From: Phycicoccus sp. CSK15P-2
GTDB lineage: Bacteria; Actinomycetota; Actinomycetes; Actinomycetales; Dermatophilaceae
Length of the DNA: 64,000 nucleotides
Reading direction: 5' to 3'
NCBI RefSeq assembly: GCF_016888005.1
Contig: NZ_JAFDVE010000002.1
Coordinates: 62,001-126,000, forward strand
Part shown: positions 1 to 64,000 of the stretch, piece by piece
How positions within the stretch are numbered: position 1 is the stretch's first letter
Layout of the letters: each line of letters starts with the position of its first letter
Translations under genes and position numbers: made by a program
The notes under the pieces: generated by a model
Seen by the model: the letters and a program-made list of their open reading frames with translations, nothing else
The model's database searches: none
What the model was told of the DNA's origin: nothing

Positions 1-101
1 TGGCCGGGAAGTAGACCCGCCCCGGGCTGGAGACGCGCACGTCGAAGCCGTCCACGTCGAGGACGACGGGCTCACCGTGCTCACCCTTGCGCGAGGCCAT
101 G
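1..101 (-). CDS. LigD-type DNA polymerase/primase domain protein, N-terminal fragment
   Basis: Only the first 33 codons lie inside the window; the gene runs off the left edge. The peptide begins MASRKGEHGEP and continues through VRVSSPGRVYFPA, which matches the start of the LigD polymerase (archaeo-eukaryotic primase-like) domain used in bacterial non-homologous end joining. In that family this domain fills short gaps with ribonucleotides before ligation by the Ku/LigD system. The ATG at 101 is the only clear start. Whether the full gene is a stand-alone polymerase or is fused to a ligase cannot be seen here. Confidence 0.7.
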
Positions 102-122
102 GGGACACCGTAGGGCGTCGGG

Positions 123-428
123 TCAGGCGAGCGACGCGACGAGCACCACGAGGACGATCCCCACGGCCAGCAGGCCGAGGAGGCTGAACCGCTGCCACGG
201 CGTCGGGGCCGGGAGCTCGCCCCCGTTCGCCGCAGCCATCGCCTCCTGGTCGGCGAGGTCGCGGTAGCCGGTGGTCCCGTCGGGCTGGACCCGGGCGAGG
301 ACGTACCGCGTGCCCCACGTCGTCGAGAAGACGAAGAACAGGCTGAAGTAGCGGAACGTGGCGATGACCGCCTCGGCGTCGTTGAGCCGGACGGTGCGGG
401 ACTTGCGTCCCCAACCCCAGATGAGCAT
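123..428 (-). CDS. small membrane protein, function unknown
   Basis: About 101 residues. I do not recognise the family. The N-terminal part (MLIWGWGRKSRTVRL) is basic and followed by a stretch rich in aromatic residues (ATFRYFSLFFVFSTTWGTRYVL). A C-terminal hydrophobic segment (FSLLGLLAVGIVLVVLVASLA) is a probable transmembrane anchor. I chose the ATG at 428 because AAAGGGA sits six bases upstream; the ATG two codons earlier would leave no spacing to that site. The gene ends 20 bases before the LigD-type gene on the same strand, so the two may be cotranscribed. Confidence 0.55.
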   Translation of the reverse strand: MLIWGWGRKSRTVRLNDAEAVIATFRYFSLFFVFSTTWGTRYVLARVQPDGTTGYRDLADQEAMAAANGGELPAPTPWQRFSLLGLLAVGIVLVVLVASLA

Positions 429-556
429 GGACATCCCTTTGTGCGAGAGCAAGGGCCCGGCGGGTCCGCCCGAGCCGCGAGGACGCTAGCAGCGCCGGAA
501 GCTCTCGGGCGATGGGGAGCGCTCCCCAGAGGTCGTGTCTGGTTGCCTGCAATGCC

Positions 557-582
557 ATCTAGTTGACTTCGCTATCTAGTTG
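557..582 (+). promoter_or_regulatory. direct repeat ATCTAGTTG x2, candidate PadR operator
   Basis: The nonamer ATCTAGTTG occurs at 557-565 and again at 574-582, a 17-base period, ending five bases before the proposed padR start. The AT-rich CTAG-containing pair stands out in GC-rich DNA. PadR regulators commonly control their own operon, so this is a reasonable autoregulatory site; the assignment rests on position only. Confidence 0.45.
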
Positions 583-586
583 CCCG

Positions 587-937
587 ATGATCGTCGCCGT
601 GGTCGTGGCACGCGAGGACCGGGAGAGCCAGTGGCTCAAGGGTGTGCTCGACCTCGCCGTCCTCGCCGCCCTGGTGCGTGAGGGGTCGGCCTACGGCTAC
701 GGGCTGCTGCGGTCGCTCGCGGAGGCCGGGCTCACCGGCCTCAAGGGCGGGACGCTCTACCCGCTCCTCGGGCGGCTCGAGGACGACGGGCTCGTCCGCA
801 GCGAGTGGGTCACGGGGAGCTCGGGGCCGCCGCGGCGGTACTTCTTCGTCACCGCGGCCGGGCGTGCCGAGCTCGAGGCCGGCCGGGCGGGATGGGGGGC
901 CTTCGCAGCCCGGATGTCGACGGCACTGGAGGGATGA
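587..937 (+). CDS. PadR family transcriptional regulator
   Basis: About 116 residues from the ATG at 587; GTG codons at 599 and 605 are alternative starts. The segment SQWLKGVLDLAVLAALV opens a PadR winged helix. It is followed by YGYGLLRSL, the recognition-helix region GGTLYPLLGRLEDDGLV and the wing PPRRYFFVTAAGRAEL, all typical of PadR. The C-terminal dimerisation helix is short, as in the small PadR subgroup. The stop at 935-937 nearly abuts the ATG at 939 of a membrane protein, an arrangement often seen for PadR regulators and their HAAS/DUF1700-like partners. A direct repeat just upstream may be the operator. The ligand is unknown. Confidence 0.85.
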   Translation: MIVAVVVAREDRESQWLKGVLDLAVLAALVREGSAYGYGLLRSLAEAGLTGLKGGTLYPLLGRLEDDGLVRSEWVTGSSGPPRRYFFVTAAGRAELEAGRAGWGAFAARMSTALEG

Positions 938-938
938 G

Positions 939-1649
939 ATGACAGGACGAGGGGACGGGATCCGGCCCCGGCCGGACGCGGCCGCGGCGTACGGGGCGAT
1001 GCTTGCCGAGCAGCTCCGCCAGGGAGGGCTGGCCGAGCCACGGGTGCGGGTGGTCGTCGCCGACCTCCTCGACCACGTCCGCACCACGGGCGAGGACCCG
1101 GTGCAGGCCTTCGGGCAGCCCGCCGACTATGCCCGCGCATGGGTTCGGCCGCTCTCGCGTTGGCGGGTGCTCGGGCGGGCCGTCGCCACCGCCGTTGGGG
1201 CCGTCGGGATGTTCGCTGCCGTCACCGCCTTCTTCCGGGGTGGCTCGTGGTCGGCGAGGATGTCGGTGACGATCGGCGACCTCGTCGTCCTGGCCGTCTT
1301 CGCCCTCGGGGCCGGGGTCCTGCCGTGGACCCTCGAGCTGTGGCTGGGGCATCGCGCGGCGCGACGGGTCGGCCGTCGGCCACGGGTGCCGGACGTCGTC
1401 ATCCGGGCCGGGGTGATGCTTCTGGTCCTCGGGCTGCTGTTCACCGTCTTCACGGCGTTCGACCCCGAGGTGTGGGAGCCCGTCGTTCTCGGCCCACCCC
1501 GTCCCGTCGTCTTCGTCGTGGGCATGGTCGTGGCGGCCGTGCTCTCCATGGTGCGCCAGCCACGTTCGCCCGCCCTGCCGCGGCTTCCAGGAACGCCGGA
1601 GCGGTGGTGGGAGCGGACCCCGGGCCGCCCGGGTCGCCGACGCCGCTGA
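939..1649 (+). CDS. PadR-associated integral membrane protein
   Basis: 236 residues. The N-terminal half resembles the HAAS-type helical region that follows PadR genes (repeated acidic and alanine-rich helices, AYGAMLAEQLRQGG and VRVVVADLLDHV). About four hydrophobic segments follow (VLGRAVATAVGAVGMFAAV, GDLVVLAVFALGAGVLPW, IRAGVMLLVLGLLFTVF, VVFVVGMVVAAVLSMV). The tail is arginine-rich. It starts two bases after the padR stop, so the two are translationally coupled. A membrane partner of the regulator is inferred from this arrangement; no enzymatic motif is visible. Confidence 0.6.
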   Translation: MTGRGDGIRPRPDAAAAYGAMLAEQLRQGGLAEPRVRVVVADLLDHVRTTGEDPVQAFGQPADYARAWVRPLSRWRVLGRAVATAVGAVGMFAAVTAFFRGGSWSARMSVTIGDLVVLAVFALGAGVLPWTLELWLGHRAARRVGRRPRVPDVVIRAGVMLLVLGLLFTVFTAFDPEVWEPVVLGPPRPVVFVVGMVVAAVLSMVRQPRSPALPRLPGTPERWWERTPGRPGRRRR

Positions 1650-1700
1650 GCCGGATGGGGAGCGACGGCGTCGGGGCCGGCACGTAGGCTGGTCCGCGAG

Positions 1701-4175
1701 ATGAGCACCCTCTTCGACGGCCTGGACTTCGGCGGGCAGGACCCGCACCACGACCCCGCCGCCCGGGCGAGCGCGCACGCCGCGCTCGTCAACGAGGCCG
1801 GGGTGCCGACGTGGGCGGAGGCCGCCGCCGCGGGCTCCGGCCCGGACGGGGGGCGGGCGGGCCGCCCCGACGCCGAGGTGCTCCTCGCCGGGCTCAACCC
1901 CCAGCAGCGCGAGGCGGTGCTCCACGAGGGGCCGCCGCTGCTCATCGTCGCGGGTGCCGGCTCCGGGAAGACCCGGGTGCTCACCCACCGGATCGCCCAC
2001 CTCCTCGCCGACCGCGGGGTCCAGCCGGGCCAGATCCTCGCCATCACCTTCACGAACAAGGCCGCGGCCGAGATGCGCGAACGGGTCGAGGCGCTCGTCG
2101 GGCCACGCGCCCGGGCCATGTGGGTGCTCACCTTCCACAGCGCGTGTGTGCGCATCCTGCGCCGCGAGGCCGACAAGGTGGGGCTGCGCTCGCAGTTCTC
2201 GATCTACGACGCCGCCGACAGCCAGCGCCTGATGTCGATGGTCCTGCGCGACATGGACCTCGACCCCAAGCGCTACAACCCCCGCTCCTTCGGGCACCAG
2301 GTGAGCAACCTCAAGAACGAGCTCGTCGACGAGGAGACCTTCGCGAGCCGCATCTCGCAGGAGGGGACGCACCAGGAGCAGGTGCTGAGCGAGGCCTACA
2401 CCGAGTACCAGCGCCGCCTGCGGCAGGCCAACGCGCTCGACTTCGACGACCTCATCATGACCACCGTCCACATGTTCCAGGCGTTCCCCGACGTCGCCGA
2501 GCACTACCGCCGCCGGTTCCGGCACGTGCTCGTCGACGAGTACCAGGACACCAACCACGCGCAGTACCAGCTGGTCCGCGAGCTCGTGGGGTCGGACGAG
2601 ACCCGCGGCCGGGCCCCCGACGGCGACACGGCCGAAGGTCGGGGCGCCGTCGGGGCGCGCGGCGTGGAGCCCAGCGAGCTCGTCGTCGTCGGCGACGCCG
2701 ACCAGTCGATCTACGCCTTCCGCGGCGCGACGATCCGCAACATCGAGGAGTTCGAGGAGGACTACCCGCAGGCGCGGACCATCCTCCTCGAGCAGAACTA
2801 CCGTTCCACGCAGACCATCCTGCGTGCCGCGAACGCCGTCATCGCCCGCAACGAGGGGCGCCGGGCGAAGAACCTGTGGAGCGACAGCGGCGACGGCGCG
2901 CGGATCGTCGGGTACGTCGCCGACAACGAGCACGACGAGGCGTCGTTCGTGGCCCGCACCATCGACACCCTCGGCGACGAGCACGGCACCCGCCCCGGGG
3001 ATGTCGCCGTCTTCTACCGCACCAACGCCCAGTCCCGCGCCCTGGAGGAGGTCTTCGTCCGGGTCGGCCTGCCGTACAAGGTGGTCGGCGGAACCCGCTT
3101 CTACGAGCGGCGGGAGGTCAAGGACGCGCTCGCGTACCTCCGGGTGCTCTCCAACCCCGCCGACACCGTGAACCTCCGGCGGATCCTCAACGTGCCCAAG
3201 CGCGGCATCGGCGACCGTGCGGAGGCCTGCGTCGCCGCGCTCGCCGAGCGCGAGCGCATCCCGTTCGTCGCGGCGCTGGGGCGGCCCGACGACGCCCCGG
3301 GCATCGCCACCCGCTCGGCGGCCGCCATCCGCGGATTCACGACGATCCTCGAGGACCTCGGGCGGGTGCGCGACGACGAGGACGCCGGGGTCTCGGACCT
3401 CCTCGAGGCGGTCCTCGACCGCACCGGCTACCTCGCCGAGCTGCGCGACAGCCACGACCCCCAGGACGAGACCCGCGTCGAGAACCTCGCCGAGCTCGTC
3501 GCCGTCGCCCGCGAGTTCGACGACGCCCGCCGTGAGACCGGTGAGGTCCTCAGCCTCGAGGACTTCCTCGAGCAGGTCTCGCTCGTCGCCGACGCCGACG
3601 AGATCCCCGAGAACGACGAGGCGGAGGATCAGGGCGTCGTCACGCTGATGACCCTGCACACCGCGAAAGGCCTGGAGTTCCCCGTCGTGTTCCTCACCGG
3701 GATGGAGGACGGCACCTTTCCCCACCTGCGCAGCCTCGGGGACGCCAAGGAGCTCGAGGAGGAGCGGCGGCTCGCCTACGTCGGCATCACCCGGGCCCGT
3801 CAGCGTCTTCACCTGTCCCGGTCCGCCGTCCGGTCGGCCTGGGGCGCACCGCAGTACAACCCGCCGTCCCGCTTCCTCGACGAGATCCCGGACGAGCTGC
3901 TCACCTGGGAGCGCGAGCTGTCCGGTGCGGCCGCGGTCGGCCGGCAGCGTCCCGCCGTCGCCACGCTGGCGGCGCGCCCGGGCGTTCGCTCGCCCGGCAA
4001 CCGGCCGGTCATCCCGCTCTCGCCCGGCGACCGCGTCACCCACGACACCTACGGCCTCGGCACCGTGGTACGCACCCTCGGGGAGGGCGAGAAGACCCAG
4101 GCCGAGGTCGACTTCGGCGGCGAGCTCGGCGTGAAGCGGTTCGTCCTGCGGTTCGCGCCGCTCGAGAAGCTCTGA
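1701..4175 (+). CDS. pcrA: ATP-dependent DNA helicase PcrA/UvrD
   Basis: 824 residues, superfamily 1A helicase that unwinds DNA 3'-5' during repair and removes RecA and stalled RNA polymerase. Visible motifs in order: Q-motif LNPQQREAV (65-73), Walker A AGAGSGKT (84-91), [13 protein letters not shown] (Ia), Walker [26 protein letters not shown] (III), QNYRST (IV), [18 protein letters not shown] (V) and [12 protein letters not shown] (VI). The C-terminus ([15 protein letters not shown] to LRFAPLEKL) is the Tudor-like RNA-polymerase-binding domain of PcrA. An N-terminal extension of about 60 residues and a low-complexity insert before motif III are actinobacterial-style additions. The gene is followed by a strong hairpin at 4206-4243. 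Confidence 0.95.
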
Positions 4176-4205
4176 CCCTCCGCGGGGACGCTCCGACGTC
4201 CCGCA

Positions 4206-4243
4206 GACGACGAACGCCGCCCCGAGGGGCGGCGTTCGTCGTC
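4206..4243. terminator. bidirectional terminator hairpin between convergent genes
   Basis: An uninterrupted 18-base inverted repeat (4206-4223 with 4226-4243) lies between the convergent ends of the helicase and the M23 peptidase genes. There is no clear U-tract, as is common in actinobacterial terminators. Confidence 0.8.
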
Positions 4244-4263
4244 AGGCTCCGATGTGGGGACCG

Positions 4264-5049
4264 TCACCACAGGCCGTGGCTCTGCAGCCACGGCACCGGG
4301 TTGATCGGGCTGTCGTGCTGCGTCGTCTGCTGGAACTCCAGGTGCAGGTGCGAGCCGAACGAGTGGCCGGTGTTGCCGACCAGCCCGACCTGCTGGTCCG
4401 CGACGATCTCCTGGCCGGCGACGACGTCGATCCGGCTCATGTGGGCGTACCAGGAGATCGAGCCGTCCCAGTAGAGGATCTCGACCTTGTTGCCGAAGCT
4501 CGGTCGGTACCCGGCCGAGAGGACGGTGCCCTTGGACATCGCGTAGAGCGGGGTGCCGGTGGGGGCGGCGAGGTCGATGCCGTCGTGCTGCTTGCCCCAG
4601 CGCCACCCGAAGCCGGAGCTGACGTTCCACGTCTTGATCGGGCGGACCCACTTCTTGGCGCGCTTCTCGGCCTCGGCGCGGGCCTTGGCCTCCTTGGCGG
4701 CCTTGCGCTTGGCGGCGCGGGCGGCGCGGGCCTTCTCCTCGGCGCGTCCCTGGACGGCCGAGGACTGCATGGCCGCGTCCTGGCGGCGGTCGGCGATCTC
4801 GGCGGCCACGACCTCGTCCGCGGCCTCCTGGGCACGGACCATGGCGGACTGCTTGCCCGTGAGGTCGATACCCGCGCTGTCGAGCGGCGAGGACTCGGCG
4901 ACGCTCGCCCCGGTGGCCGTGACGACCAGTGCTGCGGCGGCGGTCGTGGGGAGCACGAAGCCGGCGCTGAGTGCGCGCGGGGGGCGGACACGGCGACGCT
5001 GGGCGCGGTGGCGACCGGTGTGGCGCCCCTGGTACGAGCGGTGACTCAC
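4264..5049 (-). CDS. secreted M23 family (LytM) peptidoglycan endopeptidase
   Basis: 261 residues from the GTG at 5049, chosen because GAGG lies about 11 bases upstream; a longer TTG start at 5085 would sit close to the likely transcription start. A basic N-terminus (HRAQRRRVRPP) precedes a hydrophobic export or anchor segment (GFVLPTTAAAALVVTATGA), then a charged Ala/Lys/Glu-rich coiled-coil region with AARAAKRKAAKEAKARAEAE. The C-terminal domain carries the M23 zinc motifs HDGIDLAAPTGTP (H and D) and HLHLEF. Family members cut peptide bridges of peptidoglycan at the cell surface. Signal peptide versus uncleaved anchor cannot be settled from sequence. Confidence 0.88.
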   Translation of the reverse strand: MSHRSYQGRHTGRHRAQRRRVRPPRALSAGFVLPTTAAAALVVTATGASVAESSPLDSAGIDLTGKQSAMVRAQEAADEVVAAEIADRRQDAAMQSSAVQGRAEEKARAARAAKRKAAKEAKARAEAEKRAKKWVRPIKTWNVSSGFGWRWGKQHDGIDLAAPTGTPLYAMSKGTVLSAGYRPSFGNKVEILYWDGSISWYAHMSRIDVVAGQEIVADQQVGLVGNTGHSFGSHLHLEFQQTTQHDSPINPVPWLQSHGLW

Positions 5050-5109
5050 GACTGGATGGACCTCGTGGGTGGGGTGGTGGAGCAACGTTCAGGCCCCTGC
5101 GGCCGACTT

Positions 5110-5137
5110 ACCGTACCGTGACCTTTCCGTGACACAA
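5110..5137 (-). promoter_or_regulatory. candidate sigma-70 type promoter for the M23 gene
   Basis: On the minus strand TTGTGT (5132-5137) and TACGGT (5110-5115) are separated by 16 bases, which places transcription start near 5103, some 50 bases before the GTG at 5049. I looked for a c-di-AMP riboswitch here, which often precedes such genes, and could not fit one. Confidence 0.4.
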
Positions 5138-5250
5138 AGGTGAACCTGAGAGCCTCGGCCGAACGGTCGAGGGGGCGCATTTCCGGCCCCACATCCGTGA
5201 CCTGCACGGATGTCCGACGTGTCGAAACTGTGTCAAATCTGGGCGCGTTC

Positions 5251-6228
5251 TCAGAAAAGGTCGTCGTGCGGGGAATACGGGCGTGTCGCGGCGCTTCTCC
5301 GGGAGATGGGGGTGGCTCCGCGCCGGACCGTGGAGCCGTCCGTGTCGAGCTGGGCCAGCGCCGCCGAGATGCCGTGCACGACCTCGCCGAGCATCGGGAG
5401 CGTGAGGTGGCCGGCGCCGTGCAGCCGGACGCTGCGAGCACCGAGGTCGGGGTGGCGCAGGGAGGCCGAGCGCTGCGGCACGATCGCGGTGTCGGTGTCC
5501 GACCAGTAGGCGATGAACCGCGTGCGGCAGCCCCGCACCGGGCGGGCGAGCTCACGCATGAGCCCGCTCCCGGGACGCATCTGGCGCATCAGGCGGGTGG
5601 GCACCGCGTACGCCGCGTAGGTGCCCTCGTGCGGGGTGCCGAGCGTCACGAGGGTGTGCACCCGCCGGTCTCCGCCGAGCCTCGTCACGTAGTAGCGCGC
5701 GATGAGCCCACCGAGGCTGTGGCCGATGACGTGGATCCGCTCGAACCCTGTCTCCTCCGCGATGCGCTCGACCTCCTCGCTGAGCCGCAGCGCGGCCGTG
5801 CGGACGTCGGTCGCGACCGTCGCGTAGTTCATCGCGAGGACGTTCGTGAAGCCGCGGCGGGTCAGCCCCCGCCGCAGGAGGGTGAAGATCGACCGGTTGC
5901 TCACGATGCCGTGCACGAGCAGGATCGGCGTGCCGGCGGCCTCGATGTCGGAGACGAGGAGCCCCCGCTGGACCGGCGGGAGGTGCTCGACGCGGTTGTC
6001 CGGACGCGCCGTGGACCCTCCCGGGGCGAGGAGGCCGGCAGGCCACGTCGCGAGGTGGGCCGTCAGCCACGCGGCCTCGACGGCCGCACCGGCGAGGACC
6101 GCCGGGTCGCCGACGGTGGACGCCGCCCGCAGGAGGGTGCGCGCGCACGACGTCACGGACACACTGGGGCCGGTGGCCGGTCCCGGGTCCGCACTGGGCC
6201 GGAGCGTCGCTGCCATGGGAGCCGTCAC
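5251..6228 (-). CDS. alpha/beta hydrolase, lipase/PGAP1-like
   Basis: About 325 residues. TPILLVHGIVSNRSIF is the oxyanion strand region and HVIGHSLGGLIARYY carries the nucleophile elbow GHSLGG (near residue 168). VTLGTPHEGT is characteristic of lipases and PGAP1-type esterases. The catalytic Asp is probably in FIAYWSDTDTAIVP and the His in LHGAGHLTLP. The N-terminal 60 residues include hydrophobic stretches that could anchor the protein. Substrate is unknown; an acylglycerol or cell-envelope ester is plausible. No good ribosome site supports either the GTG at 6228 or the ATG at 6216, so the start is uncertain. Confidence 0.8.
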   Translation of the reverse strand: MTAPMAATLRPSADPGPATGPSVSVTSCARTLLRAASTVGDPAVLAGAAVEAAWLTAHLATWPAGLLAPGGSTARPDNRVEHLPPVQRGLLVSDIEAAGTPILLVHGIVSNRSIFTLLRRGLTRRGFTNVLAMNYATVATDVRTAALRLSEEVERIAEETGFERIHVIGHSLGGLIARYYVTRLGGDRRVHTLVTLGTPHEGTYAAYAVPTRLMRQMRPGSGLMRELARPVRGCRTRFIAYWSDTDTAIVPQRSASLRHPDLGARSVRLHGAGHLTLPMLGEVVHGISAALAQLDTDGSTVRRGATPISRRSAATRPYSPHDDLF

Positions 6229-6415
6229 TCTACGGCGGGCGGGACGGCTCTCGAGCGCGTCGGGGTGAGGTCAAGTCCGGGCCGACCTCAGGTAAAGAGT
6301 TCCCGACCCTGGGTCAATTCTTCGCAAGAGGCATTGTCGGGGTCGGGGTTCACGGAGCAGGTTTCCCCCGTGCCCGGACCCGGGCGTCGACCCCACGAAG
6401 GAGCTGACCTTCCCC

Positions 6416-8479
6416 GTGAGAAGAAACTCTCCCGGCCTCGCCCTCGGCGCGGCCGTCGCGACCCTGTTGGGGGGACTGACCGCCGCCACCGCGGCCGCCG
6501 TCCCCGCCGCCCCGACGCCCGCCTCCCCGACCGGTGACCATGCCGCCCTCGGGCTCGACAAGAACGAGAAGCTCGTCCAGCGTGCGGTCGTCACCGACGC
6601 CGACGGCACGACTCACGTGCGCTACGACCGCACCTGGAACGGGCTGCGCGTCGTCGGCGGCGACCTCGTCGTCGAGAAGTCCAAGGCCGGGAAGGTCAGC
6701 GACGTCGCCTTCAACGCCGGGCACCGCGCGGTCGGGGCGAGGACGACGAAGCCGTCCCTCGAGCGGTCGGCGGCCCTCGCCGCGGGTGAGAAGCGTTCCG
6801 CGGCGAAGAACGAGAAGAGCGACGGCGAGCTCGTCGTCTGGGCGGGCTCCGGCACCCCGCGGCTCGCCTACGACGTCCTCACGACGGGCGTCAAGGAGGA
6901 CCAGACCCCGAGCCGGCTGCACACGATCGTCGACGCGGACTCCGGGAAGGTCATCACGAGCTGGGACGAGATCGTGCACGGGACGGGCAACTCCATGTAC
7001 TCGGGCACGGTCACGCTCCACACCACCCGGAACGGCTCGTCGTGGGAGCTCAGGGACAGCCGGAACAACCACACGACGGACATGAACGGGTCGTCGAACA
7101 GGGCCTTGACCGGGACGTTGTTCACCGACGCCGACGACGTGTGGGGCGACGGGTCGCCCTCGAACCGGCAGACCGCCGGGGTCGACGCCCAGTACGGCGC
7201 CGAGATGACGTACGACTACTACGACACCGTCCTCGGGCGAGCCGGTATCTGGGACAACGGCACCGGTGCCCGCAGCCGGGTGCACTTCGGCAACGCGTAC
7301 AACAACGCGTTCTGGGACGGCACCCAGATGACGTACGGCGACGGCAGGGGGAACACCCACCCGCTCACCTCGCTCGACGTCGCGGCGCACGAGATGAGCC
7401 ACGGCGTCACGGAGAACACCGCCGACCTCATCTACAGCGGTGAGGCCGGTGGCCTCAACGAGGCGACCTCGGACATCTTCGGCACCGCCGTGGAGTTCTA
7501 CGCGGAGAACTCCACCGACCGGGGCGACTACCTCATCGGCGAGAAGATCGACATCAACGGCAACGGCACCCCGCTGCGGTACATGGACAAGCCGAGCAAG
7601 GACGGACGCAGCCAGGACTGCTGGACGACCGGGACGAAGAACCTCGACCCGCACTACTCCTCGGGTCCGTTGAACCACTGGTTCTACCTCGCCTCCGAGG
7701 GCAGCGGCGCCAAGACGGTCAACGGCGTCGCCTACGACAGCCCCACGTGCAACGGCTCGAGCGTGACCGGCACAGGCCGCGCCGCGGTCGAGCAGATCTG
7801 GTACCGCACGCTCGCCACGAAGCTCACCTCGACGAGCACCTACGCGGCGGCTCGCGACGGCGCCATCGCCTCCGCCAAGGAGCTCTACGGCGAGGGCTCG
7901 CAGGAGTGCACCGCCGTCGCGGCGGCGTTCTCCGCGATCAACGTCGCGGCCGGCAGCGAGAGCTGCGGCAGCGACGGTGGCGGTGGCGGCGGTGGGGGCG
8001 ACCCCGAGCCGCCCGCCGGCGGGAACCTGCTGCAGAACCCGGGCTTCGAGTCCGGCGCCACGGTGTGGACCGGTTCCAGCGGACCGATCACGAACAACAC
8101 CGGCCGCCCGGCCCGGACCGGCAGCTGGAAGATGTGGCTCGGCGGCAACGGCCGGACGACGACCGAGACCGAGCAACAGACGGTCACCATCCCGTCGACC
8201 GCCACGTCGGCCGTCCTCACGTTCTACGTCCGGGTCGACACCTCGGAGCGGACGACCACGCGTGCCTACGACACGATGCGCCCGCAGGTCGTCGTCGGTG
8301 GCTCGACGACGACGCTCGCGACGTACTCGAACCTCGACGCGACGAACGGCTACGTGAAGAAGTCGTACGACCTCACCGCGTACAAGGGCAGCTCCGTCAC
8401 CGTGAGGTTCCTCCTCGACGAGGACGTCTCCCTGCAGACGTCGTTCGTCGTGGACGACACCGCGCTCACGGTCTCCTGA
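6416..8479 (+). CDS. secreted M4 (thermolysin-type) metallopeptidase with C-terminal accessory domain
   Basis: 687 residues. The GTG start follows GGAG at a good distance and opens a Sec signal peptide (MRRNSPGLALGAAVATLLGG). An FTP/PepSY-like propeptide covers roughly 40-210. The catalytic domain contains HEMSH (325-329) and the third zinc ligand in GGLNEATSDIFG, followed by DPHYSSGPLNHWFYL with the active-site His. After a glycine-rich linker near 520, a 150-residue beta-rich module begins NLLQNPGFESGATVW, like the carbohydrate-binding or PPC-type tails of secreted proteases. The gene stands alone and ends at a hairpin. Extracellular protein degradation is the expected role. Confidence 0.93.
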   Translation: MRRNSPGLALGAAVATLLGGLTAATAAAVPAAPTPASPTGDHAALGLDKNEKLVQRAVVTDADGTTHVRYDRTWNGLRVVGGDLVVEKSKAGKVSDVAFNAGHRAVGARTTKPSLERSAALAAGEKRSAAKNEKSDGELVVWAGSGTPRLAYDVLTTGVKEDQTPSRLHTIVDADSGKVITSWDEIVHGTGNSMYSGTVTLHTTRNGSSWELRDSRNNHTTDMNGSSNRALTGTLFTDADDVWGDGSPSNRQTAGVDAQYGAEMTYDYYDTVLGRAGIWDNGTGARSRVHFGNAYNNAFWDGTQMTYGDGRGNTHPLTSLDVAAHEMSHGVTENTADLIYSGEAGGLNEATSDIFGTAVEFYAENSTDRGDYLIGEKIDINGNGTPLRYMDKPSKDGRSQDCWTTGTKNLDPHYSSGPLNHWFYLASEGSGAKTVNGVAYDSPTCNGSSVTGTGRAAVEQIWYRTLATKLTSTSTYAAARDGAIASAKELYGEGSQECTAVAAAFSAINVAAGSESCGSDGGGGGGGGDPEPPAGGNLLQNPGFESGATVWTGSSGPITNNTGRPARTGSWKMWLGGNGRTTTETEQQTVTIPSTATSAVLTFYVRVDTSERTTTRAYDTMRPQVVVGGSTTTLATYSNLDATNGYVKKSYDLTAYKGSSVTVRFLLDEDVSLQTSFVVDDTALTVS

Positions 8480-8486
8480 CCTGGCA

Positions 8487-8522
8487 GAGGGGTGGTGCGG
8501 CCGAGCGGTCGCGCCACCCCTC
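8487..8522 (+). terminator. terminator hairpin after the M4 protease gene
   Basis: GAGGGGTGG at 8487-8495 pairs with CCACCCCTC at 8514-8522, seven bases past the stop codon. No long T-run follows. The rest of the spacer to 8686 shows only a weak TACGCT (8637-8642) as a possible -10 for sucC. Confidence 0.6.
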
Positions 8523-8686
8523 CGGCGTGCGGCGGCCCGGCCCCGAGGGGCACCGGCCGTCGCCCGGGACGACCGTTCGCGCGTGAGATTGCACCCATCG
8601 GGCTCCTCCGGTGCGGACGTCGGCGCGGGCCGCGGATACGCTGCCGTGCGGATCACCATTCGCTACCAGTGAGGACGGATCGCCTC

Positions 8687-9865
8687 GTGGACCTCTTCGA
8701 GTACCAGGCCCGTGACATGTTCGAGAAGCACGGTGTCCCCGTGCTCGCCGGGGCCGTCGCGACGACCCCCGAGGAGGCGAAGGAGGCGGCCGAGCGCATC
8801 GGCACCGCCAGCGGCGGCGTCACCGTCGTCAAGGCCCAGGTCAAGACCGGTGGCCGCGGCAAGGCGGGTGGGGTCAAGGTCGCCAAGAGCGCGGACGAGG
8901 CGCACGAGCACGCGAGCGCCATCCTCGGCATGGACATCAAGGGCCACACGGTGCACCGCGTGATGATCGCCCAGGGCGCGCAGATCGCCGAGGAGTACTA
9001 CTTCTCCATCCTCCTCGACCGCGCCAACCGCACCTACCTCGCGATGTGCTCCCGGGAGGGCGGCGTCGAGATCGAGCAGCTGGCCGTGGAGCGGCCGGAG
9101 GCCCTCGCCCGCGTCGTCGTCGACCCCAACGTCGGCATCGACGACGCGAAGGCCCGCGAGATCGTCGAGGCCGCCGGGTTCGACGCCGACACCGCCGCGA
9201 AGGTCGAGCCGGTCGTCAAGACGCTGTGGACGGTCTACCGCGAGGAGGACGCGACGCTCGTCGAGGTCAACCCGCTCGTCAAGACCGAGGGCGGGGACAT
9301 CGTCGCCCTCGACGGCAAGGTCAGCCTCGACGCGAACGCCGACTTCCGGCACCCCGACCACGAGGCGCTCGAGGACTCCTCGGCCACCGACCCGCTCGAG
9401 GCGCAGGCCAAGGAGAAGGGCCTCAACTACGTCAAGCTCGACGGCTCGGTCGGCATCATCGGCAACGGCGCCGGCCTCGTCATGAGCACCCTCGACGTCG
9501 TCGCCTACGCCGGTGAGGAGTTCGGGGGGCAGAAGCCCGCGAACTTCCTCGACATCGGCGGCGGCGCCTCGGCGCAGGTCATGGCCGACGGCCTGCACGT
9601 CATCCTCGGCGACCCGCAGGTGAAGTCGGTCTTCGTCAACGTCTTCGGCGGCATCACCGCGTGCGACGCCGTCGCCGACGGCATCGTCGGTGCACTCGAC
9701 AAGCTCGGCGACGAGGCCACCAAGCCGCTCGTCGTCCGGCTCGACGGCAACAACGTCGAGGAGGGCCGGCGCATCCTCGCCGAGCGGGCCCACCCCCTCG
9801 TCACCCTCGAGGAGACGATGGACGGCGCCGCGCGCCGGGCCGCCGAGCTGGCCTCCCAGAACTGA
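8687..9865 (+). CDS. sucC: succinyl-CoA synthetase (ADP-forming) beta subunit
   Basis: 392 residues, usual length. The GTG start gives [16 protein letters not shown], the canonical N-terminus. The ATP-grasp domain shows [18 protein letters not shown] (nucleotide binding) and [11 protein letters not shown] (metal and nucleotide ligands). The CoA-ligase-like C-terminal domain includes [10 protein letters not shown] and [16 protein letters not shown]. Together with SucD it interconverts succinyl-CoA and succinate in the TCA cycle with formation of ATP or GTP. sucD follows 34 bases later in the same operon. Confidence 0.97.
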
Positions 9866-9899
9866 CCGACGAGCGAGCGAGAAGAGAGACACACGACCC

Positions 9900-10793
9900 A
9901 TGGCCATCTTCCTCACCACCGACTCCAAGGTCATCGTCCAGGGCATGACCGGCTCCGAGGGCATGAAGCACACCCAGCGGATGCTCCGGTCCGGCACCGC
10001 CGTCGTCGGCGGGGTCAACCCGCGCAAGGCAGGCACCGAGGTCGAGTTCGAGGGCGGCGTCACCGTCCCCGTGTTCGGCTCGGTCGCCGAGGCGATGGAG
10101 GCCACCGGCGCGAACGTGTCGGTCGTCTTCGTCCCGGCCGCCTTCACGAAGGCCGCCGCGACGGAGGCCATCGACGCCGGCATCCCGCTGTGCGTCGTCA
10201 TCACCGAGGGCGTCGCGGTCAAGGACACCGCGGAGTTCTACAACTACGCCGCGCAGCAGGGCGGCACCCGGATCATCGGCCCGAACTGTCCCGGGCTGAT
10301 CAGCCCCGGGCAGTCCAACGCCGGCATCATCCCGGCCGACATCGCCGAGGGTGGCCGGATCGGCCTGGTCTCGAAGTCGGGAACGCTGACGTACCAGATG
10401 ATGTACGAGCTGCGGGACTTCGGCTTCTCGTCCGCGGTCGGCATCGGCGGTGACCCGGTCATCGGGACGACGCACATCGACTGCCTCGAGGCGTTCCAGA
10501 ACGACCCCGACACCGACGCGATCGTCATGATCGGCGAGATCGGCGGCGACGCCGAGGAGCGCGCGGCGGCCTACATCAAGGAGCACGTGACGAAGCCGGT
10601 CGTCGGCTACGTCGCCGGCTTCACCGCCCCCGAGGGCAAGACGATGGGCCACGCGGGCGCCATCGTCTCCGGCTCGTCCGGCACCGCCGCGGCGAAGAAG
10701 GAGGCCCTCGAGGCCGCAGGCGTCAAGGTCGGCAAGACGCCCTCCGAGACCGCCGAGCTCATGCGCCACATCATGGAGTCGCTCTCGTCCTGA
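9900..10793 (+). CDS. sucD: succinyl-CoA synthetase alpha subunit
   Basis: 297 residues starting [21 protein letters not shown], which is the CoA-binding Rossmann motif. [12 protein letters not shown] and the phosphohistidine loop GHAGAIVSG are both present. It forms the alpha/beta enzyme with the adjacent SucC. The C-terminus ([16 protein letters not shown]) is typical of the family. A 361-base spacer with repeats separates it from the next gene. Confidence 0.97.
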
Positions 10794-10939
10794 CCCTCCG
10801 GTCACGACCTCTGCCACGTGACCCGGTGCCCGTCACGGGTGCAGACCCGGTCCACCACGTACTGGGGGTCAGGCACCTCGGTCGACTCGCAGGCCCACCC
10901 GTCGACCGCCTCGCGCGACGTCTGCCCGCCGTGTCCGTC

Positions 10940-10978
10940 GACTGTGCTCTGCTTCTCCAGGAGAAGCAGAGCACAGTC
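10940..10978. terminator. long perfect palindrome downstream of sucD
   Basis: Nineteen bases at 10940-10958 are exactly complementary to 10960-10978 around a single A; in RNA this would be a stem of about 17 pairs with a five-base loop. Position after sucD suggests termination, although it lies 147 bases beyond the stop and has no U-tract. A minus-strand reading frame of 111 codons (10802-11137) runs through it and could be a decayed gene; it ends in a sensible-looking DPQYVVDRVCTRDGHRV peptide but has no recognisable family. Confidence 0.5.
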
Positions 10979-11046
10979 CGGACAGAGGAGGTCTCCGGAG
11001 CGTCGGCCCTGCCGCGACCGAGGGCCGATGCGGCCGCGCACCGGCA

Positions 11047-11107
11047 GCAGCGACCCGTCCGGGCACGGGGAGCAGCGACGCGTCCGGGCACCGGGAGCAG
11101 CGACGCG
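11047..11107. repeat. 25-bp tandem repeat, 2.4 copies
   Basis: Units at 11047-11071 and 11072-11096 differ at two positions; a third partial unit begins at 11097. Each starts GCAGCGAC and ends CGGGA. The array lies 48 bases before the DUF6350 gene start. With the palindrome at 10940 it makes up most of what is visible in the 361-base gap between sucD and that gene. Confidence 0.7.
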
Positions 11108-11154
11108 GCGTGTGCTGGCGGGTCCGAGGTCCGGCATCGGTGAGACTGGCCCCG

Positions 11155-12393
11155 ATGACCGTCATCGACCGGCTTCGGGCCGCACTGCCGAGTGCCGAGG
11201 AGCCTGCCCACACCTCGCCCTGGGGCCCCGGCTGGCGGCGCGCTGCGCTGATCGGTGCCCTGACGGCCCTGGTCTCCGCGGCGCTCGTCGTCGTGCCCGT
11301 CGTGCTGGCCTGGGACGCCGCACCACTGGACGGCACCGAGCGGGCCGACGCCGTCCGGCTCGGCGCGGCGCTGTGGCTCCTCCTCGGCGGCGCGCACGTC
11401 TCGGCCGGCCCGGCGACGATCACGCTCACCCCGCTCCTCGGCACGGCGGTCCTCGTCGTGCTCGCCCGCTACGGCGCCCGCGAGGCCATGGTCCGGGTGC
11501 GCACCGACGGCGGGTACTGGGCCGGCACCCTCCCACGGGACCTCGCCGGGGCCGTCGGTGCCTGGTGGGCCGGCTACGCGCTCGGCACCGGCGCGGTGTG
11601 GGCGGTGGCCCACTCGGGCGCTCTCGTTCCACGACCCTGGACCGTCCTCGTGCCCGCGTTCCTCGTCCCCGTCGCCGGGCTGTGGCTCGCTCTGGCCCCG
11701 GTCGCCCGGGACGACCCCGACGTCCTCGGGCCCCGCCTCGTCCCGGTCCTGCCGGACGTCGTGCGGCGTGGCCTCGGCCCGGGGCTCGCGGGCGTCGCGC
11801 TGCTCGTCGTGCTCGGGACGCTCGTCATCGGCGTCGCCGTGCTCCTGGCCTGGCCCCAGGTGGCGGCGGTCCAGGACGGCCTCACGGCCGACCGCACGGA
11901 CGTCCTCGTGCTCGCCCTCGCCCAGGTCGCTGCGCTGCCCAACCTCGCGCTGTGGGTCGTGAGCCTGATGGGCGGCCCGGGGTTCACCGTCGTCGGGGGA
12001 GCGGTCGTGTCGTGGGACGGCGTCGAGAGCGGCCTGCTGCCCCTCGTCCCCGTCCTCGGCGCCCTGCCGCAGCCCGGGCCCTACCCCGTGCCGGCCGCGC
12101 TCGGCGGTCTCGCCGTGCTCGTCGGGGCCGGCGTCTGGGTCGGACGGCGGGCGGTGGCCACCGTGGCACGCCTGTCGCGGCTGCGCACCAAGCTCGCGGT
12201 CGCCACCTGTGCCTGTGCCACGACCTCCCTCGCCGTCGGTGCGCTCGACCTTCTCGGCGGCGGCTCCGCGGGGCAGTTCCGGCTCGCCGCCGTGGGGGCC
12301 CCGGCAGGCCGGCTGGCCCTCAGCGTGTTCCTCGCGCTCCTCGTCGGGGCCGTCGGCTACGTGCTGCGGGACGCGTGGAGGCTGCGGCGGTGA
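11155..12393 (+). CDS. DUF6350 family integral membrane protein
   Basis: 412 residues with roughly ten hydrophobic segments, beginning after a short cytosolic head (MTVIDRLRAALPSAEEPAH). The motif LLGGAHVSAGPATITLTPLLGTAVLVVLA and FTVVGGAVVSWDGVESGLLPLVP-like segments are typical of this actinobacterial family, found between sucCD and purN/purH in many genomes. Its role is unknown; no catalytic residues are apparent. The stop overlaps the purN GTG (GTGA), so it is cotranscribed with purN. The ATG at 11155 was preferred over an earlier in-frame start at 11110 because homologues begin at the hydrophilic head. Confidence 0.8.
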   Translation: MTVIDRLRAALPSAEEPAHTSPWGPGWRRAALIGALTALVSAALVVVPVVLAWDAAPLDGTERADAVRLGAALWLLLGGAHVSAGPATITLTPLLGTAVLVVLARYGAREAMVRVRTDGGYWAGTLPRDLAGAVGAWWAGYALGTGAVWAVAHSGALVPRPWTVLVPAFLVPVAGLWLALAPVARDDPDVLGPRLVPVLPDVVRRGLGPGLAGVALLVVLGTLVIGVAVLLAWPQVAAVQDGLTADRTDVLVLALAQVAALPNLALWVVSLMGGPGFTVVGGAVVSWDGVESGLLPLVPVLGALPQPGPYPVPAALGGLAVLVGAGVWVGRRAVATVARLSRLRTKLAVATCACATTSLAVGALDLLGGGSAGQFRLAAVGAPAGRLALSVFLALLVGAVGYVLRDAWRLRR

Positions 12394-12968
12394 GCCACCC
12401 GCTGCGTCTCGTCGTCCTCGTGTCGGGGTCCGGCACCAACCTCCAGGCGGTGCTCGACGCCGCCTCCTCGGGCGCGCCGTTCGAGGTCGTCGCCGTCGGG
12501 GCGGACCGCGACGGCACCGGGGGCGTCGACCGCGCGGCGGCCGCCGGGGTGCCCACGTTCGTCTGCAAGGTGGCGGACTTCGACTCCCGAGCCGACTGGG
12601 ACCTCGCCCTGGCCCGGCTCGTCGGCGACCACACCCCGGACGTCGTCGTCTCGGCCGGCTTCATGAAGGTGCTCGGTGCCGCCGTGCTGGAGGCGGTCCC
12701 CGTGCTCAACACCCACCCGGCGCTGCTGCCCAGCTTCCCGGGGACACACGGGGTGCGCGACGCCCTCCGGCACGGGGTCAGGGTCACCGGCTGCACCTGC
12801 CACTGGGTGGACGCCGGGGTCGACACCGGGCCGATCGTCGACCAGCGTGCCGTGCGGGTGGAGCCCGGCGACACGGTCGAGACCCTGCACGAGCGGATCA
12901 AGGTGCAGGAGCGGACGATGCTCGTCGAGGTCCTGTCAGCTCTCGCGACGGACCGGTCGTGGCGCTGA
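12390..12968 (+). CDS. purN: phosphoribosylglycinamide formyltransferase
   Basis: 192 residues. It transfers the formyl group of 10-formyl-THF to GAR, step 3 of purine synthesis. LVVLVSGSGTNLQAVLDA is the phosphate loop. VVSAGFMKVLG, NTHPALLPSFPGTHGVRDAL (catalytic Asn and His) and GCTCHWVDAGVDTGPIVDQ (with the conserved Asp) are all present. The GTG start overlaps the DUF6350 stop. Expected partner for folate supply is FolD, present at 52.5 kb. Confidence 0.95.
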   Translation: MSHPLRLVVLVSGSGTNLQAVLDAASSGAPFEVVAVGADRDGTGGVDRAAAAGVPTFVCKVADFDSRADWDLALARLVGDHTPDVVVSAGFMKVLGAAVLEAVPVLNTHPALLPSFPGTHGVRDALRHGVRVTGCTCHWVDAGVDTGPIVDQRAVRVEPGDTVETLHERIKVQERTMLVEVLSALATDRSWR

Positions 12969-13372
12969 CCCCCGCGGAGCTGCCGGCCGCAGCCCTGGAG
13001 TTCATGCGCGAGCGTCACCTGGCGACCCTCACCACCCTGCGCCGCGACGGCAGCCCGCACGTCGTCCCGGTCGGGTTCACCTGGGACGCGGACGCCCTCG
13101 TCGCCCGGGTCATCGCGAGCCGGGGCAGCGCCAAGGTCCGCCAGGCCAGGGCGGGACGCCGTGCCGCGCTGTCCCAGGTGGACGGCCGCCGCTGGCTGAC
13201 CCTCGAGGGGACGACCCGGGTGCTCGAGGACGCCGACGCCGTCCGGGACGCCGAGCAGCGCTACGCCGGCCGTTACCGGCAGCCCCGGCCGAACCCCGAG
13301 CGGGTCGTCGTCGTGCTCGACGTCGACCGCGTGCTCGGCGGCACGTGGCCGGAGCAGCCGCGTACGAGGTAG
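12959..13372 (+). CDS. PPOX-class (F420- or FMN-binding) split-barrel protein
   Basis: 137 residues from the GTG at 12959, which overlaps the end of purN by ten bases. FMRERHLATLTTLRRDGSPHVVPVGFTWD is the conserved first half of the pyridoxamine-5'-phosphate-oxidase-like barrel, followed by KVRQARAGRRAALSQVDGRRWLTLEGTTRV-type strands. The PNPERVVVVLDVDRVLGG end resembles the F420-dependent PPOX subgroup (TIGR03618-like). Reduction of an unsaturated or cofactor-like substrate using F420H2 is possible; fbiC lies 3 kb downstream. Substrate unknown. Confidence 0.75.
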   Translation: MALTPAELPAAALEFMRERHLATLTTLRRDGSPHVVPVGFTWDADALVARVIASRGSAKVRQARAGRRAALSQVDGRRWLTLEGTTRVLEDADAVRDAEQRYAGRYRQPRPNPERVVVVLDVDRVLGGTWPEQPRTR

Positions 13373-13388
13373 CCCGCTAGAGTGACCC

Positions 13389-13463
13389 CGACGACTGGCG
13401 CGGGTGGGTCACCACCGGCGGGTCCTGAGGGTGAGGCACCCGGAGCCATCGTCGGAGGAACGA
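13389..13463 (+). repeat. partial duplicate of the ZTP riboswitch 5' half
   Basis: Thirty bases at 13389-13418 are identical to the first 30 bases of the riboswitch at 13464. They include GACTGGCG and the small GGTGG/ACCACC hairpin. The sequence then diverges and lacks the CCGCCTGGG element that completes the ligand pocket. GCCATCGTCG near 13446-13455 can pair back to the start of the copy. A TAGAGT hexamer at 13378-13383 could be the -10 that starts transcription at about 13389. It may be a decayed tandem aptamer or an alternative folding partner. Confidence 0.7.
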
Positions 13464-13530
13464 CGACGACTGGCGCGGGTGGGTCACCACCGGGAAGTCT
13501 GCAGTCGGGGCATCGCCCGCCTGGGTGTCC
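13464..13530 (+). promoter_or_regulatory. ZTP (pfl) riboswitch upstream of purH
   Basis: Elements of the ZTP/ZMP aptamer are visible in order: GACTGGCG, a GGTGG-GTC-ACCACC hairpin, GGGAAG, and after a short linker the second subdomain CCGCCTGGGT (13517-13526). ZTP riboswitches sense AICAR (ZMP/ZTP) accumulation and activate purine and folate genes; purH consumes AICAR. The expression platform (13531-13565) holds GTCCCGGGAC and the AAGGAG ribosome site at 13554. This is a family-level match by eye; a covariance-model score would settle it. Confidence 0.85.
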
Positions 13531-13565
13531 CGGGACCGACCGTCGCACCCCGCAAGGAGCCCCAC

Positions 13566-15194
13566 GTGTCCCCAGCCGTCTCCGCCCCCGGCCCGTCGCA
13601 GGACGTCCGTCCCGTCCGCCGCGCCCTCGTGTCCGTCTACGACAAGACCGGCCTCGAGGACCTCGTCCGCGGCCTGCACGAGGAGGGGGTCGCGCTGGTC
13701 TCGACGGGCGGCAGCTCCGCACTCATCGAGTCCCTCGGCCTCCCGGTGACGAAGGTCGAGGACCTCACCGGGTTCCCCGAGTGCCTCGAGGGGCGGGTCA
13801 AGACGCTCCACCCCCGGGTGCACGCCGGCATCCTCGCCGACACCCGCAAGGCGGACCACGTCGCTCAGCTCGAGGAGCTCGGGGTCGAGGCCTTCGAGCT
13901 CGTCGTCGTCAACCTCTACCCGTTCGCGGCCACCGTCGCGTCCGGTGCGACGCCCGACGAGTGCGTCGAGCAGATCGACATCGGCGGCCCCTCGATGGTC
14001 CGCGCCGCGGCGAAGAACCACCCGAGCGTCGCCGTCGTCACCGACCCGACGACCTACGGCGACGCCCTCGAGGCGGTCCGCTCTGGCGGCTTCACCCTCG
14101 AGCAGCGCAAGCGGCTCGCGGCCGAGGCCTTCGTGCACACCGCCACGTACGACGTCGCCGTGGCCTCGTGGATGGGCAACGCGTACGTCGACACCTCCGA
14201 CGGCACCGGCTTCCCGGCCTGGGCCGGGGCCACCTGGCAGAAGCAGGCGACGCTGCGCTACGGCGAGAACCCGCACCAGCGGGCGGCGCTGTACGTCGAC
14301 GGCCACCGGCCCGAGCCGGCGCTCGCCCAGGCGAGGCAGCTGCACGGCAAGGAGATGTCCTACAACAACTACGTCGACGCCGACGCCGCCGTGCGCGCCG
14401 CGTACGACCACGGCGACCAGCCCACGGTCGCCGTCATCAAGCACGCCAACCCGTGCGGCATCGCCGTCGGAGCCGACATCGCCGAGGCCCACCGCAAGGC
14501 GCACGCGTGCGACCCGGTCTCTGCGTTCGGCGGGATCATCGCGGCGAACCGCCCGGTGACGGCCGCGATGGCCGAGACCGTCGCCGAGATCTTCACCGAG
14601 GTCGTCGTCGCACCCGGGTTCGACGCCGAGGCGCTCGGCATCCTCACCCGCAAGAAGAACGTCCGCCTGCTCGAGTGTGCGGCACCCACGCGCGGCGGCA
14701 TCGAGACCCGGCCCATCGGCGGCGGGCTGCTCGTCCAGGAGCGGGACGCCGTCGACGCCGTCGTCACCGGTGAGGACGGCGCGCCGACCGGGGGTGACGA
14801 CGCCGCCCACTGGCGCCTCGCCTCCGGCGACCCCGCCGACGACACGACGCTCGCCGACCTCCAGTTCGCCTGGCGGGCGGTACGCGCGACGAAGTCCAAC
14901 GCGATCCTGCTCGCCCGCGACGGGGCCTCGGTCGGCATCGGCATGGGTCAGGTCAACCGGGTCGACTCCTGCCACCTCGCGGTGAGCCGGGCCGGCGAGG
15001 AGCGGGCCCGCGGCGCGGTCGCCGCGTCCGATGCGTTCTTCCCCTTCGCCGACGGCCTTCAGGTGCTGCTCGACGCCGGCGTCCGCGCCGTCGTCGCCCC
15101 CGGTGGCTCGATGCGCGACGCGGAGGTCGTCGAGGCGGCGCAGGCCGCGGGGGTGACGATGTACTTCACGGGCACCCGCCACTTCGCGCACTGA
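13566..15194 (+). CDS. purH: bifunctional AICAR formyltransferase / IMP cyclohydrolase
   Basis: 542 residues, normal length. It catalyses the last two steps of IMP synthesis. The N-terminal MGS-like cyclohydrolase domain shows [26 protein letters not shown] and [14 protein letters not shown]. The formyltransferase domain has [27 protein letters not shown] and [11 protein letters not shown], with the catalytic Lys-His. It ends [14 protein letters not shown]. The GTG start follows AAGGAG by six bases. A ZTP riboswitch lies in its leader. Confidence 0.97.
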
Positions 15195-15231
15195 GCGAGG
15201 GCGCCAGACCCGGGCGGGAGCGCAGGCCCGC

Positions 15232-16044
15232 TCAGCCGTGTCGGTCCCCGGTGGGTCGCCGCGGCGTGGTGCGGCGCTCGGCCTCGACCTTCGGCGCGGT
15301 CCGGACCAGCCGGAGGAACGTCACGAGCCCGATGCCGCCCACCGCGTTGCCGAGCACCGACCACCCGAGCGCGACGAGGAACTGCCCGACGGTGACGTCC
15401 GCGCCGGCGATCGCGGCGCCGATGATGAAGATCGAGTCGAGCACGCAGTGGAAGAGCTCGGCCCCGACGAGCACCGACCCGAAGAGGATCGCGGGCACGA
15501 CGCGGACCCCGAGGCTGTCCGTCGCGTGCTGCATCCGGGTCATCAGCGTGATGACGAGCCCGGCGAGCACCGCGAGGAGGAAGCTCTGCAGCGAGATGCC
15601 GAGGGACGCGTAGTGCTCGCCGGTCTCGCGGGCGACCTCCTGCAGGTCGGGGCGCGCCCGCAGGATGACCCACACGGTGAGCGCACCCCCGAGGATGTTC
15701 GTCACGAGCGTCACGACCCACAGGCGCGCCAGGCCGCTCCACGGGCCTTTCTCGGCGACGGCGGCGGTCACCGGGACGAGGAAGTTCTCGGTGAAGAGCT
15801 CGCTGCGGGCGAGCAGCAACGCGACGAACCCGAGGGAGAACGCGAGGCCGGCGAGCAGCTGGTTCCCGGTCTCGGTCTTGACGACGAGGTAGGCGAGGAT
15901 GCCCACCCCGATGTCGATGCCGCCGAGCAGGCCGGTGGGGACGAGCGCCCGCAGCGGGCGGCCCAGCCGTTCGGTGCCCTCCTCGACGAGCCGCTCGAAG
16001 GCGTCGTCGATCTCGTCGTCGGACTGCTCCTTCTGTTGCGTCAC
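15232..16044 (-). CDS. formate/nitrite transporter (FNT) family channel
   Basis: 270 residues with six predicted transmembrane helices in the FNT/aquaporin-like fold. A charged cytosolic head (MTQQKEQSDDEIDDAFERL) precedes PTGLLGGIDIGVGILAYL. ARSELFTENFLVPV, WVVTLVTNILGGALTVW, GAELFHCVLDSIF and GWSVLGNAVGGIGLVTFL match the YfdC-like branch of FNT rather than FocA or NirC. A monocarboxylate, nitrite or related small anion is the likely substrate. It converges on purH with a 37-base gap. Confidence 0.8.
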   Translation of the reverse strand: MTQQKEQSDDEIDDAFERLVEEGTERLGRPLRALVPTGLLGGIDIGVGILAYLVVKTETGNQLLAGLAFSLGFVALLLARSELFTENFLVPVTAAVAEKGPWSGLARLWVVTLVTNILGGALTVWVILRARPDLQEVARETGEHYASLGISLQSFLLAVLAGLVITLMTRMQHATDSLGVRVVPAILFGSVLVGAELFHCVLDSIFIIGAAIAGADVTVGQFLVALGWSVLGNAVGGIGLVTFLRLVRTAPKVEAERRTTPRRPTGDRHG

Positions 16045-16151
16045 GGTCGCACGCTACTGGCTGGCGAGCCCACGGGGCCGCAGGAGCCCACAGCCTCGAC
16101 ACGCGCACCCGCGGTGGTCCGCGTGCCCGGTGGAAGGCAGGATGGCGAGTC

Positions 16152-18548
16152 ATGACCGCTCTGCCCGACGCCCTGTCGGACCTTCCGCTCGACGAGCTGT
16201 CGCGGCGGGCCCGCTCGGTCCGCGACGGCGCTACCGGCACGCGGGTGACGTACTCGCCCAAGGTGTTCGTCCCGCTCACCCGGCTCTGCCGCGACCGGTG
16301 CGGCTACTGCACGTTCGCCACCGCCCCGCGGAACCTCGCGGCGCCGTACCTGACTCTCGACGAGGTCCGGGCGATCGCGGCCCGGGGCGCCGAGGCCGGG
16401 TGCCACGAGGCGCTGTTCACGCTCGGTGAGCTGCCGGAGGATCGCTACCCCGTGGCGCGCGAGTGGCTCGAGGCCCACGGGTACGCCTCGACCGTCGACT
16501 ACCTCGCCGCGGCGTGCGCGACCGTCCTCGAGGAGACCGGTCTCCTGCCACACGCCAACGCCGGCGCGGTCTCGCGCGACGACCTCGCGGCGCTGCGCCG
16601 CGTCGCCCCGTCGCAGGGGATGATGCTGGAGTCGCTGCGCGCGGACCTCGCCGCACACCGCGGCGCACCGGACAAGGCGCCGGAGCGCCGGCTCGCGACA
16701 CTCGAGGCGGCGGGGGAGCTGGGCATCCCCTTCACGACCGGCATCCTCGTGGGCATCGGCGAGGACGAGGCGGACCGGGTGGTCGCGCTCGAGGCCGTCG
16801 CCGGGAGCCACCGCCGGCACGGGCACGTCCAGGAGGTCATCGTCCAGAACTTCCTGCCGAAGCCCGGGACGGCGATGCGGGATGCCCGGCCGTGCCCGCC
16901 GGAGGAGCACCTGCGCGCCGTCGCGCTCGCCCGGCTCGTCCTGCCCGCCGACGTCCACGTCCAGGCCCCGCCGAACCTCGCGGACGGCGACCACCTCGCT
17001 GCGCTCCTCCATGCCGGGATCGACGACTGGGGCGGGGTCTCGCCGGTGACGCCCGACCACGTGAACCCCGAGCGGCCCTGGCCGGCGGTCGACACGCTGC
17101 GCGAGGCCACCGAGGCCGCGGGTCTCGTCCTCGCGCCGCGGCTCACCGTGTACCCCGAGTCGGTCCTGCGCCGGGACGCCCGGGTCGACGCCGACCTCCA
17201 CTTCCCGGTGCTCGACCGCAGCGACGCCGAGGGTCTCGCCCGGGACGACCCGGGCGCGGTCTGGCCCGAGCACCACCGGCAGGCGGCGAACGTCGGGACC
17301 GGGGCCGAGGTCGTCCAGGTGGGTCGCCGCTCGACGCAGTGGTACTCCGGCGCGGACCACGAGCCCCCGCAGCTCGTCCCGGCCCCGGCGCGGGCCACCG
17401 GTGCGGTGGCCGAGGTCCTGGCCGGCGTGGCCCGTGGCGAGGAGCTCGGCGAGGCCGAGATCGTCACGCTGTTCTCCGCCCGCGGGCCTGAGGTGGCAGC
17501 CGTGGCGGAGGTCGCCGACGACCTCCGCCGGCGCCTCGTCGGCGACACCGTCACGTACGTCGTCAACCGGAACATCAACTACACGAACGTCTGCACGTAC
17601 AAGTGCACGTTCTGCGGCTTCTCCAAAGGGCCCCTGTCGCTCAACCTCCGGGGCCGGCCCTACCTGCTGACCCTCGACGACATCGCCGAGCGGGCCCGGG
17701 AGGCCTGGGAGCGAGGGGCCACCGAGGTCTGCCTCCAGGGCGGCATCCACCCGAGCTTCGACGGCGGCTTCTACCTCGACGTCGTCCGGGCCGTGAAGGA
17801 CGCCGTGCCCGGTCTGCACGTCCACGCGTTCACCGCGCTGGAGGTGCACGAGGGGGCGCGGCGGCTCGGCATGCCGCTCCTCGACTACCTCGTGGCGCTG
17901 CGCGAGGCCGGGCTGTCCTCGCTGCCCGGGACGGCCGCCGAGATCCTCGACGACGAGGTCCGGGCGGTGCTGTGCCCCGACAAGATCGACACGGCCGAGT
18001 GGCTCGAGACCCACGAGCACGCCCACGCCGCCGGGCTGCGGAGCAACATCACGATCATGTACGGCGCGGTCGAGCAGCCGGTGCACTGGGCCCGGCACCT
18101 CCTCCGCAGCCGCGAGCTGCAGCGTCGCACGGGCGGCTTCACCGAGTTCGTGCCGCTGCCGTTCGTCCACATGGCCGCGCCCGTCTACCTCAAGCGAGGT
18201 GCCCGGCGCGGGCCCACGTGGCGCGAGTCCGTCCTCATGCACGCGGTGGCCCGGCTCGCGTACGGGGCCGACGTCCCGAACGTCCAGGCCTCGTGGGTCA
18301 AGCTCGGTCCGAGCGGGGCCCGGCAGCTCCTGCGGGCCGGCGTCAACGACCTCGGCGGCACGCTCATGGACGAGAACATCAGCCGGGCCGCGGGGGCCGC
18401 CCACGGCCAGCTCCTCGACACCACCGAGTTCGAGCGGCTGGCCCGCTCCGCCGGACGTCCGGTGCGCCAGCGCACCACGCTGTACGGCGACGTCGCCCGG
18501 ACCGCGGACGACCCGCACCCCCGGGCCGCCACCCGCCTCGCCGGCTGA
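16152..18548 (+). CDS. fbiC: 7,8-didemethyl-8-hydroxy-5-deazariboflavin synthase (CofG-CofH fusion)
   Basis: 798 residues, a double radical-SAM enzyme making the F420 deazaflavin core (Fo) from tyrosine and a ribityl-aminouracil. The CofG half has Cys46, Cys50 and Cys53 in RLCRDRCGYCTF. The CofH half has Cys481, Cys485 and Cys488 in NVCTYKCTFCGF. WGGVSPVTPDHVNPE and NDLGGTLMDENISRAAG are conserved family segments. The fused form is characteristic of actinobacteria. Other F420 genes (fbiA, fbiB, fbiD) are not in the window. Confidence 0.96.
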   Translation: MTALPDALSDLPLDELSRRARSVRDGATGTRVTYSPKVFVPLTRLCRDRCGYCTFATAPRNLAAPYLTLDEVRAIAARGAEAGCHEALFTLGELPEDRYPVAREWLEAHGYASTVDYLAAACATVLEETGLLPHANAGAVSRDDLAALRRVAPSQGMMLESLRADLAAHRGAPDKAPERRLATLEAAGELGIPFTTGILVGIGEDEADRVVALEAVAGSHRRHGHVQEVIVQNFLPKPGTAMRDARPCPPEEHLRAVALARLVLPADVHVQAPPNLADGDHLAALLHAGIDDWGGVSPVTPDHVNPERPWPAVDTLREATEAAGLVLAPRLTVYPESVLRRDARVDADLHFPVLDRSDAEGLARDDPGAVWPEHHRQAANVGTGAEVVQVGRRSTQWYSGADHEPPQLVPAPARATGAVAEVLAGVARGEELGEAEIVTLFSARGPEVAAVAEVADDLRRRLVGDTVTYVVNRNINYTNVCTYKCTFCGFSKGPLSLNLRGRPYLLTLDDIAERAREAWERGATEVCLQGGIHPSFDGGFYLDVVRAVKDAVPGLHVHAFTALEVHEGARRLGMPLLDYLVALREAGLSSLPGTAAEILDDEVRAVLCPDKIDTAEWLETHEHAHAAGLRSNITIMYGAVEQPVHWARHLLRSRELQRRTGGFTEFVPLPFVHMAAPVYLKRGARRGPTWRESVLMHAVARLAYGADVPNVQASWVKLGPSGARQLLRAGVNDLGGTLMDENISRAAGAAHGQLLDTTEFERLARSAGRPVRQRTTLYGDVARTADDPHPRAATRLAG

Positions 18549-18620
18549 CGGCTGTCATTCCCCCAGGCTGACGGCACTCCTTCCCGCGCGGCCGACGGCT
18601 CCTGCCTGGCCGGCTGACGC
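18543..18620. repeat. degenerate 22-24 bp repeats of GGCTGACGGC after fbiC
   Basis: GGCTGACGGC occurs at 18543-18552 (overlapping the fbiC stop) and 18566-18575. GGCCGACGGC is at 18590-18599 and GGCTGACGC at 18612-18620. The spacers are pyrimidine-rich. The repeats occupy the spacer just before the regulated unit at 18693. Confidence 0.6.
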
Positions 18621-18655
18621 ACCCTCCCCCTCGTCGAGCCCACTCGATGCAGAAT

Positions 18656-18689
18656 TTGAGCATCTGGTCAAAGTTGAGCGTATGCTCAA
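18656..18689 (+). promoter_or_regulatory. paired inverted-repeat operators before a TetR-linked operon
   Basis: TTGAGC-GTAT-GCTCAA (18674-18689) is a perfect palindrome ending three bases before the ATG at 18693. A second site, TTTGA-GCATCTGG-TCAAA, covers 18656-18673 and shares the TTGAGC half-site. The AT-rich sites sit where a repressor would block transcription or translation. The last gene of the unit encodes a TetR regulator, the best candidate to bind here. Confidence 0.6.
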
Positions 18690-18692
18690 ACC

Positions 18693-19610
18693 ATGAGCCA
18701 CGACGTGCCACCTCCTCCCGCACCCGGTCCCCCGTTCCCCTCCCCGATGGCGCCCGACCCGCCACCGACTTCTCGCTCGCGTCTCGTCCTGCTCCTCCTC
18801 GTCGTCGTCCTCGTCGGGATGGGCGGCGTGGGGATCGCCGCGGCGTTCGACCGCCTCGACAGCGCCCTCCTCTTCGTCGGCGTCCCCTGCCTGCTCGCCT
18901 TCCTCGTGGGGACGGTCCGGGGCCGCGGGGGATGGGGGTCGCTCTTCCAGACACTGACCGTCGTGCTCCTGCTCGCGTCCGCGCTGCTCCAGGAGGCCGC
19001 GGTCTGCGTCCTCCTCGCGGCCCCGTTCGTCTACGGCGTGGCGGCCCTCGTCTACGGCATCGTCGTCGCGCAGCGGCGGCCCACCGGCTCGTTCGCGCTC
19101 GCTCCGGTCCTCCTCGTCGTGCTCGTCGAGGGCGTGCTCCCGGGGACCCGCATCCACCCCGAGCAGTCCTCGGCGGCCGAGCGGGTCGTCGCCACCGACT
19201 GTGCGACGTTCGAGTCCGCCCTGCTCCGGGGCCCGCGGATCGACCCGGAGGCCGACCGGGGAGCCCTGCTCCGGGTGTTCCCGTACCCGACGCCGACCGC
19301 GGCGAGCGGCCGGGGCCTCGAGGTCGGCGACGGGTGGGAGCTCACCGTTGCGGGCGGGACGGTGCGCACCCGCGTCGTCGAGCGCGCGTCCGGGCACCTT
19401 CGTTTCGCCGTCGTCGACGACACGAGCCGGCTCGGCCGGTGGGTCGGGGTGCGCGCTGGGTCGCTGGACTGGCAGGAGAGCGGGGACCGCTGCACGGCGA
19501 CGATGCAGGTCGACTACGAGCGCCGGCTCGACCCGGCCCTGTGGTTCGGCCCGGTCTCCGACGTGTTCATGCACGCCGGGGTGGACGCCTTCCTCGCGGG
19601 GCTGGACTGA
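18693..19610 (+). CDS. membrane protein with C-terminal SRPBCC-like soluble region
   Basis: 305 residues. A proline-rich head (SHDVPPPPAPGPPFP) leads to about five hydrophobic helices between 32 and 145, for example LVLLLLVVVLVGMGGVGIAAAF and FALAPVLLVVLVEGVLPG. The outer or cytosolic half (about 155-305) looks like a START/SRPBCC barrel: ELTVAGGTVRTRVVERASG, WQESGDRCTATMQVDYERR and a final helix FGPVSDVFMHAGVDAFL. I do not recognise a named family. It is first in a three-gene unit (membrane protein, methyltransferase-DCC fusion, TetR) behind two palindromic sites. Confidence 0.6.
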   Translation: MSHDVPPPPAPGPPFPSPMAPDPPPTSRSRLVLLLLVVVLVGMGGVGIAAAFDRLDSALLFVGVPCLLAFLVGTVRGRGGWGSLFQTLTVVLLLASALLQEAAVCVLLAAPFVYGVAALVYGIVVAQRRPTGSFALAPVLLVVLVEGVLPGTRIHPEQSSAAERVVATDCATFESALLRGPRIDPEADRGALLRVFPYPTPTAASGRGLEVGDGWELTVAGGTVRTRVVERASGHLRFAVVDDTSRLGRWVGVRAGSLDWQESGDRCTATMQVDYERRLDPALWFGPVSDVFMHAGVDAFLAGLD

Positions 19611-19612
19611 CC

Positions 19613-20878
19613 ATGGGTGCTGCAGCCCTGCGCAACGCCACGCTCGCGCTGCCGTTGCTGCTCGTCGCGCTCGCTGCCGGATGGCGGGTCCGCTCCGGCG
19701 ACCTGGCGGGCCGTGTCCCCGCGGCCGTGCTCGCCACGCTGCTCGCGTGGGTCGGGGTCGTCGCGGTCGAGTCGGCCGGGTCGTGGTGGACGGTGGCGCC
19801 CGGGCCCACGACGGTGCTCGGCCTGCCGCTCGAGACGAGCCTCGGTTGGGCCCTCGCGTGGGGTGCCCTGCCCGTGCTCGCCGGCGGTCGAGTGCTCCTG
19901 TGGTGGGCCGGCTTCCTGTGGGTGGACGTGCTCGTCGTCCCTCGGCTCGACCCGCTCGTACGGCTGGGTGAGCACTGGCTTCTCGGCGAGGCACTGCTCC
20001 TCGTCCTCGTGGCGGCGCCGGCCCTCGCCCTCGGCAGGCTCACCGTGTCGCGCCGGCACCTGCCGACCCGGGTCGTGCTCCAGGTCGTGACCTTCACCGG
20101 GCTCTTCGGATGGGCCGCCCCGACGCTCGCGCTCGCGGCCGACGGTCTCGGCTGGGCCGACGTCGTCGACCACGGGCTCGTCGGGCGCACGCTGCTGCTC
20201 GTCGCCGCCGTCGGGGTCGGCGTCCCCGTGCTCGCCGCCGTCGCCGAGCTCGCGCGGGTCGGGCGCGGCACGCCCTTCCCGTGGGACCCGCCGGACCGGC
20301 TCGTGACGAGCGGGCCGTACGCCTACGTGCGCAACCCGATGCAGTCGGGGATGTGCCTCCTCCTCGTGCTCCTCGCCGTCGCGGCGGGGTCGTGGACGCT
20401 CGGTCTCGGCGTGCTCGTCGCCGCGACGTTCGCGCTCGCCGTGGCCGAGCCGCACGAGCACGCGACGCTCGCCGTGCGCTGGCCCGGCTACCCGTCCTAC
20501 CGCAGGGCCGTCCGCCCCTGGGTGCCCCGCTGGACGCCGGTCGCCGACGACCCCGCGACCCTCTGGGTGTCCGAGACGTGCGGGCTGTGCCGGGCGACGG
20601 GGCACACGGTCGAGGGCTTGCGTCCGTCGGGGGTCCGCCTGCGGCCGGCCGAGTCGGCGCCGGTGGTCCTGACCCGGATGCGGTGGTGCGCCGGCGACAC
20701 CGACGACCGCGGCGTCGCGGCCCTGGCTCGCGCCCTCGAGCGGACCCGGCTGCCCTGGGCCTGGGTGGGATGGCTCGTGCGGCTCCCCGTGCTCGGCACG
20801 GGCGTCCAGGTCGTGGCCGACGCCTGCGGCCTGGGTCCACGCGTCCTGCCGGCCGAGCCGGGAGAATCGTGGGCGTGA
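19613..20878 (+). CDS. isoprenylcysteine methyltransferase-like membrane protein fused to a DCC-type CxxC domain
   Basis: 421 residues. About eight hydrophobic helices lead to an ICMT/NnrU-like methyltransferase core near residues 225-300: TSGPYAYVRNPMQSG and AEPHEHATLAVRWPGYPSYRR-type motifs, the SAM-binding signature of membrane methyltransferases. From about 315 the protein continues as WVSETCGLCRATGHTV, then DRGVAALARALERTRLPW and VGWLVRLPVLGTGVQVV. This resembles the DUF393/DCC thiol-disulfide oxidoreductase family, with CGLC in place of the usual DCGFC. It overlaps the TetR gene start (GTGA). Lipid or quinone-like methylation is conceivable; the substrate is unknown. Confidence 0.65.
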   Translation: MGAAALRNATLALPLLLVALAAGWRVRSGDLAGRVPAAVLATLLAWVGVVAVESAGSWWTVAPGPTTVLGLPLETSLGWALAWGALPVLAGGRVLLWWAGFLWVDVLVVPRLDPLVRLGEHWLLGEALLLVLVAAPALALGRLTVSRRHLPTRVVLQVVTFTGLFGWAAPTLALAADGLGWADVVDHGLVGRTLLLVAAVGVGVPVLAAVAELARVGRGTPFPWDPPDRLVTSGPYAYVRNPMQSGMCLLLVLLAVAAGSWTLGLGVLVAATFALAVAEPHEHATLAVRWPGYPSYRRAVRPWVPRWTPVADDPATLWVSETCGLCRATGHTVEGLRPSGVRLRPAESAPVVLTRMRWCAGDTDDRGVAALARALERTRLPWAWVGWLVRLPVLGTGVQVVADACGLGPRVLPAEPGESWA

Positions 20879-21513
20879 GCACCGACGAGACCCGCCGTTC
20901 CCTCCTGGACGCCGCCGTCCGGCTCACGGCCCGGGAGGGCCCACGAGGTCTGACCGCCCGGGCCATCGGCGCCGAGGCCAGGGTGAACCAGGCGCTCATC
21001 TTCTACCACTTCGGCGGGGTCGACGGTCTGCTGCGGACCGCGTACGCGGAGGCCACCCGGGCCATGGTGGCGGACTACGCCGGACAGCTCGAGACAGCGA
21101 GCACCTTCACGGAGCTCTACGCCGTCGGGCAGCGGCTGGGGGAGCGGTCGCGCCAGGACGGGAGCGCGGCGCTCCTCACGCAGGTCATGGCGGCGGCGCA
21201 CCACGACGACGAGATGGCCGCTGCCCTCGCCGACTCGCTCGGTGTCTGGCGGGAGGTCGTCACCGCCGCGGTCCGGCGGGTCGTCGGGCTCTCGGGCCTC
21301 GCCGACGCCCTCGACCCCGAGCCGCTCGCTGCCTCGCTGGCGGCGTCGACCATCGGCATGGTCGCCGTGGACGCCCTGCCGGGGCGACCGCTCGGGCGGA
21401 CCATGGAGGGGGTCGCCCCCGTCCCACGCGCCGTCGACGTCCTCCTCGCCCGGTTCCCGCGCGCGCTCGTCCGGCGGCTGGCGCGGACGACGGTCAGTGG
21501 GCGACGACGTTGA
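20875..21513 (+). CDS. TetR/AcrR family transcriptional regulator
   Basis: 212 residues from the GTG at 20875, with GGAGA nine bases upstream; a GTG at 20869 is possible. RRSLLDAAVRLTAREG, LTARAIGAEARVNQALIFYHFGG form the TetR helix-turn-helix (residues about 5-50). The C-terminal ligand domain is helical and alanine-rich. It is the last gene of the unit starting at 18693 and probably represses it through the palindromes at 18656-18689. Its 3' end overlaps the convergent GH25 gene by 20 bases. Confidence 0.88.
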   Translation: MSTDETRRSLLDAAVRLTAREGPRGLTARAIGAEARVNQALIFYHFGGVDGLLRTAYAEATRAMVADYAGQLETASTFTELYAVGQRLGERSRQDGSAALLTQVMAAAHHDDEMAAALADSLGVWREVVTAAVRRVVGLSGLADALDPEPLAASLAASTIGMVAVDALPGRPLGRTMEGVAPVPRAVDVLLARFPRALVRRLARTTVSGRRR

Positions 21514-22189
21514 GGTCGACCCCGCCGTCGACCCCGTTCACGTGGGCCCGGCTGCTCACCTGCCACCATGCCCAGTCGCCGCCGGGCCGGCGCAGGAGCC
21601 GCCGGACCCACCGGTCGCGGTCGGCGAGGTCGACCGGCAGGGGGTAGACCTGCGCGAAGTCGTCGAGGAGGTAGAGGACGACGCGCTGTCCCGTCTCGGC
21701 CTCGACCCGGTCGACGAAGGTGCGCAGCCGCTCCGTGACGACGTCGGCGGACGGCCGGTCGGAGCAGTTGCCGCTCAGCTCGAGGTCGACGACCGGTAGC
21801 AGCGCGGTGTCGTTCGCGCCGACCTCGGCGAGCCGCCCGAGCAGGTTCGCGGCCTGCTCCTCGCCGGAGCGGCACAGCGTGAAGAAGTGGTAGGCGCCGA
21901 CCTCGAGGCCGGCCTCGCGCGCCCCCGCCCAGTTCTCGGTGAACCGCTCGTCCTCGTACGTCGCACCTTCGGACGCCTTGAGGTAGGCGAGCCCGACGTC
22001 GTCGCCCGCCACGGCCGCCCAGTCGATGTCCCGCTGGTGGTTGGACACGTCGATGCCGTACCGCTCGCCCTCGGCGAGCCCCGGCCGGTAGCGGGGCAGT
22101 GCCACCGCATACGCCAGCCACCCCAGCAGCGCGACGACGAGCAGGAGGCCGCCGAGCGCCGCCGTCCACCGTCCGACCCGTCGCGCCAC
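21494..22189 (-). CDS. GH25 family lysozyme (1,4-beta-N-acetylmuramidase), membrane-anchored
   Basis: 231 residues. An N-terminal hydrophobic helix (AALGGLLLVVALLGWLAYAV, about 11-30) serves as signal or anchor. YGIDVSNHQRDIDWAAV is the GH25 entry motif with the first catalytic Asp. VGAYHFFTLCRSGEEQAANL and LLPVVDLELSGNC (DxE) complete the active site. WAWWQVSSRAHVNGVDGGVDLN is the conserved end of the barrel. It hydrolyses peptidoglycan glycan strands. Two cysteines (in TLCRSG and SGNCSD) could form a disulfide outside the membrane. Confidence 0.9.
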   Translation of the reverse strand: MARRVGRWTAALGGLLLVVALLGWLAYAVALPRYRPGLAEGERYGIDVSNHQRDIDWAAVAGDDVGLAYLKASEGATYEDERFTENWAGAREAGLEVGAYHFFTLCRSGEEQAANLLGRLAEVGANDTALLPVVDLELSGNCSDRPSADVVTERLRTFVDRVEAETGQRVVLYLLDDFAQVYPLPVDLADRDRWVRRLLRRPGGDWAWWQVSSRAHVNGVDGGVDLNVVAH

Positions 22190-22254
22190 GCCCCGACCCT
22201 AGGTGGTGTGGACAGAGGCCTTGGCACCACCCCGACGGGGGCGCTCGGTACGGC

Positions 22255-24396
22255 TCAGGCCGGGCCCGCCGGGGCCGGCGCGTGCGAGGAGGAGGTGCCG
22301 GGTCGGTGGGTGGGTCGCACGCGGGAACAGACGGCGTCGACGAGGGCGTCGGTCCCCTTCGCCAGATGCCGCCGGAACGTGCTGAACGGGAGCCCGAGCC
22401 GAGCCGCCGCGGCCTCCTGGGTCGAGGGCCCCCTGAGGTAGGTGGTCGCGACGGCGCGGCAGTGCTTGACCCGCGCGGGCTCGTCCGCCATGTCCTTGAC
22501 GATCCCGCGGATGAGCCGCCGCACGTCGTCGGGGTCGGGCCCCGGGTCGACGACGCCCCAGCGGGCCAGGGGGGTCGCCGCGACGGCGTCGTCGTCGGAC
22601 CAGTGCCGCAGGAGGTCTCGCACCGCGGCACCGACGTCCTCGCGGTCCGGCCCCGGCACCTCGTCGGCCGGGGGCACGGGGTCGGTCCGCCGCGTCCAGA
22701 GCTCGTGCACGAGGTCGATGTAGCCGGCGAGCGGGCTGCTGCTCCAGTCGTGCTCGAAGAGCTGCCAGCGCTGGTCGTCCTCGGGGGTCGCCGGCCCGGT
22801 GCAGAGGTGATGGCCCAGCTCCGCCATCCGGTCCGTCATGGCCGAGCCGAGGGGCAGTGCGATGTACGACAGGGCGAGCGCAGGGCCGGCCCGGGCGATC
22901 TCCCGGTGCCACTGACGGACGAGCGGGTCCGACGGTCCGAGTGGGTCGTCGGGTGCCGAGGACAGGAGGAACCGCACGAGCCCGACCGTCCCTCCTGCGG
23001 GCACGCCGCGGTCCACCGCGCGCGCCCACGCGGCCGCGGCGACGGGGTCGGCGTCATCCGGGTGGCCCGCGGCCGTGAGGGTCAGCCAGGCGACACAGGC
23101 CACCGGAGTGGCGTCCTCCGCGGACCCGAACACCGTGAATGCCCCCGGACGTGCCCTCAGCCAGTGCTCGAGCCGCGGCCGGTCGGCCTCCGGGAGCGAT
23201 TCGTCGGCGAGCGCCCGGACGACGTCCGGCAGCCGGTCGCCGAGGTCGAGAGGGACGAGGTCGCCGGTGCCGTCGACGGCTGCCGCCCACCCCGACGGCC
23301 GGCACAGGTGCAGCAGCTCGTCCGCGGCGTCGGCCGCCTCCGCGCCACCGCCGAGGGCACGGTCGCGGTGGTAGTGCCACGCGGCCGCACGGAGACGCTC
23401 GTGGCTCACCGGGTCGCGCCACCGGTGCGACGTCGTGAGCAGGATCGTCGTGAGCCGGTTGAGTCGCAGGCCCGTCGGGCCGGACACCACGCAGGGGAGG
23501 GTGTTGAGCCAGGCGAACTCACGGGCCGCGGCCTCCTGGTCCAGGACGGTCGTCAGCAGGTCGACGGTGACCGTGCGGGACTGCGCAGCCACTGCCAGGA
23601 CGGTCCGGTGGGACAGCTGGTCGGCGGGGTCGAGGATGCGGTCGAGGAGCACGTTGACGAGGTCCGCCCGCGGTTCCCAGGGGCCGTCGTGTCCGCGCGC
23701 GTCGTCGGCGGCCAGCGAGAGGGCGAGCGGGTTCCCCGAGGCGAACGCCAGCACGCCGGGCTGTGCCGCCGAGGGGACCCCGCGCCGGTCGACGACCGAC
23801 CGCGCGGCAGCCCGCGAGAGGCCACGCAGCCGCCTCGTCGTGGAGAGGGAGTGCCACCCCGGGTCGGTGCTCCACTCCGGGTCGGGACGGCGGCGGCTCG
23901 CGACGACGGCGACCGCGTCCTCCGGCAGGAGAGGGAGGACGGAGGACCGGAGCGCCTCCTCGACGCCCGGCTCCTGGTCGACGGCGTCGACGACGAGCAC
24001 ACGCGGTCCCGCAGCGTCGCGGGCGTCCAGCATCTCGTGGGCCGCGGCCCACAGCCGGGCGTCGGTAGAGCTGGTGGGCGCGAGGTCCGGACCGGGAACG
24101 GGGCGCCGTACCGCCGGGCCCTCGGCCGGCAGGCGAGCCGCGTCGACCTGGACGACGAGACAGCCGCGGTCCGCCGCGCGGTCGGCCAGCTGCCCGAGCA
24201 GCGTCGACTTGCCGGACCCGACCGGACCGTGGACGAGCAGGATGCGTGGGACGTCCGGACCACCGGCGAGCATCCGGTCGAAGACCTCGATCTCGGCATC
24301 CCGGCTCACCAGCCCGCGTCGTCTGGCGTCCTGGAGCCGTCCCGCCAGGGACCGCGTGGTCCCGATCGCGTCGGACCCGGGGCTCCCTCCGCTCAT
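22255..24396 (-). CDS. large STAND-like ATPase with putative C-terminal helix-turn-helix
   Basis: 713 residues. After a 30-residue head, VSRDAEIEVFDRMLAG and Walker A GPVGSGKST (57-65) begin an AAA/STAND nucleotide-binding domain. Walker B is RVLVVDAVDQE (about 132-142) and VAVVASRRRPD looks like sensor 1. A long helical middle part (about 300-620) has no recognised repeats. The C-terminal 50 residues (GPSTQEAAAARLGLPFSTFRRHLAKGTDALV) read as a sigma-region-4 or LuxR-like helix-turn-helix. I infer an ATP-dependent transcription regulator. It lies downstream of, and in the same direction as, the five secreted-protein genes but behind a strong hairpin, so it probably has its own promoter. Confidence 0.65.
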   Translation of the reverse strand: MSGGSPGSDAIGTTRSLAGRLQDARRRGLVSRDAEIEVFDRMLAGGPDVPRILLVHGPVGSGKSTLLGQLADRAADRGCLVVQVDAARLPAEGPAVRRPVPGPDLAPTSSTDARLWAAAHEMLDARDAAGPRVLVVDAVDQEPGVEEALRSSVLPLLPEDAVAVVASRRRPDPEWSTDPGWHSLSTTRRLRGLSRAAARSVVDRRGVPSAAQPGVLAFASGNPLALSLAADDARGHDGPWEPRADLVNVLLDRILDPADQLSHRTVLAVAAQSRTVTVDLLTTVLDQEAAAREFAWLNTLPCVVSGPTGLRLNRLTTILLTTSHRWRDPVSHERLRAAAWHYHRDRALGGGAEAADAADELLHLCRPSGWAAAVDGTGDLVPLDLGDRLPDVVRALADESLPEADRPRLEHWLRARPGAFTVFGSAEDATPVACVAWLTLTAAGHPDDADPVAAAAWARAVDRGVPAGGTVGLVRFLLSSAPDDPLGPSDPLVRQWHREIARAGPALALSYIALPLGSAMTDRMAELGHHLCTGPATPEDDQRWQLFEHDWSSSPLAGYIDLVHELWTRRTDPVPPADEVPGPDREDVGAAVRDLLRHWSDDDAVAATPLARWGVVDPGPDPDDVRRLIRGIVKDMADEPARVKHCRAVATTYLRGPSTQEAAAARLGLPFSTFRRHLAKGTDALVDAVCSRVRPTHRPGTSSSHAPAPAGPA

Positions 24397-24517
24397 CGGT
24401 TCCCTTCGGCTCTCCCGTGCCGAGCCCCCGGTGGCTCCGGGGCGGGGCAGCGGCGTGGACGTTCACCTACCACGACGCCCCCATCGTGACACCGTTGTCA
24501 GCATCCGTCTCGCCGAG

Positions 24518-24569
24518 CCGGCCGGGCCCGGGCCCCTGGGCCCGGACCCGTGGGCCCAGGCCCGGCCGG
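24518..24569 (-). terminator. strong GC-rich hairpin after the secreted-protein gene array
   Basis: CCGGCCGGGCC at 24518-24528 pairs with 24559-24569, and an inner CTGGGC/GCCCAG pair extends the structure. It lies about 105 bases past the last of the five small genes and before the ATPase gene, so it can terminate that operon. No other feature is evident in the 277-base gap. Confidence 0.6.
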
Positions 24570-24673
24570 GGGCCGTCCGCACCCTGCGCACAGGCGCGGA
24601 CCCGGCCACCGGCTGCGCGTAAGCGCTGGCCGGGCGGCCGGGTCCGACGGCTGGGAGTCGCCGTCACCCCTGG

Positions 24674-25084
24674 TCAGAAGGGGTGGAACACGACGCGGTT
24701 GTCCTCGGGGCGGTCCCACAGGCCGTAGAAGGCCCAGTTGCGGTAGCCGCCGTCGCCCTTGCGGACGAACTCCCCGTCCCCGCTGAACGCGTACCAGAGG
24801 TACACGCGGTTGTCGTTCTCCTGGCAGCCGTGGGCGACGATGCGTCCGGACCGCTCGACGGCCCCGAACCGGAACGAGGACATCCGGTCCTCGCGGAAGA
24901 CGATGATGTTGTCGTCCGCGTAGCCGCTGTCCTTGATCTCGTCGACCGTGACCCGCAGGTCGCAGTTGTTCGTGATGTCCGTCGGGTCGGCGCTCGCGGC
25001 CGGTGCGGCGACCGTGCTCGCGACCGCCGCGGCTCCGCCGGCGAGCGCGAGGGCTGCGCTCCGTCGCTTCGTGGTGGTGGTCAT
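24674..25084 (-). CDS. small secreted protein of the GDGGY-NWAF module family (copy 5)
   Basis: 136 residues; GAAGGAG precedes the ATG. A basic head (MTTTTKRRS) and ALALAGGAAAVASTVAAPAASA form a cleavable export signal, leaving about 105 residues. The mature part runs NNCDLRVTVDEI, NIIVFREDR, VERSGRI, a second Cys in HGCQEN, YLWYAFSGDGEFVRKGDGGYR and NWAFYGLWDRPEDNRVVFHPF in two overlapping stretches. The two cysteines align with those of the next two genes and may form one disulfide. I recognise no named domain. It is the last gene of a five-gene tandem array. Confidence 0.75.
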   Translation of the reverse strand: MTTTTKRRSAALALAGGAAAVASTVAAPAASADPTDITNNCDLRVTVDEIKDSGYADDNIIVFREDRMSSFRFGAVERSGRIVAHGCQENDNRVYLWYAFSGDGEFVRKGDGGYRNWAFYGLWDRPEDNRVVFHPF

Positions 25085-25124
25085 CGGGTCTCCTTCCTCG
25101 GGTTCGTCAGATGTCCGCGGGCAC

Positions 25125-25538
25125 TCAGAACGGGTGGAACACGACGCGGTTGTCGTCGCGGTCGAACACGCCGTAGAAGGCCCAGTTGCGGTAGCCGCCG
25201 TCGCCGGAGCGGACGAACTCCCCGGCGCCGTCGAAGACGACCCACTTGTACGTGTGCGTGTAGATGTCGTTGCATCCCTGGTCCTGGAACTCGCCGCTGC
25301 GGGCGACGTCCTCGAAGTGCGAGGACTCCTCGCGCTCGGACATCCAGACGATGACGTTGGAGTCCGTCTTGTCGCCGTAGTCCTGGATCTGCTCGACCGT
25401 CTTGCTCAGGTCGCAGGGGTCCCGGAGGAACGTCGGCTCCTCGGCATGGGCCGCCGGCGCGAGGACGACCGTCGCGGCGAGGGTCGCGGCGCCGGCCAGG
25501 GCGGCGGTACGGGTGCGGGTGAAGGCGGTGCTGGTCAT
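25125..25538 (-). CDS. small secreted protein of the GDGGY-NWAF module family (copy 4)
   Basis: 137 residues from the ATG at 25538, preceded by AGGAGAAG; in-frame codons further upstream overlap the neighbouring gene and were discarded. The signal peptide (AALAGAATLAATVVLAPAAHA) ends near residue 30. The mature protein has CDLSKTVEQI, NVIVWMSERE, VARSGEFQDQGC, YKWVVFDGAGEFVRSGDGGY and RNWAFYGVFDRDDNRVVFHPF. It is the closest relative of the 24674 gene and ends with the same six residues. Functions in this family are unknown to me. Confidence 0.75.
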   Translation of the reverse strand: MTSTAFTRTRTAALAGAATLAATVVLAPAAHAEEPTFLRDPCDLSKTVEQIQDYGDKTDSNVIVWMSEREESSHFEDVARSGEFQDQGCNDIYTHTYKWVVFDGAGEFVRSGDGGYRNWAFYGVFDRDDNRVVFHPF

Positions 25539-25566
25539 GGTGCTTCTCCTGTCGGGTTCGGCGGGC

Positions 25567-25965
25567 TCAGCGGTCGTGGAAGATGACGTGGGTGTCCTCG
25601 GGGCGGTCCCAGCTGCCGTAGAAGGCCCAGTTGCGGTAGCCGCCGTCGCCGTCCCGCCAGAACTCGCCGTAGTCGAACACGGCCCAGTGGTAGTGGCCGA
25701 CCTCGTTGGTGAAGCCACAGGCGATCTTGCCCTCGCTGCCCGAGGCCGCGACCCCGTGCAGGTCGGCCGAGCCGAAGCTGCTGTCCTTCCAGACGATGAT
25801 GTTGTACTCGTCGTTGGTGTCCCAGGCGCGCAGCTCGTCGACCTTCGTGCTGAGGTCGCAGGTGTCGAAGTCCGAGGCGGCGGCGGGCTGCATGCCCACG
25901 GCGGTGATGGTCGTGGCGGTCGCTGCGGCTGCGGCCGCGGCGGCGATGCGTCGGATGGTGCTCAT
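25567..25965 (-). CDS. small secreted protein of the GDGGY-NWAF module family (copy 3)
   Basis: 132 residues. A signal peptide of very low complexity (RRIAAAAAAAATATTITAVG) ends at about residue 30 (QPAAAS). The mature part has CDLSTKVDELRAW, YNIIVWKDSS, VAASGSEGKIACG, YHWAVFDYGEFWRDGDGGY and RNWAFYGSWDRPEDTHVIFHD. The Cys pair and the NIIVW/VASG core match copies 4 and 5. The gene follows copy 2 after 61 bases, and the 28-base gap to copy 4 argues for one transcript. Confidence 0.75.
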   Translation of the reverse strand: MSTIRRIAAAAAAAATATTITAVGMQPAAASDFDTCDLSTKVDELRAWDTNDEYNIIVWKDSSFGSADLHGVAASGSEGKIACGFTNEVGHYHWAVFDYGEFWRDGDGGYRNWAFYGSWDRPEDTHVIFHDR

Positions 25966-26026
25966 GGACGTTCTCCTTCGGTCGTCGGGGGAGTCCCGGA
26001 TGGTGTGCGGGTGGTGGTCGCGGGCG

Positions 26027-26464
26027 TCACCGGACGTGGATGGTCATCCCGTCGCGGTCGTACCAGCCCTTGAAGGCCCAGTTGATGTAGCCGCCGTCGC
26101 CGTTGCGGGTGAAGGACCCGCCGTCGACGATCCACATGCCGTAGTAGACGTCCCCGTACTTGACGTTGGCGTACAGGCGGGTGTCGTCGGACGAGAAGCT
26201 CGCGTCCGGGACGGGGCTGAGGTTGCTCATGACGACGGTGTGGTTGCCGCCGGCCGCGTCGAAGGCGGCGGCGACCGACTCGCGGACGAAGTCGCCGCGG
26301 CTGCGGTCGGACTGCGCGTCGATCGCGGCGGCCACCTTGACACCGTCGACGCCGTCGGCCTTGTGGATCGAGACGGTGACGTCCTCCGCGGAGGCAGGGC
26401 CGGCCGTGGCGAGGCCGAGGCCGAACACGGCGACGAGGGCGAGGATGATCGCTCGGAGCTTCAT
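26027..26464 (-). CDS. small secreted protein of the GDGGY-NWAF module family (copy 2, divergent)
   Basis: 145 residues from the ATG at 26464, with AGGAGAAG upstream. The signal peptide is MKLRAIILALVAVFGLGLATAGPASA. The N-terminal half of the mature protein differs from copies 3-5 (HKADGVDGVKVAAAIDAQ, FVRESVAAAFDAAGGNHTVV) and lacks the cysteine pair. The C-terminal module is conserved: YYGMWIVDGGSFTRNGDGGY and INWAFKGWYDRDGMTIHVR. So the array pairs a shared C-terminal module with variable N-terminal parts. Confidence 0.72.
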   Translation of the reverse strand: MKLRAIILALVAVFGLGLATAGPASAEDVTVSIHKADGVDGVKVAAAIDAQSDRSRGDFVRESVAAAFDAAGGNHTVVMSNLSPVPDASFSSDDTRLYANVKYGDVYYGMWIVDGGSFTRNGDGGYINWAFKGWYDRDGMTIHVR

Positions 26465-26513
26465 GGTGTCTTCTCCTGGTGGGTCGGTGGGGGGATGCGG
26501 TGGGCGGCTGCCG

Positions 26514-27005
26514 TCACGGGCGGCGGAAGTGCACCGTGCTGCCGTCGCGGTCGAACCAGCCGCGGAAGGCCCAGTTGATGTAGCCGCCGTCACCGTTGTT
26601 CGTGACGGTCGCGCTGTCGAAGACCCACACCCGGAAGGTGGGGATGCCGTCGTACTCGATCTGTGCCTCGAGGGCGAGGCCCTCGATGCCCGAGATCGAG
26701 TACGGGTGGTCGTCCTTGATGACGAGGACGTTCTTCGACTCGCCGGCCTCGTACCAGGCGGCGTTGAGCATGTTCTGGACGGCGCCCTCGCGGTTGGCGG
26801 CGGCGCCCATCTTCTTGACCGCGTTCCAGATGGACTGGCCGAGGGTCCAGAGCCCGTTGAGCAGGTTCCACGCCTGTGGTCCGAGGTACTCGGCGGCGTG
26901 GGCGGGCGCCGGGTGGACGACCACTCCCGTGGTGGCGGTGGCTGCCGCTCCGAGGCCGAGCGCCCCGAGGCGGCGGCGGCTGACGAGGTCGTGCGTGCCG
27001 GTCAT
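26514..27005 (-). CDS. Tat-type secreted protein of the GDGGY-NWAF module family (copy 1)
   Basis: 163 residues, first gene of the array, with AAGGAGAA before the ATG. The N-terminus LVSRRRLGALGLGAAATATTG fits a twin-arginine signal, unlike the Sec-type signals of its neighbours. Next comes a helical segment (NLLNGLWTLGQSIWNAVKKM, AVQNMLNAAWYEA), then KNVLVIKDDHPYSISGIEGL, FRVWVFDSATVTNNGDGGY and INWAFRGWFDRDGSTVHFRRP. It is the longest copy and lacks the cysteine pair. Different export routes within one array are unusual. Confidence 0.72.
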   Translation of the reverse strand: MTGTHDLVSRRRLGALGLGAAATATTGVVVHPAPAHAAEYLGPQAWNLLNGLWTLGQSIWNAVKKMGAAANREGAVQNMLNAAWYEAGESKNVLVIKDDHPYSISGIEGLALEAQIEYDGIPTFRVWVFDSATVTNNGDGGYINWAFRGWFDRDGSTVHFRRP

Positions 27006-27069
27006 GCCGTTCTCCTTGTCGGTCGTCGTCGGGCCTGCAGGCCCCTACGACTCCCAACCTGCCGACGGT

Positions 27070-27123
27070 CGACGCTCACCCTCCAGACCACCTCGGTGCT
27101 CACTCCTGCCCGCCGGTGCTCAC
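27070..27123 (-). promoter_or_regulatory. three direct repeats upstream of the secreted-protein array
   Basis: On the minus strand GTGAGCACCG occurs at 27114-27123 and 27094-27103, and GTGAGCGTCG at 27070-27079. The spacings are 20 and 24 bases, close to two helical turns. They lie 65-118 bases upstream of the first small gene. An activator binding site is a reasonable guess; the nearby ATPase with a C-terminal helix-turn-helix is a candidate binder, but nothing links them directly. Confidence 0.4.
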
Positions 27124-27226
27124 CGCGCCGCCACGGTCGCTGCTCGGGTCGGACCCGTCCGATCGGCGCGCGGCTCCGAAACCCTTGGTGTGGGAGGTCC
27201 CGGTGCTGCGGGCCCCGACATGGCAG

Positions 27227-27262
27227 AGGGCCCGTCGTCCGCGGATGCGGACGACGGGCCCT
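27227..27262. terminator. terminator hairpin downstream of the flotillin gene
   Basis: A perfect 16-base stem (27227-27242 with 27247-27262) around a GGAT loop sits 18 bases past the flotillin stop on the minus strand. It isolates that operon from the secreted-protein array. Confidence 0.8.
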
Positions 27263-27279
27263 CGTCGTGATGCCGGGTG

Positions 27280-28812
27280 TCAGGTGGTCTCGGAGCCTTC
27301 CCCCGCGGGCGTCACCGTCTGGGCGGACCCGCCGGGGGACCGCGTGTAGCGGTCCAGCAGCTCCTCGATGTCGACGCCCGTCGTGTTCTTGAGCATCGCC
27401 ATCGTCTGGGTGAGGTTGTCCGTGACCTGCCGGGGGAGGGCGGCCGCGCCGTCGGTGGAGACGACGGTCAGCTTGTCGATCGCGGCCATCGGCGCGGCGA
27501 CCTCGCGGGCGACCTGCGGCAGCACCTCGACGAGCATCTGCAGGACCGCCGCCTCGTTGTACCGGGCGAAGGCGTCCGCCCGCTTGTTCATCGCCTCGGC
27601 CTCGGCCTGGCCGGTCGCGAGGATGGCGGCGGCCTGCGCCTCGCCCTCGGCGCGGGTGGCCTCCGCCTGCGCGACACGCAGCGACTTGTCCGCCTGGCCG
27701 CGGCGCTCACCCTCGACGGCCTCGGCGTCCGCCAGCGCGGAGCGGCGGGCCTTCTCGGCCTCACCGGTGAGCCGGGCCTGCTCGGCGTCGGCCTCGGCGG
27801 CGGCGATGCTGGCGGCCTTGCGGGCCTCGGCCCCGGCGATGGCGGCGTTGCGGGCACCCTCGGCCTCCTGCTCGACGCGGTACCGCTCGGCGTCGGCCGG
27901 CTTGCGGACCTCGGTGTCGAGCTGGCGCTCCTTGAGCGCGGCCTGGCGCACGGCGACCTTCTCCTGCTCGGTGAGGATCGCCTGGTCGCGGTCGGCCTGG
28001 GCGAGCGGGCCGGCAGCGGCGGCCTGCGCGGACGCGGCGTCGGTCTCGGCCTTGATCTCGGACTGCTTGAGCGCGAGCTGGCGCTGGCTGACCGCGATCT
28101 CCTCCTCGGCGCGGATGCGGGCCTGCTCGGCCGCCTGGCGGGCCTCGGCCTCGGCGATCGCGGCGACCTGGCCGACCTTCGCCGACTCGGGCCGGCCGAG
28201 GTCGGCGAGGTAGGAGCCGTCGTCGGTGATGTCCTGGATCTGGAAGGTGTCGAGCACCAGGCCCTGGCCGGTGAGCGAGGACTCCGACTCGTCGGCGACC
28301 CGCTGGGCGAACGCCGCGCGGTCGCGGATGATCTGCTCGACGGTGAGCGAGCCGACGATCGAGCGCAGCGAGCCGGCGAGGGTCTCCTGGGTGAAGGTCT
28401 CGATCTCCTCCTGCTGGGTGAGGAAGCGCTGAGCGGCGGCCCGGATGGAGTCCTCGTTGCCGCCGACCTTGACGATCGCGACACCGTCGAGGTTGAGCTT
28501 GACGCCCTGCCCGGAGACGGCTCCGCGGATCTGGACCATGATCCGGCGGCTCGAGAGGTCGAGGATGTGGAGTCGCTGGACGAACGGGACGACGAACGCA
28601 CCGCCGCCCATGACGACCTTCTGGCCGGAGAGGTCGGTGGAGATCTGCCCCGTCTCGGGGTTCTTGACCTCCTTGTTGCCCTTGCGGCCGGTGACGATGA
28701 ACGCCTCGTTCGGCCCCGCGACGCGGTAGCGGGACGCGATGACGAGTCCGGTGAGGACGACGAGGAGGACGAGCCCGAGGATCGCGACGAGCTCGACGGA
28801 GAACCCGAACAT
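27280..28812 (-). CDS. floA: flotillin family (SPFH domain) membrane scaffold protein
   Basis: 510 residues. One N-terminal transmembrane helix (LVAILGLVLLVVLTGLVIA, about 8-26) is followed by the SPFH/PHB domain (GPNEAFIVTGRKGN, GGGAFVVPFVQRLHILDLSS, LAGSLRSIVGSLTVEQII). A long Glu/Ala-rich coiled coil of repeats such as AIAEAEARQAAEQARI covers about 200-440. Flotillins organise membrane microdomains and assist membrane-protein complexes. The upstream NfeD-like gene (28913-29407) is the usual flotillin partner. The symbol is by family; YuaG/FloT-type is an equal alternative for a protein of this length. Confidence 0.88.
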   Translation of the reverse strand: MFGFSVELVAILGLVLLVVLTGLVIASRYRVAGPNEAFIVTGRKGNKEVKNPETGQISTDLSGQKVVMGGGAFVVPFVQRLHILDLSSRRIMVQIRGAVSGQGVKLNLDGVAIVKVGGNEDSIRAAAQRFLTQQEEIETFTQETLAGSLRSIVGSLTVEQIIRDRAAFAQRVADESESSLTGQGLVLDTFQIQDITDDGSYLADLGRPESAKVGQVAAIAEAEARQAAEQARIRAEEEIAVSQRQLALKQSEIKAETDAASAQAAAAGPLAQADRDQAILTEQEKVAVRQAALKERQLDTEVRKPADAERYRVEQEAEGARNAAIAGAEARKAASIAAAEADAEQARLTGEAEKARRSALADAEAVEGERRGQADKSLRVAQAEATRAEGEAQAAAILATGQAEAEAMNKRADAFARYNEAAVLQMLVEVLPQVAREVAAPMAAIDKLTVVSTDGAAALPRQVTDNLTQTMAMLKNTTGVDIEELLDRYTRSPGGSAQTVTPAGEGSETT

Positions 28813-28912
28813 GGGTGCCTGACCTTTCCGGGTGCCGGAGGGCGCCCGAGGGTGAGTTGGTGAAGGGTTGACGTGCCGGACGGTCCCCCGGTTCCGTCGG
28901 CGGTGCGAGAGG

Positions 28913-29407
28913 TCAGCCCTGGCGCGCCACGGTGACGGAGGTGGGACTGAGGACGGCGGTGACGACGACGGCCGTGCCGCTCGGGAGGGGCTCGGCGGCG
29001 CGTGCGTTGAGGCGGGTGATGTGTCCGGCGGCGACGACGCTGACCATCCCGTAGCCCTCGTCGGGGACGGGTTCGACGACGGTGCCGGAGAGCCCGACGA
29101 GGCCGGTGCTGCGCACGGTGGCCTCGTCGCCGCCGCGCATGAGCCGGGTGCTCGCCCAGCCGGCGCCTGCGCCGGCGGCGACGCCTGCGACGAGCCCCGC
29201 GAGGATCGCCACGGCGTTCGAGGCGCCGGCGTTCGCGGTGAGGGCTCCGACGAACCCGAAGGCCGCGAGGAAGCCGGCGACGGCGAGCCCCGAGAGGGCG
29301 TCCGGGCCGATGCCGTCGAGGAAGCCGTCGACGAGGTCTCCGAGGAGGAAGGACACGAGGAGCAGGGCGATCCCGACCCCTCCGATGACGAGCATCGTCA
29401 CCTGCAT
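28913..29407 (-). CDS. NfeD-like membrane protein, flotillin partner
   Basis: 164 residues from the ATG at 29407 with GGAAGGA upstream. Three hydrophobic segments (VIGGVGIALLLVSFLLGDLV, LAVAGFLAAFGFVGALTA, AVAILAGLVAGVAAGAGAGW) precede a short C-terminal OB-like fold with STGLVGLSGTVVEPVPDEG, MVSVVAAGHITRLNARA and LPSGTAVVVTAVLSPTSVTV. That matches the NfeD1b/YuaF class encoded next to flotillins. It lies 100 bases before the flotillin gene on the same strand. Confidence 0.78.
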   Translation of the reverse strand: MQVTMLVIGGVGIALLLVSFLLGDLVDGFLDGIGPDALSGLAVAGFLAAFGFVGALTANAGASNAVAILAGLVAGVAAGAGAGWASTRLMRGGDEATVRSTGLVGLSGTVVEPVPDEGYGMVSVVAAGHITRLNARAAEPLPSGTAVVVTAVLSPTSVTVARQG

Positions 29408-29519
29408 GCGACTGGTCCTTCCCGCCCCCGGGCGCTCGGTCGGGGATGCTCGTGGACCGAGCACCTTACGCCGGTGAGGGTAGCTGGTCGTGGGGGCACC
29501 CGTGCGCTCGCTCCGGAAG

Positions 29520-30086
29520 ATGACCGAAGATGGAGGTGTGCATCACGTCGATCTCCTCCTGGACGCCGAGGCGGACGCCGCCGTCCGCGCGCGGTGGCAG
29601 ACGCTCACCGACGCGGGCCTGCCGAGCCAGGGACGGCATCCGAGCCCGTCGAACCGCCCGCACGTCACGATGTCGGTCACCCGCGACTGGCCGGACGACT
29701 TCCTCGTCGACGCCGCCCGGACCCGGCTCGGCGCGCTGCCCCTCCGGGCCCGGCTGGGCCCCCTCCTCGTGATGGGCAGCAACGACCGCTTCGTCCTCGC
29801 GTGGGCGGTCGTCGTCGGGGAGGACGTCCTCGAGATGCACCGGCACCTGCTGGGGCTGCTCGGGTCGTCCGCCACGCCGCACACGGCTCCCGGACACTGG
29901 GTCCCGCACGTGACGCTCGCCCGGCTCATGGACCCCGAGCAGGTCGCATCGGCGCTGCGGGTCCTCGCGGCGGACGAACGGGAGGTCTCGCTCGTCGCGG
30001 CGCGGCACTGGGACTCCGAGGCGAAGAGCGACGACCTCCTCGCCGGGCCCATGGTCTCGCGCACCCGGGAGCTCGCGGGGCCCTAG
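29520..30086 (+). CDS. 2'-5' RNA ligase / 2H phosphoesterase superfamily protein
   Basis: About 188 residues. The two HxT motifs of 2H phosphoesterases are in NRPHVTMSVT and WVPHVTLARL, about 100 residues apart as expected. FVLAWAVVVGEDVLEMHRHL fills the space between them. Members hydrolyse cyclic nucleotide phosphates or ligate tRNA halves in vitro; the natural substrate here is unknown. The start could be the GTG at 29490, the ATG at 29520, or a GTG further in behind GATGGAG. Confidence 0.75.
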   Translation: MTEDGGVHHVDLLLDAEADAAVRARWQTLTDAGLPSQGRHPSPSNRPHVTMSVTRDWPDDFLVDAARTRLGALPLRARLGPLLVMGSNDRFVLAWAVVVGEDVLEMHRHLLGLLGSSATPHTAPGHWVPHVTLARLMDPEQVASALRVLAADEREVSLVAARHWDSEAKSDDLLAGPMVSRTRELAGP

Positions 30087-30129
30087 TCGGCGCCCCGTAC
30101 GCAGCTGCGGGACGCCGGCGTGGCGCAGC

Positions 30130-31257
30130 TCAGGGGCGGTAGCCGGTGGGCTCGTCGCCGAGGTCGACGATGGCCGCGACCGGGCCGCCGCCGTCCGGGC
30201 CCTGGTGCGCCGCCGACACCGACACGAACACCGCCGGGTCGCCGGTGACCGCCGCGGTGACACCGCCGACGGCGGCCTTGATCTGCCGGTGCCAGTGCAC
30301 GTCGGAGTCGTCGAGCATCGCGTTGCGGCGCCCGCGCACGGCCCCGTCCTGGCTCGTCTCGCACTTGAGGAACAGGTTGACGAGCCGGCCGTCCAGGTCG
30401 GTGTGGTGCGGGCGCTCGGGCAGGTCGAGCCCGGCGTCGCGGATGGCCTCCCAGAGCCCGTCCTGGTCGAGGGCGTCCTTCATCACCGAGTGCCCGATGC
30501 GGTAGCGGCCACCGACGCCGCGGGCGTTGCCGACGACGACGACCTGCGCCCGGTCGAGCTCGACGCCGGAGGAGCAGGACGCGACCGACGAGTACAGCGT
30601 CCGGTCGCGCAGGACGTCCTCGTCGCGCGGCATCCCGATCTCGCCGAGGGCGTACGCGATGCCGAGGGCGGTGCCGCCGTTCGAGACGTCCATCGAGGTC
30701 AGCGTGTCCTCGGTGAAGACGTCGTGGCCGCGCGACCTGGCGTCGCGGATGGTGTCGATGGTGAGCAGCGGTGTCTTGGTCTGCACGTAGTGGACGTCGG
30801 CGACGTCGGTGATGCCGGCGCGCTCCATGGCGACCTGCACGGCGTCGGCGACCTTGGTGACCATCGCGACCCTGCCGATGTCCTCGGGCAGCAGCACCTC
30901 GCTCATCGCGAACCCGACCGACAGGCGGGGCTCGTCGGTGGCCACGGCCTGCTCGGCCGGGACGGTCGCGAAGACGGTGGCGTGCGGGCTGATCACGCCG
31001 TCGGTGCCGCCGGACCACACGATGGGGATGTCCTCGACCCGCTCGGGGTCGGCGCCCTTGTCGACGAGCAGCTCGCGGAAGGCGCGGTCGGCGATGATCC
31101 GGGTGTAGTCGTTGACGCCGCCGTTGCCCTCGGTCTTCCCGATGACGGCGATGACGCGGTCGGCTTGCATGACCCCGGCGTCGATGAGCCTGCCGAGCTC
31201 GGAGGCGTCGGAGACGGAGTGCAGGGGGACCTTGCGGACCTCGATGGCGTCGGGCAC
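30130..31257 (-). CDS. ring-opening amidohydrolase (barbiturase / cyanuric acid hydrolase family)
   Basis: 375 residues from the GTG at 31257, preceded by GAGAGGAAAG. Three homologous subdomains each supply a Lys-Ser pair: [14 protein letters not shown] with [25 protein letters not shown] with [18 protein letters not shown]; and [12 protein letters not shown] with [13 protein letters not shown]. These are the signatures of the AtzD/TrzD/barbiturase family, which opens barbiturate or cyanurate rings. Neighbours (carbamate kinase, uracil-type permease, molybdenum hydroxylase) favour barbiturase, giving ureidomalonate. No biuret or allophanate hydrolase gene, expected for cyanurate use, is present. 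It is the last gene of the minus-strand operon. Confidence 0.87.
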
Positions 31258-31271
31258 GGTGGTCTTTCCTC

Positions 31272-32219
31272 TCAGGTGGGGGTGGGGTCGGGTTCGACGA
31301 CGGTCCCGATGGAGCCGGCGACGGCGTCGGTGATGTGGGTGAGCGAGGTGATGACGCCGCGGGAGCCCCCGGCGGCGACGAACCGGCACACGGCCTCGAC
31401 CTTCGGGCCCATCGAGCCGGAGGCGAACTCGCCGGCGTCGGCGATCGCGCGGAGCTCGGCCAGGGCGACCCGGCCGAGGTCGCGGTGCTGGGCGGTACCG
31501 AAGCCGACGGCGGCGTGGTCGACGTCGGTGGCGACGACGAGGACGTCGGCGGCCACGGCACGGGCGAGGACGGCGGCGGTGAGGTCCTTGTCGACCACGG
31601 CCTCGACCCCGCGCAGCACGCTGTCGGCGCCGCGGACGACGGGGATGCCGCCCCCGCCGGACGACACGACGACGTAGCCGGCGTCGAGCAGGGTGCGGGC
31701 CGCGGCGACGTCGAGCACCTCGAGCGGTTCGGGGGAGGCGACGACGCGGCGCCAGCCCTTCTCGCCGCGGTCCTCCCAGGTCTGTCCGTGCTCGACCATG
31801 CGTCGGGCGTCCTCGGGCGGCAGGAACCGCCCGATGGGCTTCGTCCGGTGCTCGAAGCCGGGGTCGCCGCGGTCGACGAGCACCCGCGTCACGAGCGCGG
31901 CGACCGGGTGGGTCAGGCCCGCGTCGGCCAGGGCGCCGTCGAGGGCATCGAGGATCGTGAAGCCGAGCGTGCCCTGCGTCTGGGCGCCGCACCAGTCCAG
32001 CGGGACGGGCGGGACGACGTGCGCGGCGAGCTCGTTCTTCACGAGCAGGTTGCCCACCTGGGGGCCGTTGCCGTGGGTGACGACGAGCTCGTGCCCGGCC
32101 GCGACGAGCCGGGCCGCGGCGGCCATCGCTCCGGTGACGGCGGCGATCTGTGCCTCCGGCGTCGCACTGCCGTCGGGGCCGGTCATGGCGTTCCCGCCGA
32201 GGGCCAGCAGGACCCGCAT
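31272..32219 (-). CDS. arcC: carbamate kinase
   Basis: 315 residues. [67 protein letters not shown] and [13 protein letters not shown] are all conserved carbamate kinase motifs. It makes ATP from carbamoyl phosphate and ADP. No arginine deiminase genes are nearby. Instead the locus holds a ring-opening amidohydrolase and the three oxamate-carbamoyltransferase-like genes, so the carbamoyl phosphate probably derives from an acylurea, as with AllK/YbcF in the allantoin pathway. The stop is 14 bases before the amidohydrolase start. Confidence 0.93.
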
Positions 32220-32221
32220 CG

Positions 32222-33424
32222 TCAGCCCGCCCCGTCGGCGGCGTCGGCCGCATCGGTGGCGTCGGCCTCGTCGAGCCAGGCGCGGACCGCGGCGCCGTGC
32301 TGGTCCAGCCCGGGCGGTGGCAGGTGGGTCTCGCGTCCGCCCCCGAAGGCGTTGTCGTCGAACCTGAGCGGTGGGCCGGGCAGCTCGATGGTGCCGAGCA
32401 CCGGGTGCTCGACCGGGACGACGAGGCCCTGGGAACGGGTCTGGTCCCAGTCGTAGACCTCGTCGAGGCTGCGCACCTTGCCCGCGGGGATGCCCAGCTC
32501 GGCGAGCCGGGCCAGCAGGTCCGGTGCCGACCAGGACGCGAACGCGGAGTCGACGACCTCGACGAGGTGGTCGCGGTTCGTGACCCGCAGCGCGTTCGTG
32601 GCGAGCAGCGGCTCCCGCGGGTCGATGTCGAAGGCCTCGGCGAAGCGGACCCACAGCCCCTGCGAGCCGATGGCGACCTGAACGGGGCCGTCGGAGGCGT
32701 GGAACAACCCGTACGGGGCGAGCGAGGGGTGGTGGTTCCCCTGGGCGCGGCCGACCTGGCCCGCGACGGTGTACGCCGTCCCCTGGAAGGCGTGGACCCC
32801 GACGACGGAGGCCAGCAGCGACGTCCGCACGACCCGGCCCCGGCCGGTGACCTCGCGCTCGCGCAGGGCCGCGGCGACGCCATAGGCGCCGTGCAGCCCG
32901 GCCAGGAGGTCGCCGATGGGGACACCGACGCGCTGCGGCTCCTCCGGGCCCGGCCCGGTGACCGCCATGAGGCCGGCCTCTCCCTGGGCGATCTGGTCGT
33001 AGCCGGGGCGCCCGCCCTCGGGGCCGTCGTGGCCGAAGCCGCTGATGGACAGCACGACGAGGCCGGGGTTGAGCGCGTGCATCCGCTCGACGTCGAAGCC
33101 GAGCCGGTCGAGGACGCCGGGGCGGAAGTTCTCGACGAGGACGTCGGCGTGCCGGAGGAGCCGGGTCAGGGTGTCGCGGCCGTCGTCGGACTTCAGGTCC
33201 AGGACGATCGACTCCTTGTTGCGGTTGCACGAGAGGAAGTACGTCGAGACGGGGTCGTCCTCGGGGCCGACGAACGGCGGTCCCCATCCGCGGGTGTCGT
33301 CGCCGGTCGGGGACTCGACCTTGACGACCCGCGCGCCGAGGTCGCCGAGCAGCATCGCGGCGTGCGGCCCGGCGAGGGCACGGGAGAGGTCGACGACGGT
33401 GATGCCGTCCAGGGGCCCGGTCAC
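32222..33424 (-). CDS. class III (CaiB/BaiF) CoA-transferase
   Basis: 400 residues from the GTG at 33424. [57 protein letters not shown] and [19 protein letters not shown] are standard. The catalytic Asp is Asp172 in [16 protein letters not shown], aligning with Asp169 of formyl-CoA transferase. The family moves CoA between carboxylic acids. In this operon it could activate malonate or malonamate released from barbiturate breakdown, which is inference. It overlaps the HyuB-type gene by four bases. Confidence 0.88.
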
Positions 33425-35430
33425 GGCGTGGGCCGTCCGTCGAGCCAGTCGACGTCGGCGGTACCGGCACCACCGGACAGCCGGGCGTAGCCGGGGCCGC
33501 GGTCGAAGAACGGCTGCTCGCCGCGCGCCTCCCGCAGCTCGGTGCGCAGCGCGTCCGACGCCTCGGTGTCGAGCACCGGGTCGTCCTTCGTACCGGACGC
33601 GACGACGCCGTAGTCGGCGCGGGCGCCGTCGAACGACACCTTGCCCCAGCGCAGGTCGCGCTCGACCTCGTCGTACGGCCGCTCCACCGGGTCGCCCCAG
33701 CCACCGCCCCCGGTCGTCCGGATCCGGATGACCTGGCCTGCCTTCACGGGCTCGGCGTCGGCGAGGGCGTCGACGACCCGCTCGTCCGGGCCGCCGAGGT
33801 CGACCGTCACCTCGAACGGCCGCCCGGCCTTGCCGCCCTTGACCCCCCAGCACGCGAGAATCGACCGGTCGGCGATCGACATGAAGTGCGCGTCGGCGAG
33901 CATCCGGATGTGCTTCTCGTAGCCGAGCCCGCCGCGGTGGCGCCCGGCGCCGCCGGAGTCGACGGCGAGCCCGAGCCGCTCGACCCGGAACGGGAAGCGC
34001 GACTCGGTGAACTCGGTCGGCAGGTTGCGGCTGTCCGGGACGACGTGGATCGTGTCCTCGCCGTCGGCGTAGTAGCGGCCGCCGGAGCCACCGCCGAGGA
34101 CCTCGCGCATGAGGTAGTCGTCGCCGTTCGCGTCCTTGCCGTACACGCCGGTGTACCGGATGGTCTCCTGGTCGGCGGGCATCCGGCCGTCGACCGCCTT
34201 CGCGACGACGCCGGCCAAGACGCCGAGCAGCCGCAGGATGACGAAGGTGCGGGCGTTCGTCGGGGCCGGGTGCACCGGGGTGAGCAGCGTCCCCTTCTCG
34301 GGGAAGCGCATCTCGATGAGCGGGACGACGCCCTCGTTGACGTCGAGCTCGGCCATCCGCTCGGGGGAGTCGGCGAGGTTGCGCAGGACCGGGGCGAGCC
34401 ACTTCTTGAGGAAGTTGCCGCCGACGTAGTCACCGCAGTGGTTGATCGGGCCCTTGGCCTGGGCGCCGGTGCCGGTGAAGTCGACGATGATCCGTGGGCC
34501 GCCGTCGCCGGGGCCGGGGCCGCCGGCGCTCGTCTTGGTCAGCGTGATCCGCTGGGTGTGCAGCATCGGCTCGTCGACACCGTCGTGCTCGGCGTAGTCC
34601 TCCCAGACGTACGTGCCGTCCGGGATCTTGCCGAGGATCTCGCGGCGGTAGGTCTCGGTCGTCGCGTCGAGGATGGCGTCGAAGGCGGCCTCGACGGTGT
34701 CGCGGCCGTACCGCCCGAACAGCTCGCCGAGCCGGCGCGCGCCCATGAGGCACGCCGAGCACTCGGCGTCGAGGTCGGCGGCCAGACTGTCCGGCATCCG
34801 GCTGTTGCGGGTCATGATCCGCAGCGCGGCCCGGTTGGGCACCCCGGCGTCCCAGAGCTTGATGGGCGGGACGGCCAGGCCCTCCTCGTGGACCGACGTC
34901 GCGTTGCTCGGCATCGAGCCCGGGACGGAGCCGCCGATGTCGTCGTGGTGGCCGAAGGCCTGGACGAACGCGACGACCGCGCCGTCGTGGAACACCGGGA
35001 CGGTGACGCACAGGTCGGGCAGGTGGCCGATGCCTCCCTCGGACTCGTAGACGTCGTTGTGGAAGTAGACGTCGCCCTCGCGCATCGTGTCGACGGGGAA
35101 GTCGCGGACCACGGGGTGGACCAGCGCCGAATAGCTGCGGCCGGTCAGCTTGCGCAGCTGTCGGTCGTGGATGCCGGCGCGGAAGTCGTGGGCGTCGCGG
35201 ATCATCGGGCTGCGGCTCGTGCGGGCGATGGCGGTCTCGACCTCCGTCTCGACGCTCGCGAGCGTGCCCTGGATGATCTCGACGAGGACGGGGTCGACGG
35301 CCGAGTCGGGTGCGGTGAGGCGGCCGCCGTGCTCATACGTCGTGGGCAGGCCGGCGGGGTTGGCGGGCGCGGCGGCGAGGTAGGCCTCGAGGTCGGTGAA
35401 CGGGTCCGGGACGGGTGCGGTGGTGCTCAT
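33421..35430 (-). CDS. hyuB: hydantoinase B / oxoprolinase family subunit
   Basis: 669 residues. DPVLVEIIQGTLASVETE, ISRSPMIRDAHDF-like text (ARTSRSPMIRDAHDFRAG), GDVYFHNDVYESEGGIGHLPD, AFGHHDDIGGSVPGSMP, RIIVDFTGTGAQAKGPINH and GGAGRHRGGLGYEK are characteristic of HyuB. With HyuA it forms ATP-dependent cyclic-amide hydrolases (5-oxoprolinase, N-methylhydantoinase) or, in other branches, acetone/acetophenone carboxylases. Which chemistry applies cannot be decided here. Its ATG overlaps the hyuA stop (ATGA), indicating coupled translation. Confidence 0.88.
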   Translation of the reverse strand: MSTTAPVPDPFTDLEAYLAAAPANPAGLPTTYEHGGRLTAPDSAVDPVLVEIIQGTLASVETEVETAIARTSRSPMIRDAHDFRAGIHDRQLRKLTGRSYSALVHPVVRDFPVDTMREGDVYFHNDVYESEGGIGHLPDLCVTVPVFHDGAVVAFVQAFGHHDDIGGSVPGSMPSNATSVHEEGLAVPPIKLWDAGVPNRAALRIMTRNSRMPDSLAADLDAECSACLMGARRLGELFGRYGRDTVEAAFDAILDATTETYRREILGKIPDGTYVWEDYAEHDGVDEPMLHTQRITLTKTSAGGPGPGDGGPRIIVDFTGTGAQAKGPINHCGDYVGGNFLKKWLAPVLRNLADSPERMAELDVNEGVVPLIEMRFPEKGTLLTPVHPAPTNARTFVILRLLGVLAGVVAKAVDGRMPADQETIRYTGVYGKDANGDDYLMREVLGGGSGGRYYADGEDTIHVVPDSRNLPTEFTESRFPFRVERLGLAVDSGGAGRHRGGLGYEKHIRMLADAHFMSIADRSILACWGVKGGKAGRPFEVTVDLGGPDERVVDALADAEPVKAGQVIRIRTTGGGGWGDPVERPYDEVERDLRWGKVSFDGARADYGVVASGTKDDPVLDTEASDALRTELREARGEQPFFDRGPGYARLSGGAGTADVDWLDGRPTP

Positions 35431-37553
35431 CGCGCGTCCTCCTGCCGGTCGACCCTGGTGATGACGAGGTTGCCCCAGGTGTCGACGCGCACGGCGAAGC
35501 CGGGGTGCACCGGGACGGTCGAACCGAACTCCTCGACGACCGCCGGGCCGGTGAAGGTGTCGCCGGCGCGCAGGTCGGGGCGCCACAGGACGGGCGTGTC
35601 GAGGTACCCGTCGCCGGGGTCGAAGCACACCGGCCGGACGCCCGTCCGCCCCGGCACCGCCTGCATGGTCGGAGGTGTCACGTCGTCCCGGGTGGGGAGA
35701 GGCCGGGGCTCCGGCCGGGTGATGGGCCCGACCCCGGTGACCCGCAGGTTGACCCACTCGACGTGCTGGCTCGGGTCGTCGCGGAAGTCGTACCCGTAGA
35801 GCCGCCGGTGCTCGTCGTGGAAGCGTCCGGCCACCTCGTCGGCCCACGCGGCGTCGGCCTCCCCCGCCCCGGCCGGCACCCGCACCTCATACGCTTGGCC
35901 GAAGTAGCGCAGGTCGGCGGTGCGGACGAGCTCGTGCTGCTCGGCGGCGAAGCCCTCGGCGTCCAACGCCGCCGCGGCCCGCCCGGTGAGCGAGGTGAGG
36001 ACGTCGGCCACGGACGCGAGGTCGAGGCCGTCGTGCCGCGCGACGTGGGTCTGCACGTAGTCGTTGCGGACGTCGACCGTGAGCAGCCCGAAGGCGCTGA
36101 GGTTGCCCGGGTCGAGCGGGACGAGGACGCCGGCCAGCCCGAGGACGTCGACGAGCCGGCACGCGAGCAGCGACCCCGACCCCCCGAACGTCGCGAGCAC
36201 GAAGTCGCGGACGTCGAGCCCGCGCTTCACCGACACCTGGCGCAGCGCGTTCGCCTGGTTCCAGGCCGAGATCTCGAGGATGCCCGCGGCGCAGCGCTCG
36301 AGCTCGAGACCGAGCCGACCGGCCAGCTCGGTCAGGCCCGCCCGTGCGGCGTCGACGTCGAGCGGGATCTCACCGCCGAGCAGGTGCGGGGGGATCCGGC
36401 CCAGGACGACGTGGGCGTCGGTGATCGTCGGGTCGGTGCCGCCGCGGCCGTAGCAGATGGGCCCGGGGTCGGCGCCGGCCGAGTGCGGGCCCACCTTGAG
36501 GGTGCCCTCGGGCGAGACCCACGCGACCGACCCGCCGCCGGCACCGACGGTGACGACGTCGATCATCGGGATCTTGCTCGGGTAGGCGCCGACCGACCCC
36601 TCGGTCGTGAGCGTCGGCTCGCCGCCGAGGACGACCGAGACGTCGGTCGAGGTGCCGCCACCGTCGCAGGTGAGCACCCTGTCGAACCCGGCTCGCTCGG
36701 CCACGAGCGCGGCGCCGAGGGCGCCGGCCGCCGGGCCGGACAGCACGGTCGTGATGGGCTGGTGCACGACCTCGTCGGCCGAGAGCACGCCGCCGTTGGA
36801 CTTCATGACGTAGAACGGCACGGGCCGGCCACCGGTGAAGCCGTCGAGGCGCTCGTGGATGTTCGTCACGTAGCGGCTGACGTCGGGCTTGACCGCGGCG
36901 TCGACCAGCGTCGTCATGGCCCGCTCGTACTCGCGGTACTCGCGTAGCACCTCGCTGCTGATCGAGACCACGGCCTCGGGGTGCTCGCGCCGCAGCACCT
37001 CGCTCATCGCGAGCTCGTGCGCGTCGTTCGCGTACGAGTGCAGGAAGCAGACCCCGATCGTCGTGATGTCGCGCTCGCGGAAGAAGCGCGCGGCGGCCAC
37101 GGCGTCGTCCTCGGAGAACGGGCGGACCTCCGCGCCGGTGACGTCGAGGCGGCCCCGCACGGTGCGCACGGCGTCGGCGGGGACGATCCGCGGCGGCTTG
37201 ACCCAGAAGTAGCTGTTGCCGTACCCGTCCGGGACGGCCTGCCGGGCGATCTCGAGCATGAGCTCGTAGCCCTCGGTCGTGATGAACCCCAGCCGTTCGA
37301 CCTTGCCCTCGAGCAGCTTGTTCGTCGCGACGGTCGTGCCGTGCGAGACGGCCGCGAGGTCGCTGCCCGAGGCGCCCATGACACCGAGGATCTTCTCGAT
37401 CCCCGTGATGAAGCCGTCGGCCGGGTTGCCCGGGGTCGACGGGGTCTTCGTCGTCACGACCTCGCCCGTGCCCTCGTCGACCGCGACGACGTCCGTGAAG
37501 GTCCCGCCCGTGTCGATCCCGACCCGGATGCGTCGTCCGTCCGTCATGCGCAT
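35427..37553 (-). CDS. hyuA: hydantoinase A / oxoprolinase family subunit
   Basis: 708 residues from the ATG at 37553; the ATG two codons on is equally possible and neither has a strong ribosome site. RVGIDTGGTFTDVVAVDE (10-27) is the N-terminal phosphate motif of the acetate-kinase-like ATPase fold. SHGTTVATNKLLEGK, SEVLREYREYERAMTTLVDA, GPAAGALGAALV, TCDGGGTSTDVSVV and GGGSVAWVSPEGTLKVGPHSAG follow, and the C-terminal domain is complete. First gene of the operon hyuA-hyuB-CoA transferase-carbamate kinase-amidohydrolase, all with short overlaps or gaps. Confidence 0.9.
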   Translation of the reverse strand: MRMTDGRRIRVGIDTGGTFTDVVAVDEGTGEVVTTKTPSTPGNPADGFITGIEKILGVMGASGSDLAAVSHGTTVATNKLLEGKVERLGFITTEGYELMLEIARQAVPDGYGNSYFWVKPPRIVPADAVRTVRGRLDVTGAEVRPFSEDDAVAAARFFRERDITTIGVCFLHSYANDAHELAMSEVLRREHPEAVVSISSEVLREYREYERAMTTLVDAAVKPDVSRYVTNIHERLDGFTGGRPVPFYVMKSNGGVLSADEVVHQPITTVLSGPAAGALGAALVAERAGFDRVLTCDGGGTSTDVSVVLGGEPTLTTEGSVGAYPSKIPMIDVVTVGAGGGSVAWVSPEGTLKVGPHSAGADPGPICYGRGGTDPTITDAHVVLGRIPPHLLGGEIPLDVDAARAGLTELAGRLGLELERCAAGILEISAWNQANALRQVSVKRGLDVRDFVLATFGGSGSLLACRLVDVLGLAGVLVPLDPGNLSAFGLLTVDVRNDYVQTHVARHDGLDLASVADVLTSLTGRAAAALDAEGFAAEQHELVRTADLRYFGQAYEVRVPAGAGEADAAWADEVAGRFHDEHRRLYGYDFRDDPSQHVEWVNLRVTGVGPITRPEPRPLPTRDDVTPPTMQAVPGRTGVRPVCFDPGDGYLDTPVLWRPDLRAGDTFTGPAVVEEFGSTVPVHPGFAVRVDTWGNLVITRVDRQEDAR

Positions 37554-37728
37554 GATCCAACCGGTCGCGTGACGGGACCCGCGCTGGCAGATCATGCCGA
37601 CGACCACCCGGTTCGACGGCCACATTCTCCAAGGAGGTCCTCCCGGGCGGCCGCACCGTGCGGCGGCGCCCTCCCGGAGGCGTCCGAGGTGCCTGTCCGG
37701 TCGGAGGGATCGGCACCCCACCGCGTTA

Positions 37729-37745
37729 TTGCAAGAGGTATGCAA
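37729..37745 (+). promoter_or_regulatory. Nur-like nickel regulator box before the nickel transporter
   Basis: TTGCAA-GAGGT-ATGCAA lies 14 bases before the transporter ATG. It fits the published Streptomyces Nur operator form tTGCaa-N5-ttGCAA (Nur is a Fur-family nickel-dependent repressor). The site also sits in the divergent spacer to hyuA. No Nur gene is in the window. Confidence 0.65.
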
Positions 37746-37758
37746 TAGGGTGGCGGGC

Positions 37759-38841
37759 ATGGCGACCCGCACCGCACGCCGCGCCGGCTCCGAGCGCTGG
37801 ACCCGCGCCGAGCGGCGCACCCTGACGTGGATGGCCGCCGTCGTCCTCGTCCTCAACGTCGTCGGCTGGGGCGTCCTCCTGCTCGTCGTCGCGCCGGCCG
37901 GCTACCGGCTGGGCGACGCGGGCGTCTTCGGCGTCGGGCTCGGGGTCACCGCGTTCCTCCTCGGCGCGCGGCACGCCATCGACGCCGACCACATCGCGGT
38001 CATCGACAACACGACCCGCAAGCTCGTCGGCGAGGGGAAGAAGGCGCTCGACACCGGGTTCTGGTTCGCGCTCGGGCACTCCAGCGTCGTCTTCGGGCTC
38101 GCCTTCCTCATCGCCCTCGGGGTGCGCTCGGTCGCCGGGCAGGTCCAGGATGCCGACTCGGCGCTGCAGGGCTCGCTCGGCCTGGTCGGCACCGCGGCCG
38201 CGGGCATCTTCCTCGTCCTCATCGGGCTGATGAACCTCAGCGCGCTGCTCGGCATCGTTCACGCCTACCGGCACTGGCGGGCGGGGAGCTTCGACGAGAC
38301 CGCCCTCGAGCACCACCTCCACCAGCGGGGTCTGCTCGCCCGGCTGTTCGACCGCGCGGTCCGCCGGGTCGACTCGCCGCGGCGCATCTACCCGGTGGGG
38401 CTGCTCATGGGGCTCGGCTTCGACACCGCGACGCAGGTGGCGCTGCTCGTGCTCGCCGGCGGCAGCGCCGCGTACGCCCTGCCCTGGTACGCCGTGCTCG
38501 TGCTCCCGGTGCTCTTCGCGGCGGGGATGCTCCTCTTCGACAGCATCGACGGCGTCGTCATGTCCCACGCCTACCGCTGGGCGTTCGTCGACCCCGGTCG
38601 CAAGATCCTCTACAACGGCACCGTCACGCTGCTGTCCGTGCTCGTCGCCCTGCTGATCGGCGGCCTCCTGCTGCTCCAGCTGGCCGACGAGTACCTCGGC
38701 GTGCCCGGGCTGGGCTGGGTCGCGTCCGTCGACCTCGAGTACGCCGGCTTCGGGCTGGTCGCGCTGTTCGCCGTCGTCTGGGCGCTGGCCTTCGCGATGG
38801 TCCGTCTGCGCCGCCGCACCGCCGAGCCCCGCACGTCCTGA
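37759..38841 (+). CDS. NiCoT family nickel/cobalt transporter
   Basis: 360 residues, eight predicted helices. The signature ARHAIDADHIAVIDN (HX4DH at 72-78) is in helix II, and GFWFALGHSSVVFGLAF and GLLMGLGFDTATQVALL are the other two NiCoT motifs. It imports Ni(II), possibly Co(II). It lies on the plus strand between the two minus-strand halves of a nitrogen-catabolism locus. A role in supplying urease, if the pathway yields urea, is plausible but no urease genes are visible. The Nur-like box upstream favours nickel. Confidence 0.9.
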   Translation: MATRTARRAGSERWTRAERRTLTWMAAVVLVLNVVGWGVLLLVVAPAGYRLGDAGVFGVGLGVTAFLLGARHAIDADHIAVIDNTTRKLVGEGKKALDTGFWFALGHSSVVFGLAFLIALGVRSVAGQVQDADSALQGSLGLVGTAAAGIFLVLIGLMNLSALLGIVHAYRHWRAGSFDETALEHHLHQRGLLARLFDRAVRRVDSPRRIYPVGLLMGLGFDTATQVALLVLAGGSAAYALPWYAVLVLPVLFAAGMLLFDSIDGVVMSHAYRWAFVDPGRKILYNGTVTLLSVLVALLIGGLLLLQLADEYLGVPGLGWVASVDLEYAGFGLVALFAVVWALAFAMVRLRRRTAEPRTS

Positions 38842-38860
38842 CCTGCGGCCCGGTGCCGGG

Positions 38861-39760
38861 TCAGCCGTGCGGGAAGGACGTCTTCGCAGGGGCCTCGAGG
38901 TCGTCGCGGTGGTTCCGGATGAGGTCGAGGTTGCGGTCGCGCAGGTGGTCGAAGCCCTGGCCGACGTTCGAGCCCGGGGTGAGCGACGCCAGCGCCTCGG
39001 CCGGGTCGAGCCGCGCCGACACCCAGCCCTCGTGCGACGCGGCCTTGGCGACGATGTGTCCCACCGGCGTCACGACGTGGCTGTTGCCGAAGTAGTGAAC
39101 CCCGGCGGCGTCGGTGCCGGTGGCGTTCGCCCCGACGACGAACACGTGGTTGTCGTAGGCGCGGGCCCGGGAGGTGAGCTCCCAGACGTCCGCGCTGCGC
39201 AGGAGGGCCGACGGGCGGGCGATGACCTCGGCGCCTTGCACGGCCTGGATGCGGGACAGCTCGGGGTAGTCGCCGTCGAAGCAGATGATCATCCCGATCC
39301 GCCCGAGCTCGGTGTCGACGACCGACACCGTGTCGCCCGGCGTGACCCAGCCGCCGCCCGTGACGGACTCGCTGCAGAACGGGTGCGTCTTGCGGTAGTG
39401 GCCGCGCACGACGCCCTGGGGGTCGACGAGCACCGAGGTGTTGTAGACGACCTCGGGGCTCGGGCCGCGTTCGTAGGTGCCGGCGACGAGATGGATCCCG
39501 AGCTCGGCCGCGAGGTCGCAGAAGCGCTGGACCACGGGCCCGGGTACGTCCGACACGAGCTCCCAGAGCTCCTGGGTGGAGCAGTCGGGGGTGAACCCGG
39601 TGGTGCACGACTCGGGGAGGACGACGAGCTCGGCGCCGGTGGCCTCGACGCAGCGCCGGACGTGGTCGACGCACCGGTCGGTGTTCTCCGTCACCACGTC
39701 CGGGGACAGCGGGCGGGGGACGGGTGCCACCTGGACGGCGGCGGCGGTGAACGCGCGCAT
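38861..39760 (-). CDS. nitrilase superfamily carbon-nitrogen hydrolase (amidase-like)
   Basis: 299 residues with the catalytic triad Glu50 (LVVLPES), Lys124 (HYRKTHPF) and Cys160 (IGMIICFDGDYPE). NSHVVTPVGHIVAKA is the usual late strand. The family hydrolyses amides or N-carbamoyl compounds. Its start overlaps the CoxG gene stop by one base, so it is the last gene of the permease-hydroxylase operon. A malonamate amidase or ureido-acid hydrolase role would suit a pyrimidine pathway, but this is inference. Confidence 0.87.
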   Translation of the reverse strand: MRAFTAAAVQVAPVPRPLSPDVVTENTDRCVDHVRRCVEATGAELVVLPESCTTGFTPDCSTQELWELVSDVPGPVVQRFCDLAAELGIHLVAGTYERGPSPEVVYNTSVLVDPQGVVRGHYRKTHPFCSESVTGGGWVTPGDTVSVVDTELGRIGMIICFDGDYPELSRIQAVQGAEVIARPSALLRSADVWELTSRARAYDNHVFVVGANATGTDAAGVHYFGNSHVVTPVGHIVAKAASHEGWVSARLDPAEALASLTPGSNVGQGFDHLRDRNLDLIRNHRDDLEAPAKTSFPHG

Positions 39761-40449
39761 CAGCGACCTCCGAGCTTCCGGCCGAGCGCGACACCGGCGA
39801 GCGTGACGAGCCCGCCGAGGAGGACCCCGGCCGCGAAGCCTGCCCCCGAGTCGAGGTGGATGCTGGCGTTCGCGGTCGCCGTGGCCCGGCGGTTCCCACG
39901 GTAGACCTGCGGGGGGTCGGCCGCGACGTCGCCGGCGGCCGTGCCGTCGGCCGCCCCGGGCCGACGGGCCGGCACGGTCGGCGACCCGTCAGCGGCAGCG
40001 GCGGGCCCGGGGCCGGCGATGTCGGCGTCCAGGTTGTCGAAGAACTGCCCGGCCATCTTCTTGGTGACCCCGGCGAGCATCCGCTGGCCGACCCCGCCGA
40101 TCGTGCCGCCGACCGTGGCGTCGGCGTCGTACGCGAGGTCGGTGCCACCTGCGGCCGACGGCGAGAGCCGGACCCGGACGTCCGCGTCTATCGTCCCGGG
40201 TGCGCCCGACCCGCTCGCGTGGAGGGTGAGCGCGGACGGCTTCGCCAGGTCGGTGAGTGCGACCTCGCCGGTGTACGTGCCCTTGACCGCGGCCACCCCG
40301 GCGGTCACGGTCATGGCGTACCGGTCCTCGCCGACGGTCCGCAGCGACTCGCAGCCCGGGATGCAGCGGGCGAGCACGGCGGGGTCGAGGACGGCCTGCC
40401 ACACCTCGTCGGGGGAGGCGTCGAGGGTCGAGGTCCCGGTGATCTTCAT
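39760..40449 (-). CDS. CoxG family SRPBCC protein with C-terminal membrane anchor
   Basis: 229 residues. The first 145 form a CoxG/SRPBCC domain: ITGTSTLDASPDEVWQAVLD, VLARCIPGCESLRTVGED, VKGTYTGEVALTDLAKPSAL and GGTIGGVGQRMLAGVTKK. A Pro/Ala-rich linker leads to a hydrophobic tail (AAGVLLGGLVTLAGVALG). In CO dehydrogenase operons CoxG anchors the enzyme to the membrane; the same is likely for the hydroxylase encoded upstream. The start overlaps the large-subunit stop (ATGA). Confidence 0.85.
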   Translation of the reverse strand: MKITGTSTLDASPDEVWQAVLDPAVLARCIPGCESLRTVGEDRYAMTVTAGVAAVKGTYTGEVALTDLAKPSALTLHASGSGAPGTIDADVRVRLSPSAAGGTDLAYDADATVGGTIGGVGQRMLAGVTKKMAGQFFDNLDADIAGPGPAAAADGSPTVPARRPGAADGTAAGDVAADPPQVYRGNRRATATANASIHLDSGAGFAAGVLLGGLVTLAGVALGRKLGGR

Positions 40450-42851
40450 GAGGCGCCTTCCTGCGCGGGGTCGGTGCGTGACGCGTGCTGCCGGCGCAGC
40501 TCCCAGAGCTCGGCCGGGCTGATCGGCATCGAGCGGACGGGGAAGCCCTCGGCGTCCTCGATCGCGGACGCGATGACGGCCGAGACCGGGATGCACCCGG
40601 CCTCGCCGGCCCCCTTGAGGCCGAGCGGGTTGAGCGGCGACGGCGTCTCGAGGTGGTCGGTCTCGACGTGCGGGACCTCGGACGCGTACGGCATGAGGAA
40701 GTCCATGAACGAGGCGTTGAGCAGCTGCCCCGACTCGTCGTAGACCATCCGCTCGTAGAGGGCGCCGCCGACGCCCTGGGCGACACCGCCGTGCACCTGC
40801 CCCTCGACGATCATCGGGTTGACCATGACGCCGCAGTCGTGGACGACGCAGTAGCGCAGGATGCGGATCTCGGCCGTCACCGGGTCGGTCTCGACGATCG
40901 CGGCGTGCATCCCGTTGGCGAACGTCGCCTGGGTGGGCGAGTAGAAGTCCTGGCCCTCGAGCCCGGGCTCGTCGTCGTCGGCCACGGGCGGCCGGTCCGG
41001 GTCGAAGGTGCCCGCGAACTGGGTCGCCGCCTGGGCCGAGACGTCGAAGGCGTAGCGCAGCGGGTTCGACAGCACGGCGACGGTCCTGAGGTCGATCGAC
41101 GTGCCGGGGGCGCCGCGCACGGAGATCACACCGCCCTCGATGTCGAGGTCGTCGGGTGAGACCTCGAGGGCGTCGGCGGCGATCCGTAGCGCCTTGGCGC
41201 GCACGCCCCGCGCCGCGAGGGCCACGGCGTTGCCGGACATGACGGCGCCCCGTGAGGCGAAGGTGCCCACGGCGTAGGGCATCCGGCGGGTGTCGCCGGT
41301 CGTGACGTGGACGTCCTCGAACGGCACCCCGAGCTCGTCCGCGACGACCTGGGCGAGGACGGTCTCGTGGCCCTGCCCCTGGGTCGTGAGACCGGTCGCG
41401 ACGTTGACTCGGCCGCTGGTCTCGACCTGGACGTGGCCGCCCTCGTAGGGCCCGACGCCGGTGCCCTCGACGTAGCAGCCGATGCCGAGCCCGACCGTGC
41501 GGCCCTCCGTCGAGGCGGCCGCGCGGTACTCGGCGAAGTCGTCCCAGCCGACGAGGTCGACGAGCTTCTGCAGCGACGACGGGAAGTCGCCGGAGTCGTA
41601 CCTGAGCGGCCGCCCGTCCTGGAACATCAGGCCCTGGTCGTAGGGCATCTCGTCGGGCTGGATGAAGTTGCGACGGCGCACCTCGGTGCGGTCCAGTCCC
41701 AGGTGTGCGGCGACGGCGTCCATCGTCCGCTCCATCGCGAAGCAGCCCTGGGGCCGTCCCGCGCCGCGGTACGGCGTGACGAGCACGGTGTTCGTGTAGA
41801 CCGACCAGAACTCGACGCGGTAGGCGCCCGGCTTGTAGGGCCCCAGCAGCTGGGTGGCGGTGATGATCGGGACGATGATCCCGTAGGGCGTGTAGGCGCC
41901 GTTGTCGTGCCAGAAGCGGACGTCGAGGGCGAGCAGCCGGCCGTCGTCGTCGAACCCGACGGTGACCTCCTGCAGCTGGCCGCGCTCGTGGGCGCTGGAC
42001 ACGAAGTGCTCGCGCCGGTCCTCGACCCACTTCACGTCGCGGCCGAGCATGCGGGCCGCCCACGGCACGAGGACCTCCTCGGGCCACGGATGGACGATCT
42101 TGACCCCGAAGCCGCCGCCGACGTCCGGCGTCACGACCTCGACCTTGGCGAGCGGCAGGTCGAGCTTGGCGGCGACCGCGGCGCGCAGGCCGGTGCTCGT
42201 CTGGGTCGAGGAGTACAGCCGCAGCGAGCCGTCGTCGGTGTCCCAGCGAGCGTGGACGCCCTTGCCCTCGAGGGGCATCGAGGCGCTGCGCTCGATCGCG
42301 AGGTCGAGGGTCAGCGTGTTCGGGGCGGCGGCCATCGCGGCGTCGACGTCGCCGACCTCCTGGCGGAGGTTGGCGGCCACGTTGCCCGGGACGTCGTCGT
42401 GCACGAGCCGCTCGCCGCGGCGGGCGAGGTCGAGCCCGACGACCGCGGGCAGGGTCTCGTAGCGGACCGTGATGCGGCCGCACGCGTCCTCCGCGACGTA
42501 CCGGTCGCGGGCGACGACCATGACGACGGCCTCGCCGACGTGGTTGACCTCGTCCTTGGCCAGGCAGTAGCCGGTGCGGGCGTGCGTGAGCGCCGGATGC
42601 GGGATGAGCACCGGGAGCGGCTCGGCGACGCGGCCGGGCAGGTCCTCCCACGTGTAGACGGCCTCGACGCCGTCGAGCTCCCACGCGTCACCGATGTCGA
42701 TGTCCGTGATCCGGGCGTGTGCGTGCGGGCTCCGGACGAACGCGGCCTGCAGCGCGCCGCGGCCGAGGTCGTCGAGGTAGCGGCCGTGGCCGGTGAGCAG
42801 GCGCGGGTCCTCGCGGCGCTGGACGCCTTCGCCGACGGTGCGGGTCGTCAT
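40446..42851 (-). CDS. molybdenum hydroxylase large subunit (xanthine dehydrogenase/CoxL family)
   Basis: 801 residues. RREDPRLLTGHGRYLDD and VRSPHAHARI form the fused N-terminal domain. DVGGGFGVKIVHPWPEE, YRGAGRPQGCFAMERTMD, TQGQGHETVLAQVVADELG and GLKGAGEAGCIP bind molybdopterin; the last holds the catalytic Glu. The AYRCSFR loop of true CO dehydrogenase is replaced by PYRGAGRPQ, so this is a form II-like hydroxylase of a heterocycle or aldehyde. Uracil (to barbiturate) is my favoured substrate from context. Cofactor maturation genes are absent from the window. Confidence 0.9.
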   Translation of the reverse strand: MTTRTVGEGVQRREDPRLLTGHGRYLDDLGRGALQAAFVRSPHAHARITDIDIGDAWELDGVEAVYTWEDLPGRVAEPLPVLIPHPALTHARTGYCLAKDEVNHVGEAVVMVVARDRYVAEDACGRITVRYETLPAVVGLDLARRGERLVHDDVPGNVAANLRQEVGDVDAAMAAAPNTLTLDLAIERSASMPLEGKGVHARWDTDDGSLRLYSSTQTSTGLRAAVAAKLDLPLAKVEVVTPDVGGGFGVKIVHPWPEEVLVPWAARMLGRDVKWVEDRREHFVSSAHERGQLQEVTVGFDDDGRLLALDVRFWHDNGAYTPYGIIVPIITATQLLGPYKPGAYRVEFWSVYTNTVLVTPYRGAGRPQGCFAMERTMDAVAAHLGLDRTEVRRRNFIQPDEMPYDQGLMFQDGRPLRYDSGDFPSSLQKLVDLVGWDDFAEYRAAASTEGRTVGLGIGCYVEGTGVGPYEGGHVQVETSGRVNVATGLTTQGQGHETVLAQVVADELGVPFEDVHVTTGDTRRMPYAVGTFASRGAVMSGNAVALAARGVRAKALRIAADALEVSPDDLDIEGGVISVRGAPGTSIDLRTVAVLSNPLRYAFDVSAQAATQFAGTFDPDRPPVADDDEPGLEGQDFYSPTQATFANGMHAAIVETDPVTAEIRILRYCVVHDCGVMVNPMIVEGQVHGGVAQGVGGALYERMVYDESGQLLNASFMDFLMPYASEVPHVETDHLETPSPLNPLGLKGAGEAGCIPVSAVIASAIEDAEGFPVRSMPISPAELWELRRQHASRTDPAQEGAS

Positions 42852-43351
42852 GCGCGCTCCTCCCGGCGGAGCTCGGCGGCCCGCAGCACGGCCTTGACGA
42901 TGTTCTGGTAGCCGGTGCAGCGGCACAGGTTGCCAGAGATCGCCTCGCGGGCCTCGTCCTCCGTGGGGTCGGGGTGCTCGTCGAGGTAGGCCGTGATGGT
43001 CGTGACGAAGCCCGGTGTGCAGAAGCCGCACTGGAGGCCGTGGCACTCGGCGAGCGCCTGCTGGACGGGCGAGAGGGCGGCCGGGTCGTCGCCGACGCCC
43101 TCGACGGTCGTGATGGCGTGCCCTTGGGCGCTCACCGCGAACATCAGGCATGAGCGCGCGGGCTCGCCGTCGACGAGCACGGTGCACGCCCCGCACACCC
43201 CGTGCTCGCAGCCGACGTGGGTGCCGGTGAGCCCGAGGTCGTGGCGCAGCGCGTCGGAGAGCAGCCGCCGCGCGGGGGCGCTGAGCGTGCGGACCACGCC
43301 GTTGACCTGCAGCGTCATCGGGAGAGGCGCGTCGGCCGCCGGGGCGCTCAT
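42848..43351 (-). CDS. molybdenum hydroxylase 2[2Fe-2S] small subunit (CoxS-like)
   Basis: 167 residues. The ferredoxin-type cluster uses Cys48, Cys53, Cys56 and Cys68 (VGCEHGVCGACTVLVDG). The second cluster uses Cys108, Cys111, Cys143 and Cys145 (CGFCTPGF and NLCRCTGYQNIVKAV). It passes electrons from the Mo site to FAD. The stop overlaps the large-subunit start and its own start overlaps the FAD-subunit stop by four bases. Confidence 0.95.
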   Translation of the reverse strand: MSAPAADAPLPMTLQVNGVVRTLSAPARRLLSDALRHDLGLTGTHVGCEHGVCGACTVLVDGEPARSCLMFAVSAQGHAITTVEGVGDDPAALSPVQQALAECHGLQCGFCTPGFVTTITAYLDEHPDPTEDEAREAISGNLCRCTGYQNIVKAVLRAAELRREERA

Positions 43352-44220
43352 GCCGCCCCCACGGTGACCTCGGTGGTCACCGTGGCGAGGGCCCTGCGGG
43401 TCAGCTCGGCGGCGAGCATCCGGCGGTAGTCGGCACCAGCGTGGATGTCGGAGTCGGGGTCGACGTGCGCGGCCACGGCGTCGGCGACGGCGTCGAGCGG
43501 CAGGTCGTCGACGGGGTGCCCGCCCACGGCGGGCGTGAGGTCGAGGACGTCCGGCACCGGGGTCACCGACACGAAGGACGCCCGCGCACCCGCGACCGTG
43601 GCGCCGTCGACCTGCACGGCCAGGGCCACCCCCGCGAGGGCGTAGTCACCGGACCGACGCGCCGACTCGGTGAACCGGGTGCGGGTGCCGGCCGGGAGGC
43701 GGCCGAAGCGCACGGCGACGACCATCTCGTCGGGTGCCAGGGTCGTCTCGAGCGGACCGACGAAGAAGTCGGCCGCCGCGACCTCGCGCGCCCCGCCCTG
43801 ACCGACGACCTCGACGACGGCGCCGGTGAGGGCCGCGACCGCGGGCATTTCGCCGGCCGGGTCGGCGTGCGCGATGGACCCGACGGTCGTGCCCCGGGTG
43901 CGGATGGCGGGGTGCGCGACGTGCCGGACGGCCTGGCGCAGCAGCGGCAGCGCTGCCGCGGCGCCGTCGTGCCGCTCGAGCCCGGCGTGCCGGACCAGCG
44001 CCCCGACCCGCACGTGCTCGTCGGTGACGTCGAGGCCGTCCAGCCCGGTGACCCCGCCGATGTCGACGAGGTGCCCGGGTGTGGCCAGTCGCATCGACAG
44101 CAGCGGGACGAGGCTCTGTCCGCCGGCGAGGACCTTCCCGTCGGTGCCGACCTGCGCGAGCACCGCCACCGCCTCCTCGACGGTGCGGGGCGCGTGATGG
44201 ACGAACGGTGCGGGCTTCAC
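43348..44220 (-). CDS. molybdenum hydroxylase FAD-binding medium subunit (CoxM-like)
   Basis: 290 residues. KVLAGGQSLVPLLSMR and TVGSIAHADPAGEMPAVA are the two FAD motifs (AGGQS and TxGSxAHxDPAxE). The C-terminal CO_deh_flav_C-type domain contains TRFTESARRSGDYALAGVAL. Order M-S-L matches form II CoxMSL operons. It lies 99 bases downstream of the NCS2 permease gene. Confidence 0.93.
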   Translation of the reverse strand: MKPAPFVHHAPRTVEEAVAVLAQVGTDGKVLAGGQSLVPLLSMRLATPGHLVDIGGVTGLDGLDVTDEHVRVGALVRHAGLERHDGAAAALPLLRQAVRHVAHPAIRTRGTTVGSIAHADPAGEMPAVAALTGAVVEVVGQGGAREVAAADFFVGPLETTLAPDEMVVAVRFGRLPAGTRTRFTESARRSGDYALAGVALAVQVDGATVAGARASFVSVTPVPDVLDLTPAVGGHPVDDLPLDAVADAVAAHVDPDSDIHAGADYRRMLAAELTRRALATVTTEVTVGAA

Positions 44221-44319
44221 CTGGTCGATCCTGCCTTTCGGTGACGGTCGACGGAAGGGAACGAACGGGGAGGGCGAGATCCCACCCGGCAGGGCGCCGG
44301 GCGGGGGCCGAGCGGATGG

Positions 44320-45819
44320 TCAGGGGCGGGTGTCCCGGTCGGGGTCGCGCGGCCCCCGGGTGCCGGGGTAGCCCTCCTGGCCGAGGTCGTCGATACCGTC
44401 GCTGTCGCCGTACACGTGGTCGCCGACCGAGATCGCGGTGCCCTCGGCGGCGCTGCGCATCTCGGACGGGGCGATGACCCGGGCCAGGTGCCAGCCGACG
44501 ACGACGACGATGGTGCCGAGCGCGATGCCGCTGAGCGAGAAGTTGTCGGTGATCGTCAGCGCGACGTCGCCGATGCCGATGATGATGCCTGCGGCGACCG
44601 GGACGAGGTTGACCGGGTTGCCGAAGTCGACCCCGTTCTCCTTCCAGATCTTCGCGCCGAGCAGGCCGATCATCCCGTAGAGGACGACCGTGATGCCGCC
44701 GAGCACGCCGCCCGGGACGGATGCGACGAGCGCGCCGAACTTGGGGGAGAAGCCGAAGAGGACGGCGACGACCGCGGCGACGTAGTAGGCGGCCGTCGAG
44801 TAGACGCGGGTGGCGGCCATGACGCCGATGTTCTCGGCGTACGTCGTCGTGGGCGAGCCGCCGACGGAGGTGGCGATGACGGTGCCGACACCGTCGGCCG
44901 CGATGGCCCGGCCCATGACCGGGTCGAGGTCGGCGCGGGTCATCTCGGCGACGGCCTTGACGTGCCCGGCGTTCTCGGCGATGAGCGCGATGACGGCCGG
45001 GAGGACGAGGAGGACCGCGGCTATCGAGAACGACGGCGCGTGGATGCCGGCGACCTCGGTGCCGTCGGCGGCGACGGTCGTCGTGGGCGGCGGGCCGAAC
45101 CAGGCGGCGCCGGCGATGCCCGACGTGTCCCAGCGGACGTGCTCGGTGGCCTCGGTCGCACCGCCGAGCACGGAGGTGATCTGCCCGACGGTGTTGTCGA
45201 GGACCCACGACAGGACCGTCCCGAAGACGAGCGCGAGGAAGACGGCGATCCGGCCGACGAAGCCGCGGAACGCGACGGCCACGACGATCGTGAAGAGCAT
45301 CGTGAGGATCGCGACCCACTGGTCCTGCGGCCAGTAGATGCCCGCGACGACCGGGGCCAGGTTGAACCCGATGAGCATGACGACGGCACCGGTGACGACC
45401 GGCGGCAGCACCTGGTGCAGCAGCGAGGAGCCGAGGACGTGGATCGCGACGCCGACGAGCGCGAGCACGACACCCGCGACGAGGATCGCCCCGGTCACCT
45501 CGGCCGAGTCGCCGCCCTGCGCGCGGATGGCCGCGACACCACCGACGAACGACGCCGAGGTGCCGAGGTAGCTGGGGACGCGACCGGAGACGATGAGGAG
45601 GAAGGCAATGGTGGCGATGCCGCTCATGAGGATCGCCAGCTGGGCGTTGAGGCCCATGATGAGCGGGAAGACGAACGTGGCACCGAACATCGCGACGACG
45701 TGCTGTGCGCCGAGGCCGATGGTGCGCGGCCAGTCGAGCCGCTCGTCGGGGGCGACGACCTCCCCGGGGGCGAGGGACCTGCCGTCGCCCTTGAGCTTCC
45801 ATCCGAGACCGAGGGACAT
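44320..45819 (-). CDS. NCS2 family nucleobase permease, uracil (UraA)-like
   Basis: 499 residues, about 14 helices. GLGAQHVVAMFGATFVFPLI (QH at 39-40) is the UraA-type first helix rather than the QxxxxYxG-type of xanthine carriers. VIALIAENAGHVKAV carries the substrate-binding Glu and SVGGSPTTTYAENIGVMA the second. The C-terminal 60 residues are acidic and extend beyond the usual end (GDSDGIDDLGQEGYPGTRG). Uracil import by proton symport is expected. First gene of the permease-CoxMSL-CoxG-amidase operon. Confidence 0.88.
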   Translation of the reverse strand: MSLGLGWKLKGDGRSLAPGEVVAPDERLDWPRTIGLGAQHVVAMFGATFVFPLIMGLNAQLAILMSGIATIAFLLIVSGRVPSYLGTSASFVGGVAAIRAQGGDSAEVTGAILVAGVVLALVGVAIHVLGSSLLHQVLPPVVTGAVVMLIGFNLAPVVAGIYWPQDQWVAILTMLFTIVVAVAFRGFVGRIAVFLALVFGTVLSWVLDNTVGQITSVLGGATEATEHVRWDTSGIAGAAWFGPPPTTTVAADGTEVAGIHAPSFSIAAVLLVLPAVIALIAENAGHVKAVAEMTRADLDPVMGRAIAADGVGTVIATSVGGSPTTTYAENIGVMAATRVYSTAAYYVAAVVAVLFGFSPKFGALVASVPGGVLGGITVVLYGMIGLLGAKIWKENGVDFGNPVNLVPVAAGIIIGIGDVALTITDNFSLSGIALGTIVVVVGWHLARVIAPSEMRSAAEGTAISVGDHVYGDSDGIDDLGQEGYPGTRGPRDPDRDTRP

Positions 45820-45861
45820 GGCGTGACCTTCCTCCGAGGTCCGCGTCCGGGGTGACGCGGC

Positions 45862-45876
45862 TCACTGGCTCAGTGA
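45862..45876. promoter_or_regulatory. palindrome upstream of the permease operon
   Basis: TCACTG-GCT-CAGTGA lies 43 bases upstream of the permease start, in the 216-base spacer that separates it from the PucR gene. It shares the CACT/AGTG half-sites with the palindrome at 47373 but with a wider spacing. A binding site for the adjacent PucR protein is possible. Nothing else is obvious in this spacer. Confidence 0.4.
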
Positions 45877-46035
45877 TACCGGGAACCTAGTGACGGTCTC
45901 CGGCCACACCCTCGGCAATGTCCGACAACCGGGAGGCCGATCCGTTGGCAGGGTGCCGCTGTGCGTGATGCCGCGTGACGCCCGGGCTTCGAGGTCGTGA
46001 CGATCGTGTGTCCTCGAGCCCGTCCCGCGGGCCGC

Positions 46036-47370
46036 TCAGATGCCCTTCATCCGATGCACGCGCAGGGCCAGCTCCAGGGTGAGGCGCAGCTGCGGGTCGG
46101 TGGTGAACGGGCCGAGCATCCGCTCGAGCTTCGCGATCCGGTACCGCAGCGTGTTGTAGTGGAAGAACAGCCGCCGGGCGGTCTCGGCGACGTTGAGGTT
46201 GGTGTCGAGCAGCACGGTCAGGGTGTTGCGCAGGTCGGCGTGCTCGGGGACGTCGTCGGTCGCGAGCTCGCCCAGGCTCTCGGTGACGAACCGGCGCAGG
46301 TCGGCCGAGTCGGGCACGAGCGCCAGCAGACGGTTGATGCCCAGCCGGTCGAAGTGCGCGGTCCCCGACCCGCCGTCGACCTGCCGCCCCACACGGACCG
46401 CCGTCAGCGCCTCGTCGTAGGCCCGCGGCAGGTCCGCGAGCGAGGTCACGGTCCGGGACACCCCGGCGGTGAAGGTGCGCCGGCCCCCGCCGCCGTCACC
46501 CCGGACGACCCGCACCAGCTCCCCGACGGGTCGGAGCACGGCGTCCGGGTCGGCGTCGGGTGGAACCGGCAGCAGGACCACGACCTCCTGGCTGAACCCG
46601 GCGACGGCGACGCTGGTGTCCCGGGCCCGCACGGCCTGGGTCCAGGCGCGGACGAAGCGGTCCTGGAGGCTGCGGACCTCGTCGGCGCTGCGGGTGGTCT
46701 CGGCGTCGTTCTCGTCGGTCTCGGCGACGACGACGACGAGCGGGCGGTCGATGTCCCACCCGAGCGACGCCGCGTGCGAGGCTGCGTCGGCGGGGCCGCC
46801 GGCGCGACCGGCCAGGGCGTCCCGGAGGAACTCCGCGCGGTACTTGCCCTCGACCGCGGCGACGGCCTGTTCCTTGGTCATCGCGAGCGCGGCGACGGTG
46901 GCGGCGCGCTCGAGCATGTGGACGTCGGTGGCGGTGAACGCCGGGCCGGGGGAGAAGGCGCCGAGCAGGCCGAGGTCGGAGGAGCCGGCGACGATGCGGA
47001 CGAACGCGCGGGTCGGGTCGGCCGGGCCGTCGGCGTCGCGCCGGCCGACGGGCTCGTCCTCGACGACGAGCCGGCCGGTCCGGTCGAAGCACGGCAGCGA
47101 GGCCGGGTCACCGCCGTCGACGGCACCGGCGGCGGCGAGGACCCGCCCGTCGGTGGTCGTGAGGACGGCCGCGCCGGCGAAGAAGCCGGCGACGGCGTCG
47201 GCGATCTCGGCCAGGCCGCCACCGTCGAGGACGACGCCGACGAGAACCCGGTGGACCTCGTCCTCGCGCTGCAGGAGTGCGCGCTGGTGCTCGACCAGCC
47301 GGGCGAGTGCCGACCGGTCGGCTGGCAAGGTGTGGGCGTCCTCGCGCTCATCGTTGGCAAGTCTGCCCAT
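46036..47370 (-). CDS. PucR family transcriptional regulator
   Basis: 444 residues from the ATG at 47370; an earlier in-frame ATG at 47433 would overlap the divergent gene. The N-terminal part has a GAF/PucR-like sensor region (VLTTTDGRVLAAAGAVDGG, ERAATVAALAMTKEQAV). The C-terminal HTH_30 is LNVAETARRLFFHYNTLRYR and IAKLERMLGPFTTDPQLRL. PucR regulators respond to purine or nitrogen catabolites (PucR, AllR-like roles). Sitting between the permease operon and the carbamoyltransferase-like operon, it is the probable regulator of both. Confidence 0.88.
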   Translation of the reverse strand: MGRLANDEREDAHTLPADRSALARLVEHQRALLQREDEVHRVLVGVVLDGGGLAEIADAVAGFFAGAAVLTTTDGRVLAAAGAVDGGDPASLPCFDRTGRLVVEDEPVGRRDADGPADPTRAFVRIVAGSSDLGLLGAFSPGPAFTATDVHMLERAATVAALAMTKEQAVAAVEGKYRAEFLRDALAGRAGGPADAASHAASLGWDIDRPLVVVVAETDENDAETTRSADEVRSLQDRFVRAWTQAVRARDTSVAVAGFSQEVVVLLPVPPDADPDAVLRPVGELVRVVRGDGGGGRRTFTAGVSRTVTSLADLPRAYDEALTAVRVGRQVDGGSGTAHFDRLGINRLLALVPDSADLRRFVTESLGELATDDVPEHADLRNTLTVLLDTNLNVAETARRLFFHYNTLRYRIAKLERMLGPFTTDPQLRLTLELALRVHRMKGI

Positions 47371-47372
47371 CA

Positions 47373-47388
47373 GGCCACTGTAGTGGCC
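47373..47388. promoter_or_regulatory. perfect 16-bp palindrome between divergent PucR and DUF2877 genes
   Basis: GGCCACT-GT-AGTGGCC lies three bases from the PucR start and 18 bases from the divergent ATG at 47406. The whole divergent spacer is only 35 bases, so a protein bound here would affect both transcripts. Autoregulation by PucR is the simplest reading. Confidence 0.55.
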
Positions 47389-47405
47389 CTCACTACCGTC
47401 GCCGT

Positions 47406-48236
47406 ATGCCCCGGACCGGTCTTGCCACGACATCCGACGGCCGGGTGATGCCCGGGGCTCTCTCGCCCCGCACCGCGGACCTCGTCCGCGGCCCCCGCCG
47501 TCCGGCGCTGGTCCTGGGGGCGTCCCGGCACGGCGTGTACCTGGGGCTGGGCCGGCGCGTCCTGCCGGTGCTCACCTCCGATGCCGTCGACCTCCCCGAC
47601 GCCGTGCGTCTCGCCGCCCCGTCGGGTGGGTGCGACCTCGGTGTCGTGGCCGGTGACCGCGCCGTCGTCGGGGCGGGGGCGGTGCGGCTGCCGTCGCTCA
47701 CCGTGCGGGGCGTTCGCACCTGGCGTCCGGCCCGGGTCCGGCCGGTCGACGGCGACGCCTCCCCGGAGGTCGACGCCCTGCTCGGCTCCGCCGTCGCCGG
47801 GGCCCCCGACTGGCTCGCCCGGGGGGTGGCCGAGGCCGCTGCGGCGGCCGACCCCGCCGGTGCGGTGGCCCGGCTCGTCGGGCGCGGTGCCGGTCTCACC
47901 CCCAGCGGCGACGACGCCCTCGCCGGATGCCTGCTCCTGCTCCGCGCCGTCGCGGCCTGTCCGCGCGACCGGGCGGATCAGCTCGCGGCCGCCGTCCGGG
48001 CCCGGCTCGCCACGACGACCGCGGTGTCCGCGGCACTGCTGGACGCCGCCGCCGACGGGTGGGCCGGCCGGGACGTCGTGACCCTCGTCGACGCCACCGC
48101 ACGCGGCGACGTCGACGCGGTCCGGGCCGCCCTCCCCGCGGTCCTCGCCGTCGGGCACACCTCCGGGCGCGACCTCGTGACCGGGGTCCGGGCCACCGCC
48201 GACGTGCTCCACCGGACCGGGAAGGTCGCTGCATGA
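47406..48236 (+). CDS. DUF2877 protein, AllH (YlbF)-like oxamate carbamoyltransferase component
   Basis: 276 residues. The family signature GAGLTPSGDDALAGCLLLLRAV (about 162-183, shown here in part as GLTPSGDDALAG) and a late VGHTSGRDLVTGVRATADVL are present. In E. coli the DUF2877, FdrA and DUF1116 proteins together are required for oxamate carbamoyltransferase activity in anaerobic allantoin use. Here the three genes follow each other with ATGA/GTGA overlaps. The order is H-F-G. The gene starts 35 bases from the divergent PucR gene. Confidence 0.82.
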   Translation: MPRTGLATTSDGRVMPGALSPRTADLVRGPRRPALVLGASRHGVYLGLGRRVLPVLTSDAVDLPDAVRLAAPSGGCDLGVVAGDRAVVGAGAVRLPSLTVRGVRTWRPARVRPVDGDASPEVDALLGSAVAGAPDWLARGVAEAAAAADPAGAVARLVGRGAGLTPSGDDALAGCLLLLRAVAACPRDRADQLAAAVRARLATTTAVSAALLDAAADGWAGRDVVTLVDATARGDVDAVRAALPAVLAVGHTSGRDLVTGVRATADVLHRTGKVAA

Positions 48237-49699
48237 GCACCCACGTCGAGCTGCGCCGCGGCGCGTACCACGACTCCGTGAGCCTGCTGCAGGTCTCGCG
48301 CGCGGTCGCGCGGACCATCGGGGTCGAGGCCGCGCAGGTGGCGATGGCCACCGAGCTGAACGTCGAGGTCCTCACCGGGATGGGCTTCGAGGTCCCGGCC
48401 GGCGCCGGCCCGAACGACCTCGTCGTCGCCCTGCGGGCGGCCGACGACCATGCCCTGGCCGCCGGGCTCGCCGCGGTCGACGACGCGCTCGCCGGGCTGC
48501 GCGACGCGGGCGGTGGCGGTGGTGCCGACACCGAGGTGCCGCCGGCGACGCTCGGGTCCGCGGTCCGACGGTCCGGGGCCGGGCTGGCGCTCGTCTCCGT
48601 GCCCGGGGCGCACGCCGTCACCGAGGCCTACGACGCCCTCGCGGCGGGCGCCTCCGTCATGCTCTTCTCGGACAACGTCGGAGTGGAGGACGAGGTCGCG
48701 CTCAAGGACGCCGCGGCGGCCGCCGACCTCCTCGTCATGGGCCCGGACTGCGGGACCGCCCTCGTCGGTGGGGTCGCACTGGGTTTCGCGAACGTCGTCA
48801 CGCCCGGTGCGGTCGGGCTCGTCGCGGCGTCCGGTACCGGTGCGCAGCAGCTCATGAGCCTGCTCGACGACGCCGGCGTCGGGGTCAGCCACTGCCTCGG
48901 CGTCGGAGGTCGCGACCTGTCGGCCGCGGTCGGCGGGCGCTCCACGCGCCAGGCGCTGCGGGCGATGGCCGCAGACCCCGCCACGGACACCGTCCTCGTC
49001 GTCTCCAAGCCGCCGGACGCCGGCGTCCTGGCCGCCGTCGAGGCCGAGGCCACCACGCTGGGGCTCGATGTCCACTGGGCCACACTCGGCGCCGGACGGC
49101 CCGACCTCACCGCCGCGGCGGAGGCCTTCCTCGCCGCGCGCGGCGCCGACGTCCCGACCTGGCGGGCCACCGTCACCGACCCCGACGCCGAGAACCTCGC
49201 CCGGGGGCGGTCGCTGCGCGGGCTCTTCTGTGGCGGCACACTGGCCCAGGAGGCCGTGCTCGTCGCCGAGCCGGTGCTCGGGCCGGTGCGGACCGACCTC
49301 GACGCCGCGGGCGAGGGGCACGTCGTCCTCGACTTCGGCGCCGACGAGCTGACCCGGGGGCGGGCGCACCCGATGATCGACCCGACGCTGCGGACCGAAC
49401 GGCTGGCGGCCGAGGCCGCCGACCCCACCTGCGGCGTCCTGCTGCTCGACCTCGTGCTGGGGCACGGGGCCCACCCCGACCCGGCGCCCGAGCTCGCGGA
49501 CGCCGTCCGGGACGCCCGGGCCACCGCGTACGCCGACGGCCGCGCGCTGCCGGTGGTGGTCGCGCTCGTCGGTACCGCCCAGGACCCGCAGGACCGCGAC
49601 CGGTGCGTGTCCCTCCTGGCCGGTGCCGGGGCATCGGTGTTCGCCTCGAACGCGGCGGCGGCCCGGCACGCCGTCGCCCTGCTCGGAGGTGCCTCGTGA
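48233..49699 (+). CDS. FdrA family protein, AllF-like oxamate carbamoyltransferase component
   Basis: 488 residues. RRGAYHDSVSLLQVSRAVA is the conserved FdrA N-terminus. SVMLFSDNVGVEDEVALKDA, VMGPDCGTALVGGVALGFAN, GLVAASGTGAQQLMSLL and GVGGRDLSAAVGGRST form a succinyl-CoA-synthetase-alpha-like half. GLFCGGTLAQEAVLV and AHPMIDPTLRTERLAAEA mark the second half. It lacks the C-terminal tail of about 35 residues seen in E. coli FdrA. Joint action with the flanking DUF2877 and DUF1116 proteins is expected. Confidence 0.88.
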   Translation: MSTHVELRRGAYHDSVSLLQVSRAVARTIGVEAAQVAMATELNVEVLTGMGFEVPAGAGPNDLVVALRAADDHALAAGLAAVDDALAGLRDAGGGGGADTEVPPATLGSAVRRSGAGLALVSVPGAHAVTEAYDALAAGASVMLFSDNVGVEDEVALKDAAAAADLLVMGPDCGTALVGGVALGFANVVTPGAVGLVAASGTGAQQLMSLLDDAGVGVSHCLGVGGRDLSAAVGGRSTRQALRAMAADPATDTVLVVSKPPDAGVLAAVEAEATTLGLDVHWATLGAGRPDLTAAAEAFLAARGADVPTWRATVTDPDAENLARGRSLRGLFCGGTLAQEAVLVAEPVLGPVRTDLDAAGEGHVVLDFGADELTRGRAHPMIDPTLRTERLAAEAADPTCGVLLLDLVLGHGAHPDPAPELADAVRDARATAYADGRALPVVVALVGTAQDPQDRDRCVSLLAGAGASVFASNAAAARHAVALLGGAS

Positions 49700-51108
49700 C
49701 CGACCCGCTGCACGGCCTGCTCACCACCGACCCCGTCGTCGCCACGTCGGGCGTGGCGCTCTTCGCCGACGCGCTGCGCGACCAGGCCGTCCCTGTGGCC
49801 GACGCCGGCTGGCGGCCGCCGCTGCCCGGGACCGAGGCCGCGCTCGCCCGAGTCATGGGCGACCCCCGGCGCACGGAGGCCAACGCCACCGCCGTCGCGC
49901 GGATGACCGCCGCCGAGGCCGTGCTCGTCGACGTCGCACCGGCCGCCGACGTCGTGGGGCTCGAGCGTGGGACGTTCCTGCACGCCGGCCCGCCGGTCGA
50001 CTGGGAGCGGGCGTCCGGGCCGATGCGCGGTGCGCTCATCGGGGCGGTTCTGCTCGAGGGGCTGGCCGACGGCCCGGAGGATGCCGAGCGGCGTCTGGCC
50101 GCGGGCGACTTCACCCTCGAGCCGTGCCACCACCGCGGCGGCGTCGGCCCGATGGCCGGCGTGGTGAGCCCCTCGATGTGGCTCTACGTGCTGCGCGACG
50201 ACGTCCACGGCAACACCTCGTGGTGCTCGCTCAACGAAGGGCTCGGCAAGGTCCTGCGCTACGGCGCGTACGGCCCTGAGGTCATCGACCGGCTGCGCTG
50301 GATGAGTGGTGTCCTCGGTCCCGTCCTCCAGCAGGCCGTGCGCTCGACCGGGCCGGTCGACATCCGTGCCATCGTGGCGCAGATGCTCCAGATGGGCGAC
50401 GAGGGGCACAACCGCAACCGGGCCGGGTCGCTCATGCTGCTGCGCGAGCTCCTCCCCGGCATGATCACCGCGCACGCCTCCAGCGCCGACGTCGCCGAGG
50501 CCGTGCGGTTCGCCGGGGCCAACGAGCACTTCTTCCTCAACCTCGGCATGCCGGCCTGCAAGCTCGCGACGCTCGCCGCCGAGGGCATCCCGGGCTCGAC
50601 CGTCGTCACGACGATGGCCCGCAACGGCACCGACTTCGGCATCCGCGTCTCGGGCACCGGAGAGCGGTGGTTCACCGGCCCGGCGAACACCCCGGACGGC
50701 TTGTTCCTCGGCGACTTCGGCCCGGACGACGCGAACCCGGACATCGGCGACTCCGCGATCACGGAGACCGGCGGCATCGGTGGCTTCGCGATGGCCGCGG
50801 CCCCCGCGATCGTCCGGTTCGTCGGCGGCGACGTGCCGTTCGCGCTGGCCGCCACGAAGCGGATGTACGAGGTCACCGTGGGTGAGCACCCCGCCTACCA
50901 GGTGCCGGTTCTCGGGTTTCGTGGGACGCCGGTCGGCATCGACACCGCGCTCGTGTGCCGCACCGGCGAGCTGCCGCAGATCAACACCGGCATGGCGGGC
51001 CGGGTCGCCGGCACGGGCCAGGTCGGGGCGGGTCTCGTGACGCCCCCGGCCGAGTGCTTCACCGCCGCGGTCGAGGCACTGGCGGCGGCGGTCCCGAGCC
51101 GGTCCTGA
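49696..51108 (+). CDS. DUF1116 protein, AllG (YlbE)-like oxamate carbamoyltransferase component
   Basis: 470 residues from the GTG at 49696 (overlapping the fdrA-like stop). FHRGGVGPM-type text appears as CHHRGGVGPMAGVVSPSMW, then CSLNEGLGKVLRYGAYG, QMLQMGDEGHNRNRAGS, FLNLGMPACKLATLAAEG, VTTMARNGTDFGIRVSG and GDSAITETGGIGGFAMAAAP, all strongly conserved in DUF1116. In E. coli its counterpart supports phosphorolysis of oxalurate to oxamate and carbamoyl phosphate. The absence of allantoin genes here suggests another acylurea substrate. Confidence 0.88.
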   Translation: MTDPLHGLLTTDPVVATSGVALFADALRDQAVPVADAGWRPPLPGTEAALARVMGDPRRTEANATAVARMTAAEAVLVDVAPAADVVGLERGTFLHAGPPVDWERASGPMRGALIGAVLLEGLADGPEDAERRLAAGDFTLEPCHHRGGVGPMAGVVSPSMWLYVLRDDVHGNTSWCSLNEGLGKVLRYGAYGPEVIDRLRWMSGVLGPVLQQAVRSTGPVDIRAIVAQMLQMGDEGHNRNRAGSLMLLRELLPGMITAHASSADVAEAVRFAGANEHFFLNLGMPACKLATLAAEGIPGSTVVTTMARNGTDFGIRVSGTGERWFTGPANTPDGLFLGDFGPDDANPDIGDSAITETGGIGGFAMAAAPAIVRFVGGDVPFALAATKRMYEVTVGEHPAYQVPVLGFRGTPVGIDTALVCRTGELPQINTGMAGRVAGTGQVGAGLVTPPAECFTAAVEALAAAVPSRS

Positions 51109-51160
51109 CCCCGTCCGTCGAGGTCCGACGTGGCCTGGAGAGGTCCGACGCCCCGCCGGG

Positions 51161-52231
51161 TCAGGCCGACGCGGTGTGGCCGCGGTGCCCCGTGTGGCCT
51201 GCGTGCCGGCCGCGGACCGGGACCCGCACGGCCCGGTCCAGCACCTCGAGCGGCCCGGTGCCGAGGCGGTGCTCGAGCGCCCAGCACGTGCCGAGCACGA
51301 CGAAGGTGGTGCCCAGCAGCACGACCCACCCGTCGTCCGGGGCGCCGTCCCGCGCCACCGACACCGCGGCGAGAACGAGGATCTGGACGGTGTAGGCGGT
51401 GAACGCGAGCCGGCCGGTCGCGAGCACGGGGGAGAGGGCGGCGCGGGCCGGTGGAGCGAGGGCCCGGACCGCCTCGAGGAGCGCGAACGACGCCGTCACG
51501 GCGCCGGCGGCGAGGAGGGTGGCGGCCACGACCTCCGCGGTCGTCCCCGAGTACGCGGCCGCCCCCTCGACGGTCGAGCGGCCCATGAGGTGGACGACCA
51601 GGCTCGTCGCGAGCAGCACCCCGGAGATGCCGGCCGCGGGGCGCCATCCGTCGAGGCGGGGGAGGAGCCCGGCCAGGACGAGGCCGCCGAGGGCCATGGG
51701 GAGGAAGGAGACGAGGCGGTAGCTCTCCCCCGTCGCGGTCCACACGAGGAGGTCCTGGACGACCCCGGGCGCGGACACCTCGCGGGCACGGTCGACGACG
51801 ATCGGACCGAGCACCGCGCCGGCCACCGCGACGGCAGAGGCGAGGACCGGGAGCCGTCGCAGGGTGACGGCGAGCGGTGCCAGGACGACGACGAGGACGC
51901 CCAGGTAGGGGAGCACGACGTCGATCTGCCGGTAGACGAGCTGGAGGACCAGCCCGACGACGAGCAGCAGCAGGCCACGCAGCGCGTTGTCCCCGACGAA
52001 CCGGGCCGCGCCGACGTCGCCGCGCTCGAGGCGGAGCGCCATCGAGGCGCCGATGACGACGGCGAACAGCGGAGCCGTGAGGTACTCCGAGAGGTCGAGG
52101 ACGCCCCCGACCGGGCTCAGGTGCGCGACGAGCATCGAGAGCACGGCGAGGCCGCGGGCGAGGTCGAGGCCGTCGAGGCGTCCGGAGTGGGTGCCCGTGG
52201 TGCCGGTGGGGCTGGCGTGACGGGCGGGCAT
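51161..52231 (-). CDS. acyltransferase-like integral membrane protein (DUF1624/DUF418-type)
   Basis: 356 residues with about ten hydrophobic helices. GRLDGLDLARGLAVLSMLVAHL is the characteristic first helix of the heparan-alpha-glucosaminide acetyltransferase / DUF1624 group, including the R-G-x-A/x-x and His region. FLPMALGGLVLAGLLPRL and RLAFTAYTVQILVLAAVSVARD resemble DUF418 ends. A histidine-rich tail (HAGHTGHRGHT) follows. Transfer of acetyl groups across the membrane to cell-surface glycans is possible but unproven. It converges on the DUF1116 gene. Confidence 0.65.
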   Translation of the reverse strand: MPARHASPTGTTGTHSGRLDGLDLARGLAVLSMLVAHLSPVGGVLDLSEYLTAPLFAVVIGASMALRLERGDVGAARFVGDNALRGLLLLVVGLVLQLVYRQIDVVLPYLGVLVVVLAPLAVTLRRLPVLASAVAVAGAVLGPIVVDRAREVSAPGVVQDLLVWTATGESYRLVSFLPMALGGLVLAGLLPRLDGWRPAAGISGVLLATSLVVHLMGRSTVEGAAAYSGTTAEVVAATLLAAGAVTASFALLEAVRALAPPARAALSPVLATGRLAFTAYTVQILVLAAVSVARDGAPDDGWVVLLGTTFVVLGTCWALEHRLGTGPLEVLDRAVRVPVRGRHAGHTGHRGHTASA

Positions 52232-52290
52232 GCCCCCAGTGTGGCCGACCGGTGACCACGGCACAGCGAGAACGACCGATCCGCGCCGGA

Positions 52291-52308
52291 GGGTGCGCCG
52301 GCGCACCC
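52291..52308. repeat. 18-bp perfect palindrome in the folD leader region
   Basis: GGGTGCGCC-GGCGCACCC is the only clear structure in the 300-base divergent spacer between the acyltransferase-like gene and folD. It could be a regulator site or a short hairpin. I saw no ZTP or THF riboswitch here even though folD is a frequent target of both. Confidence 0.35.
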
Positions 52309-52531
52309 GTCTGCCCCGGGGTCTCGCCGCCCACCGTCCCGGTCGACGACCAATCCGAGCCGAGGGCGGCACCGAACGCCTCTCGTCCGGCTTCGTGCGA
52401 CTGCCCGGGGCCCTCTCGCGCAGAGCCGGTGGCGTCCGGCGGGACGGGGAGTCAGAGGCCCCGACCCGCCGGATCGTCCGGCGCCCTGGACTGCGCGACG
52501 GAGCCGCCGAGCCCGGTGACAGGATGGGCCC

Positions 52532-53404
52532 GTGACGGCGACGACCCTCGACGGCAAGGCGATCCTCGCGACGATCAAGGACGAGCTGCGGGCCCGGGTG
52601 GCCGTGCTCGCCGAGCGGGGGGTGGTCCCCGGCCTCGGCACCGTGCTCGTCGGAGACGACCCCGGCAGCCGCTGGTACGTCGGGGCCAAGCACACGGACT
52701 GCGCCGAGATCGGCATCCGCTCCATCCGCCGCGACCTGCCGGCGAGCTTGACCCTCGAGGACGTCCTCACCGTGGTCCGCGGGCTGAACGACGACCCGGA
52801 GTGCACCGGCTTCATCGTCCAGCAGCCCACGGGGCTCGACGAGAACGTCATCCTCTCGGCGGTCGACCCGGCGAAGGACGTCGACGGCCTGCACCCGACG
52901 AACCTCGGCCGGCTCGTCCTCGGCGAGCCGGCGCCGCTGCCGTGCACTCCCGTGGGCTGCATCGAGCTGCTGCGTCGCCACGACGTGCCGATCGCCGGCG
53001 CCAAGGTCGTCGTCGTGGGGCGCGGGCTCACGGTCGGCCGGCCGCTCGGGCTCATCCTCACCCGGCGGTCCGAGAACGCGACGGTCACCCTCTGCCACAC
53101 CGGGACCCGCGACCTCGCCGCCGAGGTGCGGCAGGCGGACGTCGTCATCGCGGCGGCCGGCGTGCCGGGGATCGTCCGCGGCGAGATGGTCAAGCCCGGT
53201 GCGGCGGTGCTCGACGTCGGGGTCTCCCGTGTCGTCGACGACGCGACGGGCAAGGGGCGGGTCGCCGGCGACGTCGCGGACGACGTGTGGGACGTCGCGG
53301 GGTTCGTGTCGCCGAACCCCGGCGGTGTCGGCCCGATGACCCGCGCGATGCTGCTGAGCAACGTCGTCGACGCCGCCGAGCGGCAGGCTGCCGCCATCGC
53401 CTGA
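52532..53404 (+). CDS. folD: bifunctional methylene-THF dehydrogenase / cyclohydrolase
   Basis: 290 residues from a [29 protein letters not shown] contains the catalytic Lys (in YVGAK) and folate-binding motif. [64 protein letters not shown] (NADP) and [16 protein letters not shown] follow in normal order. It makes 10-formyl-THF for PurN and PurH. Length and motifs are complete. Confidence 0.96.
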
Positions 53405-53423
53405 CCCGCCCCTCCACCTCCTC

Positions 53424-53494
53424 TTTTTCGCCTGGTGCCGGAAGGTTCGGTCACGCACCCCGAAGTTCGGGGGGTCCCACCGGAGGTTCCCGCC
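53424..53494 (-). repeat. 71-bp palindromic repeat, copy A (inverted orientation)
   Basis: Begins TTTTTCGCCTGGTGCC and ends GGTTCCCGCC on the plus strand; it is the reverse complement of the layout in copies B and C. The core GAAGTTCGG is imperfectly palindromic, and both arms carry substitutions, so this copy has decayed more than B. It lies 19 bases after folD and 110 bases before the AbiEi-like gene. Confidence 0.8.
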
Positions 53495-53604
53495 TGAAGC
53501 AGGCGTGGTCCTCGCGCTGTCCACAGTCGGCGGTGGGGCGGGGGTCGTCCACAGGCGTCCCGGCGGCACTGGGCCCGCAGAGCCGTCGGTTCCAGTGTTC
53601 CCCC

Positions 53605-54543
53605 ATGGCTTCCGCTCCCACGACGTCGGCGACCGCGCTCGACCAGGCCCTGGTCGACCTCGCCACCAGCCAGCACGGTGTGCTGTCCACGGCACAGCTG
53701 CGCGCCGCCGGGCACGATGCCCGAGCGCTCGTCCATCTCGTCGCTACCGGGGCGCTCAGCCACCCTGGCCGCGGGCTGTACGTCGTGCGGTCGCAGGAGG
53801 AGACCGAAGACCTGGCGCGGCACCGTCAGCTGGTGGCCGGGGTGCCGCTGCTGTACGACGACGCCGTGCTCGTGGGCTCGTCGGCCGTGCTCGCCCATGG
53901 CGGCACGGTCTGGGGCGCCGACATCGGACGTCCGGCCCTGCGCCGACCCATCAAGCGGTCCGGCGGGATGAGTGCCTTCTGGGTCCGACCCGACGCCGAC
54001 ACGTCCGTGCCGACCGGATGGGGCGCGGCGGAGCCGCTGCCCGACGCGCTCGCCCAGCTCGCGCTCGACTACGGCATCGTCGCCGGTGTGGTGAGCGCCG
54101 ACCGGGCGCTCCACGATGGCGCGGTGACCCCGGAGCAGCTCGGGACCGCCGTGCAGCGGGTCGCCGCCTGGCCGCTCGGCAGCAGGGCCGTGGCCATGCG
54201 CGAGCACTCGGACGGCAGGCGCGAGTCGGTCGGCGAGTCGCGGTGCGGTGTGGGCCTGGCCCTGGCCGGCATCGACGCGACACCACAGGTCGAGATCCAC
54301 GCCCACGGGGGAAGGCTCGTCGCACGGGTCGACTTCCTCGTCGACGGGACGAACGTCGTCGTGGAGTTCGACGGTCGGGTGAAGTACGCGGACGGGGATC
54401 CCGAGGTGCTGTGGCGGGAGAAGCGTCGCGAGGACGAGCTGCGGGGCCTCGGATACGTGGTGGTCCGCGTCACCTGGGCGGACCTGGAACGTCCCGGTGC
54501 GCTGGTCGCCAAGGTCCGCGCCGCGTTGGGCCACACCGCGTAG
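53605..54543 (+). CDS. orphan AbiEi-like protein with C-terminal DUF559/PD-(D/E)xK-like domain
   Basis: 312 residues from the ATG at 53605. The first 65 residues (LVDLATSQHGVLSTAQLRAAG, SHPGRGLYVVRS) resemble the winged-helix N-terminus of AbiEi antitoxins. The C-terminal domain ARVDFLVDGTNVVVEFDGRV (VDF, then EFDG and a Lys two residues on) and EKRREDELRGLGYVVVRVTW is of the DUF559 endonuclease-like type. No AbiEii toxin gene is adjacent. Such orphans are common in actinobacteria and their role is unknown. Repeat copies A and B flank it in opposite orientation. Confidence 0.7.
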   Translation: MASAPTTSATALDQALVDLATSQHGVLSTAQLRAAGHDARALVHLVATGALSHPGRGLYVVRSQEETEDLARHRQLVAGVPLLYDDAVLVGSSAVLAHGGTVWGADIGRPALRRPIKRSGGMSAFWVRPDADTSVPTGWGAAEPLPDALAQLALDYGIVAGVVSADRALHDGAVTPEQLGTAVQRVAAWPLGSRAVAMREHSDGRRESVGESRCGVGLALAGIDATPQVEIHAHGGRLVARVDFLVDGTNVVVEFDGRVKYADGDPEVLWREKRREDELRGLGYVVVRVTWADLERPGALVAKVRAALGHTA

Positions 54544-54715
54544 CCCCGGCGTCCTGACGCGGCCGGGTGATCCGCGTGACCGGGGCTGTGCTCGCTGGCC
54601 GCGGGTGTGCGGTGCGGGGGGCTCGTCCGAGGGGACGATGCAGGAGGGCGCCGGCCATCCCGTCGGGATGTCGTGATCGATGGCAGGGACGCCAAGCAGC
54701 CGTGTGTCGGCTCGG

Positions 54716-54786
54716 GGCGGGAACCTTCGGTCAGACACCCCGAACTTCGGGGTGTCTGACCGAAGGTTCGGGCATCAGGCGAAAAA
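54716..54786 (+). repeat. 71-bp palindromic repeat, copy B
   Basis: A perfect 24-base inverted repeat around a single C (54721-54769), framed by GGCGG on the left and GGCATCAGGCGAAAAA on the right. It lies between the convergent ends of the AbiEi-like and MscS genes. The A-run on the right means that a U-tract would precede, not follow, the hairpin on the minus strand, so it is not a standard terminator. Confidence 0.9.
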
Positions 54787-54812
54787 GGTCCGTCGGCGGT
54801 TCGGCTCGTGTG

Positions 54813-55733
54813 TCACGTGCCCGGCGACCGCCGCACCGCGCCACCGGGCGTGACCTCGGCATCCCCGTGGAGCGCCGCTCGGAAGCTGGGGGTGGCCTGC
54901 AGCGCGATGATCTCCGCCGGCATCTCGATGCCGGCGGCGTCGAGGGCGGACTTCACCGCGGTGACGGCGCGATGGAGCACCTGTTGGGACTCGTGCTGCT
55001 GCGGCACGGTCCAGAACCTGGCCTCGAGGTCGACCGTGCTCACCCCGAGCACCTGCACGAGCGCCTCGGGTGGTGGGGCCTCCAGCACACCCTCCACCTC
55101 GGAGAGCGCGGTGACGATGACGTCGGCGGCCTCCGCGGGGTCGTTCTCGTAGGCGACGCCGACGACGAAGGACAGGCGGCGCCGGTCGAAGTGCGTCTGG
55201 ACCCGGATGACGCTCTTGTAGACGTCGCGGTTGGGGATGACCAGTAGCTGGCCGTCGAAGGTGCGGATCCGCGTCTCCCGGATGGTGATGGCCTGGACCG
55301 TCCCGGTATGGCCCTGCACCTCGATCTGGTCACCCGACCGGAACGGCTGGCGGAGGAGCATCAGCACCCCGGAGAGGGTGTTCTCGAGGATGTCCTGGAA
55401 GGCGAACCCGACGGCGATCGAGAAGAAGCCCAGGCCGGCGAGCAGGTCCACGGGCCGCACCGACGGGAACACGATGGTCACGGCGGCCAGCGCAGCCACC
55501 ACGAGCACCACCCATCGTGCGAGCGTGCTCATGACGTTGGTGAAGCTCGGGGTCCGGCGGCCGGTGAGCCATCGCCTCAGCACCCATCGCAGCAGTCGCG
55601 CCAGGCTCCATCCCAGGAGGAGGACGAGGGCCGCCACACCCACGCGGGGCAGCGCTGCGACGACGGTCTCGAGCATCCGGGAGAGGACGGGAAGGATCTC
55701 GTCGGACCATGGCTCGAGGGTCGGGCGGGACAC
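54813..55733 (-). CDS. MscS family mechanosensitive ion channel
   Basis: 306 residues from the GTG at 55733, which has GAGG nine bases upstream; a GTG five codons earlier lacks one. Helices at about 25-45 and 65-90 lead to the pore-lining helix region LLAGLGFFSIAVGFAFQDIL and the beta domain RQPFRSGDQIEVQGHTGTV, IRETRIRTFDGQLLVIPNRDV. The cytoplasmic alpha/beta domain ends near 290. It releases osmolytes under hypo-osmotic shock. It is flanked by repeat copies B and C. Confidence 0.92.
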   Translation of the reverse strand: MSRPTLEPWSDEILPVLSRMLETVVAALPRVGVAALVLLLGWSLARLLRWVLRRWLTGRRTPSFTNVMSTLARWVVLVVAALAAVTIVFPSVRPVDLLAGLGFFSIAVGFAFQDILENTLSGVLMLLRQPFRSGDQIEVQGHTGTVQAITIRETRIRTFDGQLLVIPNRDVYKSVIRVQTHFDRRRLSFVVGVAYENDPAEAADVIVTALSEVEGVLEAPPPEALVQVLGVSTVDLEARFWTVPQQHESQQVLHRAVTAVKSALDAAGIEMPAEIIALQATPSFRAALHGDAEVTPGGAVRRSPGT

Positions 55734-55767
55734 GGGGCACCACCTCACTGCGGGTCCGGCGGTTCAG

Positions 55768-55838
55768 GGCGGGAACCTCCGGTCAGGCTCCCCGAGCTTC
55801 GGGGTGTGTGACCGAAGGTTCCCGCATCAGGCGAAAAA
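55768..55838 (+). repeat. 71-bp palindromic repeat, copy C
   Basis: Same orientation and length as copy B (GGCGGGAACC at the left, GCATCAGGCGAAAAA at the right) with a few mismatches in the left arm (CTCCGG for CTTCGG, GGCTCC for GACACC). It lies 14 bases beyond the mdh stop and upstream of the MscS gene. Confidence 0.85.
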
Positions 55839-55852
55839 GATGTGGGATGGCA

Positions 55853-56842
55853 TCAGATGAGGCCGAGGCCCTTGACGGCGTCGCGCTCGCCGACGAGCTC
55901 CTCGACGGAGGCGTCGATCCGCCCGCGGGAGAAGTCGTCGATGTCGAGGCCCTGGACGACCTCCCACCGGCCGCCGGACACCGTGACGGGGAAGGAGGAG
56001 ACGATGCCCTCCTGCACCCCGTAGGAGCCGTCGGAGCGCACGGACATCGAGACCCAGTCGCCCTCGGGCGTGCCCTCGACCCAGGTCCGGGCGTGGTCGA
56101 TCGTCGCGGACGCGGCGGAGGCCGCGGACGACGCACCGCGCGCGTCGATGATCGCCGCGCCGCGCTTGGCGACCGTGGGGATGAAGGTGTTCTCGAGCCA
56201 GTCCTGGTCGCCCACGGCCTCGGCGGCGTTGCGCCCGCCGACCTCGCAGTGGAAGAGGTCGGGGTACTGGGTCGCGGAGTGGTTCCCCCAGATCGTCATC
56301 TTCGTGATGTCGGTGACCGGGACCGCGAGCTTGGCCGCGAGCTGGCTGATCGCGCGGTTGTGGTCGAGCCGGGTGAGGGCCGAGAACCGCTCGGTGGGGA
56401 TGTCGGGGGCGTTGCTCATCGCGATGAGGGCGTTGGTGTTCGCCGGGTTGCCGGTGACGGTGACGCGGATGTCGTCCGCCGCGACCTCGTTCAGTGCCTT
56501 GCCCTGCGGCGCGAAGATGCCGCCGTTGGCCTCGAGGAGGTCGCCGCGCTCCATGCCGGGACCGCGCGGACGGGCGCCGACGAGCAGGGCGTGGTTGACG
56601 CCGTCGAAGACCTTCGTCGGGTCGTCGCCGATCTCGACGCCGGCGAGGGTGGGGAAGGCGCAGTCGTCGAGCTCCATGACGACGCCCTCGAGGGCCCCCA
56701 GGGCCGGGGTGATCTCGAGGAGCCGCAGCTCGACGGGGGTGTCCGGGCCGAGCAGCGCGCCGCTCGCGATGCGGAACAGGAGGCTGTAGCCGATCTGGCC
56801 GGCGGCGCCGGTGACGGCGACCTTGACGGGCGTGCTGCTCAC
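55853..56842 (-). CDS. mdh: malate dehydrogenase
   Basis: 329 residues of the long, cytosolic-type MDH used by actinobacteria. [21 protein letters not shown] is the NAD loop. [50 protein letters not shown] and the catalytic His in [14 protein letters not shown] are in place. It interconverts malate and oxaloacetate in the TCA cycle. Nothing indicates operon partners; repeat copy C follows the stop. Confidence 0.96.
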
Positions 56843-56925
56843 GGTGAGACCCCTTCGGACGGGTGGTCAGGTTGTCGTCTCGACGCTATCAGCGGCCGTG
56901 TACCCGGGCGCAGCGGCTGCTGCGC

Positions 56926-57801
56926 CTAGCGGGGAGCGTCGGGGTCGACGCCCTCCGCGACGAGCGCGTCCTCGGGCACCTCGTGCCCGGTGATGTCGCG
57001 GTCGCGCCGGTCGACGCCGGTGACGAGGTGGAAGGTGGCGCCCGCGATGGCCGCCCCGACCAGTGGCGCGACCCAGAACAGCCACAGCTGCCCGAGGGCG
57101 CCGCTGCCGTCGTAGAGCGCCGAGGCGGTCGCCCGCGCCGGGTTCAGGCCCGCTCCCGACACCGGCAGGGCCACGAGGTGGGTGAGCGTGTAGGCGGCGC
57201 CGATCGCGAGCGGCTCGAAGCCGTCGGGGGAGCGGGCGTCGGTGACGCCGAGGACGACGTAGACGAGCACCGCGGTGAGCACGACCTCGAGGACGAGCAC
57301 CGCCATGAACGTGTAGCCGCCGGGCGACAGCTCGCCCCACCCGGCGGCCGCCATCGAGCCCTCGGACAGCCCGCCGAGCCGGCCGCGCGCGACCCGCCAC
57401 ACGCTGAAGCCCGCGAGGAGCCCGCCGAGGAGCTGGGCCACGACGTAGAGGGGCACCTCACGCCAGACGAAGCGGCGGGCGACCGCGGCCCCGACGGTGA
57501 CCGCGGGGTTGAGGTGCGCTCCGGAGACGTGACCGAGCGCGTACGCCATGGTCATCGCGCCGAGCCCCACGGCGAGGGCCACACCGAGGTTGCCGCCGCC
57601 GACCGCGACGGCCCCACCGGCGACGATGTTGGGGGATACGGCGCTCGCGGCGAGCACGGCAACCCCGGTCACGGCGAGCACGAGAACGAAGCTGCCGAGG
57701 AACTCGGCGGCGAGGCGGCGGCCCATCGGTGGTGTCGTCACGAGGCCCGTCGGTGGTGTCGTCATGAGGACAGTGTGCCGTTCGGCGACAAGCGGTGACA
57801 T
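56926..57801 (-). CDS. MIP family aquaporin
   Basis: Up to 291 residues, six helices. The two NPA boxes are GHVSGAHLNPAVTVGAAVA and PVSGAGLNPARATASALY, with aromatic/Arg filter residues of the water-selective class (Arg after the second NPA). A C-terminal charged tail (DRRDRDITGHEVPEDALV) follows. The start is uncertain: ATG at 57801, ATG at 57765, GTG at 57741 or ATG at 57726. Codons 57765-57718 form a 24-base tandem duplication encoding MTTPPTGL/VTTPPMGR, each unit beginning with a possible start codon. Confidence 0.85.
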   Translation of the reverse strand: MSPLVAERHTVLMTTPPTGLVTTPPMGRRLAAEFLGSFVLVLAVTGVAVLAASAVSPNIVAGGAVAVGGGNLGVALAVGLGAMTMAYALGHVSGAHLNPAVTVGAAVARRFVWREVPLYVVAQLLGGLLAGFSVWRVARGRLGGLSEGSMAAAGWGELSPGGYTFMAVLVLEVVLTAVLVYVVLGVTDARSPDGFEPLAIGAAYTLTHLVALPVSGAGLNPARATASALYDGSGALGQLWLFWVAPLVGAAIAGATFHLVTGVDRRDRDITGHEVPEDALVAEGVDPDAPR

Positions 57802-57885
57802 CCCGGCGCGCAGGGCTCCACCTGGGCCGGTTTCCTCGTTACGGTGGGAGGCGTCCTATGCAGGGGCATCAGGAGGACTCACCCC

Positions 57886-59736
57886 ATGACCGAGCACCAC
57901 GAAGGATCCGTCGAGCCCGAAACACCGTCCACCACACCGGCGGGCCCGCCCCGCAGACGGGTGCGGCGGCGGCGCCTGATCGGCGCCGGCATCGGTGCTG
58001 CTGCGGCAGCGGTCGCCGCCCGGCCGCTGCTGTCGTCCTCGGCGGCCGCGGCCACCCGCCCGGTGTCGATGGCGATGCACGTGCACTCGTGCTTCAGCGA
58101 GGGCGGCGCCACGTCCCGCGGCGGTGGTGGGGCCAGCATGATGTCGCAGCTCCAGCAGGCCACGAAGCACGGCGTCGACGTCGTCTGGTGGACCGACCAC
58201 GACTGGCGGATGCAGGCGTACGGCTACGACACCGACATCCGCTTCGACGGCTCTCCCGAGGACGGCGCCCTCACCTGGGAGCCGCAGGACGAGGGCCCGG
58301 TCGAGGGCTCGAGCGAGTTCGTCACCCGTCCGCGCAGCCCCGACGAGCCGGGCAAGGCGATGCGCGTCACCGCGCGGGCCACGGGCTCGGCCCAGGGGAG
58401 TCATCTCGTCTGGGCGAAGGCCGGCAACAGCTTCTACTCGACGAACCTCAGCGACACCACGCTGCACGTCGACGTCCTTCCCGAGCAGGTCGGGCCGGAC
58501 GCCGAGCTCGTCGTCCAGGTCGAGACCTCGTACCGTCCGGCGACGGCGGGCCGTCCCGCCGGGGTGTACGTCCTGGAGTACCGGGTCGGCGGGAAGCCGG
58601 GCCGCCGGCTCGAGTCGCCGCTCGTCGGCGTCGTCACCCAGGAGCCGAGCAGCGACTGGCAGACCCTCGTCCTCGAGCCGGTGGAGGACGTCCGCGCGCT
58701 GTGGCCCGACCTCGTCGCCGACGACAGCGGCGTGGCCCGGCTCCGGTTCGGGATGCGGGTGCGTGGAGGCGCCGAGGGCAGCGCGGTCTTCGACCGGCTC
58801 CGCATCGAACGCAGCCGGGACCTCACGGCCTGGCCGCTGGAGACGCAGCGGCGGCTCATGGAGGAGCTCGCGCCGCAGTACCCGGACGTCACCCAGCACC
58901 TGTCGTCCGAGGTCTCGATGGTCCGGCACATGAACGTGTTCATGGAGGACTTCGAGCTCTACCCGTACCCGGAGACCGAGACGGGGCCCACGCTCGACCG
59001 GTCCGTCGGGGCGGCGCGGCGCGTCGCCGCGTGGTACCAGCAGCGCGGCGGGGTGGTGCAGTACAACCACCCGGACGGTCTGAACCCGGCCGAGCTCGTG
59101 CAGACGCGGGCGCTCGGGATGGACCTCATGGAGCTCGGCTCCCCGCGGGGTGCCGACGAGACCCGGGCCCGCATCGACCTCTTCGACGTCGCGGCCCGCA
59201 ACGGGATCTTCCTCACCGGCACGAGCCAGCTCGACGACCACAACGGGCGCGACTGGACGTCGTACAAGCGCTTCTGGCTGACGTCGGCCTGGGCGGCGTC
59301 GCCCACGCTCGGCGACCTGCTCGCGGCCATGCGGGCCGGCGCGTTGTGGTGGTGGGACCCGACGCGGTGGCCGGACGCGACGATGGACGTCCGGGTGGCG
59401 GGCAAGCGGGCGATGGGGCAGGTGCTCCTCCTCCCGCGGGGCTGGGCGAACGCCCGGGTGGAGGTCTCCTCGCTCCCGGACGACTCCCGGCTCGTCGTCG
59501 TCACCGGCGACTGCGACCTGTCCGGCGCGACGTCGCCGAGCACCAGCGAGTTCGCGTACCGGCCGTCCGACCTCGACGACGGCGGGGTCGAGCTCTCGGT
59601 GAAGCCCGGCACGTACATCCGCGCCGAGGTCCGGGACGCCGGTGGCGAGATCCTCGCGTTCGGCAACCCGATGTGGGTGCTGCCGGCCGACGCCTCGGTG
59701 GAGGTGCCGGCGACGCGTCGGTTCCGCTGGAGCTGA
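57886..59736 (+). CDS. Tat-exported PHP/CehA-like metallohydrolase
   Basis: 616 residues; AGGAGG lies ten bases before the [23 protein letters not shown] is a twin-arginine-type signal. The mature protein begins [20 protein letters not shown] and has [10 protein letters not shown], the HxH and D/H metal motifs of PHP-domain and CehA/McbA hydrolases. [12 protein letters not shown] and [15 protein letters not shown] supply the later ligands. A beta-rich insertion (about 100-300) looks like a carbohydrate- or lipid-binding jelly roll. Tat export suits a metal-loaded enzyme. The substrate is unknown; a phosphoester or carbamate ester is possible. Confidence 0.8.
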
Positions 59737-59746
59737 GCCCTACCCG

Positions 59747-62005
<2,259 letters not shown>

Positions 62006-62061
62006 GAAATCCTACCGGAGTGCAGGCCCCAGGTCACCCTCGGAGCCGGCTCCGAGGATCT

Positions 62062-62820
62062 TCAGCCCAGGGAGTCGAGCGCGGCGCGCAGCTCGTCGAG
62101 GACCTCCGGGCGGGCCACGACGAGGTCGGGCAGGTAAGGCTTCTCCCGGTTGTACTCCAGCGGCGAGCCGTCGACCCGGGTGGGGGCGAGGCCATGCCCG
62201 ATCGCCACGGCGACCGGGGCGGCGGAGTCCCACTCGTACTGGCCACCGGCGTGCACGTAGGCGTCGACCGTGCCGTCGAGCACGGCCATCGCCTTGACAC
62301 CCGCCGAGCCCATCGGGGTGAGCTCGGCGCCGAGCCGCCCGGCCAGCTCCACGACGAACTCCGGCGGGCGGCTGCGGCTCACCGCGAGCCGCACCGGCCC
62401 GTCCGGGCGCTCCGGGAGCGCGGCCGGGGCGTCCATCCGGTACACGAGGGCGCGAGCCGGCAGCGCCACGGCCCCGGCGACGAGCGTGCCGCCCTGCCAC
62501 AGCGCGACGTGCACGGCCCAGTCGTCCCGGGGACGCTCGGAGAACTCACGGGTGCCGTCGAGCGGGTCGACGATCCACACCCGCGGTGCCGACAGCCGGC
62601 GGGCGTCGTCCGCCCCCTCCTCGCTGAGGACGGCGTCGTCGGGGCGCAGCTCGCCGAGCAGCGCCATGATCCGGTCGTGCGCCACCCGGTCGCCGTGGTC
62701 CTTGAGCTCGCGGCCCTCGAGGTCGGCGCGGTCGGCGCGCATCTCGACGAGCAGCCGTCCGGCCTGGTCGGCGACGTGGGCCGCGACGTCGTGGTCGGTG
62801 AGGGTCTGCGGGTCGGTCAT
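62062..62820 (-). CDS. cysQ: 3'(2'),5'-bisphosphate nucleotidase (inositol monophosphatase family)
   Basis: 252 residues. SEEGADDARR (66-75), VWIVDPLDGTREF (Asp85, Asp88) and YEWDSAAPVAVAIGHG are the three metal-binding motifs. CysQ removes PAP made during sulfate assimilation. The ATG overlaps the permease stop (ATGA), and the unit cysC-permease-cysQ on the minus strand supports a sulfur role over inositol phosphate turnover. Confidence 0.88.
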   Translation of the reverse strand: MTDPQTLTDHDVAAHVADQAGRLLVEMRADRADLEGRELKDHGDRVAHDRIMALLGELRPDDAVLSEEGADDARRLSAPRVWIVDPLDGTREFSERPRDDWAVHVALWQGGTLVAGAVALPARALVYRMDAPAALPERPDGPVRLAVSRSRPPEFVVELAGRLGAELTPMGSAGVKAMAVLDGTVDAYVHAGGQYEWDSAAPVAVAIGHGLAPTRVDGSPLEYNREKPYLPDLVVARPEVLDELRAALDSLG

Positions 62821-63755
62821 GACGGGGTCCTGTCGTCGGGGCTCGGCGAGCTCTGGTCGCCGGGGGAGGAGAAGGCCGGCAGGCCGTGCGCGCGGCGCAC
62901 CATGGCCCAGGCGAGCGGCCCGAGCACGAGCAGCGCCGCGCCGGTGGCGCCGACCACGAGCGGCGGGGTGCCGAGCAGGGCCAGACCGGTCAGGGTGAGG
63001 ACGATGACGATGCCGCGCCGGATCGTCGAGTCGGGGACCCAGGAGGCCAGGCGCGCGCCGAGGACCGTGCCCGGGGTCCCGCCGACGACCAGAGGGACGA
63101 GCACCCCCCAGTCGACTCCGGAGACGATGACGTGTCCGACCGCCGCCGCGAGGACCAGTGGGACGGCCTGGACGAGGTCGGTGCCGACGAGTCGTCGAGC
63201 CGCGAGGCCGGGGTGCAGCACGAGCATCGCGACCATGATGATCGAGCCCGAGCCGACGCTGGTCAGGCCGACGAGCGTGCCGCCGACGGCTCCGACGAGG
63301 AGGGTCGGGACGGTGCGGATCCGCACCTCCCGGCCGTCGACGCGGCCCCACCGGTGGAACACCGACCCGTAGACGCGCAAGGTGTAGGTGAAGGCGGCGA
63401 GGAGCAGCGCGACGCCGATCGCCACCTTGAGCGCCTCCTCGCGCTGCTCGGGGGAGCCGAAGAGGTCGATGACGAACGCGCCGGCGAACGCGAACGGCAC
63501 CGACCCGATGACGAGGAGCCGTGCGAGCCGCCAGTCGGGCGACCCGGAGCGGGCGTGCACGGTGGCCCCGACCGACTTGTTGACGGCGGCGGCGACGAGG
63601 TCGTTGGCCACCGCGGCCGTGGGCGGGATTCCCAGGAAGACCAGGGCCGGGGTCATCAGCGCCCCACCGCCCATGCCGGTCATCCCGACGACGATGCCGA
63701 CGAGAAAGCTGACGACGAGGACGCCGAGCGCGGCCTGGCTGAGGACGTCATCCAC
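62817..63755 (-). CDS. TauE/SafE family permease
   Basis: 312 residues from a GTG, about eight helices. [21 protein letters not shown] and [20 protein letters not shown] are the paired TauE/SafE repeats, and [18 protein letters not shown] is typical. The family exports or imports sulfite, sulfonates or sulfate. Between cysC and cysQ with overlaps of eight and four bases, it probably handles sulfate or sulfite. Confidence 0.87.
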
Positions 63756-64000
63756 CGGAGGCCTCCGTGCGTGCGGCGCGGACCAGGGTCATGACCTCGT
63801 CGGCGCACTCGCGCACGCCGCGGCCCGTGGTGTCGATGCGGGCGTCCGGTGCCTCGGGGACGTCGTAGGGGGCCGAGACGCCCGTGAAGTCCGGGATCTC
63901 GCCGCGGCGGGCAGCGGCGTAGAGGCCCTTGCGGTCGCGGCGCTCGCACTCCTCGACCGGGGTCGCGACGTGCACGAGGACGAAGCGGGCGCCACGGGCG
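63748..64000 (-). CDS. cysC: adenylylsulfate kinase, C-terminal fragment
   Basis: Only the last 83 codons are in the window; the gene continues past the right edge. [35 protein letters not shown] and [16 protein letters not shown] match the C-terminal half of APS kinase (KGLY and FTG loop). It phosphorylates APS to PAPS. A fusion to a sulfate adenylyltransferase upstream cannot be excluded. Confidence 0.9.

Follow-up and report, generated by a model that had tools for sequence, protein, structure and literature searches.

The window analysed here is the whole stretch of 64,000 nucleotides from Phycicoccus sp. CSK15P-2. The genes at 30130-51108 were characterized by our own gene calls and by profile searches against Pfam and NCBIfam. 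The minus strand carries a ring-opening enzyme of the AtzD/Bar "Toblerone" family, a predicted barbiturase (Bar; 30130..31257; PF09663, 470 bits), a catabolic carbamate kinase (31272..32219; PF00696; NF009007, 286 bits, cut-off 266; arcC TIGR00746, 329 bits, under the cut-off of 358), a class III CoA-transferase (32222..33424; PF02515, 380 bits), and the beta and alpha subunits of an ATP-dependent cyclic-amide hydrolase, HyuB (33421..35430; PF02538) and HyuA (35427..37625; PF01968, PF05378). On the same strand follow a nitrilase-superfamily amidase (38861..39760; PF00795, 162 bits), the CoxG-type protein of a hydroxylase (39760..40449; PF06240), its CoxL-type molybdenum subunit (40446..42851; PF20256, PF02738), CoxS-type [2Fe-2S] subunit (42848..43318; PF01799, PF00111) and CoxM-type FAD subunit (43348..44220; PF00941, PF03450), a RutG/UraA-like NCS2 nucleobase permease (44320..45819; PF00860, 239 bits; RutG model, 348 bits, under the cut-off of 759), and a PucR-type regulator (46036..47328; PF13556, PF17853). 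The plus strand carries the subunits AllH (DUF2877; 47448..48236; PF11392, 89 bits), AllF (FdrA; 48233..49699; PF00549; NF004760 FdrA, 371 bits, under the cut-off of 433) and AllG (DUF1116; 49696..51108; PF06545, 322 bits).

All gene families named in the sequence-only reading were found, in the two divergent blocks it had described. The best Pfam E-value of every gene is 4.5e-21 or lower, PucR being the weakest. Because these E-values are low and large parts of the gene set recur jointly in many other genomes, the set is not a chance grouping. The three All genes are adjacent with 4-base overlaps, so that all three subunits are encoded together. They form a separate unit divergent from the minus-strand block, 119 bases from the PucR gene, and are accompanied in the same locus by the carbamate kinase gene. 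A nickel transporter gene of the NicT/NicO type on the plus strand (37759..38841; PF03824, 260 bits; NF052500, 432 bits, just below the cut-off of 450), absent from the earlier reading, splits the minus-strand block into two halves. It is regarded as an insertion and left out of the proposed pathway. The true start of HyuA may lie ~30 codons downstream of the called start, as its relatives are about 700 aa long (median 702 aa).

Compared with solved structures, the ring-opener scored 657 bits against barbiturase (5hwe) and at most 324 bits against cyanurate hydrolases. It is 82% identical to a Rhodococcus erythropolis protein, a named barbiturase. The Bar signature, Group VI of the AtzD/Bar family, consists of Asn, His, Lys, Val, and Ser/Ala at positions 195, 321, 325, 345, and 346 in AtzD numbering (Peat 2013). 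The window protein has all five specificity residues (N193, H323, K327, V347, and S348). In an alignment of 98 sequences, the strict signature was seen in 90, Gly at the last position in seven, and RTRGG in one. By sequence, the ring-opener is thus a barbiturase, and these residues and the identity to the named barbiturase indicate barbiturate as the substrate. The NCBIfam model for cyanuric acid amidohydrolase, NF052395, also matches it (466.6 bits, cut-off 360); this naming is likely an annotation error.

The solved proteins most closely related to CoxL are quinoline 2-oxidoreductase (1t3q) and 6-hydroxypseudooxynicotine dehydrogenase (7dqx), and CO dehydrogenases rank after them. Form I CoxL, the aerobic CO dehydrogenase, has the active-site loop AYXCSFR with a Cys ligand. 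The loop is PYRGAGR instead in 20 of 22 aligned rows, the window included, with one other variant and one gap. An aerobic CO dehydrogenase was rejected on this basis, and the CO dehydrogenase label given by NF040766 is likely another annotation error. CoxMSL appears to belong to the N-heterocycle molybdenum hydroxylases and is proposed to be a uracil/thymine 6-hydroxylase.

The best NCBIfam match of HyuB is the caprolactamase beta subunit, far under cut-off. Characterized enzymes of this ATP-dependent family have cyclic amides as substrates (PMC8453981). The sequence-only reading gave HyuAB no role; we infer that it probably serves as an additional ring-opener that consumes ATP, with thymine-derived 5-methylbarbiturate as one possible substrate. 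In the amidase, E50, K124, and C160, which we take to be the nitrilase triad, fall in nitrilase motifs. An amidase-signature enzyme replaces it in other loci, and the two occur together in 0/80. The nitrilase-type enzyme is proposed to be a malonamate amidase. The NCBIfam equivalogs for the CoA-transferase are all far under cut-off; in part of the related loci it is accompanied by a carboxyltransferase gene. Its role is probably the activation of malonate.

By sequence comparison, the DUF2877/FdrA/DUF1116 trio belongs to the same family as E. coli AllFGH (identity 38% for AllF, 47% for AllG, and 34% over 114 residues for AllH). Solved relatives are 3dmy for AllF and 3clq for AllG. E. coli AllFGH converts oxalurate and phosphate to oxamate and carbamoyl phosphate (PMC11326118). 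In the AllG tree, 33 sequences from barbiturase genomes lie on one side of a single branch (support 98/91), and the E. coli protein lies apart from them, clustering with the AllD-linked pair. AllD, which makes oxalurate, was above cut-off in 0/22 genomes with both barbiturase and AllG, with weaker relatives in 5/22, and in 2/396 Actinomycetota genomes overall. It had no match in the window genome at E 0.001. An oxalurate-specific OXTCase of the E. coli type was therefore rejected for the window, AllD being absent and AllG falling in another group.

Among the 396 Actinomycetota genomes of the phylum sample, AllG was present in 22/22 genomes with the barbiturase signature, in 0/5 with another or incomplete AtzD-type signature, and in 27 of all 374 genomes outside those 22 (Fisher 7e-23, uncorrected for kinship). 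Among near barbiturases, AllG was found in 72/79 genomes, and carbamate kinase lies immediately upstream of Bar in 71/80 loci. Three MAGs, whose completeness is not stated, carry barbiturase without AllG. For distant families, one or two 20-kb stretches were read in each of 14 genomes. Bar, AllF, and AllG occur together in 14/14, carbamate kinase also in 12/14, the NCS2 permease in 11/14, and CoxM in 10/14. These operons are compact and lie on a single strand, with short overlaps and a mostly constant order, except that in G075 the Cox genes lie between Bar and carbamate kinase. Some hold a cytosine-deaminase-like gene. In two that were examined, the permease is closer to the xanthine than to the uracil permease, below cut-off. 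Carbamate kinase was not seen in the stretches read from G279 (L146) and G304 (L147), the latter having distant Cox genes (30-47%), and in Nonomuraea none was seen up to 15 kb from Bar.

RutA was above cut-off in 0/28 genomes, the window genome included, and dihydropyrimidinase in 2/28, not including the window genome. The Rut and reductive pyrimidine pathways were rejected for the window genome accordingly. It also has no allantoinase above cut-off and no match to urease alpha. Urease was found in 5/45 and 3/21 genomes carrying Bar and AllG. Sub-threshold urease matches in G269 and G409 may be real. The earlier reading had proposed to look for co-occurrence of barbiturase-type and DUF1116/FdrA genes in the absence of allantoinase. 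The window genome shows this pattern, but it is not general, as 14/22 genomes with barbiturase and AllG have allantoinase above cut-off elsewhere. In those 14, purines may also feed into AllFGH.

It is likely, with a probability of about 0.77, that these genes together serve an oxidative breakdown of pyrimidines that ends in phosphorolysis and recovers ATP. The NCS2 permease would import uracil and probably thymine as well. CoxMSL would oxidize uracil at C6 to barbiturate, which barbiturase would convert to ureidomalonate by ring opening. The AllF-AllG-AllH complex would split ureidomalonate with phosphate into malonamate and carbamoyl phosphate, from which carbamate kinase would transfer the phosphate to ADP, yielding ATP and carbamate; one ATP would be regained, with ammonia and CO2 released. 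The nitrilase-type amidase, or the amidase-signature enzyme in relatives, would convert malonamate to malonate and a second ammonia, and the CoA-transferase would form malonyl-CoA. Read directly from the sequences are the enzyme families, the Bar specificity residues, the operon conservation, the co-occurrence, the separate AllG group, and the missing alternatives; substrates other than barbiturate are assigned by inference.

The oxidative route had been put forward in the sequence-only reading. It gains support from the barbiturase identity and signature, the relationship of CoxL to N-heterocycle hydroxylases, the nucleobase permease, the cytosine-deaminase-like gene of some distant operons, and the lack of RutA and dihydropyrimidinase above cut-off. 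The phosphorolysis with ATP recovery, proposed there as well, is strengthened by the co-occurrence, the conserved operons, the absence of AllD, and the contrast with Rhodococcus and its urease described below. That reading knew of no pathway joining these steps, and no description of a phosphorolytic, ATP-recovering branch of pyrimidine breakdown was found in the open-licence literature either.

HyuAB could instead be chiefly responsible for opening the ring that the hydroxylase produces, with barbiturase taking a side substrate and AllFGH acting on the product of HyuAB. The family's activity on cyclic amides fits this, HyuAB also follows CoxG in Rhodococcus sp. P-2 (L159), and three genomes without an AtzD-family match have CoxM-S-L-HyuA-HyuB-AllF-AllG in one row. 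Still, the constant partner of AllG in distant operons is barbiturase rather than HyuAB, with the reservation that several stretches end before the possible HyuAB position, and we consider this arrangement unlikely. HyuAB in the main line would cancel the ATP gain because it spends ATP. An even less probable alternative is that the amidase hydrolyses ureidomalonate to malonate and urea, as in the known ureidomalonase route (quoted in PMC3758960), and that AllFGH and carbamate kinase serve oxalurate from purines next door. The amidase gene is indeed linked in the window and part of its relatives, and allantoinase is common among these genomes. The distribution of AllD argues against an oxalurate supply, however, and the window genome lacks allantoinase above cut-off and the urease that a urea product would lead us to expect. 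AllG moreover accompanies barbiturase across families, often in an operon, and is absent from Rhodococcus, the hydrolytic case. That the genes travel together merely for shared PucR regulation and act in separate nitrogen-salvage routes is very improbable: the two window units are divergent and such genomes carry other nitrogen routes, for example allantoinase, but distant families have largely constant single-strand operons and AllG forms a separate group. A locus degrading s-triazines through cyanurate is scarcely credible despite the NF052395 match and a plasmid module of cyanurate type with AllHFG and carbamate kinase, as the five barbiturase-type residues speak against the cyanurate preference that the earlier reading had named as contrary evidence, barbiturase is the closest solved protein by 333 bits, and to our knowledge cyanurate breakdown needs no molybdenum hydroxylase.

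If true, the phosphorolytic pathway would add to pyrimidine catabolism a new branch that conserves energy and spans several Actinomycetota families, and would explain why an oxidative uracil degrader like this strain needs no urease. As far as we know, uracil/thymine dehydrogenase and ureidomalonase are known as activities but not as genes. CoxMSL is offered as a candidate for the former, and the amidase-signature gene beside the Rhodococcus barbiturase for the latter.

AllFGH, to which the papers found assign oxalurate as substrate, would also become a wider enzyme class. We lean towards the view that it is a general carbamoyl phosphorolase for linear ring-opening products of the form H2N-CO-NH-CO-X-COO-, with groups divided by ring. 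These would be oxalurate in E. coli with AllD, ureidomalonate in Actinomycetota with barbiturase, and carboxybiuret on enterobacterial plasmids, where a parallel module combines a cyanurate-type hydrolase, AllHFG, and carbamate kinase and would yield carbamoyl phosphate and allophanate. A fourth lies behind CoxMSL-HyuAB in the three genomes without barbiturase, and AllFGH there is therefore fed by something else. The ureido group, formerly waste, would become carbamoyl phosphate and, with carbamate kinase, ATP, replacing urease.

The locus resembles the oxidative pyrimidine pathway of Rhodococcus, as the barbiturase identity indicates. CoxMSLG, the NCS2 permease, PucR, and the CoA-transferase are common to the window and the Rhodococcus locus (L060, L064), and HyuAB to L159. 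In contrast to the window, Rhodococcus lacks AllG in 4/4 genomes, carbamate kinase was not seen in the locus stretches read, an amidase-signature enzyme adjoins Bar, and urease is present in 4/4 genomes. The Rhodococcus/urease contrast comes from one lineage. The cyanuric acid hydrolase pathway (AtzD/TrzD, AtzE, AtzF or BiuH) uses the same ring-opening family, but the window has barbiturase residues in place of cyanurate residues, and the gene calls at the locus include none of AtzE, AtzF, and BiuH. In nitrifier MAGs, allFGHK adjoins biuret/triuret genes, so that AllFGH and carbamate kinase likewise stand beside genes for linear ureido compounds; the study detected no cyanurate hydrolase at these sites and assigned AllFGH to the breakdown of oxalurate, and "barbitur" does not occur in its text (PMC12625717). 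The anaerobic allantoin pathway of E. coli has the same three subunit families together with the carbamate kinase AllK (PMC11326118). The window trio differs in its linkage to barbiturase and a hydroxylase, the lack of AllD, and its separate AllG group. Oxalurate in E. coli and ureidomalonate, the substrate proposed here, have the H2N-CO-NH-CO- end in common.

The minus-strand block of the locus encodes, in order, an NCS2 permease, the molybdenum hydroxylase subunits CoxM, CoxS and CoxL, CoxG, a nitrilase-type amidase, HyuA, HyuB, a CoA-transferase, carbamate kinase and an AtzD-family amidohydrolase. A NicO/NicT nickel transporter gene on the plus strand (37759-38841) splits the block in two between the amidase and HyuA; in two relatives (L024 and L061), other genes are found at this position. 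A PucR-type regulator (46036-47328) is divergent from the DUF2877, FdrA and DUF1116 genes, now named AllH, AllF and AllG (47448-51108, plus strand), whose neighbours overlap by four bases. The G+C content of the window is 73%. Gene calls by codon usage, checked against Pfam and NCBIfam, confirmed every element listed in the sequence-only reading, and such matches settle the enzyme families. Outside the locus, the gene calls include five small genes in a row with signal-peptide-like starts (24674-27005, minus strand), perhaps a secreted-protein family.

Judged by its sequence, the ring-opening amidohydrolase is a barbiturase. Its best match of solved structure is the barbiturase 5hwe (657 bits), and cyanurate hydrolases score 324 bits or less. 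It is 82% identical to the protein of R. erythropolis NBRC 15567 (L060) and 91-92% identical to the nearest barbiturases elsewhere, which are from Phycicoccus and suggest that the host is probably an actinobacterium close to this genus. Five positions separate the specificity of barbiturase from that of cyanurate hydrolase (Peat et al. 2013, PMC3758960). All five correspond to the barbiturase set in the window protein, and cyanurate was rejected as the substrate on these residues. Among 98 aligned sequences, including that of the window, the signatures were NHKVS (84), NHKVA (6), NHKVG (7) and RTRGG (1). The NCBIfam model NF052395, "cyanuric acid amidohydrolase", labels 30130-31257 with a score over the cut-off and probably misnames the barbiturase. 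Other genes adjoin barbiturase genes in relatives. In loci of family f39 (numbering of the genome collection used), a DddP-like M24 protein is observed, for example at L148:13707-15005 (minus strand), with 435 bits, below the cut-off of 600. In L144, two adjoining frames at ~11530-12900 (G118:C1:1233528-1234896) match the first and second halves of D-hydantoinase and form a split or interrupted gene.

The active-site loop of CO dehydrogenase is AYXCSFR. The CoxL loop in the window is PYRGAGR, on which identity as CO dehydrogenase was rejected; the NCBIfam model NF040766, "aerobic CO dehydrogenase", which labels 40446-42851, probably misnames a hydroxylase that lacks the CO dehydrogenase loop. 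Among proteins of solved structure, CoxL is closest to quinoline 2-oxidoreductase and 6-hydroxypseudooxynicotine dehydrogenase. RutA and dihydropyrimidinase were not found over the cut-off in the window genome. Some distant operons (L148 and L149) have a cytosine-deaminase/AtzC-like gene, below curated cut-offs, between the barbiturase and the permease. In the near set, comprising 80 loci with barbiturases close to that of the window, 7 loci have a linked amidase of the nitrilase type and 21 (including four from Rhodococcus) one of the amidase-signature type, and no locus has both. A carboxyltransferase gene is present in 17 of the 80 and adjoins the CoA-transferase in several, which fits malonyl-CoA as the putative end product.

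In E. coli, AllFGH interconverts oxalurate plus phosphate and oxamate plus carbamoyl phosphate, alongside the carbamate kinase AllK (Kim and Kim 2024, PMC11326118). In 2012, CanOE had named the three as candidate genes of that enzyme (PMC3364942). A word search of PMC11326118 for "barbitur", "uracil" and "ureidomalon" returned nothing. The window proteins are 38% (AllF), 47% (AllG), 34% over 114 residues (AllH) and 40% (carbamate kinase) identical to those of E. coli. Ureidomalonate (H2N-CO-NH-CO-CH2-COO-) differs from oxalurate (H2N-CO-NH-CO-COO-) by one additional CH2, so its phosphorolysis would yield malonamate and carbamoyl phosphate. It is this reaction that AllFGH would catalyze with phosphate in the window strain. 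The phosphorolytic pathway proposed by the sequence-only reading is borne out by the comparative evidence, and we consider it correct for this locus with a probability of roughly three in four; we infer the chemistry of its key step, the phosphorolysis.

The association between barbiturase and AllG was analyzed in 396 Actinomycetota genomes, of which 49 carry AllG and 27 carry the AtzD/barbiturase family. The barbiturase signature at the five positions is present in 22 of these 27, from families f1, f3, f16, f33, f39 and f47, and all 22 carry AllG. None of the five other AtzD-family genomes does (two RTRGG, two with a gap and GGG, one partial). AllG without the signature is found in 27 of the remaining 374 genomes. 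Fisher's test of signature against AllG gave 7e-23 without correction for kinship. Barbiturase and AllG are on one contig in 17/22 genomes, 3.7 to 44 kb apart from start to start, and on different contigs in 5/22. In the near set, which is not independent of the phylum sample by kinship, AllG was searched in 79 genomes (L017 was left out) and found in 37/39 and 35/40, or 72/79. The seven genomes without it are three MAGs (L013, L037 and L071) and all four of Rhodococcus (L060, L064, L077 and L081).

An alternative is that AllFGH serves mainly in the degradation of allantoin through oxalurate. Allantoinase is over the cut-off in 14 of the 22 barbiturase-signature genomes; because of this, co-occurrence without allantoinase, a check suggested along with the pathway, is of no use as a test. 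AllD, the ureidoglycolate dehydrogenase that makes oxalurate, is over the cut-off in only two of the 396 genomes, G380 and G388, near AllG in both, and in none of the 22. Neither G380 nor G388 has allantoinase over the cut-off. Weaker relatives of the AllD dehydrogenase family occur in 5/22 (G051, G118, G279, G299 and G308), and the window genome has neither an AllD match nor such a relative. Oxalurate as the main role was rejected on the AllD evidence.

The AllG phylogeny agrees with ureidomalonate phosphorolysis in the barbiturase genomes. Trees were made from AllG genes of fetched stretches only, not of all 49 and 72 genomes: one of 47 rows, reduced from 66 by dropping sequences contained in longer ones, and one of 49 rows without the very long branch L176, which falls outside the barbiturase group in the 47-row tree. 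AllG sequences from barbiturase genomes (31 and 33 rows, respectively) are all on one side of one branch, with support of 97/91 in the 47-row tree and 98/91 in the 49-row tree, and in 96% of 200 bootstrap trees for the latter. The E. coli AllG clusters with those of G380 and G388 (100/100). AllF and AllG are in one frame, called as a single ORF, in L162 (~2048-5056, minus strand, 1018 aa), L170 (9624-12602, minus strand, 1001 aa) and L171 (7883-10861, plus strand, 1001 aa); such ORFs occur in the barbiturase-linked type as well as in the AllD-linked type.

The operon is conserved in distant relatives. In one or two 20-kb stretches from each of 14 genomes of distant families (L138-L152), barbiturase, AllF and AllG are always present. 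Carbamate kinase is seen in 12 (not in L146 and L147), the NCS2 permease in 11 (the exceptions are L143, L146 and L147, with other genes at its place in L143 and L146), and CoxM in 10, including a distant one in L147; for three of the four genomes without CoxM, the sequence stops at or close to AllG. Most often, the genes run in the order PucR, the divergent barbiturase, permease, carbamate kinase, AllH, AllF, AllG, CoxM, CoxS, CoxL and CoxG, with a regulator or other genes sometimes intervening; in G075, the Cox genes are placed between the permease and carbamate kinase. L192 has a deaminase-like gene, permease, carbamate kinase, AllHFG, CoxMSLG, amidase, HyuA and HyuB in one direction. In 71 of the 80 near loci, carbamate kinase is directly upstream of the barbiturase on the same strand. 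It is 1.6 kb away in L021 and far off in L068, and was not seen in L017, L060, L064, L065, L077, L079 and L081; several near loci end at contig edges, so genes missing there count for nothing. The window's grouping of AllHFG, PucR, permease and CoxMSL recurs in L161, L162, L163, L164 and L168 and, slightly altered, in L165 (where no PucR was called) and L167 (where other genes intervene). A 5.7-Mb linear plasmid of Embleya has the whole set within 43 kb (L202). In Nonomuraea, the barbiturase is ~42 kb from PucR, permease, CoxMSL and AllHFG, and no carbamate kinase gene is present up to 15 kb from it.

A group of five AllG sequences adjoins the barbiturase clade in the 47-row tree with weak support (83/32), and their genomes have no AtzD-family match. 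Three of the five (L181, L182 and L183) have CoxM-CoxS-CoxL-HyuA-HyuB-AllF-AllG in one row, where carbamate kinase was not seen; in L183, they are accompanied by CoxG, AllH, an acyl-CoA ligase, an amidase and a 5'-nucleotidase. For the remaining two, only short contigs are available, which encode permease, AllF and AllG. Characterized members of the ATP-dependent family of HyuAB act on cyclic amides (PMC8453981). From this activity and these barbiturase-free rows, HyuAB is most simply a ring-opener for an oxidized ring. Where barbiturase is also present, a natural guess is that HyuAB would open 5-methylbarbiturate derived from thymine.

A parallel module is observed on enterobacterial plasmids. 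A plasmid search with the barbiturase found 132 records, two at 60-80% identity and 130 lower; those below the top two, among the matches listed, are of this module, and searches with two key proteins hit the same enterobacterial records. Two IncX5 plasmids encode, in this order, a ring-opening amidohydrolase, NCS2 permease, AllH, AllF, AllG, carbamate kinase and LysR. In the first, this mobile 7.6-kb operon is at L199:5910-13551 (NZ_OQ821180.1), and its hydrolase has the cyanurate-type signature RTRGG. A search of 72,556 plasmid records with the unit gave 49 matches, of which 47 span 80% or more of its length; the 49 are from Citrobacter (18), Klebsiella (10), Enterobacter (8), Leclercia (5), Raoultella (4) and four other hosts with one each, one of them named E. 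coli. It matches none of 20,395 records of an E. coli collection at the same search sensitivity. Most stated sources are human clinical, with some showers and one drain; that the latter hint at chlorinated cyanurate disinfectants is only a thought. In the 49-row tree, the AllG of the module falls next to G038 and G361 and is not part of the barbiturase clade. That the same logic recurs with a different ring supports a partnership between AtzD-family enzymes and AllFGH.

Among the matches listed in the open-licence literature, no paper joins barbiturase or cyanurate hydrolase with AllFGH; the subscription literature may hold one. The nearest report finds allFGHK adjoining genes for triuret and biuret in nitrifiers and interprets it as oxalurate degradation (PMC12625717). 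The Rhodococcus locus resembles that of the window in barbiturase, NCS2 permease, CoxMSLG, PucR and CoA-transferase (L060 and L064), and in Rhodococcus sp. P-2 (L159), seen whole, HyuAB is downstream of CoxG. The oxidative pyrimidine route was reportedly worked out in R. erythropolis. Unlike the window, the four Rhodococcus genomes have no AllG, and no carbamate kinase is in the stretches seen. In the known route, barbiturase and ureidomalonase take part in the conversion of pyrimidines to malonate and urea (Soong 2001/2002, cited in PMC3758960). All four Rhodococcus loci have an amidase-signature gene directly downstream of the barbiturase, for example L060:11248-12726 (plus strand), which is a candidate for ureidomalonase. 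The enzymes encoded by these genes share only 38-42% identity with the amidase found in Nocardioides loci, whereas 15 other rows are 66-81% identical to the Nocardioides amidase of L032; orthology was rejected and a different specificity is assumed. Urease was searched in 49 chosen genomes (that of the window and 48 of the near 79, mostly isolates) and 28 others. It is not found in the window genome, and is over the cut-off in 5/45 genomes with barbiturase and AllG and in 3/21 others, with one sub-threshold, possibly real match per set (G409, partial, and G269). All four Rhodococcus genomes have it, in two copies each. Fisher's test of this contrast gave 6e-4, which overstates it because Rhodococcus is one lineage. 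Such a pattern would be expected with urea production in Rhodococcus but not in the others.
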